Source: Vulcanisaeta distributa JCM 11213 (GTDB lineage: Archaea > Thermoproteota > Thermoprotei > Thermoproteales > Thermocladiaceae). From it: a DNA stretch of 64,000 bases. The translations under genes were made by a program, and so were the position numbers. The notes under the pieces were generated by a model, which saw only the letters and a list, made by a program, of their open reading frames with translations, made no database searches and had not been told where the DNA came from. Positions 1 through 64,000 of the stretch are shown here, piece after piece. How positions within the stretch are numbered: the stretch's first letter is position 1; each line of letters starts with the position of its first letter. The stretch lies in contig BBCS01000001.1 in NCBI GenBank assembly GCA_001316125.1, positions 660,736 to 724,735 on the forward strand. The letters are read 5' to 3'.

Positions 1-1178
1 GCCTGTTTAGTTTTATAGATAGTCTTTGTAACTATGATGCTGGTTATTATGCCTATGATTATGGCTATTAGTACCATGGTTATGAGAAATAGGTAATAAT
101 TATTACTAGTGGGTGTGGGGGGGTGAGTCTGAGTCCCGCCTAGTATGTAGGTGGGCCCTAATGAGGTTGGTGATGCCGAGGGTAGTGTGCCAATGATACG
201 ATTATTACTGGGGGGGCTTACGGCAATACAGGTGGGACAACAGGCATTGGCGCTAATCATTGGATGGCACATGACTATGTAAGTATGATTGGCCATGGCA
301 TGGCCTATTAATATTGGCCTTACGTATACCGTGATTACTACGGAATTATTGCTGGGTACCGTAACCCCTAAGCCGTAGATTATTAATAATTGAGGAATCG
401 CTTTATTGACCAATGACTCAATCACCGTGACATTAATTGGATATCCATATACATTAATTGTTCTATGTAATATGCCTACCACCATGGTATTGACGCCGAG
501 GTTTACCTCATCCTGATAATAGAGAATGTATGATACTAAGAACAAACCACTTAGATAAACCACGCCGTTATTGACGCGGGTGCATGAAGGTACAGGTAAA
601 AATGGCGTAGTATGTATGGTGTTAAGTATGTTTTTATATTGAGTTAATACCCACGGATTCACGGGCATTACAGGGACCACGCATAAGATACCACCCTGCA
701 CCAATTCGCCGTTTGGCGCCTTAATGAGCACCTTAGTGCTTGACATTGGGTATTTGTTGATGGGCTTCAGCGTGATGTTCTCCCTAACCCACAAATACAT
801 GTACGTCAAACCCCCCCTGCCCAGGATACTTGATAGTTCGTATCCACCCATCTCTGTATAGCCTAGGTTAACCGTGTTCGACCAAGTAATGGCTACTACG
901 TAGTAATTCATTGATTGATTCACCGGTGATGACAACCAGCTCGTTATTGGGAGACCCGAACTGGCGTTGTAGATTAGTACCCCCCCATCAATGCCGTTAT
1001 CCACCCCCCCAACCAAATGCACAATCAGCGTGTTGTTCCTTAGTAATGCCATTGGGCCATTCATAACCTGGTTACCTATGCCCAGCCCCCCCACGTCGTT
1101 GGGGGCATGCTCCATGAGCCGCATAGGCGGTTAATACTATTATTATTACCATTAATATCAATGCCCAGCCTTGCCCAT
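1..1178 (-). CDS. Secreted C-terminally membrane-anchored protein, 3' end outside window
   Basis: An uninterrupted reading frame of more than 370 codons runs from about 1124 to the left edge with no stop, so the C-terminus lies outside. The N-terminal signal peptide (VIIIVLTAYA) is in another frame; dropping one C from the C5 run at 1101-1105 joins the two parts. The ectodomain is rich in Asn, Tyr and Ser. It includes a His/Met/Cys-rich stretch (GHAMANHTYIVMCHPM, then CCPTC), a Pro/Thr linker and a C-terminal hydrophobic helix (LFLITMVLIAIIIGIITSI) followed by Lys-rich residues. The proposed start 1178 lies about 26 bases after a TATA-like AGAAAAAG box and also needs one restored T. I do not recognise the family; it resembles the other surface proteins here in composition and topology. 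Confidence 0.6.
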
Positions 1179-1194
1179 CAGACCATTTAATGCA

Positions 1195-1210
1195 GGGCTT
1201 TTTCTAGTCG
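1195..1210 (-). promoter_or_regulatory. TATA-like box of the secreted-protein promoter family
   Basis: On the minus strand the sequence CGACTAGAAAAAGCCC matches the core CCGAAGTTARAAAAAGYCC found before other secreted-protein genes at 3722, 17270 and 58015. It lies about 26 bases from the likely leaderless start at 1178, as expected for an archaeal BRE/TATA element. The match is weaker than in the other copies. Confidence 0.45.
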
Positions 1211-1271
1211 TTGGTACATGGGATGTTCCAATCACTAGAACTTTAAGTACTTAGGAATGGCATTACCGTGA

Positions 1272-1725
1272 ATGCGCAATGGCAATAAGGCTAACCTAAG
1301 CGAGACTGCGCTTAAGATATACCTACTGCTGATCAGGGAGGGCAAGCCCATGAGCATTAGAGAGATACGGAGGGCCCTGGGGGGGTTATCAAGCTCTGGG
1401 CAGGTTTACCATCACTTAGAGCGATTGAGGGGGGGCTCGGCCTAGTCATCAAGGACTCCGATGGTTATAGGGCTGTCAGGAGAAATGGGGTTGTTGAGGG
1501 CGCAATAATCCTTTGGTCCAGCGTGATTCCAAAGTCAGCCTTTTACTTGGGATTCTCGGTAACCCTGACGATAGCCTACGTAACCACCGTAATGCTGGGC
1601 CTAATGAGACTTGACCCAATGGCTTTAGTAGCCTAATCTCACTGCTTGCATTCTCGATAATTAAGTTCAGGGAACAATTCACCAAGCTGAGGAAATTGCT
1701 TCAAAGCGGTGACGAGGTGCTTTAA
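1272..1725 (+). CDS. Membrane-associated winged-helix transcriptional regulator, two frameshifts
   Basis: The N-terminal 55 residues form an archaeal winged-helix domain (KIYLLLIREGKPMSIREI, then GQVYHHLERL), followed by two hydrophobic helices (AFYLGFSVTLTIAYVTTV and SLISLLAFSII) and a charged tail. It is probably a DNA-binding protein tethered to the membrane. The frame breaks at the G7 run 1429-1435, where a G5 would read RLRGLGLV, and again near 1629, where one G is missing. A second G7 at 1379-1385 adds a Gly inside the HTH relative to the usual ALGLSS. The ATG at 1272 is the only good start. It lies divergent to the surface protein on its left and may regulate it. Family-level call only. 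Confidence 0.6.
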
Positions 1726-2752
1726 CAATTAAAATATTGCCTACCAACGATAGAAATAACTATGGGCATGATCATGCCCAATGAACAGGTGTGGATTATC
1801 CATTGCTACCACAACGATCTCCCAATGATAGCACCGATATTAACCGTGGTACTTGTGTAAAGCGGGGGGGCTATCGGCTCGTAATGCCATAGGCGGTTGC
1901 TCAAACATGGCCTCAGCTCCTATTGGAAATGTGAGTCTACAATAGGCGGGTTTATTCTATGTAGGTGTTGGTGACTAGACCTCATAAGCCCTTATTGATT
2001 ATTCACCGTGTTATGCCAATATATTATCTAATCTAACCCGGGTGGTAATTACGAAATAACAATAGTAATAACAGTGAGTGGTTAGGTCTGTGCTCTGGTG
2101 ATAATCTATGAGGATTATCTCGGCAATTACAACGTAACATAACCGTATCGATAAGCTCAGGATTTAAGTATACTACAGCTACTTACCTACTGATAGTCTC
2201 TGAGACCAATGACGCGCCTTCCTCGTTCTTTAGCGATAATATGAGTCCCACACTGTAGCCTCAATGGGCTGTAATTCCATACACCATTGACGAGCAATAA
2301 TCACAACTACTCAATGAGTAATGAGTAGCGACATAATCAATCGCAGTAGTGCTTAGGACTTGAGTAACGTGATCACTAAGTAATACCATCTAGGGCGTCA
2401 GTGGTAATTCCATAGGACTTATTCATGAGCATACGTCCTCCCACGCCGCAGCCTAGTATCAACAAGCTAATTGGGCGCCAGGCTATAGCAATGCCATTGA
2501 TACGGCGTATGGTTGAGTGGGCGTGGACCCAGGTGCATTAAATAAGGGGGGCGTCGGCCAATAAATAATAAGCTTCAATTCCACTTAAAATTAAGATAAC
2601 CACCAATGCATTGTTTTACTCGCAACGATCTCCTGCAGTTTCAATACCTGGTTGCCGTAATTAATCATGGCCCGTTGCGCGCCAGCTCTTAGAACGAGGT
2701 TTATCAAGGCCTAGAAATAATTACTACTTAAAGTGATTAAAAGCGACTGCGC
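1726..2752. pseudogene. Decayed coding region without an intact gene
   Basis: No frame stays open for more than about 60 codons. On the plus strand from about 2085 to 2300, frame pieces join into a plausible secreted-protein fragment (CALVIIYEDYLGNYNVT, then ITVSISSGFKYTTATYLL and SETNDAPSSFFSDN), but more than ten stops follow up to 2560. The density of stops is much higher than in the frameshifted genes elsewhere, so I read this as a relic of a surface-protein gene rather than sequencing error. No RNA gene or repeat was seen in it. Confidence 0.35.
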
Positions 2753-3469
2753 ATGAGTAGGGATGTAATGAAACCAGCGTGGTTAGTAGTGGCTGTAGTA
2801 ACTACCGCTGCGGTTGCCTTCCTATCTATTAAGGTTGCCTATGAACCTTCCCATCCTCGTATTTGCCTATGCCCGCCGCATTTAGTGCGGATCTCGTTGT
2901 TTTTAACGGTAATGAACCCATACTTAATAAATCGCTTACTGCAGGTTCCCCCCATGCCTGTGCGCCGGCTTTCGTGGTTGGTCCCCCCCACTAAGTGGTC
3001 TCCCATTCATGATTGATTACCAGGTAATTAATAAGCAAAAGTGCAGTATGTTAACTGACATCGCCGGCTACCCGGTATTATTAATTATACGTGCTACGTA
3101 CTACTCGGTTAGGGAACTCCCAGGCTTTTTAGTCCCAATGCAGGTATTCACCTCCTAAGTGCAATAAACAGCGCCAAGGAATTGCTTAGTGAGTTTCTGA
3201 GGTACAACAGCGCAAGCCTAGGCAAGGGGTTTAACGGGACTGTGAGGCTATTGATGGACATACCCGCGGTAAGGAATTACATTGGCAGTGGTAGTCTGGT
3301 TTTAATAAGTGAGGGCTTCATAACAAATACGACCAGCGTTGGGAATTACCTAGTTACCAATATGATGGGCATTGAATATACAATGAGCGTAGTTACGGGG
3401 AATGAAATGGTGACGGGAATGATATACGTAAAATATGTCCCATTTAAGATTCGACGAGGGGGGGTATAG
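2753..3469 (+). CDS. Secreted or N-terminally anchored protein, frameshifted
   Basis: The ATG at 2753 opens a signal anchor (PAWLVVAVVTTAAVAFLSI). The frame then shifts near 2840 and reads AFSADLVVFNGNEPILN and GLPFMIDYQVINKQKCSML. It shifts again near 3155 into INSAKELLSEFLRYNSASLG and ends at the TAG following the G7 run at 3458. The joined product is about 235 residues with one N-terminal helix and a mixed alpha/beta ectodomain. G7/C7 runs at 2983 and 3458 and a C6 at 2948 lie in it. An A/T-rich box (TTAAAGTGATTAAAAG) 20-25 bases upstream resembles the secreted-protein promoter. Family unknown. Three pieces could also mean a true pseudogene. Confidence 0.45.
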
Positions 3470-3699
3470 CGATGATGCCATTAAAGATAGTGATAAGGTT
3501 AATGCCAAGTAAGTGTTGCGTAAGCGATAGATAAGGCTTAATGTTAATTCAATAATATGCTTCATTAAAATCACCGTATCACATACCACTATTTTAATCG
3601 GTACTAATTGTTAAGCATTACATCATGTCTACGAGACGGGTCAGCAATAAGGATAGGCACATTAAGCATTAAACGTAAAACCCCCCCATTCAATTCTGC
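3470..3699. other. Intergenic region, no gene seen
   Basis: About 230 A/T-rich bases with no open frame that resembles a gene on either strand and a C7 run at 3681-3687. It leads into the promoter module of the following surface protein. Confidence 0.5.
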
Positions 3700-3740
3700 T
3701 CGACTCACTTTCTCTGAATAGCCGAAGTTAGAAAAAGTCC
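3700..3740 (+). promoter_or_regulatory. Shared promoter module of secreted-protein genes
   Basis: TCGACTCACTTT at 3700-3711 is identical to 57993-58004, and CCGAAGTTAGAAAAAGTCC at 3722-3740 matches 58015-58033 and 17270-17287. The TTAGAAAAAG part fits a TATA box with the upstream bases as BRE; the ATG at 3761 follows about 28 bases downstream. The conserved outer box suggests a bound activator or repressor in addition to the basal factors. Confidence 0.65.
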
Positions 3741-3760
3741 TGTGGGTTTTGTTTCTCTTG

Positions 3761-5532
3761 ATGGTTATGGGTTCGGGAATGAGGTGGTTGGTGGCTTTGT
3801 CGGTGATGGTTATTGCCGTCCTTGTACTCGCCCTATCCCTCCACGTTATTAATAGGCCTGGGCTTAAGGTCGCTAACCCACTCAACCAGGCAAGCCTCGG
3901 CATCACCAATGAACAAGCACCCGCCAGCATCAACACACCAATCTACGTGATCGGCCCTCAATCACTCACCCAGGAACTAATCAGCATCGGCATTAATCAA
4001 TCACTAATCAAGCCAGTATTGATCAACCAATTAACAAGCCTACCAAACAACAGCATAGTAATCATTGATTGGCCGGCGATAAAGCCGTTGCTTCACTTAA
4101 TTAATAGGACTGGGGGGGTTAATACCGCTAGTCCTGCCGTTAATACCTTAGTGAACCTGCTTAATCGCGGTGATTTGGTTCTGATAAGCGTCAATAGGAG
4201 TTCTTTACCCATTGCTGAGTTAGTCCTGTCGTACTCCCTCGCAAGGGCTGGCGGTGTTGAGGTGGGCGGTTTCACAAGCGTTAATTCATTCCCATACCCA
4301 GTTAGTCAGTACTTAATTGCATACCCAGTAATGTCAGTAACGACGAATTACACGTTAATTGCGGGCTTCGTTTATAGGCGTGATTATGTGACGGCATTGA
4401 TAGTGGGCCCATTGAGCCTGCATGACTTGCCCGGCTTAGTGACTGCATGGCTGATGGCGTCGGTAGATATGGCGTGGTCGTAATCCAGTCAAGTGATTTA
4501 GATCCAAGTTACGAGAACACTGACCCATGCTACGCAACTTGGTTAAGCCTATTAAATGCACCAAGTGGTTCAGAGGGCGTCTATGAGAATGGTGAGTACA
4601 TATTCATATGGGGGGGTGCCCAGGCGTTGGCTAGTGAAACAACGCAGACTATTACCATTAACCAGGACCTCGGTATTGCCGCAGTGCAGGATAACTATGG
4701 CGACACCTTCTACTACGACTCCTGTATTTTAATCCTCAACACCACGCAGTTCTACACGGATACGCCACCGAATATACCCATTGAGTTAATAGGCGATGTG
4801 GCTTACGTGATGACCCCCCCATCCGGTGGTAATTCACAGGTCATTAATAATCGGGTATTCCCTGGGCCTGGATTACTGTATAACCTGATCGGTGGTTTTG
4901 ACCTATACACTAGTTATGAGGATTACGTAAACGGCTTAACCAACTCATTTATCATAACCACGAGCGGTGGTTACTCACCAACGCCACAGTCATCGTCTGG
5001 TTCGTTATCCTTCGGGTTCGCCATAGGTCTTCCAGAGGAGGTTAGCGTATTTGTTGAGTATACATTACCATCGATAAGTGGGGGGGCAGGTGAGGGTATT
5101 AGCGTGGGTACGTATCCGTCAGCCTCAGCTTACGGGCTTGATGCGAACAATTATACCTGGAACTTCTACTACAGTTTTGTCGGTCCTCTGGATTTATTGA
5201 GTGATGTTGATTTTATCAATGGTTTCATTGTTGGTGGTCCGGGCATGGTCGGCGAATTAGCCATGCCTAGCTTCTCGCTTGGTAATACCTACTGGGTTTA
5301 CGTACCATTCAACGCCGAAGTTGAGACCTACTGTTGGAATGCTTGGGCTAACATGGGCTGGGAAATAGGCGTCACACCAGCGTCTTCAGGCGTGGTGGTG
5401 AGTCCGAACAATGCGGGCTTCTGGTTTTCAGGAGCACCAACGAATGCGCCAAGTGGGTCATGGGTTAATGGAGTAAACATTAACAACGCACCCCCCCTCT
5501 GCGGTTCAGTATCCTTAAGTGCGCCAGGTTGA
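3761..5532 (+). CDS. Large secreted surface protein, family B (copy 1)
   Basis: A signal anchor (WLVALSVMVIAVLVLALSL) is followed by about 560 extracytoplasmic residues rich in Asn, Tyr, Ser, Gly and Pro with many N-glycosylation sequons. It is the paralogue of the gene at 59702: IYVIGPQSLTQEL against VFVVGPQSLINNL, and SIVIIDW against SVVIIDW. Both then have a Tyr-rich region with DPCY or DPCQY. The frame changes once, inside the overlap 4447-4483. I chose the ATG at 3761 over the upstream TTG because it sits at leaderless distance from the TATA-like box. In-frame G7/C7 runs occur at 4112, 4610, 4814, 5080 and 5491. Function unknown; a cell-surface or filament subunit is an inference from composition. 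Confidence 0.65.
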
Positions 5533-5662
5533 TTGGCAAGGGCGGTGACATTAAAGGCAATTAAATAAGTGGTAATAGTTGAATATTCATACCACGTTAA
5601 TTTCATAGGGAGTTACTAAGTATGTTGCCTCGGCATTGTTCTTACCATTAAATCGAAACCAA

Positions 5663-6574
5663 TCATACGACACGGTTAACTACTTTTCTGGCTTTTCGCA
5701 TTAAGATTAATTCATTAAATGCGGTTGTGTTAAAGTAATTTAACGTATAATTCATTAATTGCCTATCTGCCACACTGATTACCTTGGCTATCTCATTTCC
5801 ATTTATTAACGTTATTAACGTGTCATGGATTACCTGTGTCGTTGCTATGCCGTTTGGTAGTAGGCAAATTATTTCTGTGGTATTCTCAAGTGTCGTATAG
5901 TTTGCCTTGGGTAATAATTCATTTATCATTATTGTCTTAGTCATGGTAGTTACATTGTAGCAGTAAGTGGTCTCTCCATGCCAACTTGATTCATTTATAT
6001 ACTTAATATGAATAACTTCTGCGTAACTTTCATTGTATTGGTTTAGGTATCCTGACCCATAACTCATATTTAATGCATAATTTCCTAAAAACTCATTAAA
6101 TGGTAAGTACGTGAGTAATAAGGCGCTTGCGTTCGGCTTTACCTGGGTTAGGCAGTCGATAATGGCGCCGTTTCGTCCACTATACATTACTATATAATTT
6201 GCCATGCACAATTCCTCGGGCGCACTTATCCAATAGGCAAATCCCTGAACAATTGGGGGGGTAGTGTATAGTGGGTTTGTGATATTTACCACATTAATTA
6301 TGCGTACAAATGCCCTACTTCCATTTATGAAGCCTATACTCATATAGTCAATTAAATGCTCATTAGTCTCATAATGCATATTGCTCCCTATCGTGACGTA
6401 AGTGGCATTTTCATAGTACATCGCAGTGAATGAACCGTTGATTAGTAATTCCCTGAGGTCATTAATGTAATTCATGGACGATGAGGATTGACCTCCTAAT
6501 CTTGATACAGCAATTATTATGGCAATTATAAGCACAATAATCACTAATGCTGTTACCACGAATATCCTTCTCAT
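5663..6574 (-). CDS. Secreted glycoprotein-like protein with N-terminal anchor
   Basis: The product has about 303 residues: MRRIFVVTALVIIVLIIAI forms the signal anchor, then an intact, unbroken ectodomain rich in Asn and Tyr with more than a dozen NxS/T sequons and several Cys residues. I chose the start at 6574 because the positive MRR directly precedes the helix; an in-frame start at 6628 would add a charged leader. It stands alone, convergent with the family B gene. I do not recognise the family. It is one of the few long genes here without a frameshift and has only one G7 tract (6255). Confidence 0.6.
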   Translation of the reverse strand: MRRIFVVTALVIIVLIIAIIIAVSRLGGQSSSSMNYINDLRELLINGSFTAMYYENATYVTIGSNMHYETNEHLIDYMSIGFINGSRAFVRIINVVNITNPLYTTPPIVQGFAYWISAPEELCMANYIVMYSGRNGAIIDCLTQVKPNASALLLTYLPFNEFLGNYALNMSYGSGYLNQYNESYAEVIHIKYINESSWHGETTYCYNVTTMTKTIMINELLPKANYTTLENTTEIICLLPNGIATTQVIHDTLITLINGNEIAKVISVADRQLMNYTLNYFNTTAFNELILMRKARKVVNRVV

Positions 6575-6991
6575 CGCCAGAAATACCTCACGCCGTTTTT
6601 TAAGCCTTATTACGCAACGTATCACCACATGAATGCTAGGGTAATCATAAGTGGATTGATCATGGGTTCACCGGCTCTAGCCTAAAGTAACTAATTACTT
6701 CATTAAATCACGCATCACGTTAGATACGCATTAGAATTTAAGATCACCACATAACTAAGCCGTTAGTAATGGCTTAATAAGCGTGACTTCATACGGATAT
6801 GAAGATGTAATACCCTAAATAAGTATCGTAGTAGCTTACGCACAACGATAATCAGTAATACATTACTAATACCCAGTCCACGGTTGATGTTTACATACCT
6901 ACCAATATAATTGTTAATGGATCAGAACCATTACCTACATTATATTTTATCAAGCAATTAATAATGATAATACTATTCGCAAATTATCTCC
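6575..6991. other. Intergenic region, no gene seen
   Basis: About 400 A/T-rich bases with stops in all frames. No repeat, RNA gene or promoter module recognised. Confidence 0.5.
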
Positions 6992-7730
6992 TTACCTAAC
7001 CTTTGTTATCGGTAGTTTCCCGTTTCTTAAGTCATTTATTAATTGAACGACCTCATTTACCGCGGCCTCCAGTATTGCCTTGCCCTTCTCCTGGCTTGCC
7101 CTCGATGGGTATCCCTGCACGGCCTTCGTATACTCCATCGCGTAGACCTCCTTCCCATACACCCTAAACCTCGCCTCAACCCACTCATCAGCCGAGCCAT
7201 CCCTAGGAATCCACTTAACCAGGTCTGGGTACGCTGCCCAGACCTCGCTTGTCTCGTCCTCAGCCGCATGGCCCTCCGGCGTCTCCAAAACCTTCTTCCT
7301 GGCCTCCTTTGCTAGGTCTATCCACCAGTTTATGATTATTATGACTAGGTTAGTCTCCTTTGCCACGTCCTTTGCCGCCATGTTTAGGGCGTCCGCATTG
7401 CCTCCATGCCCGTTAATGACGATTAGGTACCTAATGCCGTTCCTAGCCACTTCCCTGAATATGTCCCTGTAGAGCATGTATAGTGTCTCATTGCTTATGG
7501 ATATGGTGCCGGGGGAACTTGTCGAGCACGTACGTATTCCCATACCAAACAGTGGGCAGTAGGAGTACGTTGGTCCTCTTTGCGGCCTCCTCGGCTATGT
7601 AGGTGGCCATTAACGCATCCGTACCCAGTGGTAAGTGTGGTCCGTGGGCCTCGACAATCCCCGTCGGTAGTAGGGCCACTGTCTTATCGACCTTTTCAAA
7701 CTCAGGCCATGTAAGCTCCCACCAACGCAT
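6992..7730 (-). CDS. Creatininase-family amidohydrolase
   Basis: About 245 residues, the usual family length. The metal-binding pattern is clear: E27 and H29 in IVEAHGPHLPLGTD with D38, NGHGGN near residue 110, and an acidic stretch AEDETSEVW near 160. Members hydrolyse creatinine or formamido compounds (ArfB and MftE-like), usually as a metal-dependent hexamer in the cytosol; the substrate here cannot be deduced. The frame breaks at the C5 run in KFP (about 7510): a C4 gives KFPGTISISNETLYMLYRDI, the expected family sequence. The start at 7730 (MRWWELTWPEF) is the family-typical one. No functional neighbours; the MntA/HepT pair lies upstream. Confidence 0.8.
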
Positions 7731-7775
7731 TAACCATTGAATTGATAACGCCCTTAAATGCAATACCACCCAGGG

Positions 7776-8191
7776 TTAAGGATCCCAGTAATGCCTAGCC
7801 CTATCCCTAAGCGCCAGGGCTAGTTCGAGGACCCTCCTATAACTCCTCGACCTAAGTATTTCATCAACCACGTTAAGGTCTAGGCTGGCGTAGCCGTGAA
7901 CCACCACGTTCTTAAAGCCCACTAATGACTTGATTAGGGCCTCCTCCTCACTCGTCACCAAACCCATATCTCTTAACCTCCTGGCAATTCCTGAGTAGCC
8001 TCGGCAGTAACGCCCATGTTAGATAATAACCGTCGGCATAAGTCGATGAAGGCTTGCGCCTGAACCTGCAGTGCGTGTATTGACGCCAGTTGATCTCGCC
8101 AATTACTTAGATCATAACCACGGTCAACAAATTCATCGAGTCTCCTAGTCATATCCTCGATAATACTCAGCAATTTATTTAGGATCGCCAT
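7776..8191 (-). CDS. hepT: HepT-like HEPN toxin of a MntA/HepT pair, frameshifted
   Basis: About 138 residues, all-helical. The N-terminal half (LNKLLSIIEDMTRRLDEF) and C-terminal half (VTSEEEALIKSLVGFKN) join when one G is restored near 7983, giving ELARRLRDMG. The HEPN active-site motif reads FKNVVVHGY: the His and Tyr are present but the usual Arg of Rx4-6H is Lys. HepT proteins are RNases silenced by AMPylation from the partner nucleotidyltransferase, whose gene overlaps the start by 13 bases. The Lys may mean reduced or lost RNase activity, or a sequence error. Confidence 0.7.
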
Positions 8192-8606
8192 CTCATCACC
8201 AGGGCCTTACCCGCATTAGCCACCAGGTCCAACTTCCTGGCGTCAATAAGGAAGTCCTCACAAATCGAAGCCCTCCTATGCATCCTCAGCCATGCATCAT
8301 CACTGGCCATGTATAGTATTACACCATCACTAAAAACCTCATGAACCAGGTAACAATCAGCACTGTCGCTAATGGGCACTAGATCCACCCTATCCGTACC
8401 CAGGTAATCAAACAGGTCAAAGAGTAGCCGTGAGTGCTACCCAGGTCAAGGCCTCCCACGAACTCCACCGCGATATCAACATCCTCACCAAAACCCCCCC
8501 TCCTAACTATGGAACCAAAGAGAACCGCGTAGTAAATACCGTAGTTACCCCCCCATGGAAACATCCTCAATCTACCAATCACTGATTTATCAAGCATTAA
8601 GCCCAA
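8179..8606 (-). CDS. mntA: MntA-like minimal nucleotidyltransferase antitoxin, frameshifted
   Basis: About 140 residues. The NTase motif reads FGSIVRRGGFGEDVDIAVEF, with the two acidic residues of GSx(n)DxD; C7 runs at 8494 and 8548 lie in it, the former inserting one of the two Gly. The frame changes near 8440 and continues as LLFDLFDYLG, RVDLVPISDS and DGVILYMASDD, the family C-terminal half. MntA AMPylates a Tyr of HepT to neutralise it. The gene precedes and overlaps hepT, the usual order. Start 8606 or the internal ATG at 8597. Confidence 0.7.
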
Positions 8607-8706
8607 TCTAAGGATTACATACTTACTTACTTAAAGTATTTACACTTACCCATGTCCCAAGTGTTTGCAAAAACTTATTTCTTAGTGCATAATTACTCAT
8701 TAATCT

Positions 8707-10005
8707 ATGAAGGGCTATGTGGTGATCACAGCTATACGTGTGGCTAAACGTTCAATTCCACTATTAATTGTGGTGCTGGCATTAATGGTAGTCCCCAAGG
8801 CAGTATTCGCGCTTGGCGGTTGCTATATATTCACTGACGTTAATTTAACCTCAACGGGCTTCCCATACAGTGTCGTGGCGTACACGAGGTTTAACTCAAA
8901 CCATCTCATACGTAGTCTACCAATTACTGCCGGCCCACTTAATAGGACCATACCCATCACACTCAACGAGAGGGCCCCCAGGTCGATATATTATTTCTCA
9001 ACGAGACTATCAATTACGTATCGCCAAAGCCACCATTCTTCTATACAGCCGAATTAACAGCAACTTGGGATTACACGGTATACCCAATAAACATTACTAA
9101 CTACGTCGCATATGCCAATCAGGTCCCTGGCTTAACATAACAATGATTAACAACAGCTGCGAATTCCTACGTGCATACGTAATTCTACGCCCGGTACCTA
9201 CCATAATTAATGCAAGGCCGGACTGGGTATACTTCAGCGCATTTGTTGTAATGCTAGTATTACTAATTGGAATCCTGTTAATTATTACTTACCTACTCCT
9301 CATCAAGCCCATAGGAAAGCCCGCCAGTAATTCATCAGCGCCGCTCGGTGTTTATCGCTTTGGTCATGGCATGCTAATATTCTTGGTTATGAACATCATT
9401 AACATAATCATGACAATCGCATTCCTAATGTCATCAATACTCATGGGAAGCCCGCCGCCGGCCCTTGCACTGTCAAGTGGGGGGGCTTACCGTGATTAAT
9501 CACGTAACGACAAACCTACTATACGTCACGCTCCAAGGTCAATTAACCGTGGGGAATTTGGCTGGTATTGCGACGTACATGACTATGACGTTAATAATCA
9601 TTAATATGGTGTATGCGATGTTCATAGCAGCTATGATCTTCCTCAAGGATGGGTTCCTTAAATTAGGGTTTATTAATGATAATGTCCAAATCGGCTACTA
9701 CGGTTCATTAGTGAACATATTCGGAATAATACTCCTAATGATTGCCTACTCAGCAATGATCATCCTGCTGAGCCGTTCACCATATACGCCATCGAGCATG
9801 TAACCCCCATCAATAACGCCGGGCATAATCTCGACAGTTGTGGGATTAATAACGGCCGTGATCCCCGGGCCTGATGGGCATCATAATACTGTTCGTGGGC
9901 TTCATAATGACTCTCGTAGCCACGTATAGGTTATTATCCACGTACAGCCCAACCATTAGGTACCTCGGCGTGGCAATGGCCCTATTAATAATAGGCATGT
10001 TTTAA
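8707..10005 (+). CDS. Multispanning membrane protein with secreted N-terminal domain, frameshifted
   Basis: A signal sequence (PLLIVVLALMVVPKAVFA, then LGGC) leads into an Asn-rich ectodomain (NYVSPKPPFFYTAELTA, TVYPINITNY), then about seven membrane helices (VYFSAFVVMLVLLIGILLII, LIFLVMNIINIIMTIAFL, GIATYMTMTLIIINMVY, IFGIILLMIAYSAMIIL, GIIILFVGFIMTLVAT, YLGVAMALLIIGMF). Frame changes near 9005, 9125, the G7 at 9479, and near 9800-9860 are needed. The organisation, one outer domain plus a helix bundle, resembles the gene at 26004-27411; both recall archaeal DUF973-type membrane proteins, without proof. The stop is at 10003-10005. Confidence 0.5.
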
Positions 10006-10010
10006 ACCTA

Positions 10011-10427
10011 GTGAGTGTAACGGGCGTAAACCTAGGCCTGATCATACACGCGCCAACCATTGCCTACCTATATTACTTAACAACACTTATGTTGGGCAGG
10101 GTAGCCGACCTAAACGACGTAGGCGCGTTAATACTTAATGCGGAGCATGAGCTAGGCATGGCAAGGACCAGCACATATCCAATTGATAATTTAAGGAGGG
10201 CATTCAATTACGTAGTTAAGGCATTGGCGATTAGGGAGGGATTACCTGAGGTTCAGGGTGCTGTGAGGACCGGTCATTGGACTAATCAGTTAATTACGAG
10301 CGCCGTAATGCGGTTATCAGATAAACTACTGACAGTGAAGGAGCTATGGCTAAGCCTAAACCAGGAATCATTAACTAACATTGATGAGACGATAGGTAAG
10401 GTTAGGGAATTACTCAGGGCGTTTTAA
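10011..10427 (+). CDS. Small helical protein, HEPN- or PaREP1-like
   Basis: 138 residues from a GTG at 10011, five bases after the preceding stop, so probably co-transcribed. An N-terminal hydrophobic stretch is followed by amphipathic helices (LNDVGALILNAEHELGMA, NLRRAFNYVVKALAIREG, TVKELWLSLNQESL). The pattern of two helix pairs recalls HEPN/PaREP1 proteins, but no Rx4-6H motif is visible. Unbroken frame. Function unknown. Confidence 0.5.
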   Translation: MSVTGVNLGLIIHAPTIAYLYYLTTLMLGRVADLNDVGALILNAEHELGMARTSTYPIDNLRRAFNYVVKALAIREGLPEVQGAVRTGHWTNQLITSAVMRLSDKLLTVKELWLSLNQESLTNIDETIGKVRELLRAF

Positions 10428-10454
10428 TTAAATAATGAGCTCACTCAGTAGGGC

Positions 10455-12253
10455 TCAGCCCTGGCACACAGTAGAGCCAGGCCATGGGTATAAATAAGGC
10501 AGGTAATTCAAGTAGTAACCACTACCATTAATTATAATGCCTGCAGGCCAGTAATACTCATTACCACCGGATGCGGTGATGGCTGGCGAACCCACAAAAG
10601 TAGTATAGAACTGCCACGACGTATTGGGATTAGTATATATGTTTACGATGTAATTCTGGTATATGGTGGCTGCAGATGATACGAAGTAATTAAGTATGTA
10701 CGATACGGCAAAGCCAATGAGCGGCCCAATAATAGGTGGTACTTCATCTAGAACCGTCTCAGCAATAATCTCAGCAATAACGCCACCAACATCAGCACCC
10801 CCAGGCGGGAATGCCCGGGTTGTACGTCATTAATACCTTCTGTAAACCATATTCTACGACATTGCTTGATAAATTACTAGGGCTGGGTGCATTACTACAG
10901 GCTTGGACATACGTTGGCGAGGATTCAGCAGATGGGTTATACGAAATATATTGGCCGTCAAGCACCGAGAACGCTTCACCGGCTAATCCCTGGCTTATTA
11001 ATACGGCTAAGGTGTTCGTTACCGAACCATTACCGATATCAAGATATGGATAGATTGTAAGGACGCCAGAATTATATGATAGGCTACTTAAGCTTAGCAC
11101 CATCGTGCCATTAGCGATGTAAGTAGGTGTACAGGAACCACCTTGAAATAAACAGTAGTAATACGTAAGTAATACGTAACCGCGGCAACATACCCAATAG
11201 GCCCAATAAACACGGTGCCAGAGCCTGGCACGTAATAAACCTGCTGTCCATACACGCATGCAGAATTAAGGGAATTCCCATGCGTAATAGCTAATTGTTG
11301 CTCATAAGCTTGGCACATTGGTTCATATAGATACATACTTACGGATTGTGAAAAGGTAATTGTTGGTTCGTTAGATGTGGTTGACATAATGTAGTAACCT
11401 GAGGTGTTGTATATGGCGTATGAGGCATAGAATCCACTACCTGCTTGTGCTTCTCCGTTATGTAATGCAACATTTATATTTATAACACCGTTACTCCATA
11501 CACCCATGCCCCCCCAACTCACGAAGAATAGCGGTATTGGTCCCTCAAACTCATAGCAACTCTCTAATTGCCAGCCAGTTGAGCCAAGGCAGGTACGTAT
11601 GGTAGGCTTGAAGGTGATTGTGGAACGCTATTCCCCCCCATGCATGAACCCACGTAGGTATACCCATATGGGTCTGTTGTATTTATCTTGGTATTGGTTG
11701 TTTGCATGGTTATAGACTTCGTTAGATTTCTCGGTATTGGTAGTGGCTTTACCGTGGTTAAGTTTACTGATGCGGTTATGGCTATGTGTTCCTTGCTTAT
11801 TATCCAACCTGGGTCGTAAGGTATGGCCAGGATCATGAACCTCACGGTATGTGTCTCATTGGATGTGTACGTGATGAATGCGAGTAGTGATGGCCATAGC
11901 CCAGCCACATTCCATGCACTGGCTACCTCCATCATTAGTGGGTTCGCTAGGTTTATGGTCACTGCGCCCACACCGTAGTAGTAGCCTATAGTGTAGATCT
12001 TCGTTGGCGTGAATGCGAATAGACTCACGGTGATTGGCGCTGGCGTGTTATTTAGGTATGTGCGTATTACGAGGGTTGGCGTAGTGATGGTGCTTATGTT
12101 GTAATAGTCTATTTGTGAAGCCTTGGCTGTGAGAGTCATGAACGGTCTTGACTGTGCCTGGGATTGGGCTAGGGCTATGAGGGCTATGGACAGTGCCGCT
12201 ATGGCAATTATTGCCAGGGTGATTATGCGTAGTGTATTTACTCGACTTGGCAT
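10455..12253 (-). CDS. Large secreted surface protein, family A (copy 1), frameshifted
   Basis: Signal peptide (ITLAIIAIAALSIALIALA) then about 570 residues rich in Ser, Thr, Asn, Tyr. The N-terminal beta-rich domain (ITVSLFAFTPTKIYTIGYY, then MEVASAWNVAG) corresponds to KIASEWVAKG in the gene at 19720 and FAKSWRDSL in the gene at 58061. Later parts, FVSWGGMGVWSNGVININ, YIANGTMVLSLSSLSYNS, VLDEVPPIIGPLIGFAV and SGGNEYYWPAGIIINGSG, lie in three frames; joints are near 11560, 11130 and 10805. It ends at the TGA 10455-10457. C7 runs occur at 11509 and 11633. It is alone among the family A genes in lacking the shared promoter module. Function unknown, probably cell surface. Confidence 0.55.
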
Positions 12254-12279
12254 AATAATCGCTCTAATTACGGAGATTT

Positions 12280-12942
12280 TTACCCCCCCGCTATTTTATA
12301 AGAATTGTTCCCTGACCCTTCTGGGCACGCTTCCATCGGTATTACTACGTTATTAATCTTCTCCTCACCGATCGTGGTTAATGGCCCATGGCCTGGATAA
12401 ACAATGAAGTTGTCGGGTAGCTCTCTGTACAACCTGCACACGGACCTCCTGAGTTTATCCATATCGCCCCCCCCAGGTAGGTCCGTCCTACCGACACTAC
12501 CTGCGAAGAGTGTGTCGCCCGTAATTACGAAGTCATCCCCCCCAATTATCGAGATTGAACCTGGCGTATGCTGGCGTGTGGATTACCCTTAGGTTAAGCG
12601 GTAGTTCTGAACCCTCACTGACGAACACGGGCTCCGGCAGTTCGGGTTTTGTGAATCCCCCCCACACTGCGGCTAATTCGTTGAATACTTCCTTCAATTC
12701 CCAATCAAGCCTATGCACCATGAATGGAATGCCCAGGTGCTCGGTCAATTCCTTAACCGCACCCACATGATCAAAGTGCAGGTGCGTCGCAATCACGGCT
12801 AAGGCCCTCCTACTGCCTAAAGCATTCAGTATGCTCTCGGCTCATCCCCCCCAGGATCGATGATTATGCAGGAATTATCATTACATACCAAGTAGCAATT
12901 GGTTTCGAGCGGTCCAACAACCACCACCTCAACGTTGAGCAT
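12280..12942 (-). CDS. Metallo-beta-lactamase-fold hydrolase (glyoxalase II-like), frameshifted
   Basis: About 215 residues. Metal ligands are clear: THLHFDHVGAV (HxHxDH), GDTLFAGSVGRTDLP and IVYPGHGP. This is the small thiolesterase subfamily, which hydrolyses thioesters such as S-lactoylglutathione analogues; the substrate here is unknown. Frame changes: near 12828 (one G lost, PESILNALG), near 12572 (two bases lost in the HTP-GH-TPGS loop), and possibly near the C-terminus, where the alternative VPRRVREQFL ending at about 12298 looks more family-like. C8 at 12467 gives PGGGD where the family has PGGD; C7 runs at 12537, 12657 and 12846. Five bases downstream of the membrane protein gene, so likely one operon. 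Confidence 0.8.
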
Positions 12943-12947
12943 CTAGG

Positions 12948-13536
12948 TCACTGCACCTTGGCTTTGCTACCCATTATTGACCATACCTCAATCGCACAGG
13001 CGAGTATTGATAGTGATTGTATCGTAGCCGCCACGTAATTCACGACAGACTTACTTATTAAAGCCAGTATCACGGCGGCTATGATGAGCAGGGTACTCAC
13101 CAGCCACATGTACCTCGATGCCCTATGCGTCGCAATACTAGTTAGCACTGCGTAGACACCAACCATAAGCGCCAGGGCAATTATTAAGGAGATTAATGAG
13201 GCTATAAACTGCCTAATAAATAATAGGACTATGCCTATAACCATCGCTGCTGCGAAGGCCGTTGGCACGTAACCCCCCTCTCAAGACCGCCACGTATGAG
13301 AACAACGCCCAAATATACATATAGGCCTAGGATTAGGGCTAGGGTTATTAGGCTAGTACGGCAATGTTACTGGGTATGTATAGCATGAAGTATGGCAGTG
13401 GTATATCCGTGTATATGGTTAGGTAGCTGGTTATGAATAGCCATAATAAGGATGCAAAGTTAACAATCACGAAACCAGTATAGAACCAAGCAAGCCTACT
13501 AAGGACCTTTGCGCTTAAGCCCATATCAATAGACAT
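12948..13536 (-). CDS. Six-helix membrane protein, frameshifted
   Basis: About 195 residues with six hydrophobic helices (WFYTGFVIVNFASLLWLF, ITLALILGLYVYLGVVLI, AFAAAMVIGIVLLFI, SLISLIIALALMVGVYAVL, YMWLVSTLLIIAAVILAL and AATIQSLSILACAIEV). The parts lie in different frames joined near 13355 and at the C6 run 13273. It ends five bases before the metallo-beta-lactamase start and is probably transcribed with it. No family recognised. Confidence 0.5.
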
Positions 13537-13623
13537 ATTCTTATGTATCCCTTAAATGCTTTGTGGAGTTAAACGGTATGTAGTAATCCTTATAACAATC
13601 CATGTAAGCCATACAGCCAGGTT

Positions 13624-14449
13624 ATGAATAATAAATTACGTGGTTACCTGGCAATGATTGGTGTCTTAGCCGCCTGGGGTTCGTCATACTCCATATCTAA
13701 GGTGGCCATGTATTACATGTCGCCTTTCGTACTCACGATGTATAGATTCGGCGTTGGTGGGTTAGTTCTATTCCTAATTGGTAGGGGATTAACGATAAAT
13801 CGTAAGTATGTAATCAACGCATTACTAAATGGAGCCCTATTCGTGGTTTTCCTGAACATCGCCATTGAGTACAGCTCAAACCCGGCATTAGTCTCGGTGC
13901 TGGTCTACACGCAACCTATCTTCGTACTCATACTCTCAATTGTATTGTATGGCGAGAGACCAACGGCTCTGCAGGTCATTGGCATTGTACTGGCGTTTAG
14001 TGGCTTATTGATGGCTGTCGGTGTTTATAGTTTCGACATTGGCGATGCCATTGCAATACTTGGTGGCTTTGTATGGGCATTGGGCACTCATTATTACAGG
14101 AGAAACCTAGTTAATGAGGACCTCATTAAATTAAATGCCTCAATGGCGGTCATATCGGCATTAATAGCGGCACCAACACTCATTATCAACCACACATGGA
14201 ATTAACACTAAATGCCGTTACATGGGGGGGTATAATTGTTGCGTTGGTGGCCCAGGTAATGGGCTTTCTACTTTGGTTCCTTGGTGTTAAGGACTTGGCC
14301 CCGTGACGGCAAGTTCAATGTCGATACTCGTACCTGCATCCGCATACTTATTCGCCCTATTAATACTTGATAAGGTACCCACGGAAATGGAGATAATAGG
14401 CTCAGCAATAACACTCGCTGGCGTTCTAATATCGCAGTTAAGGGCCTAA
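13624..14449 (+). CDS. EamA/DMT-superfamily transporter, frameshifted
   Basis: About 275 residues, ten membrane helices in two EamA repeats. Repeat 1: GYLAMIGVLAAWGSSYSIS to VLIISVLYGERPTALQVIGI region (LILSIVLYGERPTALQ is the diagnostic end of a repeat). Repeat 2: AIAILGGFVWALGTHYYRR to ASSMSILVPASAYLFALLI and LAGVLISQL. Family members export or import small metabolites; substrate not predictable. Frame changes near 14202 and near 14305 (a lost C before VTASSMS). G7 at 14224 gives TWGGII. Start ATG 13624, well supported by the first helix. Confidence 0.8.
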
Positions 14450-14455
14450 CAAGTC

Positions 14456-14914
14456 TCATTGGCTTTGTAGGTTCAGGGTTTCGTAAAGAACCTGCTGGCC
14501 GTTGGTAAATACCACCTCTGCCGTGTTTATGCCGTAAATCCTGGAATCGCCATTGTAATTCACGGTGCAATTCCCAACCCTCAGTACTACATCCACGTAG
14601 TGCGTTCCATTACTAATTATAGTCAATAATGCGGAGCCCCCCCCAGGTGGTATGACGCACCTATTACTTGATATGAATCCGGCATTGTTGATAACAATAT
14701 ATGCCAATTCTACGTACTCCGTGCCTGAATTAATGATTATGAATGTCGCGTTGTTCTGCGACATGCTGGGACCCTCAATATTTACCCTAACGCCAAATGA
14801 CTTCGACACATTACCGGCTATCCCAAATACCCAAACTACTATTGCCATAGTTAATGCTATAGCTACTGCCACGAGTATTATTGTCGTTATTGTATCGCTC
14901 AACCCCTCACTCAT
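14456..14914 (-). CDS. Archaeal type IV prepilin-like protein
   Basis: 152 residues, unbroken. A class III signal peptide (MSEG/LSDTITTII) is followed by a long helix (LVAVAIALTMAIVVWVFG) and a beta-rich head with two Cys and NxT sequons. Such proteins are processed by a PibD/FlaK-type peptidase and assembled into pili or adhesion filaments. It stands far from the pilus assembly genes at 45639-48940 and may use them. C8 at 14637 gives PPGGGS. Convergent with the transporter, six bases apart. Confidence 0.75.
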   Translation of the reverse strand: MSEGLSDTITTIILVAVAIALTMAIVVWVFGIAGNVSKSFGVRVNIEGPSMSQNNATFIIINSGTEYVELAYIVINNAGFISSNRCVIPPGGGSALLTIISNGTHYVDVVLRVGNCTVNYNGDSRIYGINTAEVVFTNGQQVLYETLNLQSQ

Positions 14915-15205
14915 TGTGATTATTAAGTTTCAATTCCCCCCCTTAATAAACATTATTCTTAATTAAGGTTTTAAGTAATCGTTTACGAGAAACCAAAAAG
15001 GGGGGGATATGTAATACCAGGTAGACAAAATAACTTAAAATTATTAGGATGAAATTGGCGTTAAGGCTTAACTGTGGCGTTCATTGATATTAGTATTGAC
15101 ACTACCATTGGCATTAATTATAATTTCATATATAAAGTACGTCAAAGGTATGTAGACCAATACCCACGCTTAAGGGTATAAACAATCTCTTAAATATGAT
15201 TGGTT
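14915..15205. other. Intergenic region with two G/C runs
   Basis: About 290 A/T-rich bases with a C7 at 14936 and a G7 at 15000. Short frames only; no gene, repeat or RNA structure recognised. It carries the promoter of the prepilin gene on its left side. Confidence 0.4.
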
Positions 15206-15628
15206 CTACCGCAAATAACTGCTATAAAGGTTACTACTTTCCATTAACCTGGTCATTACCTTCGACGTTAATTCGTAGGTCGCGGCTATGTTTGAGTTCA
15301 GAACCCTCAATTGATTGCTTATGAAGTCAAGCCTATCAACCATTTCCTTATGCATGCTATTTATTTCTCTACGTAAATCATCAATCTTTCTACCCAACTC
15401 ATCAAACCTGGCATCAATTTTCTTACCTAACTCATCCATCTTATTGCCTAGTCCATCTATTTTCTTGCCTAAATCATCGAGCTTACTCATCATTGCATAC
15501 GTGAGTATTAACTCCGCGTCCTCCCTGGAGACCTCCTTCCTACTAATCCAACCAGGTAGTTGGGCAATAACGTAGTCCACACCTTTACTGAGTAGTAAAT
15601 TCATTAGCTCGCTTAAGTCCATACCCAT
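15206..15628 (-). CDS. Coiled-coil protein of unknown function
   Basis: 140 residues, unbroken. The N-terminal 45 residues form a helical domain (LSELMNLLLSKGVDYVIAQL); residues 50-115 are heptad repeats with the unit LGKKIDELG/LGRKIDDLR, a long coiled coil; a short helical tail follows. Similar coiled-coil proteins are common in Thermoproteales and Sulfolobales, with no known role. No operon partners. Confidence 0.6.
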   Translation of the reverse strand: MGMDLSELMNLLLSKGVDYVIAQLPGWISRKEVSREDAELILTYAMMSKLDDLGKKIDGLGNKMDELGKKIDARFDELGRKIDDLRREINSMHKEMVDRLDFISNQLRVLNSNIAATYELTSKVMTRLMESSNLYSSYLR

Positions 15629-15751
15629 TAATATGACCCTTTGGCATTATTTAAGCCTTCCTTTAATGAGTAAGTGCTATGCGATAAATGAATCATAAAT
15701 CAAGCCTTACGCCTAAAGTGTAATTAATTATCACGGTATTTCGCAATTGCT

Positions 15752-16401
15752 TCAGTAAAGTATTGTTGGGTCCCTTCTAAGCGATGCTTCCCAAAACATT
15801 ATCTCGAAATTAACACTATCCCTAAACGCCCTCTCCATGTCCGGCGTTACCCCCCCATACTTATCCAGCGCCCTTAATATGGCTCAACCCTAGACCAGTA
15901 TTCATTTGACGCGTAGAACCCAGCCCAAACATTAAATAATTCATTCCTCGTACCAACTACGTACCTACCAATCTCGTGGTAACCCCCCCACATGCATGGT
16001 GCCCAGGCGGCAAGGAACTGAGGCCAACCCAGCGATGCGTAGTAATACAGGTGCCTGGTGTATGCGTAGTTGACTAGGTTGAACCCCCCCGTATTATTAA
16101 CCTCATCCTCCGTTATCGATAAATCGCGAAATAACCTCTCATGAACCTCCGCACCCCCCCTCTCAACGTTACTGAATACTGCCGTTAATACGTCAATGGC
16201 CTCATTAAGTGGTGCCTTACTCGCAGCCTTAATCACGGCCTTCTGCATCTCCCTCACGTACTTCGTGTCCTGAATTAAGTAGTATCTGAACACATCCATT
16301 GGCAGTGAACCATTCCTGAGCCTCTCGACGAACTCATGCCTAGTGTACTTATTCCATAGATCACCCACTAAGTTCCTGAGCATCTCATGAGTACTAACCA
16401 T
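15752..16401 (-). CDS. tenA: TenA/PqqC-family protein, probable aminopyrimidine aminohydrolase
   Basis: About 215 residues, family length. Conserved TenA features: FRYYLIQDTKYVREM (the Asp contacting the pyrimidine), APCMWGGYHEIGRYV (nucleophile Cys) and NFEIMFWEASL (acidic residue). TenA releases HMP from aminopyrimidines in thiamine salvage in the cytosol. The frame changes near 15882 (one base lost in EPxILRALDKYGG). C7 runs at 15850, 15983, 16084 and 16154; MWGGYHEIG and ERGGAEVHE each contain the extra Gly relative to the usual MWGYHEIG-like text. Start ATG 16401. No thiamine genes nearby. Confidence 0.8.
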
Positions 16402-16447
16402 ACGTTTAATCCCATAATCACCTAGTTATTAAATATTATTAACAAAC

Positions 16448-17125
16448 TTATTGAACATTAGAACCGCACCTATTAAGTTCGTTAATTACGTCAATCGGAT
16501 TCCTCTCAATGATCCTCCTCCTCACATACCTAACCCTTTCACCACTCCTCCTATCAACACCCTCAAGCTCAACCCTAGCCCTAATTAGGCATGTACCCAG
16601 GGACTCCCAGGTGAGCCTTGGACCACCCAGAGCCTTAATTACATCAACTATGTGCGGAGTACTCTCCGGCGGAACTGCCCTACTTCTTTGGGCTATTTCC
16701 ACGTGGTAATTATTGAAGCCAACCCTAACCCTGTAAAGCATGTACCTGGCAACGTCATGGCAGGAATCACTAAGCGGTATAACCCTAGCGTCGAAGTAAA
16801 GGACCTTATTAAGGGCATTACTCACGATAGCCGACGCCAACCCTGCCATTGAGCTTACTAGCTTGTACTCACGGCCATTAAACGGTACGTAACTAAGGAG
16901 GAATACGTTAATCTCATCACTAATCACAAGCGCGTACTCACCTGAGAAGGTCCTCATTAATTCAACGGCAGCCTTAATCAATGCCCTATGAACCCTCTCA
17001 TCCCTGGGCCAGGTGAAGTCCCTAAGGGCCCTGCCAAAGCCGGCCCCCCCATCAAGCCTAACAACTATCGGCGGCTTAATAATGTTAGTAACTACCCTGG
17101 AGTCGAAATCCCTCTCCAACTCCAC
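16448..17125 (-). CDS. Thg1-like tRNA 3'-5' polymerase / tRNA(His) guanylyltransferase family
   Basis: 225 residues, unbroken. Thg1 signatures are present: VVRLDGGAGFGRAL (first metal-binding Asp), DERVHRALIKAAVELM and the second metal site SDEINVFLL. Archaeal Thg1-like proteins add nucleotides to the 5' end of tRNAs templated by the opposite strand, for repair or for the -1 base of tRNA(His). C7 at 17044 adds a Gly in the LDGxGF loop. Start ATG 17125. Neighbour of the TenA gene on the same strand with a 46-base gap. Confidence 0.8.
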   Translation of the reverse strand: MELERDFDSRVVTNIIKPPIVVRLDGGAGFGRALRDFTWPRDERVHRALIKAAVELMRTFSGEYALVISDEINVFLLSYVPFNGREYKLVSSMAGLASAIVSNALNKVLYFDARVIPLSDSCHDVARYMLYRVRVGFNNYHVEIAQRSRAVPPESTPHIVDVIKALGGPRLTWESLGTCLIRARVELEGVDRRSGERVRYVRRRIIERNPIDVINELNRCGSNVQ

Positions 17126-17255
17126 GGATTAACATTAATCAACAGATTAAGCACGTCAATGCTATCCATTAAGCTCACGGATTAGTCAGGAAGAGGCCAT
17201 TTAAAAATAAGCCCATGAACGATCAACGTAAAGCAATGATATAACTAACGAAGCA

Positions 17256-17287
17256 TTTTAAGTGAACACCCGAGTTAAAAAAAGTCC
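17256..17287 (+). promoter_or_regulatory. Shared promoter module of secreted-protein genes
   Basis: TTTTAAGTGAACAC at 17256-17269 is identical to 19668-19681, and CCGAGTTAAAAAAAGTCC at 17270-17287 matches 3722 and 58015. The TTAAAAAAAG part is the likely TATA box, about 25 bases before the ATG at 17307. An in-frame GTG at 17262 lies inside the module and is not likely to be a start. Confidence 0.65.
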
Positions 17288-17306
17288 AGCTACGCGCATA
17301 CTTAGT

Positions 17307-17948
17307 ATGGCGGGCATAGACTGGCCCGGGATAAATCCAGCCCAGTTAAAGGATGGGCTCTACACCTATGGCGCAATTGCCCTACTAATAGTCACGACGT
17401 GGCTCATGGGCATACACATATACCAACTAATAAACCCACCAACAATAACGATGGTACTCGCAATGCAACCAGGAGGAAACAAACCGCAAGTAACGATTTA
17501 TTATAGCTGCGGTTGGAAGTGGTCCTCATCAACAGCGCCGGCAGGTAACACCGTAGCCTTCGATGGATGGTGCGGCTATACTATGGCGTCATGGTCAAGC
17601 ATATTTCCGTCTAACTACTACTTTGAAGTTTACATATACGACCCATTTGGGCCTCCAGCTAACCCAGCGCCGTACGGCACGGTTAATTATCCTGAAGGGA
17701 GTGGTTACGAAACTTATTCTGTGACCCTAAATTACATAGTGTATAATGGCGCTTACGCATGGTATTGGGGTGTTGGTCCAGTAAGCTACGCACCTAATGG
17801 ACCTACACTTGGCTATTTTACCGCGTCAATTAATGGATACTGGACGCCAAACATGCCATATACGTATGAGGGCTGTGCCTATGCTTATGCTACTTACGGT
17901 ATAAACGGTGGATCTCCAGGTTGTTCATCAATAACAATAGCAGGTTGA
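17307..17948 (+). CDS. Small secreted surface protein with N-terminal anchor
   Basis: 213 residues from the ATG at 17307 (MAGIDWPGINPAQ), unbroken. One N-terminal helix (YGAIALLIVTTWLMGIHIY) precedes a Tyr-, Gly-, Pro- and Ser-rich beta-type ectodomain (NYYFEVYIYDPFGPPANP, GAYAWYWGVGPVSYAPNG) with two pairs of Cys. I chose this start from its distance to the TATA-like box; starting at 17262 would translate the promoter. It heads a block with a membrane protein (18019) and, further on, a family A protein (19720) with the same promoter. Family unknown. Confidence 0.6.
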   Translation: MAGIDWPGINPAQLKDGLYTYGAIALLIVTTWLMGIHIYQLINPPTITMVLAMQPGGNKPQVTIYYSCGWKWSSSTAPAGNTVAFDGWCGYTMASWSSIFPSNYYFEVYIYDPFGPPANPAPYGTVNYPEGSGYETYSVTLNYIVYNGAYAWYWGVGPVSYAPNGPTLGYFTASINGYWTPNMPYTYEGCAYAYATYGINGGSPGCSSITIAG

Positions 17949-18018
17949 TCTCCATGTTAGTCTCATTATCAAACTTTAAAAATAGTCCATTGCTTGATAA
18001 TTCTATAGGTGCTGCCCT

Positions 18019-18618
18019 ATGGATGTGAAGAGGAAAAGGTTGATCCTTAAGTATATCTATGCCTCAGTTATAATCTTATTTTTCAGCATACCAAGTGCCA
18101 TGTATGGAGTATTTTCATCAATATTTCCAGAGCCTAAGTCCTTACTTAATGCGTTTAAAGTAAAAGTTGTGCCTCTTCCTACGTGGGAAGTTATATCATC
18201 TATCCTGTATATTATAGCATCCTTCACGCTGGATTTAGTGTTAATACCGTACCTGTTCCGTGACGTGGGTATTAATAACTACATAAGCGCGGTGGTCTAT
18301 ATGTTACCCATGTTTCTAATAATGCTCGTAGCCACTCTACAATCTATTTACATTAATATATGGGCAGCCTGTACTAACCTATACGCCGCAGCCACTGGTC
18401 ATGAACTTGGCGGGGGGGTGATTGTGCCACCTGCATCCCCGCAGAATGAGTTGGCTTGGCAATGGTTTGGGACCGGCGTGTTTGAAGTTTATTACGCGTT
18501 ACTAATCTTCTATACCATACCCGTGGCCTTCGCCGTTTGGTTTGCCCTGGCCTACGTAACCCTCCTTTGGTCGAGAAGGTACATGGCTAAGAAAACCGTT
18601 AAGGCGTTGATGTCCTAA
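18019..18618 (+). CDS. Four-helix membrane protein
   Basis: 199 residues, unbroken: helices ILKYIYASVIILFFSIPSA, ISSILYIIASFTLDLVLI, YISAVVYMLPMFLIMLVAT and YYALLIFYTIPVAFAVWF, with an outer loop HELGGGVIVPPASP that contains a G7 run (18412) and a positive C-terminal tail. It is 70 bases downstream of the small secreted protein and probably expressed with it, perhaps as a membrane partner for surface assembly (inference). Family unknown. Confidence 0.6.
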   Translation: MDVKRKRLILKYIYASVIILFFSIPSAMYGVFSSIFPEPKSLLNAFKVKVVPLPTWEVISSILYIIASFTLDLVLIPYLFRDVGINNYISAVVYMLPMFLIMLVATLQSIYINIWAACTNLYAAATGHELGGGVIVPPASPQNELAWQWFGTGVFEVYYALLIFYTIPVAFAVWFALAYVTLLWSRRYMAKKTVKALMS

Positions 18619-18653
18619 AAAGAGTTATTAATGGGCATGGCCTTATTAAATGG

Positions 18654-18710
18654 GTGATGTGAAGCGGGGGACGGATCTGATGGGTGAGGAACCCAAGACC
18701 TGCGCGCTGA
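18654..18710 (+). ncRNA. Possible C/D-box sRNA
   Basis: The order of boxes fits an archaeal C/D sRNA: C-like GTGATGT (18654-18660), D' CTGA (18677-18680), a 3-base spacer, C' GTGAGGA (18684-18690) and D CTGA (18707-18710), leaving guides of about 16 bases each. It sits in the gap between two genes on the plus strand. The C box deviates at its last base and I could not match the guides to rRNA, so this is a candidate only. Confidence 0.4.
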
Positions 18711-18771
18711 TGGGTTCTCATTAAGTTCTTGCAGTTGAGGTGTGCAAGGTTTTTAGATTGGGTAAGGATGT

Positions 18772-19635
18772 ATGATTTGGCGTGGTAGTGTGATAATTAA
18801 TGATAGATTAGCAGTGGCTAGGAGTTATGTGAATATTCTGAGGTCGATTAGGGATAGAGTGAGGACTGTTGATGATTTAAGTAGGGATTTAGTGCTTAAG
18901 GGCGCTGTTGAGCGTTACCTGCACCTGGCCGTTGAATCCCTTATTGATGCTGGTATGAGGTTGTGCTCAATTCTTAATCTCAACAAACCTGAGAGGTATA
19001 GGGATATTGCGAGAATATTAGTGAGCGCCAAGATCCTTAGTGATGAAACTGGTATGCTGTTTGAATTGTGGATTGGCTTTAGGAATGTGCTTGTCCACGG
19101 TTATGCCGTGATAGATCCCGAGAGATTGATTGAGGCTTTAAATGAGATTGATGAATTAGATAGGGTAATTAACGAGATTAGCAATTTTATTAGGGATAAG
19201 TCGATAGATCCTGCGAATAGTCGGTCCACTACCAGTAGTGAGGAATTGATGAATTTAATTAATAAGGCAAGGCAGGTATTGGAGAAGTTGGACTTCGTGG
19301 TATTCGCATACGTATTCGGATCAAGAGCAATTGGTAGGACACACCCAGGAAGTGATATTGATATCGCCATATTCACGAATAGGGAATTAAGCTGGAAGGA
19401 GTTCGTGAGCATTATGATTGCCTTAGAGGATGTGCTTGGGCTTAAGGTCGACCTCGTTCACCTTAATAAGGCACCGTTATTACTGGCATACGAGGCTGTG
19501 AGTAGGGGGGGTGTCCTAATCCTGGATAGGTACCCTAAAGAGAGGATTGACCTTGAGGTTAAGACGATTAAGGAGTTCCTGGACCTTAAGCCGAGGCTCA
19601 CCCAGTACTACAGCACATTACTTAGTCGTGGTTAA
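18772..19635 (+). CDS. Single-chain HEPN-MNT protein (HepT and MntA-like domains fused)
   Basis: 287 residues, unbroken. Residues 35-140 form a HEPN domain with a perfect active site GFRNVLVHGY (R104, H109, Y111). Residues 160-287 form a nucleotidyltransferase with GSR at 183-185 and GSDIDIAI at 193-200. In classical MntA/HepT systems the NTase AMPylates a Tyr close to the HEPN motif of a separate toxin; here both lie in one chain, so silencing could be in cis or between subunits. The tail (LEVKTIKEFLDLKPRLTQ) is helical. It stands alone with an A/T-rich promoter (TTTTTAGATTGG) just upstream. A second fusion is at 49514. Confidence 0.85.
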   Translation: MIWRGSVIINDRLAVARSYVNILRSIRDRVRTVDDLSRDLVLKGAVERYLHLAVESLIDAGMRLCSILNLNKPERYRDIARILVSAKILSDETGMLFELWIGFRNVLVHGYAVIDPERLIEALNEIDELDRVINEISNFIRDKSIDPANSRSTTSSEELMNLINKARQVLEKLDFVVFAYVFGSRAIGRTHPGSDIDIAIFTNRELSWKEFVSIMIALEDVLGLKVDLVHLNKAPLLLAYEAVSRGGVLILDRYPKERIDLEVKTIKEFLDLKPRLTQYYSTLLSRG

Positions 19636-19667
19636 CAATAATGGTGCATTATTAATTGCAGAGAGAA

Positions 19668-19697
19668 TTTTAAGTGAACACTTAAGTAAAAAATGCC
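19668..19697 (+). promoter_or_regulatory. Shared promoter module of secreted-protein genes
   Basis: TTTTAAGTGAACAC at 19668-19681 is identical to 17256-17269; CTTAAGTAAAAAATGCC follows in the place of the TATA-like core. The ATG at 19720 lies about 30 bases after the A run. A nearer ATG (19693) is inside the box and is less likely to be the start. Confidence 0.6.
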
Positions 19698-19719
19698 AAA
19701 GGTATTAAGAGTGGTGACT

Positions 19720-21494
19720 ATGCATAGCTCGTTCAAGGTGTGGGTTTCAATATCACTTTTAATAATAGTGGTGGCTCTGGCGATAACCGCCTATTCCCTA
19801 GGTTACTTAACTCCAAGTATTGTGGTTAATGTTGTTGTTGGTAAAAAACCCGTGAATGCCTACGTCCAGGTCTTTGCCGTATTACCGCCAGGCCATAATG
19901 AATCGCTAATCGAGGTGTGGAGCGGCACGGCATCAAATGGGGGGGTGGTTAGGGTGCCCATAACCGTACTTAGTAAAATAGCGAGTGAATGGGTTGCCAA
20001 GGGTTACGGCAGTGAGGGGGGGGTTGGTATTGAGGTTGTGGCTACCTACGTGAATGGTTCAACGGTTTACTACGACATGATGTTCACAGCGTATGAACCA
20101 GGTACGTTATTAAGCACGATAAGCAACCCAATGCTTAGCATGGTTAGGCTAAACTACATGACAGTAAGCCTGAACCTCACCAATACCTATCAATTAGCAA
20201 AGGTATTAACTAAACCGCAGGTACCAACACCACCAGCGCCACCCGGGTGCTGGTGGGTCAATATAACATCTAAATCCTGGCAAACACCCATCATAAAGAT
20301 ACCAATAGCCTGGGTCTACGACAATGTACCAAACTACCTAGGAGGCACGCTTGGTGCATACTCCCAACAGAGCACCTCCGCTACTGTGTATTTCTATGCC
20401 TCTGTGGGGGGGTTGGTCCAGGGAGGCTCGACATCAGTTACCTACAAGTTCATCGGATACTCAACGTACACAAGTTCCTCAAATTGGAATCAATTAGCCT
20501 TTGGAAAAATTCAGCCAACGGCCCCCCCAAGTGCTGGTTTTCTGTATCAAAACGGTACAATAGGAGTTGCCACACTACAATTGTACTGTATAACGGGTCC
20601 AACTAATCAATACGCATATGAGACCTTCGTAGCCTCAATATTAGGTAGTATAGGTACATCCTCAAACATCACTTACTTAAACGGATTCTTGAGCCAGTAT
20701 AAGGCGTATACTGGCTATAGTCCTCAGTATGTGCCGTTTGATGAAATATACATAGGTGGTGGTAAGACATATGACTACTGGTTTAGTAATGTCCAGGCAT
20801 ATAGCCCACCCTTCGGCTTTAGCGGTACGATACCGGTGGGTTTAATAATAGCGTACATAGCTCAGACACTGGGTAAATCCCTCAGCATCCCTGGCTTCAT
20901 ATTAGCTAACCTTGCGGCCGGCATACAGATAACCACAACGAACACAAACATAATAGAGATATCCATTGCCTACACATCATCTAGCTATGGTAGTGGTGAC
21001 TTATTTGTTGCTGCTCTCCCAGTTAATTATAGTAGTTCTTCGGGAAATTATTTCTATTATCCGTTCATTCTCGGCTTTAACGTTACTGGGCTGGGTAGTT
21101 ACTCAAGTAGTACGTCCATTTATGTTGATGGTCCTGGCGTCATTTTTAATCCATGCATACCAATTAATTCCTATAACTGGACGGTCTATGTTTCGATAGG
21201 CAATTCACCATTGTTAGTGCCCGGCGGCACGGTGACAGCCACGGTCTATAACTCCCAGGGTTCGGTTGTTTGGAGTGGCACATTTACAATACCGACAAGC
21301 ATTGATGCTTACCACCCCACCAACCTGCCGTCGTTAGTATACCCTGGACCATATTCAACTACGGTGTACCCTACAATACGTATTACATTAAGTTCAATTA
21401 TAATGGCTATACCACACCACAAGGCTCGATAATTTACGGCTCATCAACTACGACAACAACGATATATGCCGAACTCCAAAGCTGTGGACCATGA
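19720..21494 (+). CDS. Large secreted surface protein, family A (copy 2)
   Basis: About 590 residues. Signal anchor (VWVSISLLIIVVALAITAY), an N-terminal beta domain (AYVQVFAVLPPGHNESLIE, then VPITVLSKIASEWVAKG) shared with 10455 and 58061, then a long Tyr/Ser/Gly-rich region and a helix-breaking stretch VGLIIAYIAQTLGKSLSIPG. The frame changes near 21370, after which FNYNGYTTPQGSIIYGSS and IYAELQSC end at the TGA 21492-21494, matching the C-terminus of the 58061 copy. Start 19720 (MHSSFKVWV) chosen from promoter spacing. G7 runs at 19939 and 20406, C7 at 20522, and a G8 at 20016 are in frame. Function unknown. Confidence 0.65.
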
Positions 21495-21551
21495 TTATGG
21501 TTTAAAGAAGGTATTTAATAATAAATTATTTCAGGATAATTGCGTATCCCT

Positions 21552-23384
<1,833 letters not shown>

Positions 23385-23440
23385 TAGTTATGTGGTGGCT
23401 TATCCTCATTTAAATATTGTCATTAATTAGTAATAATACG

Positions 23441-24354
23441 TTAGGTAGTGGTTGTGCTCATTAATAAACGAACCCCCCTTGCATAGGCACTGCAAACACC
23501 CTTCAATGGGCATTTATCACACTGCGGCTTGTCCCTAACGCATACGGTCCTTCCGAACCTCCATAGGAAGTCATCCAATGCTATTGGGTCTAACTTACCA
23601 ATCCTAATCACCGCATCCCAGGCATCACGGACTGCAACCTAAGTTCAACGTCAAGCTCCCTACTAAAGTGAACATCACGCCTCATCAACTCGAGAACCCA
23701 GTCCTCAAGCCTAACAATGCCAAGCCTATAGGCAATCCTCGTGAGGTGATTATCAATTGGCAACTTAATTTCCTGCTGCTTAACCTTCAGTAACCCACGT
23801 AGCACCAAGAACTTAATCAATAGGTATGCCTTCTTCCTTACGGGATCCTCATAAGCCGCCATGCCGGATAGCCTATCAATCAGCTCCTCAACGCTTGAAA
23901 CATGGAAGAACCTAATTGTTGTCCCATAATTCCTAAACACATACGAACCCGCATCCCTAAGCAAGTAAGCCCTGACCCCCCCGTAATCCCAGACAGGTCC
24001 GTAATCACCAACGAGCCAATCCCTAACCACCGCAGGATCAAGCCTCCTTAAATTAGCTGGGCTGAAGAAGGAACTATCCATATTGAACATCTCCATGCCC
24101 AACCTCCAAAGTAGGTCAGATCCCGTGAAAATCTCATCACCAACACGCCTTGTGAATTGTCGATCCCCCAATATTCGTCCTATGATCAATCGCCACCATG
24201 GCCAGGAAGTAATTGTACGTGGCCTCGATATCCGCATCCCTTGGTGGGTAGAACCTTGGATCAAAGGCATCGGACCTACGTAAGTCAAGTGATGCCAGTG
24301 CTTGGCTACTTCGATAATTCTATCCAGATTCAGTGTTGCGGGTATCCTAGCCAT
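23441..24354 (-). CDS. HhH-GPD-type DNA glycosylase with 4Fe-4S loop, frameshifted
   Basis: About 300 residues. The middle has LPIDNHLTRIAYRLGI, the catalytic region with Asp of the HhH-GPD superfamily. The C-terminus, in another frame, has C-x6-C-x2-C-x5-C (CVRDKPQC, DKC, PLKGVC), the endonuclease III iron-sulphur loop. The N-terminal part alternates frames: FDPRFYPPRDADIEATYN and FLAMVAIDHRTN between 24270 and 24170. Joints near 24275, 24165 and 23640. Such enzymes remove damaged bases, but the exact damage is not predictable. The stop is at 23441-23443, after a C6 at 23473. It stands between DUF711 and S14. Confidence 0.7.
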
Positions 24355-24413
24355 AATTAACTAGGCGCATTTGTGCTTATAATCCCTAGGTAATTGTGAT
24401 GGAGAATGAATAC

Positions 24414-24578
24414 CTAGTAGTACTTCCTAAACCCCAGTTGCGGTGCCACCTCCCTGAAGCACCTCCTGCATAGGTAAAGCCCGTACTTCCTAATGACTGC
24501 CTCGTGAGTACCACATCTTTGACACCTAATGACTGCTCTCCCATACTTACGCTCCTTTGGTGGCTTTATCTTCGCCAT
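24414..24578 (-). CDS. rps14: Ribosomal protein S14 (uS14, archaeal type)
   Basis: 54 residues, exactly the archaeal length. The sequence [19 protein letters not shown] continues with the zinc ribbon CQRC...CRRCF and ends [13 protein letters not shown]. It binds the head of the small subunit near the decoding region. No frameshift. Start ATG 24576-24578; stop TAG at 24414-24416. It is not in a ribosomal operon here; divergent from the 2-hydroxyacid dehydrogenase, which starts 80 bases away. Confidence 0.93.
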
Positions 24579-24658
24579 TCACGCACTCGGAAGAAAGCCC
24601 AGTTAAAAGTATTTTTGCCCGTGAAATATTAAATAAGTCAGCAATTGCCTTAATTTAG

Positions 24659-25613
24659 ATGGCAACAACCATAATCAGTACGGTAGAATTACCTGAAAAG
24701 GCTAGGGAAATGCTAAGGAGTTATAATGCAGACCTCTACGAACTACCGAAATTAGGTAAGGATGAGCAATTGAACGCATTATCCAAGGCCGAGATACTAA
24801 TGTGCTGGTGCGGTAGGGAGTTTGACTTGGCTAGTAACATTAAATACATGCCCCCCCAATTGAAAATGATACAGACATTCTCGCAGGTGTTGACCACCTA
24901 CCATTCGCCGTAATACCAAACAACATAGAGATCTACAGTAATGCAGGGGGGGCTTACTCAGTGCCCGTGGCTGAGCATGCATGGGCGATGATACTAACGC
25001 TCGCCAAGGGACTGCACAAGCCCACGCTTAATGCCAGGGAATACCTAAACAGTGAGTTAACGAGTCCCCATAAAATCACTGAGTCAACACTACTCGTCCT
25101 TGGCACCGGCGGTATTGGAAGGGAAATAGCAAGGATTGGTAGGGAAGGATTCAGGACCTACAACATAGGCATTAACAGGAGCGGTAAACCTGCTGAGTAC
25201 TTCGATGAAGTTTACCCAACAGATAAGTTGCTCGATGTATTACCGAGGGCTGACATAGTGGCGATAGCACTACCACTTAATAAGTATACGAGGGGGGGCT
25301 TGATTGGTGAGAGGGAGCTTAGGGCATTAAAGCGTGGTGCCATTGTGGTGAACGTTGGGCGTGGTGACGTGGTTAAGGAGGAGGAGCTGTACAGGGTTCT
25401 TAAGGAGAGGCAGGACATTAGGTTTGGCACCGACGTTTGGTGGGTACACGATGGGCGTGAGGAGATACCACCGAGAACACCATTAACGGCATTACCCAAC
25501 TTCCTGGGCACGCCGCACATAGCCGGTGGAGCCAGAGGGAGATAGCCGAGTACGCGATGATTAGGGCTGTGGAGAACGTAATTAGGTACCTTAGGGGGGG
25601 GAGGTGCCCATGA
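24659..25613 (+). CDS. D-isomer-specific 2-hydroxyacid dehydrogenase, frameshifted
   Basis: About 315 residues. NAD-binding GTGGIGREIARIGREGF, substrate-domain PVAEHAWAMIL, catalytic Arg in VNVGRGDVVKEEEL, and His in TPHIAGG. Members reduce 2-oxoacids to D-2-hydroxyacids (glyoxylate/phosphoglycerate type). Joints near 24888 (FSAGVDHLPFAVIPNN) and near 25535 (EIAEYAMIRAVENVIRYL). Runs of seven add a residue against the family at YMPPQ (24851), NAGGAYS (24946; family NAGAYS) and YTRGGLIGE (25292; family TRGLIGE); G8 at 25594. Stop TGA 25611-25613. Divergent from S14. Confidence 0.85.
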
Positions 25614-25727
25614 ATAAGGTCAATAGGATGATTACGTCTAAGGCATGCCCACGAGTTAATGGTTGCTTTGGCCTTCGTTTAGAAATTTCTACGTATAACC
25701 ATGATCAATGTATCCTCATTGTAATGC

Positions 25728-25988
25728 CTACTCCTCCCAATATTCACCATAACCGTAGCCAATTACCACACCTAAGTAATCATAGATCAGGCCCCTTTTG
25801 ACGGCCTCCTCATAAATCCTCCAGATGCGTTTTGTGGAGACAAGGCCTACGTAGAAGCCCTCCTTCTCGAGTTCATCACGGACCTTGTCCGGGAAGTCTA
25901 TTGGATTTATGAAGGGTTCCCTGGAGAACACCCTGAGCATTGCGTTTAGTATGTCGTTGTTGTGCGGGTATGGCTTCTTCCTAGTCAT
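25728..25988 (-). CDS. Small conserved-looking protein of unknown function
   Basis: 86 residues, unbroken and charged: PHNNDILNAMLRVFSREPF, PDKVRDELEKEGFYVGLV, KRIWRIYEEAVKRGLIYDYL. The helix-turn pattern could be a winged helix, but no family is recognised. It is 15 bases downstream of the membrane protein gene 26004-27411, on the same strand. Confidence 0.55.
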   Translation of the reverse strand: MTRKKPYPHNNDILNAMLRVFSREPFINPIDFPDKVRDELEKEGFYVGLVSTKRIWRIYEEAVKRGLIYDYLGVVIGYGYGEYWEE

Positions 25989-26003
25989 TATTTACCACCG
26001 ACT

Positions 26004-27411
26004 TCATTGAAATTCCCCCCCTGTTAGTAATTTCCTGTAAAATTCGTGATCATAAATGATGTAGTAGGTGAATAGTGGCAGGTATATTATTGGTGCTATG
26101 TTTACGTAATTAATTGATGATTTCGTAAACGACCCATTACGTTCACTAACCAACTTTATAGCCGTCCTATTGATCATGAACGACACCTCTACGTAACCTA
26201 TCCTATAATTAGTCGTGAAGTAATTGCTGCGGGTCCTGATTATAATCACTACGGTTATGTTTACTGGGAATGAGTAGTCATAGTTACTGAGCATGCAAGT
26301 GAGTAGGAAGCCATTTGGTACTGGTTCGTGGTCGCTCACCGATAATGCGGATGTGTATGTCCACGAAACCTCATCAGCCTTAATAACATTCCTTACCGCC
26401 GTGCCCTGATAAGTAATCTGCGACTCAGGTGGGTTTAGTGGTGTTGGTGGCATTTCATACGGTATTGAGTACATGGTCTTGTCAGTGCTCGTGGGCGCCA
26501 CCGTTATTAGATCTGAGCAGGAATTAATGCCAATGACTACCTTGATGTGGTAGGGTGTGGAGCTGCCGGTACGTAGCCGAGTATGGATATGGAGTTTGGT
26601 GCGTATGTCTGATTAGTGATGCCGAGATCCACCAGTGAATAGTTGAGCAATGCCATGTACTCCATGGGGTGCTTGCTACTGATGACCAGGCCAGTGACGG
26701 GGGGGTCTAACCCACCATACTGCGGATTTAAAGACGCGGATAGCAGTGACGATAACGTAATAAGGGTTATTAATGACAGTGCTATTGACCAGGCAATTAT
26801 CCTTATTGCATGCGCCCTCGTAAAGTTAATGGACTTGTTATCCCTCATATCGATACTAGGCATGAGCCAGGCAATGAGGAGTAATACGTATGATATCATC
26901 ATTATGAAGGCACCAACTATGGCTATGTACAGCACTGCGCCGATCATCAGCGCAATGCCGGCATACCTATGTAGCTACTTAACCCATTAATCGCGTGATA
27001 CAGGTAGTACGAGAATGCAATCATTAATGGCCACGCAGCGACTATCAACGCATACACCAACGCAGCCTGGTTAAATGGGTACCTGAGCCACAATGGCATA
27101 CTTGGTGACAGGTACGTAATAACGGAATACTGGCTCACAGTAACCTTAATAACGCCATAAAGCGCAAGTATTACCGCTGTTGCTATGTAGTTAAATGCGA
27201 TAATGGCGATGATGATCAACAATGCAATCTTAGTATTGTTAAAACGACCCATCAATCCAAGCTCTTTGAAGAGGTATAGTAACGTTATTAGACCAAGTAC
27301 TGTGAATACTTCATGGCCTATGAACTTAATTAAGCCAATTATTAGTAAGGTTGATGATAAGGCGCCGAGTAACCTTATATTAGTAATTGATTGAGACCAC
27401 CCATAACCCAT
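26004..27411 (-). CDS. Membrane protein with large extracytoplasmic domain, frameshifted
   Basis: Three frame pieces that join to about 465 residues. Helices: LLGALSSTLLIIGLIKFI, VLGLITLLYLF, IALLIIIAIIAFNYIATAV, AALVYALIVAAWPLMIAFS, LYIAIVGAFIMMISYVLLLIA, IRIIAWSIALSLITLITL, then an outer beta-type domain (SILGYVPAAPHP; YHIKVVIGINSC in the next frame; SYDYSFPVNITVVIII-like strand) and a C-terminal hydrophobic stretch. Joints at about 26950 and 26520. The topology resembles DUF973-type archaeal membrane proteins and the gene at 8707. C7 at 26015, G7 at 26699. Function unknown. Confidence 0.5.
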
Positions 27412-27451
27412 TATTCAATATGCAGCGTCACTCTATTTATTCCTTATTCCG

Positions 27452-28704
27452 CTATAGCTTGTCCTGTTCATAATCCCTGAGTAGGAATGCCCTCGCCAAC
27501 TCCTTACCGAGATACATGGCATGTGAGTAGATGGTGAAGTGATTACTATTCTTAAGCGTACTGTATGCCTCCTCTAGGGTATTGAATGAGAACCTCCTGT
27601 GCAGTGAATTCGTGATGGGTAGCCTATGCTCAACAATTACTGACTCACCCTCCCTCATCACCAGGAAGTTACCCCCCCTTGGGTCCTCAACGAACTCACT
27701 GAACACGTTGGCGTTCCTCTTCACGAACTCCTCAGCCCTACCCAGGTCCTTAACGTATATTCTGGCAGAGAACGGTATTACGGCTATGGAGCCCACACTG
27801 TACCAGGCATTGAATTCCCTATTCAGGGTCTCAACAATTCTCTTTGCAAGGGACCACCACCTATATAACTGCCTGCACCAATCATTAAGCACATCAACGC
27901 TCCTTAAATAAACCACTTGATTGTAGTAATCACCGCTTATAACGCCCTGAACCAAGTAATCACCCCCCGTAATAAGTAGCATTCATTGAGTGTGGATTGA
28001 CCCTCAATTCCCTGATCATAGCATCAACACCTCAGCAGGTGGCTCAAAACCCTTAAGCCCAGCCTCACTGAGTCTCCTGAATGGGTGTGGTTTACCCACG
28101 GAGTCTATTACCACCAACGGCGTTATTAGCTCCCTATAATCACCCTTATCAAAGCCGTAATTCAACACTAAATCCACAAGCTTAACCCAGGACCTGTAGG
28201 TGTCCCTCTCATAAATGAAGCCACCAACTAGTGGCAACACCCAACCACCACCACGCTCATTCTCACGAACTTCCACATTCATTGAAGGCCTAACAGGCCT
28301 ACGCCCAGGCCTGTAGTTCTCATGGACAGCTTTTATTAATAAGTCGGCATTGCGCGCCTTAAATGCTCCCCCCCTGAGATCTATCACCCTCACCGTAGAC
28401 CTAACATTATCCGCAACATCCTTATCCACTAATAATACGTCTAATACCCCATCCTTAAAGAAACGAATTAATAATTCACCAACACCATTGTAATCAAGGC
28501 CGTAGACTATCAACGTATCAACCAATTCATCCTGGCTAGGGTGGCTATCATGTAATTAATACCGACTGGTGTGTATAGATTGCCTATAACGCCAACGAGG
28601 CCTATTGAATTGCCGAGGAGCCCCTTAACCTGGTTTATACTGCTCCAGAGGGTTACGATGGCTATGTTGGAGTCCTCATTAATTACTTCATAATTAAATT
28701 TCAC
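27452..28704 (-). CDS. DUF4346-containing protein, archaeal thymidylate-synthase-like / MtrA-like, frameshifted
   Basis: Three pieces joined near 28515 and 28020-27965 give about 415 residues. N-terminal part: IAIVTLWSSINQVKGLLG, IGNLYTPVGINYMIATLARM, then LIVYGLDYNGVGELLIRFF, the pattern of MtrA-like/archaeal thymidylate-synthase-like proteins. C-terminal part: DPRGGNFLVMREGE, VEHRLPITN and SHAMYLGKELARAFL, typical of DUF4346. Some members are annotated as thymidylate synthases acting with tetrahydromethanopterin; activity is unproven here. C7 runs at 28368 and 27672, C6 at 27963. Position near the pyr operon supports a nucleotide role. Confidence 0.55.
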
Positions 28705-28745
28705 AGTTATCGCAACAATGGGCTAGTTATAATCCTTGCATGGTA

Positions 28746-29297
28746 CTACAGGATAAAGCTGGGTATCAACAATACAACAGATATTACAAAGGCTATGACC
28801 CAAACTCTAACGTCCCTCCTAAATACCCTAAACCCATCGAGCATTATGCCCGGCAACGCAAGCGGTAACATGTTAAAGAAGCCGAGCCATGCGTTGGTTG
28901 CGTATATGATATTGGCATAGAAGGAGAAGGGACTGGGCAGTAATAACCAAAGCGGCAGGAACACTACCGCGAAGACTATGTTTGTGGCTGGGCCGGCAAG
29001 GGCTATCTTCAACTCATCACTTCTTGATGGGTAACCCCCCCAAACCTTTGGACCTATTACCGTGGCGCCTGGCGTGGCTATTATGAAGAACCTTGTCAAT
29101 GCCGTGACAAGAGCCAGTAATAGACCAATCCACCAAGCCCTGAAATAGGCTATGTAACCCAATCTCCTCGCCACCTCCCTATGCATTAACTCATGACCGA
29201 GGAAGCCCGTTAATACGGCAATGAATGTTGCCACTAGGCCACCAATGCTAAGTAACGTATTGAAGAGTAGGGCGAAGGCTATTGTCATGGCGACCAA
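28746..29297 (-). CDS. Site-2-protease-like M50 metalloprotease
   Basis: About 183 residues, six helices. Zinc motif GHELMHREVARRLG (HExxH) in the first half and MLDGFRVF, the DG site, near the C-terminus; FFNMLPLALPGIMLDG fits the family loop. Family members cleave proteins inside the membrane. The frame stays open upstream of the ATG at 29297 with a plausible extension (RPYRHEVRDILIALVAM), so the real start may be about 60 bases earlier with a non-ATG codon. C7 at 29035 gives WGGYPSR. Confidence 0.75.
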   Translation of the reverse strand: MVAMTIAFALLFNTLLSIGGLVATFIAVLTGFLGHELMHREVARRLGYIAYFRAWWIGLLLALVTALTRFFIIATPGATVIGPKVWGGYPSRSDELKIALAGPATNIVFAVVFLPLWLLLPSPFSFYANIIYATNAWLGFFNMLPLALPGIMLDGFRVFRRDVRVWVIAFVISVVLLIPSFIL

Positions 29298-29403
29298 GGC
29301 GATCAGGATATCCCTGACCTCATGCCTATACGGCCTAAACGGTACTCCGTAACCACCGCCCCCAATAATTAATGTTCATCAAGACACGGTGATTGAATAA
29401 TTA

Positions 29404-30264
29404 TTAAAGCCTTTCACTCAGACCCATTAATACCTCTTTAAACAATCTATTAAACACGAAGGGACCCTCGTATGCGAATGCCGTAACCACACCAACCATG
29501 TCGGCGCCATTCCTTAATAAATCGACTACCTGCCGCCCGTGAAAGACACCGCCAAGACCAATGATTGGGTTCCTAAAGCCCCCCCACCTCCTAACCTTAA
29601 CAATTAATGACTTAACAATTGGGTGTATTGGGTAGCCGCTTAACCCGCCATAACCAACGGAAATACCAGGCTCCTTAATTGGCAGGGTATTGGCTATTGT
29701 TAGCCCAAACCCACGCTTTTCAGCTACGTTCACCACCCACCTGTAAAACTCAATATCAACTCCAAGAGGTAGTTTTATGAATAATACGCCTGGAAACGCC
29801 TCAACACTCCTGAGCAATTCGCCCAGGTACTCCCTATCCGTTATCCATGAGCCACGGTAAGTAGGGCTACTGATATTTAATTCCACGGCATCCACACCAT
29901 AACCCCCCCTCAAACCATTAAGCATGTACATAAACTCACCAATTGAAAATCCCGCCAAGCTAATAATTACGTAAGTACCAAGTCTACGCAGCTTACTAAG
30001 AATGCCCGGTAATCGACTTACGAAGTCTGTAAAGCCCCCCCTCGATGGTAGACCCATGGCGTTAACCATGGCCTTTAAACCTGGGTACTTAACAATACGC
30101 GGCTTGGGATTGCCAGGGCGTGGCTTAAGTGTGATTGAGCCAATGGTTATGAAGCCAATACCCGCCCGCGCAATCCATGGGGGGGCTAAAAACCCATCCT
30201 TATCAATACCCGCACCAAGTCCTATTGGATTTTTAATGGACTTACCATTAACCTCAACGGGCAT
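29404..30264 (-). CDS. pyrD: Dihydroorotate dehydrogenase
   Basis: 286 residues from the ATG at 30264, but the frame stays open upstream (EFTYETSHALIRSGIVNYRG), which looks like the family N-terminus, so the true start is probably near 30345, hidden by the G7 at 30338. TIM-barrel motifs: NPIGLGAGIDKDG (FMN binding), VELNISSPTYRG, LFIKLPL, IIGLGGV and the phosphate loop after it. Oxidises dihydroorotate to orotate, step four of pyrimidine synthesis. Last gene of pyrBIED. C7 or G7 runs at 29579, 29903, 30035 and 30179 add residues at RWGGFRN, RGGYG and RGGF. Confidence 0.88.
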   Translation of the reverse strand: MPVEVNGKSIKNPIGLGAGIDKDGFLAPPWIARAGIGFITIGSITLKPRPGNPKPRIVKYPGLKAMVNAMGLPSRGGFTDFVSRLPGILSKLRRLGTYVIISLAGFSIGEFMYMLNGLRGGYGVDAVELNISSPTYRGSWITDREYLGELLRSVEAFPGVLFIKLPLGVDIEFYRWVVNVAEKRGFGLTIANTLPIKEPGISVGYGGLSGYPIHPIVKSLIVKVRRWGGFRNPIIGLGGVFHGRQVVDLLRNGADMVGVVTAFAYEGPFVFNRLFKEVLMGLSERL

Positions 30265-30360
30265 TTCAAATTCATAACCGCGGTAATTAACAATACCACT
30301 CCTAATGAGCGCATGTGAGGTCTCGTAGGTGAATTCAGGGGGGGCAGGTAATTAATTAGT

Positions 30361-30969
30361 TTAATTACCTGTGTTAACACGCGTGCTCACCAAATAATTA
30401 ATTATTGAATTACGTAACTCATCACTGATTAATCCATTCTTGGCGAGGATGTTGATCACCTCCGTAATCCGAAGCAGGGCAACGGCATTAACGCCCTCCC
30501 TCCTGATGGCATCGAGCCCACCCTGCTCCCTATCAATAAAGGCTGCCGCCACAACTACATTACCACCATAATCTCTAATGGCTCTAACGGCTCTAATTAT
30601 TGAGCCTCCCGTAGTCACCACATCATCGATCACCGCAACCCTCATGTCACGTCTTAAATCACCCTCGATAAGCCGGGCCGTACCATGTTCCTTAGCCTCC
30701 TTCCTAACGTATATAATGCCCTTGCCAAGCTCGTAAGCCAACATTGAAGCCCATGGGATGCTAGCCGTCTCTATGCCGGCTATAACATCGATATTGAAAC
30801 TCGATAATAGGTTTGCCATTGACTTAATCAACCGTTTATAAATGTCTGGATACGTTATTGCAAGCCTTAAGTCCACGTAAAACGGACTCTCAATACCACT
30901 AGTTAATTTAAAACGCCCAAACTTAATAGCCCCAATCCTATAGAGATCGATTATCAATTCGTCATTCAT
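30361..30969 (-). CDS. pyrE: Orotate phosphoribosyltransferase
   Basis: About 203 residues, unbroken. PRPP-binding motif VAVIDDVVTTGGSI, hood loop YVRKEAKEHGTARLIEG and the N-terminal GAIKFGRFKLTSGIESPFYV are diagnostic. It forms OMP from orotate and PRPP. Start at the ATG 30969 (MNDELIIDLY), which follows two other in-frame ATGs (30981, 30975); it sits right at the end of pyrI. Between pyrI and pyrD in the operon. Confidence 0.92.
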   Translation of the reverse strand: MNDELIIDLYRIGAIKFGRFKLTSGIESPFYVDLRLAITYPDIYKRLIKSMANLLSSFNIDVIAGIETASIPWASMLAYELGKGIIYVRKEAKEHGTARLIEGDLRRDMRVAVIDDVVTTGGSIIRAVRAIRDYGGNVVVAAAFIDREQGGLDAIRREGVNAVALLRITEVINILAKNGLISDELRNSIINYLVSTRVNTGN

Positions 30970-30977
30970 CATTACCA

Positions 30978-31459
30978 TCACACCAATCCAAAGTACTTCT
31001 CAATATCACTTAGTTCATGCATCGTACCGCAGTACTCACACACTAGCTTGAGTGGTTCCCTGGACACCACGTGAAACCTACTCCTCACAGGTTCCCTCTG
31101 CTGGTTCGTTATGCATCTTGGATTCTTACACTTAAGCAATCCCTCTATCACGTCTGGTATCGCCACCTTAAACTTGCTGACGACCTCATAATCCCTGATT
31201 ATGTTCACGGTAGCCGTCGGCGCAACGAGAGCCACTAGGTTAAGTTCATCCTTAGTTAATTCCCTACCCTCGATCTTAACGATGTCCTTAGTGCCCAGCT
31301 TCCTACTCTCCACATTCATAACCAATGCAACCCTAAACCCCCCCTCACGACCAGATATACCCAATAACCGAAGCACTAGAAGTGCCCTACCAGCGGGTAT
31401 GTGTCGATCACCACGCCATCCCTGATCTTACTAATTATCAACTCCTTCTTACTGCTCAT
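30978..31459 (-). CDS. pyrI: Aspartate carbamoyltransferase regulatory chain, frameshifted
   Basis: About 160 residues. N-terminal part [18 protein letters not shown], then, after a lost C near 31402, [19 protein letters not shown]. The C-terminal zinc domain has Cys at CKNPRC and CEYCGT. It binds nucleotides and controls PyrB allosterically. C7 at 31338 gives [10 protein letters not shown] where relatives have one Gly fewer. Start ATG 31459 overlaps the pyrB stop (ATGA). It lies in pyrBIED. Confidence 0.9.
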
Positions 31460-32397
31460 GATTTATCACCAGCAAGCACGAGTTTTAACAAGGCCATGCG
31501 CAGGGGAACCCCCCCTAGGCTGGCTTGTTTGAAGTATTTAGCCTGCGGCATATTATCAACCGCAAAGTCAACCTCATCAACCCTGGGCAATGGGTGAAGA
31601 ATTATTAGGTTTGGCTTGCCCTTCTCGATTAACTTGGGCGTTACCTTGTAGGCGCCCTTAACCTTCTCATACTCCATCGGGTCAGGGAACCTCTCCCTCT
31701 GAATCCTGACAATGTATAACACGTCTAAGTCATTGATCACGTTGTATGGGTCATTAGTCCAGTCATACTTCATACCCCCTCGAGTTCATGAACTCAATAA
31801 GCTCCTGCCTAGGCCTTAGCAGTTCAGGCGATATTAGGTGGAGCCTAACCCTGTAATAGGACAGGGCCTGAACCAGTGAGTTAACGACCCTGCATACCTA
31901 AGGTCGCCGAGTATCCCAATGGATAGGCCATCAATCACTTTAAACTCCCGCCAAATCGTGTATAGGTCAAGCATTGCCTGGGTCGGGTGGTTCTGAGAGC
32001 CATCACCCGCATTAATTACTGGTGACTCCGCAATCTCAGCTGCGAATTTTGCCGCGCCCTCAAGGCTGTGCCTAATCACTATGGCGTTTGCATACGCATC
32101 AAGCATCCTAATCGTGTCGGCGAGATTCTCGCCCTTAGCCATTGACGTAGCCTCAACACCGCTAAAGCCTATTACCCTGCCACCAAGCCTAAGCATGGCA
32201 GTCTCAAAGCTAAGTCTCGTCCTAGTGCTCGGCTCGAAGAATGCCAGGGCAAGGACCTTATCACTGAGGATATCAAGCCTGGACTTAGCATACTTTTCCA
32301 TATTAAGGGCCTCAGAAAATAAAACCTCAAAGTCCTCCCTATTGAAATCCAGCACGCTTATGACATCCCGATTAAACCAGGTCAAGGAACCCACCAA
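31456..32397 (-). CDS. pyrB: Aspartate carbamoyltransferase catalytic chain, frameshifted
   Basis: About 312 residues. Carbamoyl-phosphate motif [25 protein letters not shown], and [10 protein letters not shown] are all present. Joints near 31895 ([19 protein letters not shown]) and near 31770 ([17 protein letters not shown]). C7 at 31509 adds a Gly at [11 protein letters not shown]. Condenses carbamoyl phosphate with aspartate. First gene of pyrBIED; the start at 32397 is followed by a normal N-terminus ([12 protein letters not shown]). A gap of 55 bases separates it from the GH15 gene upstream on the same strand. Confidence 0.9.
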
Positions 32398-32452
32398 GAC
32401 GTCAACAGCTAATTTAATAAAGGTTTCTTCGAAAAAGTGGGTGGAATATCCC

Positions 32453-34767
32453 CTACAAACCTAACACCTTAATGGTGAACTTGCCACTATGTATAACCTT
32501 AACAGTATTGCTCGATACCATTTCATACCTACAATCACCGCATTGAATCTCCCTAGGAGTAATTGGTGAATCAATTAATAATTCGTATTGTCCATCCCCA
32601 ATGGATCTACCGGGGGGGCCTTCGTAATTAATTACGAGCTCCTTATCCCTCATTAATGCACTAATGTTCTTAACAAGCCCGTGCATTGTTAATATATTGC
32701 TGGCCGTAACTCCACGCCTCAGTATGTCCACAGGCATGCCCCTGAGCAGTGTTGGTACTTCAAATAAGTCATTTATTATTAAATCCCTAATGAGCATTAT
32801 GAAGTCCGCCGCAGCCCAGCCATGCGGTGCATCGCCCTGTCCACCCCCCCTCTCGGTTATTACTGATATTCCCTCGGCCCAGCCGTAGGTTGGCGACGTG
32901 TGATTGACGATCCATGTTAAGTACTTACCCACCCGCTCTCTATCTCCGAGTATGGCCCAGGAGTGTGCCAGGTTTATCGTTAAGTAACTACCATAGGTAC
33001 CCCCCCACTGATGTATTTACTACACCGCCATTTAGCCCATACAACTCCTCGGTGACCTCAAGCGTTCTTCTAACTAATGGGTTATCCAGTGGTAATGCCA
33101 TTGTCGGCCATACAACCGCTATAATCCTAGTCATTGCCGAATCAGCCACCCTCTCCGGTGCAGGCACTATGTAGTCAACGCCAAGTCTCGACCTTACAAC
33201 ATTTATTGAATTAATAAGGGCATCCACAAACTCCCCCCCATGTAACTTCTCAACCCATTCATGATCCTCATGACCTACGTCCCTAAGCACCCTGCCCAAC
33301 TCCCTTAACCCGGCTATGGCCCACATATCATCCCAGTAATGGTGATCCATGGGTCCCGTATCCTCGGCAGACCAGGACGGCGGTAATAAACCCCCTTATT
33401 GACTCATCACCCGCCATCTCCCTATTCGCCTCTAACCACTCAACCCACGCCTAATCACTGGATACCACCTCTTCAATGCGTCATAATCCCTCGTTAACTG
33501 CACATACTTACTTACGGCCCATAAGACTTGCCCATTGGCGTCATACTCCTTCACCTCGAAATCCACCGCCCTAAAGTACCCACTATCGTCAATCCTCCTC
33601 AATAGTTCCTCAATGACAACCTTACCCATGTCGGCTAGGTTGAGCATTGTAAGGGCGGTTGCCATGTATGATCCATCCCTTATCCAAAAGAGGTGGTAAA
33701 TCAATGGACCTGGCGTTATTTTACCACCATCCCATAGCATAACTAGGTTCGCCATTGATTGACGAAGGACCTCGCCAATGACACTATCACCAACTAATAC
33801 TGAAAATGACCTTTCATTTATTGAGTCCCAATTGCGCAATTCGTTGGCGATGTCATTATCGTCAACAGATCTAATCAATGCCCTATTATGCCGTGTATTC
33901 CTAAGGGAGTCGATCGGCGCCTTCGCCCTTAGTCTCCATTCATTACTGCCATTAATGACAGCATCAAAACCAAGTGCTGCGTGCGCCCAACCCAACTCGT
34001 CATTAACGTAAAGCTCACTATTAAGTCTACCAAAGGATGCATCCTCACTCGCATCCCTACTTACATTGTATGAACCGAATTGTGACGGTTCCCTATCCGT
34101 AGTTAATGCTAGCTCGTCATTCACGGTTATGAACCACCCATCACCCTCCACGCCTGCACTCTTCACTTCAATAATGTGGTCAACGTTATAGGGCCTAGTC
34201 ACTAGGTAGACAATGTAATTACCAGGTAAACCCATCAATTAAGGTCTATAATCAACACATCAACTCCTGACCTATTAGCAACAGCTGACCTAGCAATAAC
34301 CCTCACAGCGCCCAAGTCCCACTCATTAATTATCACTGGGTAACCAGGCCTCTCAAGATATTGCCTAAACGAACCGTTAAGGCCTGGCGTATATACCTTG
34401 AACCATCATAAACCCAAACCTCAAACGCAACGTTCTTCCGCGTAACAAATAACATGGCTGAGTCTATAACGGCCTCATTAACGCCCTGCACAGTACCAAC
34501 CATACCCCAATCCTTAAAGTGGATATTTCTAAACGGCATTAACTGGGCGGGCTCAAAACCCCTACCACTAGGGTCTAATTGCTGCCTCAACCACCTAGGC
34601 CAAGCCCAATTAGGTCTTCTGTAGTACAGGCCCATTATGAACATTGAACTGCCAAAACCATTAATGGCAGACTCAACGAACTTATCCACATCCCTACCCC
34701 CCCACATCCTCGCCGCATTTTCAAATCGCCTACTAACATAGCCCATATAAAGCCAGCACGTACTCAT
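32453..34767 (-). CDS. GH15-family glycoside hydrolase (glucoamylase/trehalase-like), frameshifted
   Basis: About 765 residues in at least five frame pieces. Cytoplasmic, no signal. An N-terminal beta domain (34767-33990) is followed by the (alpha/alpha)6 barrel: [51 protein letters not shown] and [17 protein letters not shown], typical GH15 landmarks, then a small C-terminal beta tail. The family hydrolyses alpha-glucans or trehalose from the non-reducing end; which one is open. Joints near 34340, 34240, 33435, 33350 and 32990. C7 or G7 runs at 32612, 32844, 33000, 33233 and 34697. The adjacent divergent sugar-type ABC ATPase fits carbohydrate use. Confidence 0.75.
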
Positions 34768-34893
34768 TTTTAGGGCATTTTAATAGATTCCTATACGAGT
34801 GGCTAGTTAAACCATTATTACAAATAATACTTGTTATACCCGGCCTTATTGGAAAAATTTATTTTTGGTTAGATAGTCAGTAATATTGCGGGC

Positions 34894-35999
34894 ATGGTGA
34901 GGGTTTACCTTCATGAAGTTACGAAGATATTCGGAAAGAACGTAGTGGCTTTAGACAAGGTTGAGCTTGAGGTTAGGTCTGGAGAGTTCATGGTTGTAAT
35001 GGGGGGGCCATCAGGTCACGGAAAAACAACACTCCTTAGAGTTGTGGCGGGTCTTGAGGAGCCAACTGATGGTGAGGTCTGGATTGGTGATACCCTAGTT
35101 GCATCGCCGAGGAAAGGCATCTTCATACCTCCAAAGGATAGAAACGTGGGTATGGTATTTCAAAACTGGGCCTTATACCCGCACATGAAGGTCTTCGATA
35201 ACATAGCCTTCCCACTCAGGATTAAGAAGCTACCGAAGAGTGAAATTGAGAAGAAGGTTAGGGAGATTGCTGAGGTCCTGGGTATTGCCGAAACGCTGGA
35301 TAGGTACCCAAGGCAGTTATCAGGTGGTCAGCAGCAGAGGGTGGCCATTGCCAGAGCCTGGTTAAGGAGCCGCAGGTGCTCCTTATGGACGAGCCATTTA
35401 GCAATCTTGACGCTAGGATTAGGGTTACGGCTAGGGCATTTGTTAAGGATATCCAGAGGAAGCTCGGGATAACCACAATACTTGTGACGCACGATCCAGC
35501 CGACGCGTTGACACTAGCCGATAGAATAGCTGTGCTTAGAAGAGGCGTTATTCAACAGATAGGGCTGCCCAACGAGATTTATGATAAACCTGCCAATGTA
35601 TTTGTGGCGAACTTCATAGGCGATATAAACCTATTCGATGGCTCAATTGTTGGTAAGGGCAATGAGGTGTACTTCGATGGTGGTGATATGAAGGTTCAAC
35701 TGCCACAAAATATAAATGTGCAGAGTAATGGGAGTGTAATCCTCGGTATAAGGCCTGAGGACGTGGTATTGTCTAAGGAGGTCATTAGTAATAATGACCT
35801 TATTTATGTCGGTAAGGGTACTGTGGAGATCTCGGAATTCGCCGGAGGTAAGTTTAACGTAATGGTTAAACTACAAAGCACCGAGGTGAAAGTCGTCTCA
35901 TCAACAAGCTTCGGACTCGGCGAACCAGTGCATGTATACTTCAATTCACGTAAGATAAAGATATTCGATAAACAAACGGAGAAGTTACTATATGGATAA
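34894..35999 (+). CDS. Sugar-type ABC transporter ATP-binding protein (MalK/GlcV-like), frameshifted
   Basis: About 368 residues. Walker A PSGHGKTT, Q-loop VFQNWALYPHM, signature LSGGQQQRVAIARA, Walker B LLMDEPFSNLDAR, switch LVTHDPADAL, and a C-terminal TOBE domain (VILGIRPEDVVL). One C is lost at about 35362 (ARALVKEPQVLLM). The G7 at 35001 gives VVMGGPSG where the family has MGPSG. No permease or binding protein gene lies next to it, so it may energise transporters encoded elsewhere, as sugar ATPases often do. Start GTG or ATG 34894, about 25 bases after a TTATTTTTGG box. Confidence 0.88.
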
Positions 36000-36049
36000 T
36001 TGCCCTTGTTAAAATTTTAATACTTCAGTGAGTCAACGTATTGACCTGA

Positions 36050-37376
<1,327 letters not shown>

Positions 37377-37428
37377 TAAGGAAATTTTTATATTAGGAAT
37401 ATTAATTCATCAAAAACCGTTAATTAAA

Positions 37429-38022
37429 ATGGTAATAACACCATTAATGCTAATCTGGATAATAACGCTGTACAACAACGGTACGTCAACCGTTAGTCTA
37501 AATACCACGTTAACTGGCGAATTCGTAACATTACAATTACCTGTGCAACCACAATCATACATAGAAGTGCTCGTTAATGGCTCCGTAACTGCATACATGA
37601 TTAATGGTACATCAATAATAATACCAGTTCTAGGCACCGCCAATGTGTCCATAGTGTATGTGCCCAGGGTATTCGTGGAAAACAACTTTGTCGGAATAAA
37701 CGTGGGCAACTCCACGGTTGAGATAGTCATACCCAGTAACATACTCATAGCCAACATAACATTATCGTTAATAAGCATGAGTATGGTGAATAATGAATTA
37801 ATAATAACGGCAAGGGGACCCGGCGAATTCCTATACACAATAATGCCGACACCCACGACAAAGCATGCGGTGATTGCAACAAGTCATGTAGTTAATTTTG
37901 GAGTCCTTACGGTAATTATTATTACAATCATTATCATAGTCGCATTTACCTCATACGTATTAATGATGGGGGGGCGAAGAAAGACTATTAAGGAGAAATC
38001 TACGCCCCCCAAATGGCGCTGA
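37429..38022 (+). CDS. Membrane-anchored extracytoplasmic protein, likely sensor partner
   Basis: 197 residues, unbroken. Short N-terminal hydrophobic segment (TPLMLIWIITLY), beta-rich outer domain with many NxS/T sequons, one C-terminal helix (FGVLTVIIITIIIIVAFTSYVL) and a positive tail. The next gene, a winged-helix protein, overlaps it by ten bases; in archaea such pairs are often fused into membrane HTH regulators, so one original protein split by a frameshift at the C6 run 38005 is possible. G7 at 37968. Confidence 0.6.
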   Translation: MVITPLMLIWIITLYNNGTSTVSLNTTLTGEFVTLQLPVQPQSYIEVLVNGSVTAYMINGTSIIIPVLGTANVSIVYVPRVFVENNFVGINVGNSTVEIVIPSNILIANITLSLISMSMVNNELIITARGPGEFLYTIMPTPTTKHAVIATSHVVNFGVLTVIIITIIIIVAFTSYVLMMGGRRKTIKEKSTPPKWR

Positions 38023-38231
38023 ACCTCAATGACTACGAATTATCAATACTGAAGTACCTAAGGTCCAGGGGGGGCGGCTCCGCGTTTGAGGTTGACATTT
38101 CCAGGGACTTGGGCATACCGAGGACTACCGTGTGGAGGAGTGTGAGGAGACTTGAGGGTCTAGGCTTAGTTAGGATTACCAGGGTTGAGGGTAAGAACAT
38201 GGTAATACTGATCAGGGATTTACAGCCTTAA
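38013..38231 (+). CDS. Winged-helix DNA-binding protein (MarR/IclR-like)
   Basis: 72 residues. LNDYELSILKYLRSR, SAFEVDISRDLGIPRTTVWR and RLEGLGLVRITRVEG form a complete winged helix. The start ATG 38013 overlaps the preceding membrane protein gene; removing the C6 effect would fuse both into a membrane-bound regulator. G7 at 38068 makes an RGGGS turn. Ends convergently into the next minus-strand gene with a 20-base overlap. Confidence 0.75.
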   Translation: MALNLNDYELSILKYLRSRGGGSAFEVDISRDLGIPRTTVWRSVRRLEGLGLVRITRVEGKNMVILIRDLQP

Positions 38232-38688
38232 CGACCCTAATTACCTCGAGGAATGATGAGAGGATTTCCATGAATAATTCGTTATTAACCCCCCCCTGGA
38301 TCAATTCATTGAAGTTCTTAATCCATGATTCATCACCCTTAATGAGGAGTGCCGACGCTATGATTAATGACTGCGTTAGACCTGATAAATCCCCCCCATT
38401 ATCCACGGACGTTCTTAATAACTCGATTGGGTTTATGGTTAAGTCTTCGTTATTCATTAACCTGAGAATACCAAGACTTAGACAATACAGTGCGTAGAGG
38501 ATGGATGCACGCTTAAGGGTGTCACCAGTTAATTCTGTTGACTCAGAGACTGTGTATGTGAACTCCTCGTGCAGTAGTTCGGTAGCTGATGATACGTAGT
38601 CTCTATTACCTGCCTTGAATGCCGTTATTAATGCATTAATTACCTCATTAATCCTCAACTCCTTTATTAGCTCATTCATTGAGCTCAT
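38212..38688 (-). CDS. Helical protein of unknown function
   Basis: About 158 residues from the ATG at 38688 (MSSMNELIKELRINEV); an upstream ATG at 38787 would add a hydrophobic leader that overlaps the divergent gene. All-helical (ALITAFKAGNRDYVSSA, LKRASILYALYCLSLGIL, SLIIASALLIKGDESWIK). Unbroken, with C7/C8 runs at 38289 and 38391. No family recognised. Confidence 0.55.
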   Translation of the reverse strand: MSSMNELIKELRINEVINALITAFKAGNRDYVSSATELLHEEFTYTVSESTELTGDTLKRASILYALYCLSLGILRLMNNEDLTINPIELLRTSVDNGGDLSGLTQSLIIASALLIKGDESWIKNFNELIQGGVNNELFMEILSSFLEVIRVVKAVNP

Positions 38689-38749
38689 TAAGTCAGTATC
38701 ATCCTGGAGTAAAATAAAAATTAAGTTATGCAATGACCAGTGCATAGCC

Positions 38750-38992
38750 ATGAATAGACTTGAGGATAGGGTTAAGGAGTACGTCATTAGGTATATGGAC
38801 CTCGATAAATTTGGTGGTAAGATATTCGTAATTCATGATAAGGACGTCATGGAATTCACGGATTTGAGTAAGGCAAGAAGTGCCGCCTTCTCGATGCCCG
38901 GCGTTACCATAGTAATTGCCGTACCGAAGAAGGATGAGGTTGATGAGGCATTCATGAAGTTCATGAAGTTAATTAAGGGTCTTGATTACTGA
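38750..38992 (+). CDS. Small alpha/beta protein of unknown function
   Basis: 80 residues from the ATG at 38750 (MNRLEDRVKEYVIRYMDL), then KIFVIHDKDVMEFTDLSK, VTIVIAVPKKDEVDEAF. Unbroken and without G7 runs. Looks like a small ferredoxin-like or Rossmann-like fold, but unknown. Located 55 bases before sucC on the same strand. Confidence 0.5.
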   Translation: MNRLEDRVKEYVIRYMDLDKFGGKIFVIHDKDVMEFTDLSKARSAAFSMPGVTIVIAVPKKDEVDEAFMKFMKLIKGLDY

Positions 38993-39046
38993 TTACTTTA
39001 TAAATAATGTAAATGCTTAAATTAAGGCTATTTTGCATAGTTTAAC

Positions 39047-40177
39047 GTGAGGCTCCTCGAGTATAAGGGTAAGGAGTTGCTGAATAAGTATGGCGTTAAG
39101 ATACCCAGGGGGTGCCATAGTCAGGAGCTTGATGACATAGACATACTCAATACACTCAAATTCCCGCTGTTTGCCAAGGCCCAGGTACCCTTCGCAGGCA
39201 GGGCTAAGATGGGGCTCGTCAGGAGGGTTGACACCATTAAGGATGCTGAGAACGCTGCGAGGGATTACCTGGGTAAGGTGATTCAGGATTACCCAATTAG
39301 GAAGGTGCTATTTGAGGAGGGCGTTAATGTGGCTAAGGAGCTTTATGTGTCCATAACCCTGGACAGGGAGAACAGGGGGGGCTACCTAATGCTTGCATCC
39401 ACGGAGGGTGGTATTGACATTGAGGAGGTGGCTAGGAGGAGCCTGAGAAGATAATTAGGCTTTACATTGATGATTATGAGGGACTTAGGGACTACATGAT
39501 TAGGGGGGGAGTTGCTCAGAAGCTTGGTTTGGAGGGTTCTGCAGCCCAGGACTTCGTAACCGTGGCTAAGGCCATGTACAGGGTATTTACTGAGTATGAT
39601 GCCGAGCTCGTGGAAATAAATCCACTTGCACTAACAACTGATGGTCAGTTAGTGGCTCTGGACGTTAAGGTCATGATTGATGATAACTCACTTTATAGGC
39701 ACCCAGACATTAGTGTTGAGGATAGTGATTACACGACCGAGGAGCTTGAGGCTAGGAAGTACGGGCTACATTACGTGGAGTTGACGGGCTACGTGGGGGG
39801 GATCATGGCCAACGGCGCTGGCTTAACAATGGCAACCATGGACTTGGTTAAGGAGTTCGGCCATGAACCTGCCGACTTCCTTGACGTTGGTGGTGGGGCC
39901 AGTAAGGATGCTGTGAGGGAGGGATTGAAAATGCTGTTAACAGACGACAGGATAAAGGCTGTTTGATAAACATATTTGGCGGTATAACGAGGTGTGACGA
40001 GGTTGCCAAGGGCGTTGTTGAGGCGTTGAATGAGGTTAAGACAAACAAGCCAATCTTCATTAGGCTGAAGGTACTAACGAGGAGGAGGGTAGGAGAATAC
40101 TGGCTGAGATAGGGCTTAAAACCTATGAAACTGCTGAGGAGGCGATGGGAGCTTTGTCAAAGGCAATTGCGAGGTGA
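39047..40177 (+). CDS. sucC: Succinyl-CoA synthetase beta chain, frameshifted
   Basis: About 380 residues. ATP-grasp N-terminus ([29 protein letters not shown]), [12 protein letters not shown] and the C-terminal phosphate/CoA region ([37 protein letters not shown]). Joints near 39437 (one C lost, [15 protein letters not shown]), 39960 (one T lost) and 40068 (one G lost, [15 protein letters not shown]). G7 runs at 39375, 39503 and 39795; [11 protein letters not shown] has one Gly more than the family [14 protein letters not shown] start 39047 in leaderless distance of a TATA-like box. Interconverts succinyl-CoA and succinate with ADP/GDP. Confidence 0.92.
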
Positions 40178-40182
40178 TGGGC

Positions 40183-41063
40183 ATGGCCATACTCGTTAAT
40201 GAGAATACGAAGGTCCTGGTCCAGGGAATAACGGGTAGGGAAGGATCAAGACACACACAGTACATGCTTCAGTACGGCACTAAGGTTGTGGCTGGTGTCA
40301 CGCCAGGTAAGGGTGGGCAGACGGTCCACGGCGTACCTGTTTTTGACACTGTGGAGGAGGCGTTAAGGAAGTTCCCTGACATAAATACATCAATAATCTT
40401 CGTACCAGCCCAATTCGCCGCTGACTCAGTCTATGAAGCCATTGACGCTGGTATTAAGTTGATTGTGATAATTACGGAGCACATACCAATACATGATGCA
40501 TTAAGGTTCGTGAATTACGCAAAGAGGAAGGGAGTCACGATAATAGGACCCAACTGCCCAGGAGTTGTAAGCCCACTAAGGTCTAAGGTCGGGATACTGC
40601 CTAACCATATTTACACGAAGTCGGGCCCTGTTGGTATCGTGTCTAGGAGTGGAACACTGACTTATGAAATATCATACCACCTAACCAGGCTGGGATTGGG
40701 CAATCAACAGTCGTTGGCATTGGCGGAGACCCAATAATTGGTACTGACATGCTCGAGGTAGTGAAGATGTTTGAAGAGGACCCGGAGACGAAGTACATAG
40801 TAGTTATTGGCGAGATAGGCGGCACAATGGAGGAGAGACTCGCCCAGTACATAGGGTCTGGGAAGGTTACGAAGCCCGTGGTAGCCTACATATCGGGCAG
40901 AACGGCACCACCCGGCAAGAGGATGGGGGGGCATGCAGGAGCCATAGTTAGCATGGGCATGGGCTCCTACGAAAGCAAGGTTAAGGCATTCCAGGAGGTC
41001 AACGTACCAGTTGCCAAGACACCTACCGAGGTCGTTAAGCTAATCAAGCAATACATACGTTAA
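40183..41063 (+). CDS. sucD: Succinyl-CoA synthetase alpha chain, frameshifted
   Basis: About 292 residues. CoA-binding [25 protein letters not shown], and the phosphohistidine loop [14 protein letters not shown]. One C is lost near 40700 ([20 protein letters not shown]). The G7 at 40925 gives RMGGHAG; the family motif RMGHAG is almost invariant, making this the clearest case of a spurious or unusual extra Gly. Start ATG 40183, five bases after the sucC stop. Works with sucC. Confidence 0.93.
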
Positions 41064-41100
41064 ACATAGGTCATTAATATGTAATTAAAATTTAGTAGAT

Positions 41101-41331
41101 TTATATTGATCCACTATTATTAACGTGAAGATCAATATAGTCATTAAGGAGTATCTTAACGAGGCCCTCATTAATTATCGTACTAATCAACTCAAGATAT
41201 GCATCCGCGGGAGTCACGGACTTTATCGTGATATCCAGCGACTTACTAATGCTCCTAATATTGTTTGTACACTCCTGAAGTAGTGGACATCTTGGGCAGG
41301 CCCTTGGTGATTCCTTACCATTAATAATCAC
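41101..41331 (-). CDS. Small Cys-motif protein following a winged-helix gene
   Basis: About 76 residues from a GTG overlapping the stop of the preceding gene by four bases. CPRCPLLQEC in the first 25 residues may bind a metal; the rest is helical and hydrophobic. The two could be a translationally coupled pair or one regulator split by a frameshift. Confidence 0.5.
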   Translation of the reverse strand: MIINGKESPRACPRCPLLQECTNNIRSISKSLDITIKSVTPADAYLELISTIINEGLVKILLNDYIDLHVNNSGSI

Positions 41332-41708
41332 GAGACCAGCCTCTGATCAACAATCGCACCCTTATCATTGAGAACCTCGAGAACTGCGTAGTCTCCAAAC
41401 TCCCTAACCCTGTAGACTAGGAATATCGTGGCGGCTAAATAATAACCACCATCCTTCCTAACTAACCAGCCATGCTTAATGAGGGCATTTAAGTATCTGA
41501 AGACCTTGGCCTTGGGCATGTTCAACCTCCTAATAAGTTCCGTGGGGGGGCTAGCCACACCAAAAGCGATGAGCTTAAGTAGCTTAGCCCGATCAAGTTG
41601 AACGCCAAAGTCAAAGTTATACTCACTGAGTATACGAATACCGCCACTAATAACACTGGGGGGGAACTTGGGAACCTTAATACCAACCCTAACCTTAATA
41701 CTCATCAA
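41328..41708 (-). CDS. Winged-helix transcriptional regulator
   Basis: 126 residues, unbroken. The central part is a winged helix (LLKLIAFGVASPPTELIRR, MPKAKVFRYLNALIKHGWL, RKDGGYYLAATI). An N-terminal beta stretch precedes it. With the downstream Cys-motif protein it resembles metal- or redox-responsive archaeal regulators (inference). G7 runs at 41544 and 41658. Confidence 0.65.
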   Translation of the reverse strand: MMSIKVRVGIKVPKFPPSVISGGIRILSEYNFDFGVQLDRAKLLKLIAFGVASPPTELIRRLNMPKAKVFRYLNALIKHGWLVRKDGGYYLAATIFLVYRVREFGDYAVLEVLNDKGAIVDQRLVS

Positions 41709-41750
41709 TATTGAGGAAAGAACCTAGGTATTAAACTAGTACTCCCAAGA

Positions 41751-42359
41751 CTAATTAGGAAGGTATGGACTATGCCGATGAAGATTCAGCCGCCGCAGGG
41801 CGCCTCCGGACTGCTCAATGACCTTATCAAGCTCCTCAATCCTCTTCCTAATCTCGTCCTTAGGCAGGGCAATCTTCAACAACTTACCATCCTTAATCTC
41901 ATACTTAATAACCCTCTCATACTCATCAAAGACATACTCAGGGGGGCCTAGACATGTCCTCGGGCTTAAACTTAACCTCGTCAAAATCAACATAGGCAAT
42001 ATCATGGATAGGCGTGGGAATCAGGGCACCCACTGGGCACGCATCAACGCAGAAGTGGCACAGTATGCACTCAGTATACCTAATACCTGGGTAAAACTTC
42101 CCATTGGGAGCCCTATACATCTGAATAGCATTCACAGGACAAGCCCAGGCACACTGGAAACAACTTATGCACTTCTTAATGTCCAGCATTATCCAACCCC
42201 CTAAACCTCTCGGGAACCCACCTCATTTCACGGGGGATACTGTATTGTCAACCTATTCGGCTCCACGGCCTCCTTAAAACCCGTAATTAGCGCCTTGGCA
42301 TGGTAAATAATGTCTTCGGCAAGGGTCCCCCCCTTAGGCTGTTTTATTTTTATGACCAC
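41751..42359 (-). CDS. nuoI: NuoI-type 2[4Fe-4S] ferredoxin subunit of a complex I-like enzyme, frameshifted
   Basis: About 200 residues. Two clusters: KCISCFQCAWACPVNAIQM and ECILCHFCVDACPVGAL. The upstream frame carries the NuoI N-terminus (TLAEDIIYHAKALITGFK, PNRLTIQYP), the downstream frame the C-terminus (EYVFDEYERVIKYEIKDG). Joints near 42222 (PREMRWVPERFRGW), 42195 and 41945. It normally passes electrons in NADH/F420H2 or formate hydrogen-lyase-type complex I. No other nuo gene is adjacent on either side, which is unusual. C7 at 42327, G6 at 41941. GTG start 42359. Confidence 0.8.
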
Positions 42360-42469
42360 GTGCCCTTAATATGTCTTAAGTATTTTAAGCTTTGCGGGAT
42401 TCCTTAGTTGTTTGCGAGCCTATATAGTATTAAAATATTTATTAATGGGATCCAGGAGACGATTGATAT

Positions 42470-43147
42470 TTATTGTTGTAATTGTAATGGTTTGGCTATT
42501 GCTATGTATGTATTGTTATGCTTGTTTATTGTTATTGTGTAGAGTTTTGAGTATGCTGTGTTTATTAGTCCGTGTATGTAGCCTTCTGTGAAGACTATAT
42601 TGAGTTCTTCGTCGAAGGGGTTTACAAACTCGATCCTTATTTCATCCCTCGTTACCTCCAGGTTTTTGAGTACCAACCTATTATATGCCGTGGCTGTGTA
42701 TAGGTAAGTCTTTATTGCCGTTATTGGGTCTCCAATTGGTATTTCCGTGACTATGGCTTTTGCATATTCGTAGCCGAGTCTGTAAAGCATTCTCTCCACT
42801 TCTTTAGTACCTACCTGCTGTAGTACTGTCTTAAATGCTGTGAGTAGTTGTTTTTGTGAGAATGCGAGTGGCGTTATTGGTTCGTTTAGTATTTCCAGTG
42901 GTTCTATGTCCCTAACCATGCTTAAGTCGTGCACTGTACCGTTTATGTTATCCTCTATGTTTATCATTAGGACATGGGAGTTTCCGATTATATTCCTTAT
43001 ATTAATGCCGTGTTTTAGTAATGATATTGTTACCTCATTAAGTATTCCTGGCCTGTCCCTCACCATCTTTATCAGTAGCCAGTGCATTGTTCTATTCCTA
43101 AACTCCCTCAATATAAACCTTGGCATTCTATTGTTAAAAACATGCAC
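42470..43147 (-). CDS. ACT-domain regulatory protein
   Basis: 225 residues, unbroken and without G7 runs. N-terminal ACT domain (WLLIKMVRDRPGILNEVTIS, LLKHGINIRNIIGNSHVLM), which binds small ligands such as amino acids, then a C-terminal alpha/beta domain (LLTAFKTVLQQVGTKEVERM, IRIEFVNPFDEELNIVFTEG, YIHGLINTAYSKLYTI) resembling V4R-type ligand domains. Probably a metabolite sensor; target unknown. Confidence 0.65.
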   Translation of the reverse strand: MHVFNNRMPRFILREFRNRTMHWLLIKMVRDRPGILNEVTISLLKHGINIRNIIGNSHVLMINIEDNINGTVHDLSMVRDIEPLEILNEPITPLAFSQKQLLTAFKTVLQQVGTKEVERMLYRLGYEYAKAIVTEIPIGDPITAIKTYLYTATAYNRLVLKNLEVTRDEIRIEFVNPFDEELNIVFTEGYIHGLINTAYSKLYTITINKHNNTYIAIAKPLQLQQ

Positions 43148-43248
43148 ATGAATTAAGGTATATTTGCTTATTGATTATTTCATTGATCGCACTTTATTAA
43201 AAAGTAAAAAGAGAATGCAGGGCCATATTCATGAGCGTCACGGACCCA

Positions 43249-44653
43249 TCACTTACCAATACACATGTAATCCCAGTAAGCCACACCCTGGAACTTATAG
43301 TAGCTTAGGTATGGATTTGGAAGGTAGATACCGAAGCCACGTACTTATACGTTGGGTTACCCCTTATGTAATTACTTACGGTAAGTACGTAATCTATCCA
43401 CGTATCCGTAAGAATTGCGCCACCCTCAACATTAACTACATTATTGACATTATTGAATGAATTCTGTATCGCAGCATCTAAATAACTTATAGCCCCCATT
43501 TCCCGAAGGACTGGGATTCGCCGTATTTAATGACCAGTAAACTATTATTGCTTTGCCATTGTTCATTATAATGAAGAGGAAGAACATCGTGCCGTTAACG
43601 TCGAATTGCACTGGATACAGGTAAATAGATGCATATGGGTAGTTGCCAACCTTTATATTTCGAGAAGATATGTCGTAATAATACATAACTACGTAGTAAC
43701 TTTGAAATCCAAGCTCTTCAATGGCGTACGTATATATGGGATTAAGAATCCCCGCAATATTTCCCTGAACTGCCGTAACGCCCCAGTAGGGGGGGTTTGA
43801 AGCGCCTTGAGGGTATGTAATGACTTGTAGGTTATTCAGCGTCGCATTTCCTACATACCCAAATGCCATGTTTTGGCTTTGACATTGCGCTGGAGGTGAT
43901 AATGTGGTGCTTGGTGGTTGTTGTACGTTTATCTGTATCGTAGGCGCCGTCTCAGTGTAATTATTCACCAACACTGTTATTGGCACTGTTATTGCTCCAA
44001 CACTCGTTACATCAATTGGTATCGTTACTGCTGTTGAGCCACTTGGTGGTATTATTGTGCTGTTCACTATGGTGTCCCCCCCATTCACATTAGCCACCAC
44101 CGTGGCGTTCACCCAACCCGTGGAATTATTCGTGAGCAAGACAACGGCCTGTACCGTACTAGCCGAGCCCAGATAAACCGATGATGGTGCTATCACGCCC
44201 ACCTCTATCGGCCCTCGATAAAGGCTTATGCTTGGTGTTAGACCTGTGCTTGTTGGTATCGATATTACCAAGTCTCCTACTCCATTATTAATTAGTGCGC
44301 CCGGTACTGTTACGTATACCACGCCATTGCCAATTACGTAATTACAATACTGCATGTACTGCGTGCTCCCCCCCATCACATACTTACAAATGGCCTCGGC
44401 ATTGTTGAACAATGAAGCGCCGCTAATCCTCATGGAGACCACGTAATTGCTCCCCCATTGTATTAAAGCCGACCAGTGATACGCTCACCTCGGTGCCCAT
44501 GAGATTTTCCAGCGCCTGTTGCTTCTCAACAACGTACTTACTAAAGCCGTTTAGCACGGAATACATTATGGCGAGCGCTATGATAATTATTATGATCATC
44601 ATTACCATTACGTACAACTCACCCAAGCCCCTTCTCAGCCATGAACCCATCAC
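43249..44653 (-). CDS. Large pilin-like secreted protein of the pilus locus, frameshifted
   Basis: About 465 residues in four frame pieces. The N-terminus GLGELYVMVMMIIIIIIALA is a pilin-like hydrophobic helix after a short basic leader. The ectodomain has an Ig/CARDB-like part (VPGALINNGVGDLVIS, PIEVGVIAPSSVYLG, VNATVVANVNGG, VPITVLVNNYTETAP) and a Tyr-rich C-terminus (ELGFQSYYVVMYYYDIS, NPYLSYYKFQGVAYWDYM). Joints near 44440, 43490 and 43320; TGA at 43249-43251. Probably a minor pilin or tip adhesin. C7/G7 runs at 43789, 44086 and 44378. Confidence 0.6.
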
Positions 44654-45065
44654 AGGACACCACCTTCACCTCATAATTCATGTTGTAGGGTATGTTTAGG
44701 TTTGAGTACTTGAGCATTGCCACTTGCCCTGGATTAAGCCTAATCAATGGATTTACTATGCAATTGCTCGATATTGCGATTTGGTATGCTATTGACTCAT
44801 TAAGTATGTAGACGCCAGATATATCGCATGGCTTATCACCGTAGTTATATAGGGCTACGCTTATTGACGTTATTGAGGAGCCCGTGGTATTGAATGCCGT
44901 GCTCATTATTGAGAACTCGCAGGAACCCGATAACGCACCGGCGAGCGAGTAACCGAGGGACTCTAGGTATCCGTAGAAGTATCCGAAGATTAGCAAGCTC
45001 AGGGCCACGGCTATGACGAGCAGTATTGTTGCACCCACAACCTCACTAATGCCAATGGAAACCAC
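44619..45065 (-). CDS. Archaeal prepilin-like protein
   Basis: About 148 residues, unbroken. Short leader MVSIG then ISEVVGATILLVIAVALSLL, the class III signal plus helix, and a beta-rich domain with three Cys. It overlaps the start of the next downstream gene by 35 bases. A pilus subunit of the adjacent assembly locus, processed by a PibD-type peptidase (not seen in the window). Confidence 0.7.
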   Translation of the reverse strand: MVSIGISEVVGATILLVIAVALSLLIFGYFYGYLESLGYSLAGALSGSCEFSIMSTAFNTTGSSITSISVALYNYGDKPCDISGVYILNESIAYQIAISSNCIVNPLIRLNPGQVAMLKYSNLNIPYNMNYEVKVVSCDGFMAEKGLG

Positions 45066-45120
45066 GAAAAATCACCTATGGCGTGGTTTTTGACTTGGTA
45101 TGATTTATGTATTTCGCTGC

Positions 45121-45585
45121 CTAAGATGATGCCACAACAGATGCTGCGTACTTAGTACCGCTTGATGACACGAATAACAACTCATACGATGTACCTGGCT
45201 CAACGCCACATGATGATGCAAAATTAGTGCTATTCGTTATTTTCACAGTCGAGCCTGGCGATATTGAGGTTGCCGTTATTGGCACCTGGCATATTAGGTT
45301 ACCGTTTGTTGCATTTATTAGGTATACGCCCGTTATGGTTACTGTCACTGAGCCTGTGTTCTGTACATATGCCGTTAATCCCTTACTTACTGATAGGCTT
45401 GCGACTACTTGGAACTGCTCTGGTGTTGCCATTGAGCTTACCTTACTCGTTGTTGCCGTTAGGTATCCGCTGAACCACATGTAGAGTAGTACTGCGGCTA
45501 CCACGGTTATAACTATTAGTAGTATGGCTGCAACGATTGGCTCTATGCCAAGGCTTTTTCCTTTGTTTCTATTCTGCACCATCAA
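45121..45585 (-). CDS. Archaeal major prepilin-like protein
   Basis: 154 residues, unbroken. Leader ending KGKSLG, then IEPIVAAILLIVITVVAAVL, the textbook archaeal class III signal and N-terminal helix, followed by a beta-rich head (FQVVASLSVSKGLTAYVQN, SISPGSTVKITNST). This is the best candidate for the major pilin. First gene after tadC in the minus-strand half of the locus. Confidence 0.85.
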   Translation of the reverse strand: MMVQNRNKGKSLGIEPIVAAILLIVITVVAAVLLYMWFSGYLTATTSKVSSMATPEQFQVVASLSVSKGLTAYVQNTGSVTVTITGVYLINATNGNLICQVPITATSISPGSTVKITNSTNFASSCGVEPGTSYELLFVSSSGTKYAASVVASS

Positions 45586-45638
45586 TTCCTAATTCATACA
45601 CCCTCTTTATAAAGCTATCTCTCAATTCACTAAGCCTT

Positions 45639-46546
45639 TTACGCAATGCGTAGGTATATCATCACATACATTGTATAATTTATTAGGGCTAGGGTAATCA
45701 TCAATATTGATGCGTGAAGCAGACCTACCGTTGACCTCCCATAGACTATCCTCCCAATTATTACGCCGGCAATCATTGACTGTATGGTGCCGCTAATTAC
45801 TATGATTGATGAGAATAGTTGCATGTTAATTATGGATATCGCCGGCACCGTAATGACACCACTTGATGCCCCTATCGTTATTTTACTGATACTTGGCATC
45901 ATTAGATAAATCACTACGCCAGCAAGCACTATGTATACCGCCATAGCCACGTATATCAAGCTAAGTACGGCTTCACCTGGTTTGACCTCTCCAGGTAATA
46001 ACTCACCATGTCCTCGAAGGACCTATACGCCATGTCAAGGGTTTCCTGTAGCTTTGCCCCCCCGATCTTATTGCGGTTTCGAGTATTACCGCCAGCATTG
46101 CCAGGTAGTTATTACCGAGTTCTCTAGATACCTGGTTAAGTCATCCTTCATCGTCGTCACGCCCATGCTCTCCTTCCTGATTGACTCAACAATTAACTCA
46201 CTAAGCCTACTCCTACCGGTCCTAGTGAGCATTTCAGTAACGCCACTTAGGGTTTGGCCTGAGCTTAGGCCGTCCCTGAGCACCCTGATTACGGCGGGTA
46301 TGTCCGTGAGTATTTCATTGTTTACTCGCCACAGCCTGTATTCGATTATTGATAGTGGCAGTAACTCAATGGCTATGCTATTGCCATTAACGTGGCGCCA
46401 AGTACGCTGTATGGTATTGGAATACTCAGTAATAGTTTGCCGATGAGCACTTGGACGTAGGTCTTCGGTAGTAGTACGTAGGATAGCGCTATCGTTATTA
46501 TCATCATCGTTGCCGTTATTAATGTTATTATTGTTCTCCTGCGCAT
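45639..46546 (-). CDS. Type II/IV secretion-type pilus platform protein (TadC-like), copy 1, frameshifted
   Basis: About 300 residues. Start MRRRTIITLITATMMII at 46546, cytoplasmic T2SF-type helices (VIRVLRDGLSSGQTLSGVTE, RKESMGVTTMKDDLTRYLEN, ILETAIRSGGKLQETLDMAY), and C-terminal membrane helices (YVAMAVYIVLAGVVIYL, TIQSMIAGVIIGRIVYG, ASILMITLALINYTMYV). Joints near 46390, 46120, 46065 and 45965. It anchors the pilus ATPase at the membrane. Divergent from the ATPase gene with about 90 bases between. Confidence 0.7.
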
Positions 46547-46639
46547 GTTATTGCCTTAGTTTATTTAACTTCAGTTCTGAATTATAAGCCTATCTTATTT
46601 TAAAATTAGGGATTTATAACCCAGAATTGAAATTAACCT

Positions 46640-48107
46640 GTGGATAAGGAAAGTGTTGAGTTGATTGATGAGTATGAGGTTATTAAGGGATTGATTGGCG
46701 TACTCATTGTTAGGGACAGGACCACCGGCTTTATCTCTATAACGTGATTGAGCCAACACTCAGTGATAATGCGAGTAAGGTACTTGCTAAGGCCAGGGAA
46801 TTACTAAAAATGAGTAGTGCATTACCTAGGGATGGCGAAATTGATGAGTATTTGAGGTCATTGGTAAACGATGCAATGAGTAGGTTAAGGATTAAGTTAA
46901 GCAATGACGAGTTAAGGAGCATCATGTACTACTTAGTGCGGGATACCGCGGGTTACGGCAAGGTTGACCCATTGATTAAGGATGATTACATTGAGGACAT
47001 TAACATCAATGGACCCAATAGACCCGTTTACGTGTGGCATAGTAGGTATGAGCACTTGAGGACGAATATTACCCTGAGTAATGATGAGTTAAGCAGTCTC
47101 GTTGTGAAGATCAGCCAGAGGGTTGGTAAGAACGTTAGTTCCGCATACCCAATACTGGAGGGCTTGCTGCCTGAGGGTCTCAGGGTTGAGCTTGGGCTTA
47201 GGGATGTCTCGCCCTATGGGCCAATCGTAACCATTAGGAAGTTTAGGGCTAACCCGATAACCGTCATTGACTTATTAATCGACGGTGTTATTAAGGCTGA
47301 AGCCATAGCCACCCTATGGTTTATGCTTGAGAATGGCATAAGCATGGTCATCATTGGACCGACTGGCGCAGGTAAGACAACACTACTCAACGCATTATTA
47401 TTTTTAATTAGGCCTGAGGCTAGAGTTGTAACCATTGAGGATACTAGGGAGATTAATATTCCGCATGAGCAGTGGGTGCCGCTGGTCGTTAGGGAATCCG
47501 AGACACCCAACGTGCAGAATGTTACGGCTTACGACCTAGTTAAGGTGTCCATGAGGATTAGGCCTGATTACCTGGTTATTGGTGAGTTAAGGGGGGGTGA
47601 GGAGGCCTACGTCTTCTTCCAAGGATTGGCCAGCGGACACACTGGCCTTACTACAATACATGCGAGTTCCCTGATCGCCGCCGTGAGGAGACTGTTGTCT
47701 AGGCCCATGAGCGTCCCCCCCCTGCCCTGATACCCCTGGCTAATGTATTCATATTAATCAATAGGGTGAGGGTTGGGGGGGATAGGATTGCCAGGCGTGT
47801 CATGGATATTAGCGAATTATTAGACGTGAGGAGGAGTGGTTTAAGAGTTAATACCTTATTTAGATGGAGTAAGGATGGAGATGAACTCGTTAAGTTAAGT
47901 AATAGTGCCTTAATCGCCGATCTCGTGAAGATGGGTAGGGTGTCTCAGGAGGAGGTTGATAGGGAGCTTAAGAGGAGGACTGAAATCATGGTCTCCATGG
48001 CCAAGTATGGGTTTAGGTCGCCTGAGGCCGTGTTTAGGGTCACCAGGAATTACTACGTTGATCCAGAGAGGACGTATAAGGCCGTGATGGGCGGTGAGCT
48101 GCCTTGA
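46640..48107 (+). CDS. Type IV pilus / secretion ATPase (GspE/TadA family), frameshifted
   Basis: About 490 residues. N-terminal VDKESVELIDEYEVIKGLIG from the GTG at 46640, then TxGLYLYNVIEPTL after a lost base near 46735. Walker A IIGPTGAGKTT, Asp box TIEDTREI, Walker B PDYLVIGELRGGE, His box GLASGHTGLTTIHAS. One C-run (47715, C8 where six would fit) breaks the frame before ALIPLANVFILINRVRV. It powers pilus assembly from the cytoplasm. Overlaps the second TadC gene by four bases. Confidence 0.88.
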
Positions 48108-48940
48108 TAAACCCATTAACGGCCTATAGGCGTTGGGTGAATAATTACGTTAATAGGCTCTACTCACTCAGTGGTTATGACTTCAATAGGGACTTCGTAA
48201 CTGCAGTGGCCATGTATACCCCCCCAATAATCATTGTGGCGTTGATGGTGGCTTACGTACTTGCACCAATAAGTGTAGCAAGGAGTGTAACGCTTCTTGT
48301 GGTTATTGTGCTACTTGTTGATTACCTATCGGTGCTTATTTACGTGAATATGAAGATCTATGTAAGGTCAAGCCACTTCGAGAGGTACCTAGTAAACACG
48401 CTTATGATTATGATACCACTAATAGCCAGTGGAGTCACCCTTGAGGAGTTGATTAATACCCTAGCCGCCATCGAGAGGGACCCATACATAGCCAGGGAGT
48501 TCAGGCTAATACTTAGGGATGTCAGGGAGGGCGGTATAGACATACTAACGGCGCTAAGAGCAAGCCTTAATCGCGTTCCATCAAGGACCTACAATGAAGT
48601 CTTCAGTCTCATTGCCGAAACCTATCTAATCAGTGCCAACCTAGCCGACATACTAATGCTCAAGCTCGAGTATTTAGTTAGAAATAAGTATAATAAATTA
48701 AGAAGCGCTACTCAGATACTTAGTTTATTTATGGAGGTGTATTTAGTCACGGCATTACTCTTACCGATATTGCTCGTGCTTATTATAGTTACAATATCGC
48801 CATTAGGACCCATATATTTAGGGCCTATTACCCTTAATCCAACATTCGTTCTCCTAGTAACGGCTTTAATATACTCACCAATAATGGGGGGGTACGTAAT
48901 GTACCTACTAATTGATTCGGTAATATCCTCAATAGAGTAA
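48104..48940 (+). CDS. Pilus platform protein (TadC-like), copy 2
   Basis: 278 residues, unbroken. Helices YTPPIIIVALMVAYVLA, VTLLVVIVLLVDYLSVLI; T2SF domain (LIASGVTLEELINTLAAIE, LRDVREGGIDILTALRASL); C-terminal helices VYLVTALLLPILLVLIIV and FVLLVTALIYSPIMGG. TTG start overlapping the ATPase stop. Together with copy 1 it forms a two-part platform, as in Tad-like systems with TadB and TadC. Runs of seven at 48209 (TPP) and 48886 (MGG). Confidence 0.82.
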   Translation: MINPLTAYRRWVNNYVNRLYSLSGYDFNRDFVTAVAMYTPPIIIVALMVAYVLAPISVARSVTLLVVIVLLVDYLSVLIYVNMKIYVRSSHFERYLVNTLMIMIPLIASGVTLEELINTLAAIERDPYIAREFRLILRDVREGGIDILTALRASLNRVPSRTYNEVFSLIAETYLISANLADILMLKLEYLVRNKYNKLRSATQILSLFMEVYLVTALLLPILLVLIIVTISPLGPIYLGPITLNPTFVLLVTALIYSPIMGGYVMYLLIDSVISSIE

Positions 48941-49036
48941 CCGAACTCAATAAACATAAATAATAACAGTTAAGTAATTACTGGATATTGTGAATGCTAG
49001 GTATGAATGTGAGCTCCTACCACGCATGAATAATGA

Positions 49037-49203
49037 TCACCCAGCACGCCTGACCTCAGCCTCGACATGGGCCATGGCTCCCTGGCTTGTCTTGGCCTTA
49101 CTTCAATTATTTCAACCTCGTCTAGTGGTTTGATGCCGAACATCCCCCCCCTGACCTCACTCGGGATCGTGAATTGCCTGCTTGAACTACTGCTACGGGT
49201 CAC
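49037..49203 (-). CDS. AbrB/SpoVT-type DNA-binding antitoxin, frameshifted
   Basis: About 55 residues. SSSRQFTIPSEVR and DEVEIIEV form the swapped-hairpin domain; a base change in frame near 49100 gives a better C-terminus (SQGAMAHVEAEVRRAG) ending at TGA 49037. C8 at 49144 gives RGGMFGI. Normally pairs with a VapC-type toxin, but no toxin gene is adjacent, so it is an orphan or regulates another locus. Confidence 0.6.
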
Positions 49204-49513
49204 AAAAGCCTAACGCCACAAATCTTAACAGAGCCTAAAACTATACCTAATAACCGCATAATTAATCGCCACCTAACGGCACTTATGTGTTTGGCATTGC
49301 CAGTAGTACAGGGACATCCCACGCTAATTGGGGGTACTGTTTATATTAATTAGGGGGCTAGTTTAGAACCATCATTACTTAATAGCACTTAGATTATTGC
49401 TTCAATGTTTCTCTATAGGCTTAAAGTTTAATGGTTTTGAAATAATGATGATATTGCCTATAGGCCCATAATTGTCATAAAGTATTTATTATCGGCAATG
49501 TTCTAATCATTGA
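49204..49513. other. Intergenic region, no gene seen
   Basis: About 310 A/T-rich bases with stops in all frames. The palindrome-like CCTATAGGC occurs twice in related form near 49415 and 49460. It carries the promoters of the divergent AbrB and HEPN-MNT genes. Confidence 0.45.
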
Positions 49514-50321
49514 ATGGAGGTTAGGGCGCTGATTTCCAGGGTTTATGAGGAGTTGAGCGATTTGAGTAAATTAGTGGAGATTAATGATGCGTTTCGGGAG
49601 TATGCCCTTAGGTGGTTGCTCTATGCCGTACACCAGGATCTACTTAATGTGCTTGCTATGGTTGTTGCTGAGCTCGGTCTTAGGAACCTCCTAGTTATGC
49701 TGGGTTGGCCGATGTGCTTCATGAGCGTGGATTAATATGTGATGATGTTAGGGAGTTGATTAGGCAGGTGGTAATTAATAGGAGTATGCTTGTCCATGTC
49801 TATAGGTCCTTCAGTAGGAATGAACTGTTGGAGTTGAGGTCCTGGGTCCTTAAGAACGTGCCCAGCCTAGCTAACCAGTTGTTAAGGTTGATAGAGGAGA
49901 ATAACGTGGATCCAGAGATACCCAGTGAGTCGCTTGTCAGGGTTTTCACGAAGTATGGCGTATTGTTGGCGTTTCTCTTCAGTAGTCGCGCCAGGGGGGG
50001 TGATGTTAGGGAGGGTAGTGATTATGACGTTGCCGTACTCATGAGGATCAATCCAATTATGAGAAGATGGTTAGTTTAATCAGAGATTTAGCGCAGGTGC
50101 TCGGTGCGCCAGCGGATAAGGTTGACTTGGTTGACTTAAGTAAGGCGCCCAATGAGTTGGTATACGTGGTCCTGAGGGATGGTGTACTCATTTATTCAGC
50201 TGACCCAGTACTTGCGCGGAGGTTGATTGCTCACATGTACGTCAGGGTACTCGGTGAGTCTGACTTGGATCACGTGTATTGCAGTGTGTTTAGGGATAGA
50301 ATTTCTAAAAAGCATTATTAA
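49514..50321 (+). CDS. Single-chain HEPN-MNT protein, copy 2, frameshifted
   Basis: About 268 residues in three pieces with joints near 49712 and 50065. HEPN part: AFREYALRWLLYAVHQDLLN, then the active site RSMLVHVY (R-x4-H-x-Y). NTase part: FSSRARGGDVREGSDYDVAV, where Ser replaces the first Gly of the GS motif, then KVDLVDLSKAPNELVYVVLR. Compared with the fusion at 18772 (RAIGRTHPGSD) the G7 run at 49994 adds exactly one residue. Domain order HEPN then NTase is the same. A self-contained toxin-antitoxin protein is likely; activity may be weakened by the Ser. Confidence 0.75.
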
Positions 50322-50342
50322 GCGACCTATGATGTTCCCAAT

Positions 50343-50875
50343 GTGGAGGTTGGTTACTTAGATTATAAGAGGGATCCCGTGGCGTATGTGTATGCCAAGG
50401 TCCTTGACGGCTTGGTTGAGGCTAGGTTGGCATTGGAGATGCTGGGCAGGGACCTTATCCAAAACGCCTCGGCTAAGGCGTTCATGAGCGTTAAGTCCAT
50501 AGTCAGCGCGTTGGTTGTTAAGAATTTTGTCAAAATCATTGAAGGGGGGGTGGATGAGAGGAGGAGGGCTTGGTATGAGGACGTGGGTTACTCAGCACCA
50601 ACCACTGGTTAATAGGTATTTCTAAGGACTTGAAGAAATTGGGTATAGACGTGGAGGCTGTGGTAAAGACGGCGTTGTTGCTTCATAGGTTCTCCTATAA
50701 TGGCTTCGACCCAAACTTAGTCGATTATAGGGACCCTGACGAGGTTAAGGACGACATTATTGAGGTTGTTAGTTGGGCCTTAACAATTAAGGAGTTATTC
50801 AGGGACATTTGGGATGAGAGGTTGGAGCAGGAGGAACGAGAGTTGATGAAGTTGCTTGAAAGATTCAGAGCTTAA
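50343..50875 (+). CDS. PaREP1-family protein, frameshifted
   Basis: About 178 residues. RDPVAYVYAKVLDGLVEARL, DLIQNASAKAFMSVKSIVSA and, in the next frame, VVKTALLLHRFSYNGFDPNL match the PaREP1 pattern, a HEPN-like helical family repeated many times in Thermoproteales genomes. The joint is near 50610 (LIGISKDLKKLGID). G7 at 50544. It lies 20 bases after the HEPN-MNT gene and before a VapBC pair, i.e. in a toxin-antitoxin cluster. Role unknown. Confidence 0.6.
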
Positions 50876-50939
50876 TGAATTTTGAGATTTAATTGTTTCT
50901 CAGAAATGTTTATAAGCTCAGATTATTAATGATTAAGGT

Positions 50940-51200
50940 ATGTTAGAGGTTAGGGTCAGGGTTTCTAAAAAGAATACTATTTACATACCTAAGGCGATTT
51001 CTGAGGCTGTGGGCATTTCTGAGGGTGATTATGTTGTTTTGAGGGTTGATGGTAATAGGATAATTATCGAGCGTGTTGAGGACCCGTTTGAATATGCTTT
51101 GAAGGTTAAAAAGTTCGCTGAGGTAACCTTTGAGGAGTTTGAGAGGGAATCTGAGGAGATGCAGAATGAGTATTGGAGTGAGGCCTCGGATACTTCTTGA
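50940..51200 (+). CDS. vapB: VapB-type AbrB antitoxin
   Basis: 86 residues, unbroken. LEVRVRVSKKNTIYIPKAIS and ISEGDYVVLRVDGNRIIIER form an AbrB/SpoVT DNA-binding domain; the acidic C-terminal tail (FEEFERESEEMQNEYW) would wrap around the toxin. Overlaps the PIN toxin gene by 23 bases. Such antitoxins repress their own operon. Confidence 0.85.
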   Translation: MLEVRVRVSKKNTIYIPKAISEAVGISEGDYVVLRVDGNRIIIERVEDPFEYALKVKKFAEVTFEEFERESEEMQNEYWSEASDTS

Positions 51201-51623
51201 TACAACTTATCTCCTACCCATCGTGGGTATTAACGTTAAGGGTATAGATGAGGTACTAATCGCACTATCAAGGATGAGAAGGAGGTTTAAGGCTGAGTTC
51301 TATTACACACAATACAATATTATTGAAATCCTGGGCAAGCTTTCTAGACTTAATTATGATGAGGATACCGTAATGAGGGGGGGTTAAAAGTCATAAATGA
51401 TGAGTTCATACTTACCGAACCAACAATTGATGGGTACGTTAAAGCCCTTAGACTTAAACGTAAGGGCTTTAATGACCTAATAGACCTACTTCTATACGCA
51501 ACAGCCGTTACTAGAAACCTAAAGTTATTAACTAGGGATAAAAACCTCATACAATTCCTAACACATGAGGGTGAGCCAGTAAATAACATACTTCCTGAGG
51601 AGGACCTCTTAGGTAATGTCTAA
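51178..51623 (+). CDS. vapC: VapC-type PIN-domain RNase toxin, frameshifted
   Basis: About 147 residues. PRILLDTTYLLPIVG carries the first acidic residue; YTQYNIIEILGKLSRL, DLIDLLLYATAVTRNLKLLT and RDKNLIQFL carry the others. The frame breaks at the G7 51377-51383, where a G5 would read MRGLKVINDEFIL. GTG start at 51178 inside vapB. PIN toxins cut tRNA or rRNA in a metal-dependent way and are neutralised by the adjacent AbrB protein. Confidence 0.85.
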
Positions 51624-51646
51624 ATCATTCGTGGGAATTCCCGCGT

Positions 51647-52027
51647 TTACGGCAATGATTGCGCGGTGGCTGTTACGAATAGCATGTAATACTCGGTCTT
51701 CTCAATCCTACCAGTCACCGGGTCAACCCTAAGCCCTAGGGTCTCCAGCGTGTCAACACCGATCACCGGCATTGCACCACTAAACGCTAATATCCTGATT
51801 GGGTCCCTCCTACTCTCAATCTCGGCCTCGGCAATGAATACCTTAGCCCTCACCGTCCTGCCATCACCCAGCCTAATCTCAACCTCAAATGGAGCCTCTA
51901 TGAAGTGTTCCTTGGCTAATTCCAGGGGCATTACGGTGAAGGAGGCGCCGGTATCCACGGGTACCCTCTCCATGGCAAACTCATCCCTCCCCCCCCTAAA
52001 GCGAATACTAACAAAGACGTGACCCAT
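51647..52027 (-). CDS. Retropepsin-like (clan AA) aspartic protease homologue, copy 1
   Basis: 126 residues, unbroken. VPVDTGASFTVMP is the catalytic DTG motif; GAMPVIGVDTLETLGLRVD is the second conserved part. Single-domain members act as homodimers, like viral proteases; their targets in archaea are unknown. Paralogue of 57474 (MGHVxVxI start, VDTGS/A, ALESLGF against TLETLGL). C8 at 51989 gives FRGGRDEF in the loop before the active site. No signal peptide. Confidence 0.8.
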   Translation of the reverse strand: MGHVFVSIRFRGGRDEFAMERVPVDTGASFTVMPLELAKEHFIEAPFEVEIRLGDGRTVRAKVFIAEAEIESRRDPIRILAFSGAMPVIGVDTLETLGLRVDPVTGRIEKTEYYMLFVTATAQSLP

Positions 52028-52070
52028 ATACCGCCCTAATTCATACCATGGCAGACCTAAAAATAAAGCT

Positions 52071-53156
52071 TCAGTAATTGGGAATGCCCAGTCTCATGGC
52101 TGCCTCCCTATACATTGGGTCTAGAAATTCGTAATTCTCAATGATACTCAGTCTCTCCAGGGTCTTTATCACATTATTCAACGATGTCGGTGATACTGTC
52201 GTGCCCTCGAAATCCTCTACACATCTGACCACCTTGGACCACGTATTACCACCACTGGCGATGCACCTAAGCACCAGCGCCGTCCTCCTGGCATTAACGG
52301 TTGAGTAACTAGCCTTAACCCTTATGAGCTTCTCAAGCTCATTCAGCGCCTCCCTAATTGCGGCATCCCTAATCATCGATAAATCCCTAACACCCCCCCT
52401 AATGTAGGCATTGGCAACATAAACAAGCCAACCAGGTATGCCGTCAAACACATCCGCAATGGTCTCAATAACGTCTGTGGAAACCTCGATACCCAACTCC
52501 TTAAATCCTCTCCTCAGGAAGTCAATTGATTCATCACGGGTGAACCTACCAATCCTCACCTCATGGAAGTACCTGCCGAACAATGGTGAATTTGGATCTT
52601 CAATGCCCATGAATTCATAGAGCAACCCAACCTCAGAGCCGCTGAGTATGAATGTTACATTCCTATCGAAGTCATACGCATGAGCCAGGGCATTAAGAAC
52701 CTCACCCGACAACGGACCCCCCCTCAGCCTCTGCGCCTCATCAAACACCACCACAACCCTCCTCTCATTAAGCCTATCAAAAAGCTCCGCCAGACTAACC
52801 TGCTCCCTACCCCCCCTCCACCTAATCTCGATGGCATTACCCATGATCGAGATGCCCCCCCTGATCTTCCTTAGAACATCGATTAGCTTGTCAAGGCTTG
52901 ATGATAGGGCATTGGATATTAATCGATATAGGTCAGACCTACCATAATTATCCCTCAACGACCTACAATCAATTAATACATAGGGTATGTCGGTCTCATT
53001 CAACGCCACGTTAATTACGGAAGTCTTACCAATACGCCTAATGCCGGTAACCACAATCATGGGTCCATTAATGTTTTTCAGTATATCATTCAGCTCCTCA
53101 TTCCTATCATACAAGTCACCCCCCCTACTCACCTTTGGTCTCTCATCAAATAGCAT
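52071..53156 (-). CDS. Archaeal AAA ATPase (Arch_ATPase family), copy 1
   Basis: 361 residues, unbroken. Walker A VTGIRRIGKTSVIN, Walker B VVVVFDEAQRL, sensor FILSGSEVGLL, then a helical domain and a C-terminal winged helix (TLERLSIIENYEFLDPMYRE). These STAND-like ATPases are expanded in archaea, of unknown role. Paralogue of the next gene. The run at 53120 gives VSRGGDLYDR against VNRKDLYDR in the paralogue, so one residue is extra; further C7 runs at 52393, 52697, 52810 and 52855. A 15-base direct repeat lies right before its ATG. Confidence 0.85.
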   Translation of the reverse strand: MLFDERPKVSRGGDLYDRNEELNDILKNINGPMIVVTGIRRIGKTSVINVALNETDIPYVLIDCRSLRDNYGRSDLYRLISNALSSSLDKLIDVLRKIRGGISIMGNAIEIRWRGGREQVSLAELFDRLNERRVVVVFDEAQRLRGGPLSGEVLNALAHAYDFDRNVTFILSGSEVGLLYEFMGIEDPNSPLFGRYFHEVRIGRFTRDESIDFLRRGFKELGIEVSTDVIETIADVFDGIPGWLVYVANAYIRGGVRDLSMIRDAAIREALNELEKLIRVKASYSTVNARRTALVLRCIASGGNTWSKVVRCVEDFEGTTVSPTSLNNVIKTLERLSIIENYEFLDPMYREAAMRLGIPNY

Positions 53157-53158
53157 GG

Positions 53159-53195
53159 CTACAACCCCCCCTCTAGTTAACTACAACCCCCCCTC
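53159..53195 (-). promoter_or_regulatory. Duplicated operator-like repeat before ATPase copy 1
   Basis: CTACAACCCCCCCTC occurs at 53159-53173 and again, identical, at 53181-53195, a 22-base (two helical turns) period, directly before the start codon at 53156. The spacing suggests cooperative binding of a dimeric repressor, perhaps autoregulation. If the C7 runs are really C4, the repeat is CTACAACCCCTC. Confidence 0.6.
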
Positions 53196-53213
53196 CAGTC
53201 CTAAAAACCCTTC

Positions 53214-54337
53214 TCAACCAATGCCAGCCTCTACGACGGCCTTGGCAACGACTGGGTCGGGTATGACGTAATTATCGCCTACCCTGCTTAAATAACCATA
53301 CTTAACGAGATTCCTCATAAGCCTATTGAACACAGTGTCGGAGATCTCGCCGGTTTTAACCTCAACGTACCTCCTAATCTCACTCCACGTATTTAACCCA
53401 TGAGCCACCGCATTAAGTATGGCTAAGTACCTGGCCCTCGAAGGCCTAATAACCTCATCAAGTTCACTAAGCACAAGCTTAACGCCATCACTGAATACCC
53501 TATCCAAAGCCTCTCTATGGCTCAACCCCCTCAACGCCCCTTAAGTAACCATACAGCGTTAACCAACCGACAATACCATCCAACCGCTCATAAACCTCCT
53601 CCAACTCACCCTCACTAACCTCAATACCTAATTCAGCGAAGCCCCTTTTAAGGAAATCGAGACCGGCATCCTTACTAAACCTATCAACGTATATCTCCTT
53701 GATATACCTACCATAGAGGGGGGGCGCCTGTGGATCGTCAATCCTCAGGAAATCCCTCAAAACACCAACTTCACTCCCAGTCACTATGAATGTGATGTTG
53801 CCCAGGTCATCATAAGCCCATGCCAATACGCCATCATATTTAACGTTCGAAAACCTCATGTATTGAGCCTCATCAAACACTAGTATGAACCTCGTGGAAT
53901 TACGCTCACACCACCCATCAACTACATTAAGTAATTCAATTAAGTTTACCCTTGACTTCCTGGATAACTTAACCTCAATACCACCTGCGCCAACCCTAAC
54001 CCAGCCTATACCCCCTCAACGCATCCCTAAAGCTCTCCCAAAGTCTCTCACCCATTCCCATGAACCCCCCCTTAAAACCATTGATGATGTACTTAACCAG
54101 ATTGCTGGCGTTGACATTGCCCTCAATGAAGTATACTTGTCTCACATCAACAAGTACGTATGGATAGGAGAGATCGCTCAGGAAGGCCTTGACCAAGCTA
54201 GTCTTACCAATCCTCCTAATACCATAAATCGCAATGAGCTTATTACCCCTGTGCACACCCTCCCTTAATTCATTGAGTTCTCTATCCCTATCATAAAGGT
54301 CCTTTCTATTTACCTTAGGCTCAAGGCTAAATAGCAT
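53214..54337 (-). CDS. Archaeal AAA ATPase (Arch_ATPase family), copy 2, frameshifted
   Basis: About 373 residues in three pieces. Walker A IYGIRRIGKTSLVK, Walker B FILVFDEAQYM, sensor FIVTGSEVGVL, YGRYIKEIYVDRFS and a C-terminal winged helix (LMRNLVKYGYLSRVGDNYVI). Joints near 54000-53890 and 53525. The run at 53708 gives QAPPLYGRY against NSPLFGRY in copy 1, one residue extra. Tandem duplicate of the gene downstream; its own promoter region has a different duplicated inverted repeat. Confidence 0.8.
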
Positions 54338-54339
54338 GA

Positions 54340-54379
54340 CTAACTCCCCCCCGTTAGTTACTAACCCCCCCCGGGTTAG
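54340..54379 (-). promoter_or_regulatory. Duplicated inverted-repeat operator before ATPase copy 2
   Basis: CTAACTCCCCCCCGTTAG (54340-54357) and CTAACCCCCCCCGGGTTAG (54361-54379) are two copies of an imperfect inverted repeat with CTAAC/GTTAG arms, centred about 21 bases apart and ending three bases from the ATG at 54337. This is a typical arrangement for a repressor that blocks transcription start, perhaps autoregulation. Confidence 0.6.
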
Positions 54380-54406
54380 TTATTAAGCTTTAAGGATTAC
54401 ATTGGA

Positions 54407-55165
54407 CTACTCCTGACCCTGACCAAGCACCTCACTGACTATCCTCTCTATCGACCTAATCAACCTCCTATCCGCACCGCCACCACCCAGGGAGTTAATG
54501 AAGGAGTTCAGAACCTCAAGGTCCACACCATACCTACCGTAATAGCTCGGCAGATAGTGGAGGACTATGTTCTCGTCATACCTAAGCACCTGCAGGACCT
54601 TTAAAAGCTTCAGGAAATCTATTGAGCCCTCGAATATGGGCAACCCAAAGGAACCACCCCTCTTATTGCTAAAGTAAATCGCCTTGATATAGCCACTCAA
54701 CTCAACAAACCTCCTAACGAACTCCCTCAAGCCCCCCCTCTCCCTAGCCACATGAAGCGCCAGGCCGAGCCTATGCGGCGAAACCTCACTGGCAAGCTCG
54801 GTAACCTCACCAGGCTCCTCAGGAAGTCCCCCCCAACACCGAACTCCCAAATCACCCTAACACCGTACATCGAAGCCTCATCAAGCAACTCCGCCAGTGT
54901 ATTAACATCATTAATACCGGGCCTAGCCACCATAGAATCCACATTAAGGTAATCGAGCAATGCCATGAACCTCTCAGCATCACCCCCCCTCCTCCTTAAG
55001 TAACCAACCCTGACCTGCCCAATCCTAAGCCCAAGATCCTCCAGCTCCACCGCGAGGGCTGGCAGGAACTTATCAACGTCTGGGTAACCCCCTAATATCA
55101 AGCTCCGCCTGCGTATTCAATTTGGGTAGGTCCCTAATGGGCTTAACACTAATGAGTAACTCCAC
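54407..55165 (-). CDS. TIM-barrel-like protein (xylose-isomerase-like fold), frameshifted
   Basis: About 250 residues. VVELLISVKPIRDLPKLNTQ (first frame), LPALAVELEDLGLRIGQVRV, GINDVNTLAELLDEASMYG, VIWEFG, HRLGLALHVA and IKAIYFSNKRGG, DENIVLHYLP suggest a sugar isomerase/AP-endonuclease-like barrel; the metal-binding residues are not certain. Joints near 55095 and 54830. GTG start 55165. C7 runs at 54732, 54828 and 54983 in Gly-rich turns. Unknown function; it follows the divergent gene at 55258. Confidence 0.5.
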
Positions 55166-55257
55166 AACATCGATAATGCTGGGTTAATTAATAAAACTAT
55201 CGATAATGAGCAAGGAACCAAGCTTTTTAAGCCCGATAAGTAAACTATAAATCCACC

Positions 55258-55638
55258 ATGAGCGAGAACATCGATGAGATCGAGAGAAGGAGGATAATGA
55301 TGAAGATGATGATGGAAATAATTAATAAGACCCAGCAGAAAACCAGCACCAAGCGTGAATTAACCCGTGAGGAGGTCATTCAATTAATTAGGCAGATAAC
55401 GAGGGGGGAGAGGGCTGGTGAGATAATAGACAATGCATTGCAGTTATATGGAGATACAGCTGTTCAGGTGTTTAGGCAATTAGCCGAACTCTACTTAAGC
55501 GGTAGGCTGGGTGGGCTTCAGGATTACGAACTCTACCAAGTACTCGAGAGGTTGGGGGGGCTACATGTACCGTTAAGGACCAGGATAAGGATTGTGAGGC
55601 ACGGTAGGGAGGAGAGTATTGGATCGTCAAGTGAATAG
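55258..55638 (+). CDS. Conserved-looking helical protein of unknown function
   Basis: 126 residues, unbroken. A charged Met-rich helix (RRRIMMKMMMEIINKTQQ), then ELTREEVIQLIRQITRGER, LYLSGRLGGLQDYELYQVLE and a basic tail PLRTRIRIVRHGR. It could bind nucleic acid. I do not recognise the family; PDCD5 was considered and does not fit. G7 at 55554 gives LGGLH. Confidence 0.5.
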   Translation: MSENIDEIERRRIMMKMMMEIINKTQQKTSTKRELTREEVIQLIRQITRGERAGEIIDNALQLYGDTAVQVFRQLAELYLSGRLGGLQDYELYQVLERLGGLHVPLRTRIRIVRHGREESIGSSSE

Positions 55639-55661
55639 CAGTCACGGTGATCAGCCACATC

Positions 55662-56260
55662 TCAGGAATTACCATGCTTAGGCTCCATACGAAGTCTTAG
55701 TATTATATACGCTACTATCACGATTACCGCCACAACAGCAATAACGTATAAGTACTTATCAATTAATCCTATAATTAACGACCATTGAGTCGCAAATGCA
55801 TAACCAATATACACGAGGATTGTGTCCCAGATTAAATGCCCGAGGAATGTAACGATGATGAAGCCCATTATTCTCATACCAGCCAGGCCCGCTGGGAATG
55901 ATATGAGCGCCCTAAAGCCAGGCAGAAACCTGAAGCCAAATACAGCCGCCATACCATACTTATTAAACCACCTACTCAATGAATCAAGTCTCCTCTTGTT
56001 AAGGCCGAATAATCCACCATACCTGAGAAGGAATGGTAAGCCAGGTAATAGGCTATGTAATAATCAATTAATGAACCAACCAGGCTACCAAGCGTGCCAA
56101 CCAACACGCCAAATACAGGGTTTATGAAACCCAGCGATGCGTAGTAACCAACCAGGGGCATAACAACCTCACTGGGTATGGGCAGCGACATACCCTCAAG
56201 AACCATTAATACAAATACTGAAGCGTAACCATATAATCCCTTAAACACGTACTCAAGCAT
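55662..56260 (-). CDS. DedA-family membrane protein, frameshifted
   Basis: About 200 residues. YASVFVLMVLEGMSLPIPSE and VLVGTLGSLVGSLIDYYIAY in the first half; WFNKYGMAAVFGFRFLPGFR and ISFPAGLAGM in the second, the DedA/SNARE-associated signature with the amphipathic re-entrant loop. The joint is near 56008 (LRYGGLFGLNKRRLDSLS). Members are lipid scramblases or transporters for polyprenyl-phosphate carriers. Start ATG 56260. Confidence 0.85.
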
Positions 56261-56372
56261 CGTCAGTAGGACCTAGCGCGTCTTAAAAGGATTAATATGA
56301 AGAAATACCTAAGGAGAGGGGGTTGCAGTGAGATTAATAACCTTACTTTACTTACCACAACATGACTAAATC

Positions 56373-56960
56373 ATGAGAATAGGTGCAGTAGTACTGGCTG
56401 CAGGTGAGGGTAGGAGGTTTGGCGGTAATAAGTTGCTGGTTAGGGTTGGTGGTGAGCCAGTTATAGTGAGGGTTTTAAGGGCGTTGGGTGGGCTTGATAG
56501 GGTGGTCGTTGTTGGGGGGGCTTATGCCAGCGAGTTAATGCCCTACCTGGTTAATGAGGTCGTTATTTACAACCCGTACTATAGGGATGGAATGAGCACG
56601 TCGATAAGGCTTGGGCTTCGCTTCTTTCAGGACTACGATGCAGTGCTCATAGTACTGGCTGACATGCCACTCATAACCAATGAAACACTGTCGAGAATAA
56701 TAAATGCCTACCGCAATGGATGCAGCGCAGTTGTGCCGGTGCACAACGGCGTGAGGGGGGGTAATCCCGTGTTAATTCATAGGACATTATTCCCAGAGTT
56801 AATGAGGTTAAGCGGTGATGTCGGTGCAAGGGAGATATTAAGGGGGGGGAGAGATGACGTATGTACCGTGGAGTGCGGTCCCGAGATCCTAATCGATGTA
56901 GACACGGTGAACGACTTAGCCAAGGTCCTTAGCATTGCCAATACCAATCGCCAACAATAG
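56373..56960 (+). CDS. MobA/MocA-like nucleotidyltransferase
   Basis: 195 residues, unbroken. Nucleotide loop VVLAAGEGRRFGGNKLL, metal Asp in LIVLADMPLIT, GNPVL and DVDTVNDL at the end: the molybdopterin cytidylyl/guanylyltransferase (MobA/MocA) family. It activates molybdenum cofactor or a related sugar-phosphate substrate. G7/G8 runs at 56514, 56755 (RGGNPVL; family RGNPVL) and 56832. Its 3' end overlaps a minus-strand membrane gene by 45 bases. Confidence 0.82.
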   Translation: MRIGAVVLAAGEGRRFGGNKLLVRVGGEPVIVRVLRALGGLDRVVVVGGAYASELMPYLVNEVVIYNPYYRDGMSTSIRLGLRFFQDYDAVLIVLADMPLITNETLSRIINAYRNGCSAVVPVHNGVRGGNPVLIHRTLFPELMRLSGDVGAREILRGGRDDVCTVECGPEILIDVDTVNDLAKVLSIANTNRQQ

Positions 56961-57400
56961 ACTCCCAATGAACGTGATAATGGGCATCGCGTTAAGCACG
57001 GCACCAACCCTAATCAGCAGGTTCCGTTGCGTGGTTCTCCAGAGGAATATCGAGATTGAAACATCACCTAGGAAGCGATTCCCATGCCCACTATAATGAT
57101 TAAGTAAGGTCGCGGTATGAAATGAACCATTAATAGTAGTGACGAACCAAGCATTAACAGTAATGCACCAACAGACCCAATACTCAATGGTCTGGAATAC
57201 CCATTGAAGCCCAGGTACATGGTCACCGACGATACCGTGTACGTCAATACGATTAATAAAATGAGAATAGGGCTGAGGTACCTTGGGTATAGGATAATCA
57301 TGAAGTATAGGAACTCGGCTATGAACTCCAGAATAAGCCCAAACCTAATAAGTCCGCGGTTAAGCATAACAGTAATTACTCGCGCTGGGTTAAAAAGCAT
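56916..57400 (-). CDS. Membrane protein of unknown function, frameshifted
   Basis: About 160 residues. Helices GLILEFIAEFLYFMIIL, SPILILLIVLTYTVSSVT, IGSVGALLLMLGSSLLLMV, YLIIIVGMGI and, in the next frame, VLNAMPIITFIGSLLLAIGI ending at a TAA at 56916. The joint is near 57078 (SLGDVSISIFLW). No family recognised. Confidence 0.5.
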
Positions 57401-57473
57401 AGGGAATAGAAAAAGTCAAAGAGAAACGATAACATGAAGGCTTATATTTTAATTTACAAAAATAATATTTGGT

Positions 57474-57833
57474 ATGGGTCACGTATACGTTGAGGTAATA
57501 ATCAAGGGCAGGGCAGGCTCAAGGACCCTTAGGATGCTCGTAGACACAGGCTCAACCTACATAGTCCTAGATCCAGGCACCATCAAGGAGCTGGGCCTAA
57601 TCGAGACTCCATACACCGTGGAATTAATAATGGCCAATGGCACTAGGGAGAGGGCGAGAATATACGTGGGCGAAGCTGAGGTCAAGAGCAGAAGAGGGCC
57701 GGTGATGATAGCTGCCATAAAGACACCAACACCATTACTCGGCGTATACGCCCTGGAATCACTTGGATTCAAGGTGAACCCAAGGACTGGCGAGCTTGAG
57801 GAGATAGGGCCGGAGGGAGGTTACCTACTTTGA
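57474..57833 (+). CDS. Retropepsin-like (clan AA) aspartic protease homologue, copy 2
   Basis: 119 residues, unbroken and free of G7 runs. MLVDTGSTYIVLD is the catalytic motif; TPTPLLGVYALESLGFKVNP the second conserved part. Paralogue of 51647. The ATG 57474 follows a long A/T stretch (TTAATTTACAAAAATAATATTTG in shorter pieces) with a likely TATA box. Homodimeric aspartic protease of unknown target. Confidence 0.82.
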   Translation: MGHVYVEVIIKGRAGSRTLRMLVDTGSTYIVLDPGTIKELGLIETPYTVELIMANGTRERARIYVGEAEVKSRRGPVMIAAIKTPTPLLGVYALESLGFKVNPRTGELEEIGPEGGYLL

Positions 57834-57992
57834 CTCATTAAGCACGCCCAAACTCGACCTTAATGTCATTCTCTACGAATGATGCACTTACGTGGATTAA
57901 TTAAATTAAGTAGTGGTGTGATAAGTGGTATTCATTTACCAAGTACCTGGCATTAATAAAACCTAAACAGGGGGGGCTCTGATTAATCCTAT

Positions 57993-58033
57993 TCGACTCA
58001 CTTTTTAAGAACACCCGAAGTTAAAAAAAGCCC
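57993..58033 (+). promoter_or_regulatory. Shared promoter module of secreted-protein genes
   Basis: TCGACTCACTTT at 57993-58004 is identical to 3700-3711; TTTTTAAGAACACCC overlaps it and CCGAAGTTAAAAAAAGCCC at 58015-58033 matches 3722 and 17270. This is the fullest copy of the module. The ATG 58061 follows about 30 bases after the TATA-like part. Confidence 0.7.
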
Positions 58034-58060
58034 GGTGAATTTTTCAAAAGCTTGGTTGTT

Positions 58061-59598
58061 ATGAGCCTAAGGTAAGGTGGTTAATTACGGCTACTTCAAT
58101 AGCCGTAATAGTTGCCTCCATTCTCAGCGTCTATGCCTACACGGCTTTTAATACGGTTACTGAGGACCCAGCCCCTAACGTAACCGCCAAGTACGTGCCC
58201 AGCTTATTGTCAAGGCCCGGTTTCGTGGTCCATGTATTTAATGAGAGCGGTCAGCCAGTAATTACCTGCCTCAGTGTATATGGGTTGATGCCCAACGGCT
58301 CAATAGGCCTCATAGACTTCAAGTGCGGAAGGGGGGGTTCCGTGAACCTGAACTACACGGTCATTAGGGACTTCGCGAAGTCCTGGAGGGATTCCCTGAG
58401 GGCCATGGGTAACGACCCAGATATCGCCGAGCCCGGCCTAATAATGCTTGGGGGGGTGGTTATCTACAGCAATGGCATTAGGTCATTCATCAGGGGCATG
58501 CCGATAAACACAACCCTGATAACCAGGGGGGGCTACTCAGTGGATGTTAACATCAGGCTAAACACAACAGCATTACCGATGATCCCGAGGAGTGAGCTTA
58601 TGAAACTAACCAGCGGCGCATCGGTAAGTCTCGGTGCCTATGCGCCAGTGACGATGCAGACCTGGCCGCCCAGTGAGATACTGAGCTCCTGCGCTACGGA
58701 TCCATACACGGGCATTGTCTCATGCTACATTTGGAGACTTGATCATGTGTTTTACAGCGCAACATTCACCGGGATACCCACGGCAATGCTCTACGTGACC
58801 GGCAACGTATACAAAGTAAATGATGTCGCGCTTCATGAGCACATTGAGGCTCGGGAGTCATCGGGTATTTACGTGAACTTCGCGGGTGGTGCTGAGGTTG
58901 ATGTTAAGAGCGGCTCCTCGGTATCAACGAGTTACGAAGCCGACATATACACATTCACACTAAGGAAGAGCTACGTATACCTAGATTATTATATGATTGT
59001 TTACCCAGATTTGTCGCCTATTAATGATAAGTCCTTCATCTCGGCAGTGGGCTTCATAGGCAATTACACGATTGCGAGGTACAAGCTTTATTACTGCATA
59101 TCCCCCCCATCAGTACCGCCCTATTGCTACTACGTTGATGAGAATGCGACTATGGCAATTGCCGCGCCCATACTAAGGAATAATGCCATGATTAGGTGGA
59201 GTTATAATGATACGAACCCAAGTGATGGCTACGGCCTCGACCCAATATTCAACGTGGTGGCTAAGAATTGGAAATCATCATCCACAACAACAAGCACGAC
59301 AGGTGTTTGGTATTACTCTTATAATATGGTTCGTGAGGTCAACGGAATAGACCTACTCGCAGCCGCAATACCACTGCTAAAGTCGGTCCCAGTGAGCCCG
59401 TACATAGCCGCGTCCGTCGGCCTCTCATCAGAGAATCAGCAATTAACAATAACGGAAGTGTACCTATCACTTAAGAGTAGTTACGTGGGTTCTGGCATAA
59501 TCTACGCCAAGTACTACTACACACCGATAAAGTACCAATGGGGGGGCTCAGGCAACTACTACATACCGGCCACGTACATATACGCATCAATAAGCTAA
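58061..59598 (+). CDS. Large secreted surface protein, family A (copy 3)
   Basis: About 512 residues. MSLR, then after one restored G (58073) VRWLITATSIAVIVASILSV as signal anchor. N-terminal beta domain (GFVVHVFNESGQPVITCLSV, YTVIRDFAKSWRDSLRAMG) as in 10455 and 19720; central Tyr/Ser region; C-terminus SGIIYAKYYYTPIKYQWGG, equivalent to the end of 19720. Runs at 58331, 58450, 58526, 59102 and 59540 are in frame. It is followed 100 bases later by a family B gene, so A and B are probably made together. Unknown surface function. Confidence 0.7.
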
Positions 59599-59701
59599 CA
59601 ACCGCGGGACCCAGATTAAGGCAATATTAAAAATCTCTCGGCAATATTTTAAATAACCTTTTAAGGACCTGAGTAGGAAATCCGTAGTTGGGGGGGATTT
59701 A

Positions 59702-61211
59702 ATGCGCATGGGCTTGAAATCTAAGTCGTGGGTCTTAATCCTACTAATGCTTGCTTTATTGATAACGGTGGCCCTCCTCATTAACCAATACATAACCACA
59801 TCCAAGCATGGAAGACCCACTAAGTATCAACCAACCCAGTTCTCATTACCCCCCCCTAATGTGCACGTCTTTGTGGTGGGTCCTCAATCATTAATCAACA
59901 ACTTAACAAAACCAGGATTACCATCAAACGCCATAGGCTTCGTAAGCCCCAGCGAATTATCCTCAATACCCAACGGCTCCGTAGTAATCATCGACTGGGG
60001 GGGCTACGTGAACAGGACACTACGCATGAGCTATGACGAGCTGGCAAATGCGCTAGAGATCCCAATGGGCAGTAACGACCTTATAATAATCATCAGCGAA
60101 AATCCTAACGAGACCTTAATGCTCGAGGAAACCATGGCGGTGGCCTGGGGGGGTAATTACTACCACAGCAAGGTCATTGGCTTCCCAATCTTCCCAACCA
60201 ATGAATCATCGTACATAATAGGCTTTGGCAATGCAGGCTTAACAATCACCGTCGTACCAATAATCAAGCACAGCAATTAAGATGGTCAATAGAATACTGG
60301 TACAATACGACCCATAAGATACCTACAATAACTAACACGAGCTTTGACCCTATTAATCAAGACCCATGTCAGTACATACAAAATAATTATGGTGGGCAAC
60401 TTAATGGGCAGTACGGCTGGTTCTTCAGCACAGGACGCCAATTTATAGAAGCGTATTATGATGGATTGCAGTCCGCGTATCAATTCGATTATTGTATCGT
60501 AGTTGCCAATTCCATGACCACGGGAACCACGCCCCAAATACCAGTTGAGTACCTCGGGTTCATGAATTACATACCAAGCTTCAGCGGTGGTTCCATAGCC
60601 TATTACAGGGCCGGCATTAACATGACCACCGCGTGGAATGATTATTATAGTGTACTCAACGGCATCAACTCATACATGGGCTATGCAGGTGGTACAGGCA
60701 TACAACCAGGCACGATAACCTGCACACCTGGTATACTGAGTTATATCAGTATATCAGTACCCTTACCATTGGGGATTACTGTTAACTTCCAGTTCCAACC
60801 AACGGCGTCTGGCACGAGCACTACCGATAGGAATTTCATAACCGATACTCAGTGGACCCCCCCACGGTCGCACTTAACAACCTAGTTTGGTGGTTTGCAT
60901 TCCTCAACCAATGGACTTGCCTACCACAACCAACAAGCGCCTGGGCTTGGTACCCCCCCGTTGGTTTTGAGGAGGATGATGGATCATGGGCGTTAGTTCA
61001 GGGCGCCAATAAACTCAATACGGCGGTCTCACCGGTTTATTGGGAGAGGGGTGTCGTGTGCTATGGCACCTATGAGAATACCTTCAGCAGCGTCGTTTAC
61101 TTCGTACTTGAGTACCAACCAGGCACACCCTGGACCGTCAAGCAACTATCAATCAACTACCCATCTGGCGGCACATACAATGTAATGTACGGCACCAGTA
61201 AGTGCCCATGA
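59702..61211 (+). CDS. Large secreted surface protein, family B (copy 2), frameshifted
   Basis: About 503 residues. Signal anchor KSWVLILLMLALLITVALLI; VFVVGPQSLINNL and SVVIIDWGG match copy 1 at 3761. Joints near 60290 (from KHSN into PINQDPCQYIQNNYGG) and 60850 (VALNNLVWWFAFLNQW). Tyr-, Ser- and Asn-rich ectodomain with NMTT-type sequons. It follows a family A gene, same strand. A degenerate promoter box (CTTTTAAGGACCTGAGTAG) lies at about 59659-59677. Runs at 59696, 59829, 59997, 60147, 60857 and 60953. Confidence 0.65.
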
Positions 61212-61245
61212 AAAACATCGCCATTTAGGTTGAAAAATCAATTCC

Positions 61246-62224
61246 TCAATCACTACCTGAAAACACCCCCCCTAAACTCAAACTCAACACCCCCCTCCTC
61301 TCCCTAACGGCCCTATCATAGATCAACTTAGCAAGCACAAGGTCCTCCACGGCAATTCCCAGGGACTTGAAGATCGTTATTGAGTCATCACCCTGCCTAC
61401 CCCCCCTAACCCTACCAGCAACAATGTCAGCCAGGGGGGGACCACCTTGGACCAAACGGCATCACCAGCCATTATTAAGTCCCCCGGCCTCCTCCCTGGC
61501 TTGGCTCACGTCATCAACCGCTATAACGTCCGCCTTAAGTACGGCGTCAGGCGCTAACTCAGCCCTATTAGCCCAATTACTACCAATGGCATTAATGTGC
61601 ATACCAGGCACCACGTAGGAACCACGTATGAAGGGGGGGTCCCTCGAGTTGGTCGCGGTGACCAAAATATCAACACCCCTGCAAACATCCTCATAATCCA
61701 CGGCAACCACCGCGTCAAAGCCCCTAGACCTAATAAACCTGGCAAACTCCTCGGCATGCTCACGCGTCCTACTAAAGACCTTAACCAACCTGAGACTCAA
61801 AACCCTACTCAACGCCTCAAACTGAGCCCTGGCCTGCGTACCCGCACCAACTATGCCGAGCACCGACGAGCCCTTCCTGGCCATATACCTAGTGGCCACG
61901 CTGATGCAGCCCCCCAGTCCTGAGTTGCCCAAGCCTATCAGCCTCGATAATAGCCAACAACTCACCACTATCAAGACTAAATAGGATGACTACGAACTTG
62001 GTGCCATGCCTCGTACTCAAGTACGTCTTAAGCCCAGCAACCCTATAATCACCGAGGACGATGCCCTGAAGCACATGAAGCACAGCACCACTAACGACCG
62101 CCCTACGCCTAGGCAGATTAACGGCATTACCACTACCCAACAACCTAAACCCATCCTCAACAGCCCTAATGGCATCATCAAACGAGACCAACTCATTAAC
62201 CTCAAACTCCCTAATCAACAACAC
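61246..62224 (-). CDS. Ornithine cyclodeaminase / mu-crystallin family protein, frameshifted
   Basis: About 325 residues in three pieces. VSFDDAIRAVEDGFRLLGSG, LKTYLSTRHG, ADRLGQLRTGA, NAD loop VLGIVGAGTQARAQFEAL, ILVTATNSRDPPFIRG, GSNWANRAELAPDAV: the ornithine cyclodeaminase/alanine dehydrogenase family. It acts on an amino acid or imine; which is open. Joints near 61915 and 61460. G7/C7 runs at 61265, 61400, 61434 and 61633. A 34-base gap separates it, convergently, from the family B gene. Confidence 0.85.
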
Positions 62225-62437
62225 AAGGCATCAACTGCAAAACCCCCCCTTTAAAGAAGTGCCCCCCCGGAAACAAGCCAGGTGAAGAAGTCAGAGTTAG
62301 CTGAGGAAGTGATGACCCATTCATGAACAGATCACCCCCCCAGGAAGACTAGGTTACCATAGTAAATAAGCAAGATACTTAAACCAACGCACAGGCACAA
62401 CCTTAATTTACCAAACCCACACCCCCCCCAAAATAAC

Positions 62438-63085
62438 GTGATTAACAACGTGAAATACGTAGGCGGAAACATAGTGATCACGCTAAGCCAGGAAGCAATA
62501 GCCTTAGCAAGCACCGTAGACGGAGGGCTAAGGAACGGCATTAAATACATAATACATCACCAAGTCCCCAAGGACTTCAATAACGACCCAATCAAGGAAG
62601 TAATAAGGGTACACAGGGAATTATCGATAAACAGCGACGAAGCAATAACCTTCCTAACAGCCACAGAACTACCAAGAAACCACATAACACATAGGGAGGT
62701 AATCAACGACGTGGAGATTGAGGTATCAATAACCATGGGACTGACAAATCCTTATCGGATAAATAAGGACAGTATAGAGGCTCGGGGGGGCTTCTGCGAA
62801 TCAACAGTGAACATGGCGATAATCATGAATAAACCATTGACGGTGCAGGCAATGATAGACGCCATAACGTTGAGCGCGCAGGTGAAGGCGTTAACACTCG
62901 CCGAACTAACTAACGGCAAGATTCACGGAACAACCTCAGACGCGGTGGCGATAATAACGCCGATTAACGGTAATAAAGAACCATACGCAGGACCAGCAAC
63001 GAGCATAGGCAAGGCCATAGCCCACGCCGTGCACGAGGCATTAATAAGGGCGTACAAAACCTACACGGCGCATGAAAATCAGTAA
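62438..63085 (+). CDS. cbiZ: Adenosylcobinamide amidohydrolase
   Basis: 215 residues, unbroken. ALASTVDGGLRNGIKYIIHH near the N-terminus, EVSITMGLTNPYRI, then NMAIIMNKPLTVQAMIDAIT and KIHGTTSDAVAIITP, the CbiZ pattern. Archaea use CbiZ to cut salvaged cobinamides to cobyric acid, feeding corrinoid synthesis. G7 at 62784 (RGGFC). ATG/GTG start 62438. No other cobalamin gene is in the window. Confidence 0.82.
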   Translation: MINNVKYVGGNIVITLSQEAIALASTVDGGLRNGIKYIIHHQVPKDFNNDPIKEVIRVHRELSINSDEAITFLTATELPRNHITHREVINDVEIEVSITMGLTNPYRINKDSIEARGGFCESTVNMAIIMNKPLTVQAMIDAITLSAQVKALTLAELTNGKIHGTTSDAVAIITPINGNKEPYAGPATSIGKAIAHAVHEALIRAYKTYTAHENQ

Positions 63086-63290
63086 GGAATAAACAAACGA
63101 AAAGGCGATGAGCAACCCCCCCTGGAGTTTTCGGGCCACCCCCCCGATTATGCCCTCCCTAACGCACTTCATGAGTATTAAAAAGCCCCCCCTTAGAGCT
63201 ATATTTATAGCGCCAATAACGTCCCTATCACCCTCAAAGCCGCAGTAACCACACGTCACCCTACCCCTAACCCTACCAGTTATATGTTAT
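63041..63290 (-). pseudogene. IS605-type OrfB (TnpB) C-terminal remnant
   Basis: RVTCGYCGFEGDRDVIGAIN is the second half of the TnpB zinc ribbon with the last catalytic Asp (DRDVxGAxNI). Upstream, RVRG-type residues are still readable up to about 63290, but the N-terminal 300 residues and the second CxxC pair are absent and no terminal hairpins were found. The tail is hydrophobic junk overlapping cbiZ. A fragment of a mobile element. Confidence 0.6.
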
Positions 63291-63308
63291 GAAAAACTAA
63301 CTTTTATT

Positions 63309-64000
63309 TTATCTCATAGTAAGTGCCTGGTATAAAGGTTTGGGCATGGTTATTTTAACATTAATTATTTTATAAATGTAAAGTATTATTGAATGACTAA
63401 ACGATGAACTTGCTAAGTAGGGAGGTTTAGGCCCGTGGGCTTGGGCGGGGGGGCAGTTTAGGTTTTTCATTGCCCTGAGTATTCTTTGCGTCCTCTTTTT
63501 ATTTCCCTCGTTTAACGCCTCGTCAAGCATCTTCCTTAATACCTCGCAGGTCCTGGCAGTAAGCTCTGGGTGATTTTTTATTTCGCCATGGTTTATGTAG
63601 ACCTCAAACCTATCACTGCACTCCCTTAACTTGGCATTGTAGCCAGCACTCCTTAGCCTCTCCTGGACTGCCAATGCGTCCTCAAGCTCTTACGCCTAAT
63701 CCTCAACACAGCACAGCCTTTGTTGTTCACATGCACGGCCATCGATATACCATCAATAACCTTAACCATTGAACTACCGCGTGGCTTAACCCTCATGTTA
63801 GCCAGCTCGATTAAATCCCTCAACTTCTCAGCATCCGGCAGTAAGCTCAAGTCCTCGATCAATGCCTTGATCCTAGGCTCACCAAGCCACCTCTGGGCCA
63901 GTGCAACGGCCTTTGAGGAGTAAATAGTGATTACTTTCTTGTGCTTCATATCACGCTTCTTGAATCCCATGCCCCCCCTCATCCTATCAATGATGCCCTT
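63309..64000 (-). CDS. PaREP2b-family protein, C-terminal part, 5' end outside window, frameshifted
   Basis: Pieces SSKAVALAQRWLGEPRIKAL, DLSLLPDAEKLRDLIELANM, KPRGSSMVKVIDGISMAVHV, LAVQERLRSAGYNAKLRECS-like text and EALNEGNKKRTQRILRAM match the C-terminal half of PaREP2b proteins of Thermoproteales. The joint is near 63665. The N-terminus lies beyond the right edge. Runs at 63447 (CPPAQ) and 63972. PaREP2 genes are repeated and linked to genome rearrangement; function unknown. Confidence 0.65.

What the first reader, a model, noticed from the sequence alone, without database searches (positions are those of the whole stretch)
1..64000. G/C homopolymers pile up at exactly seven bases
By eye I count about 150 runs of six or more G or C: roughly 130 of length 7, about 14 of length 8, about 9 of length 6, none of 9 or more. 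At the roughly 45 percent G+C I estimate, chance gives only a few 7-runs and several times more 6-runs than 7-runs. The runs occur in all three codon phases (RGG, GGV, xGG) and on both strands, in coding and non-coding DNA, so the nucleotide run and not a peptide is the common factor. Either a systematic sequencing/consensus effect (for example mis-sized runs caused by modified cytosines) or a real genome-wide expansion process.
Basis: seen in the sequence. Interest (0 to 1): 0.85.

Follow-up and report, generated by a model that had tools for sequence, protein, structure and literature searches.

The report
Sequencing error inflating G/C runs
The striking pile-up of seven-base G or C runs is very likely a sequencing error in a draft genome of the hot-spring archaeon Vulcanisaeta: real runs of four were written as seven, and most genes were left out of frame.

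Summary
The count is right: 155 G/C runs of six or more, of which 131 are exactly seven, 14 eight, 10 six, none longer. A Markov model of the nearest genome gives 2.35 seven-runs per 64 kb, at most 7 in 200 simulations. It is not biology. The window is a Vulcanisaeta strain 93-96% identical over about 45 of 64 kb to the complete V. distributa type-strain genome (G001). With identical flanks, real G/C 4-runs are lengthened in 55 of 81 cases, 42 to exactly seven; 5-runs became six to eight, while 3-runs and A/T runs are nearly unchanged. Runs are re-sized, not created. Frame-breaking expansions are as common in ORFs as outside (28 of 99 against 7 of 22, p=0.80), and 18 of 50 genes stay in one frame, against 13 of 14 in complete V. 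souniana. Flanking bases do not matter, which argues against a methylated motif. Three of 405 genomes counted show the same peak, all poorly complete. The likely source is a culture-collection draft series, at least one member of which is Ion Torrent PGM; platform and processing step are inferred.

The parts
1..64000 (.). 131 G/C runs of exactly 7, 14 of 8, 10 of 6, spread over the whole window; the artefact is window-wide
   Evidence: all coordinates listed; expectation
5343..42397 (.). Longest collinear stretch with G001 (three blocks of 93-95% identity) in which real 4-runs are compared with window 7-runs
49320..57453 (.). Second collinear stretch with G001 (95-96%) showing the same re-sizing
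52071..53156 (-). AAA ATPase ORF with five +3 expansions relative to G001; extra glycines at GISIMG, GREQ and GPLS that the Vulcanisaeta-type relatives P0001, P0002 and P0003 lack
36050..37123 (+). S-adenosylhomocysteine hydrolase, cut short by a frame break (the G001 ORF runs on to 37371); extra glycines at the runs 36787-36793 and 36971-36977, where the best-scoring solved homologue has none
12467..12474 (-). Example of an 8-run whose G001 counterpart is a 5-run
52393..52399 (-). Example of a 7-run whose G001 counterpart is a 4-base segment with one substitution: a 4-run not present in G001 is also written as seven
   Evidence: row; count of such cases
15066..15066 (.). Example of the accompanying single-base loss in a short G/C run

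Best explanation
The peak at seven is a technical artefact of the assembly, not a property of the genome. A G or C run that is really four or more bases long is usually written about three bases too long (4 to 7, 5 to 8, no run above 8), while runs of one to three and A/T runs are read nearly correctly. Shown here: the re-sizing against a complete relative, its restriction to G/C runs of four or more, its indifference to coding frame and flanking sequence, and the broken frames. Inferred: the DNA is from one of the culture-collection (JCM) drafts of Vulcanisaeta distributa, and the error arose in reads or in their homopolymer calibration on a flow-based platform (Ion Torrent PGM), where G/C signals at and above four bases were mapped to wrong lengths. 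My odds: artefact 0.97; flow-based platform 0.65; a calibration step with a threshold at four as the exact cause 0.4.
For:: with six identical bases on both sides, G001 G/C 4-runs read in the window as 3:4, 4:22, 5:9, 6:3, 7:42, 8:1 (81 pure; 7 more carried a substitution); 5-runs as 6-8 (6 of 6 pure); 3-runs unchanged 583 of 595; A/T 4-runs unchanged 66 of 67; runs of four or more number 37.6 per 10 kb in the window and 32.2 in G001, so runs are re-sized, not created; 28 of 99 expansions in ORFs and 7 of 22 outside are not multiples of three (Fisher p=0.80), so there is no sign of selection on frame; 18 of 50 G001 orthologues lie in one frame in the window, against 13 of 14 in G018, whose single contig has the length (2,432,148) of the complete hybrid Illumina/Nanopore V. 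souniana genome (PMC9872577, whole text); six window 7-runs and one 8-run match a G001 segment with one substitution. G012, G015 and G016 have 7958, 3857 and 4803 isolated seven-runs and completeness 47, 67 and 67%; the other 402 of 405 genomes have at most 340; 209 four-runs against 396 seven-runs, no flanking position clearly differs (lowest uncorrected p 0.023 of 12); for strain JCM 14467 an assembly with a 1,353,555-bp contig gives an intact 441-aa protein while the draft G019 splits the same gene in three, two pieces at 99.7 and 100% identity and the first at 94%, so a draft of this set carries frame errors. PMC9872577 states that the draft BBBK was made on an Ion Torrent PGM; PMC5069417 (passages) lists V. 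distributa JCM 11217 as BBBJ, the neighbouring prefix. G015 and G016 encode proteins named Vulcanisaeta distributa at 99.7-100%.
Against: Raw reads and the window's own record were not available, so strain and platform are inferred. Ordinary Ion Torrent error at longer runs is mostly under-calling (PMC3623719, passages); +3 over-calls are not typical. The JCM 14467 and JCM 16159 drafts (G019, G020) lack the peak, so not every draft is affected. No peak-bearing strain was found in a second assembly, so the direct same-strain test of a seven-run is missing. 22 of 81 4-runs are not lengthened and nothing tested explains which. A protein from the 'lgn' source (P0004) shares three extra glycines with an NCBI protein (P0005); if that source is a separate assembly of reads, as I recall but did not check, the error is in reads and not in one submitter's assembler.
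Confidence: 0.93

Rival explanations
1. A real genome-wide expansion process lengthens G/C runs of four to seven in these strains (polymerase slippage or a dedicated system).
For: The peak is sharp and occurs in four assemblies of one family: the window, G012, G015, G016.
Against: Only 18 of 50 genes remain in one frame; frame-breaking expansions are as common inside as outside ORFs; 4-runs absent from G001 are at seven too; extra glycines fall within conserved enzyme sequence; the four Vulcanisaeta genomes of 99% completeness have 2-5 seven-runs each; single-base losses, 19 of the 25 cleanest in G/C runs, accompany it (counted by eye).
Confidence: 0.01
2. The error is technical but is caused by modified bases: altered C in C tracts misread by a nanopore or similar caller.
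For: The affected assemblies found are all of one family, and none of the other 402 genomes counted shows the peak; only G/C runs are lengthened.
Against: No clear dependence on flanking bases, unlike the motif dependence expected of a methyltransferase; 10 of 12 genomes of the genus, four of them 99% complete, lack the peak.
Confidence: 0.05
3. A variant of the best explanation: the error arose in assembly or polishing software rather than in the reads.
For: The step (3 nearly untouched, 4 to 7, none above 8) looks like a software rule.
Against: P0004 and P0005, very similar proteins from two sources, share extra glycines, which is unlikely if one submitter's assembler alone made them; the provenance of P0004 was not checked.
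Confidence: 0.3

Closest known systems
Homopolymer length errors of flow-based sequencing (Ion Torrent PGM, 454)
   Same: Errors in homopolymer length, frame breaks in most genes, both strands, no motif; short G/C runs also lose single bases
   Different: The usual error is under-calling that grows with run length (PMC3623719, passages); here G/C runs of four or more are over-called by about three, none above eight
Draft genomes of JCM Vulcanisaeta strains (BBBJ, BBBK, BBCT, BBDM, BBDN, BBDO, named in PMC5069417 and PMC9872577)
   Same: G015 and G016 encode proteins deposited as Vulcanisaeta distributa and show the same peak; G019 (JCM 14467) and G020 (JCM 16159) show broken frames
   Different: G019 and G020 lack the peak at seven; which accession the window, G015 or G016 is was not established
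Phase-variable G/C tracts of bacteria (recalled)
   Same: Long G or C runs that change reading frame
   Different: Those are few per genome, at contingency loci and variable in length (recalled); here most 4-runs across 52 kb compared are affected

Membership tests
Sequencing/assembly homopolymer artefact | Run length differs from orthologous sites in an independently sequenced relative with identical flanks | tested here: met
   55 of 81 G/C 4-runs longer in the window, 42 at exactly seven
Sequencing/assembly homopolymer artefact | No respect for reading frame | tested here: met
   28 of 99 in ORFs against 7 of 22 outside, p=0.80; 18 of 50 genes in one frame
Sequencing/assembly homopolymer artefact | Independent reads of the same strain contradict it | not testable with these tools
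   no second assembly of a peak-bearing strain was identified; own assembly not held. For JCM 14467, which lacks the peak, another assembly has an intact gene where the draft is broken
Ion Torrent PGM error | Data produced on that platform | tested here: inconclusive
   PMC9872577 states it for BBBK; for the window, G015 and G016 it is inferred from protein names and neighbouring accession prefixes; G012 has no name
Ion Torrent PGM error | Under-calling dominates at longer runs | tested here: not met
   G/C runs of four or more are over-called; short G/C runs do show losses (2 to 1: 12, 3 to 2: 10)
DNA-modification miscall | Errors depend on a recognition motif | tested here: not met
   12 flanking positions, lowest uncorrected p 0.023, none below 0.05 after correction for 12 tests

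The most novel reading that the evidence does not exclude
The DNA of these archaeal strains carries a tract-specific, motif-free alteration of G/C runs of four or more (a modification or bound product) that makes an otherwise normal sequencer over-size them; the artefact would then report an undescribed feature of the DNA.
Probability: 0.03. Interest if true: 0.65.

Novelty: not a real feature. Interest (0 to 1): 0.12.

Why it matters
As biology, nothing. As a warning, it matters that at least three further public assemblies (G012, G015, G016) hold thousands of doubtful runs each, that their estimated completeness is 47-67%, plausibly because genes are broken, and that proteins with the extra glycines (P0005, P0006) sit in a public protein collection.

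Tried and rejected
Real expansion: rejected on frame, 4-runs absent from G001, and relatives. Methylation motif: no clear flank signal. A DNA-level frameshift control in relatives is unreliable: at 12-22% substitution the aligner places gaps freely and even complete genomes score 1.9 (G018) and 9.7 (G017) frame-breaking indels per kb of ORF, against 3.3 for the window, and only 6 of 13 (G018) and 0 of 5 (G017) ORFs come out free of them; I therefore rely on the protein-level test. The DNA-level count for the window itself (7 of 53 ORFs free) shares that weakness in part. ORFs of G001 are mechanical (longest non-overlapping), not annotated genes. Literature: no paper describing the peak turned up in the ten searches, which cover only the open PMC library and were mostly aimed at Vulcanisaeta or Ion Torrent. 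That the Ion Torrent base caller applies a homopolymer recalibration from length four upwards is recalled; searches did not confirm it and I opened none of the papers listed there. No Rfam match at gathering scores and no tRNA in the window; window 1-25000 has no near match in the plasmid collection. G012 could not be named (P0133 has no name). An earlier count said that P0090 (JCM 16161) shares the extra glycine; its sequence does not bear that out, and I make no use of it.

Rows dropped: one search counts only runs with six identical flanking bases on each side and sets aside runs with a substitution (7 of 88 4-runs). The substitution count takes only seven- and eight-runs with at least 7 of 8 flank matches on each side (83) and leaves 24 of them unresolved. 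About 11.5 of 64 kb had no usable G001 match and were not compared. Histograms of G012-G020 come from 20-40 kb pieces, not whole genomes; the seven-run counts are whole-genome.

Full report
OBSERVATION. The window has 155 G/C runs of six or more: 10 of six, 131 of seven (74 C, 57 G), 14 of eight, none longer; there are only 60 of four and 25 of five. A second-order Markov model trained on 37.6 kb of the nearest genome predicts 237, 52, 11.5, 2.35 and 0.6 for lengths four to eight per 64 kb; the most seven-runs in 200 simulations was 7. The model errs high: those 37.6 kb themselves hold 28.2 fours and 4.0 fives per 10 kb and nothing longer. A/T runs decline with length.

WHERE THE WINDOW COMES FROM. 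Its own assembly is not held. Nearest is G001, one contig of 2,374,137 bp, the length given for the V. distributa type-strain (IC-017) genome (PMC3035369, start of abstract in the listing). Blocks at 93-96% cover about 45 of 64 kb, two more align at 78% and 89%, and about 11.5 kb was not aligned. Substitutions in ORFs fall mostly at third codon positions (1723 of 2850), so the sequence between runs looks genuine. A protein identical to one of the window's (P0121) is listed on a contig of 724,735 bp.

WHAT THE RUNS ARE. Of 101 aligned seven-runs, 75 have a longest run of four in G001. With six identical bases on each side, 81 pure G001 4-runs read in the window as 3:4, 4:22, 5:9, 6:3, 7:42, 8:1; six 5-runs as 6, 7, 7, 8, 8, 8; two 6-runs as 7 and 8. 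Runs of three are unchanged in 583 of 595, A/T runs of four in 66 of 67 and of five in 22 of 22. Runs of four or more number 37.6 per 10 kb against 32.2 in G001: they have been re-sized, not created. Six seven-runs and one eight-run correspond to a G001 segment differing by one substitution, so 4- and 5-runs not present in G001 are lengthened as well, which a slow mutational process would not readily give.

REAL OR NOT. Expansions that are not multiples of three make up 28 of 99 within ORFs and 7 of 22 outside (Fisher p=0.80): no sign that selection has acted on frame. One- or two-base losses are common too; of the 119 seen, 60 have at most three other mismatches nearby, and of the 25 with none, 19 are in G/C runs (last count by eye). 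At DNA level 7 of 53 G001 ORFs are free of frame-breaking indels. In the safer protein-level test 18 of 50 orthologues lie in one frame, against 13 of 14 in G018 and 5 of 6 in G017. The DNA-level control on the relatives failed as a control, because gaps are placed freely at their divergence. Extra glycines fall within conserved sequence: two in S-adenosylhomocysteine hydrolase against the best-scoring solved homologue 7r39, where a third single residue is also extra, and several in an AAA ATPase. A cultured or environmental archaeon with two thirds of its genes out of frame is not credible.

OTHER ASSEMBLIES. Among 405 distinct genomes counted for isolated seven-runs (the 398 were drawn from a larger phylum, the 25 and 81 are the family and class as held), three stand out: G012 4190+3768, G015 2031+1826, G016 2522+2281; the highest of the rest is 340 in total. 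The three are 47%, 67% and 67% complete at 1.9-2.4 Mb and share the window's histogram in the 40 kb read of each: few fours, sevens at 21-24 per 10 kb. G015 encodes P0006 (100%) and P0195 (99.7%), and G016 encodes P0196 (99.7%), all named Vulcanisaeta distributa. G019 matches JCM 14467 and G020 JCM 16159 by protein and contig length; both lack the peak but are 81% and 63% complete with broken frames (6 of 10 and 8 of 13 in one frame). For JCM 14467 another assembly (contig 1,353,555) encodes an intact 441-aa vWA protein, while G019 splits the gene in three: frame breaks of that draft are contradicted by a second assembly of the same strain. A like test for a peak-bearing strain was not found.

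HOW IT LIKELY AROSE. The draft BBBK of V. souniana was made on an Ion Torrent PGM (PMC9872577, whole text). PMC5069417 (passages) lists further drafts BBBJ, BBCT, BBDM, BBDN and BBDO, two of them V. distributa. I infer that the window, G015 and G016 belong to this series; G012 is unnamed. Errors concentrated in homopolymer lengths fit a flow-based platform. The threshold at four, the jump of three and the absence of runs above eight suggest a wrong calibration of long G and C signals. Against this, PGM error at longer runs is ordinarily under-calling (PMC3623719, passages), and G019 and G020 lack the peak. Whether a run stays at four does not clearly depend on flanking bases: 209 four-runs and 396 seven-runs from the window and six 20-kb pieces of G012, G015 and G016, lowest uncorrected p 0.023 among 12 positions. 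That argues against a methylation motif.

VERDICT. A confirmed, strong signal with a mundane cause: a G/C homopolymer sizing error in a draft Vulcanisaeta assembly. The boldest reading left is that some motif-free feature of these organisms' G/C tracts provokes the error; I give it 0.03. Otherwise the interest lies in data quality.

Noticed in passing
window 18772-19635 (+): One 287-aa ORF carries a HepT-like RNase domain and a MNT-type nucleotidyltransferase domain together; G001 has a 286-aa ORF at the same place, so the fusion is not just a frame error here.
   Followed up: partly
window 1-5342, 42398-43840, 48940-49319, 57454-61099, 63278-64000: Stretches outside the G001 alignment blocks although most of the rest is 93-96% identical: probably strain-specific or strongly diverged DNA (short weaker matches to G001 exist in parts).
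   Followed up: no
L072 (G019, JCM 14467 draft): A vWA-domain gene is broken in three in this draft but intact in another assembly of the same strain: a ready control for errors of the draft series.
   Followed up: yes
   Followed up: partly
P0005, P0006: Proteins with the extra glycines are listed entries of a protein collection clustered at 90% identity, and no full-length G001 orthologue is among the 120 listed; artefact sequences may be standing for intact relatives.
   Followed up: no
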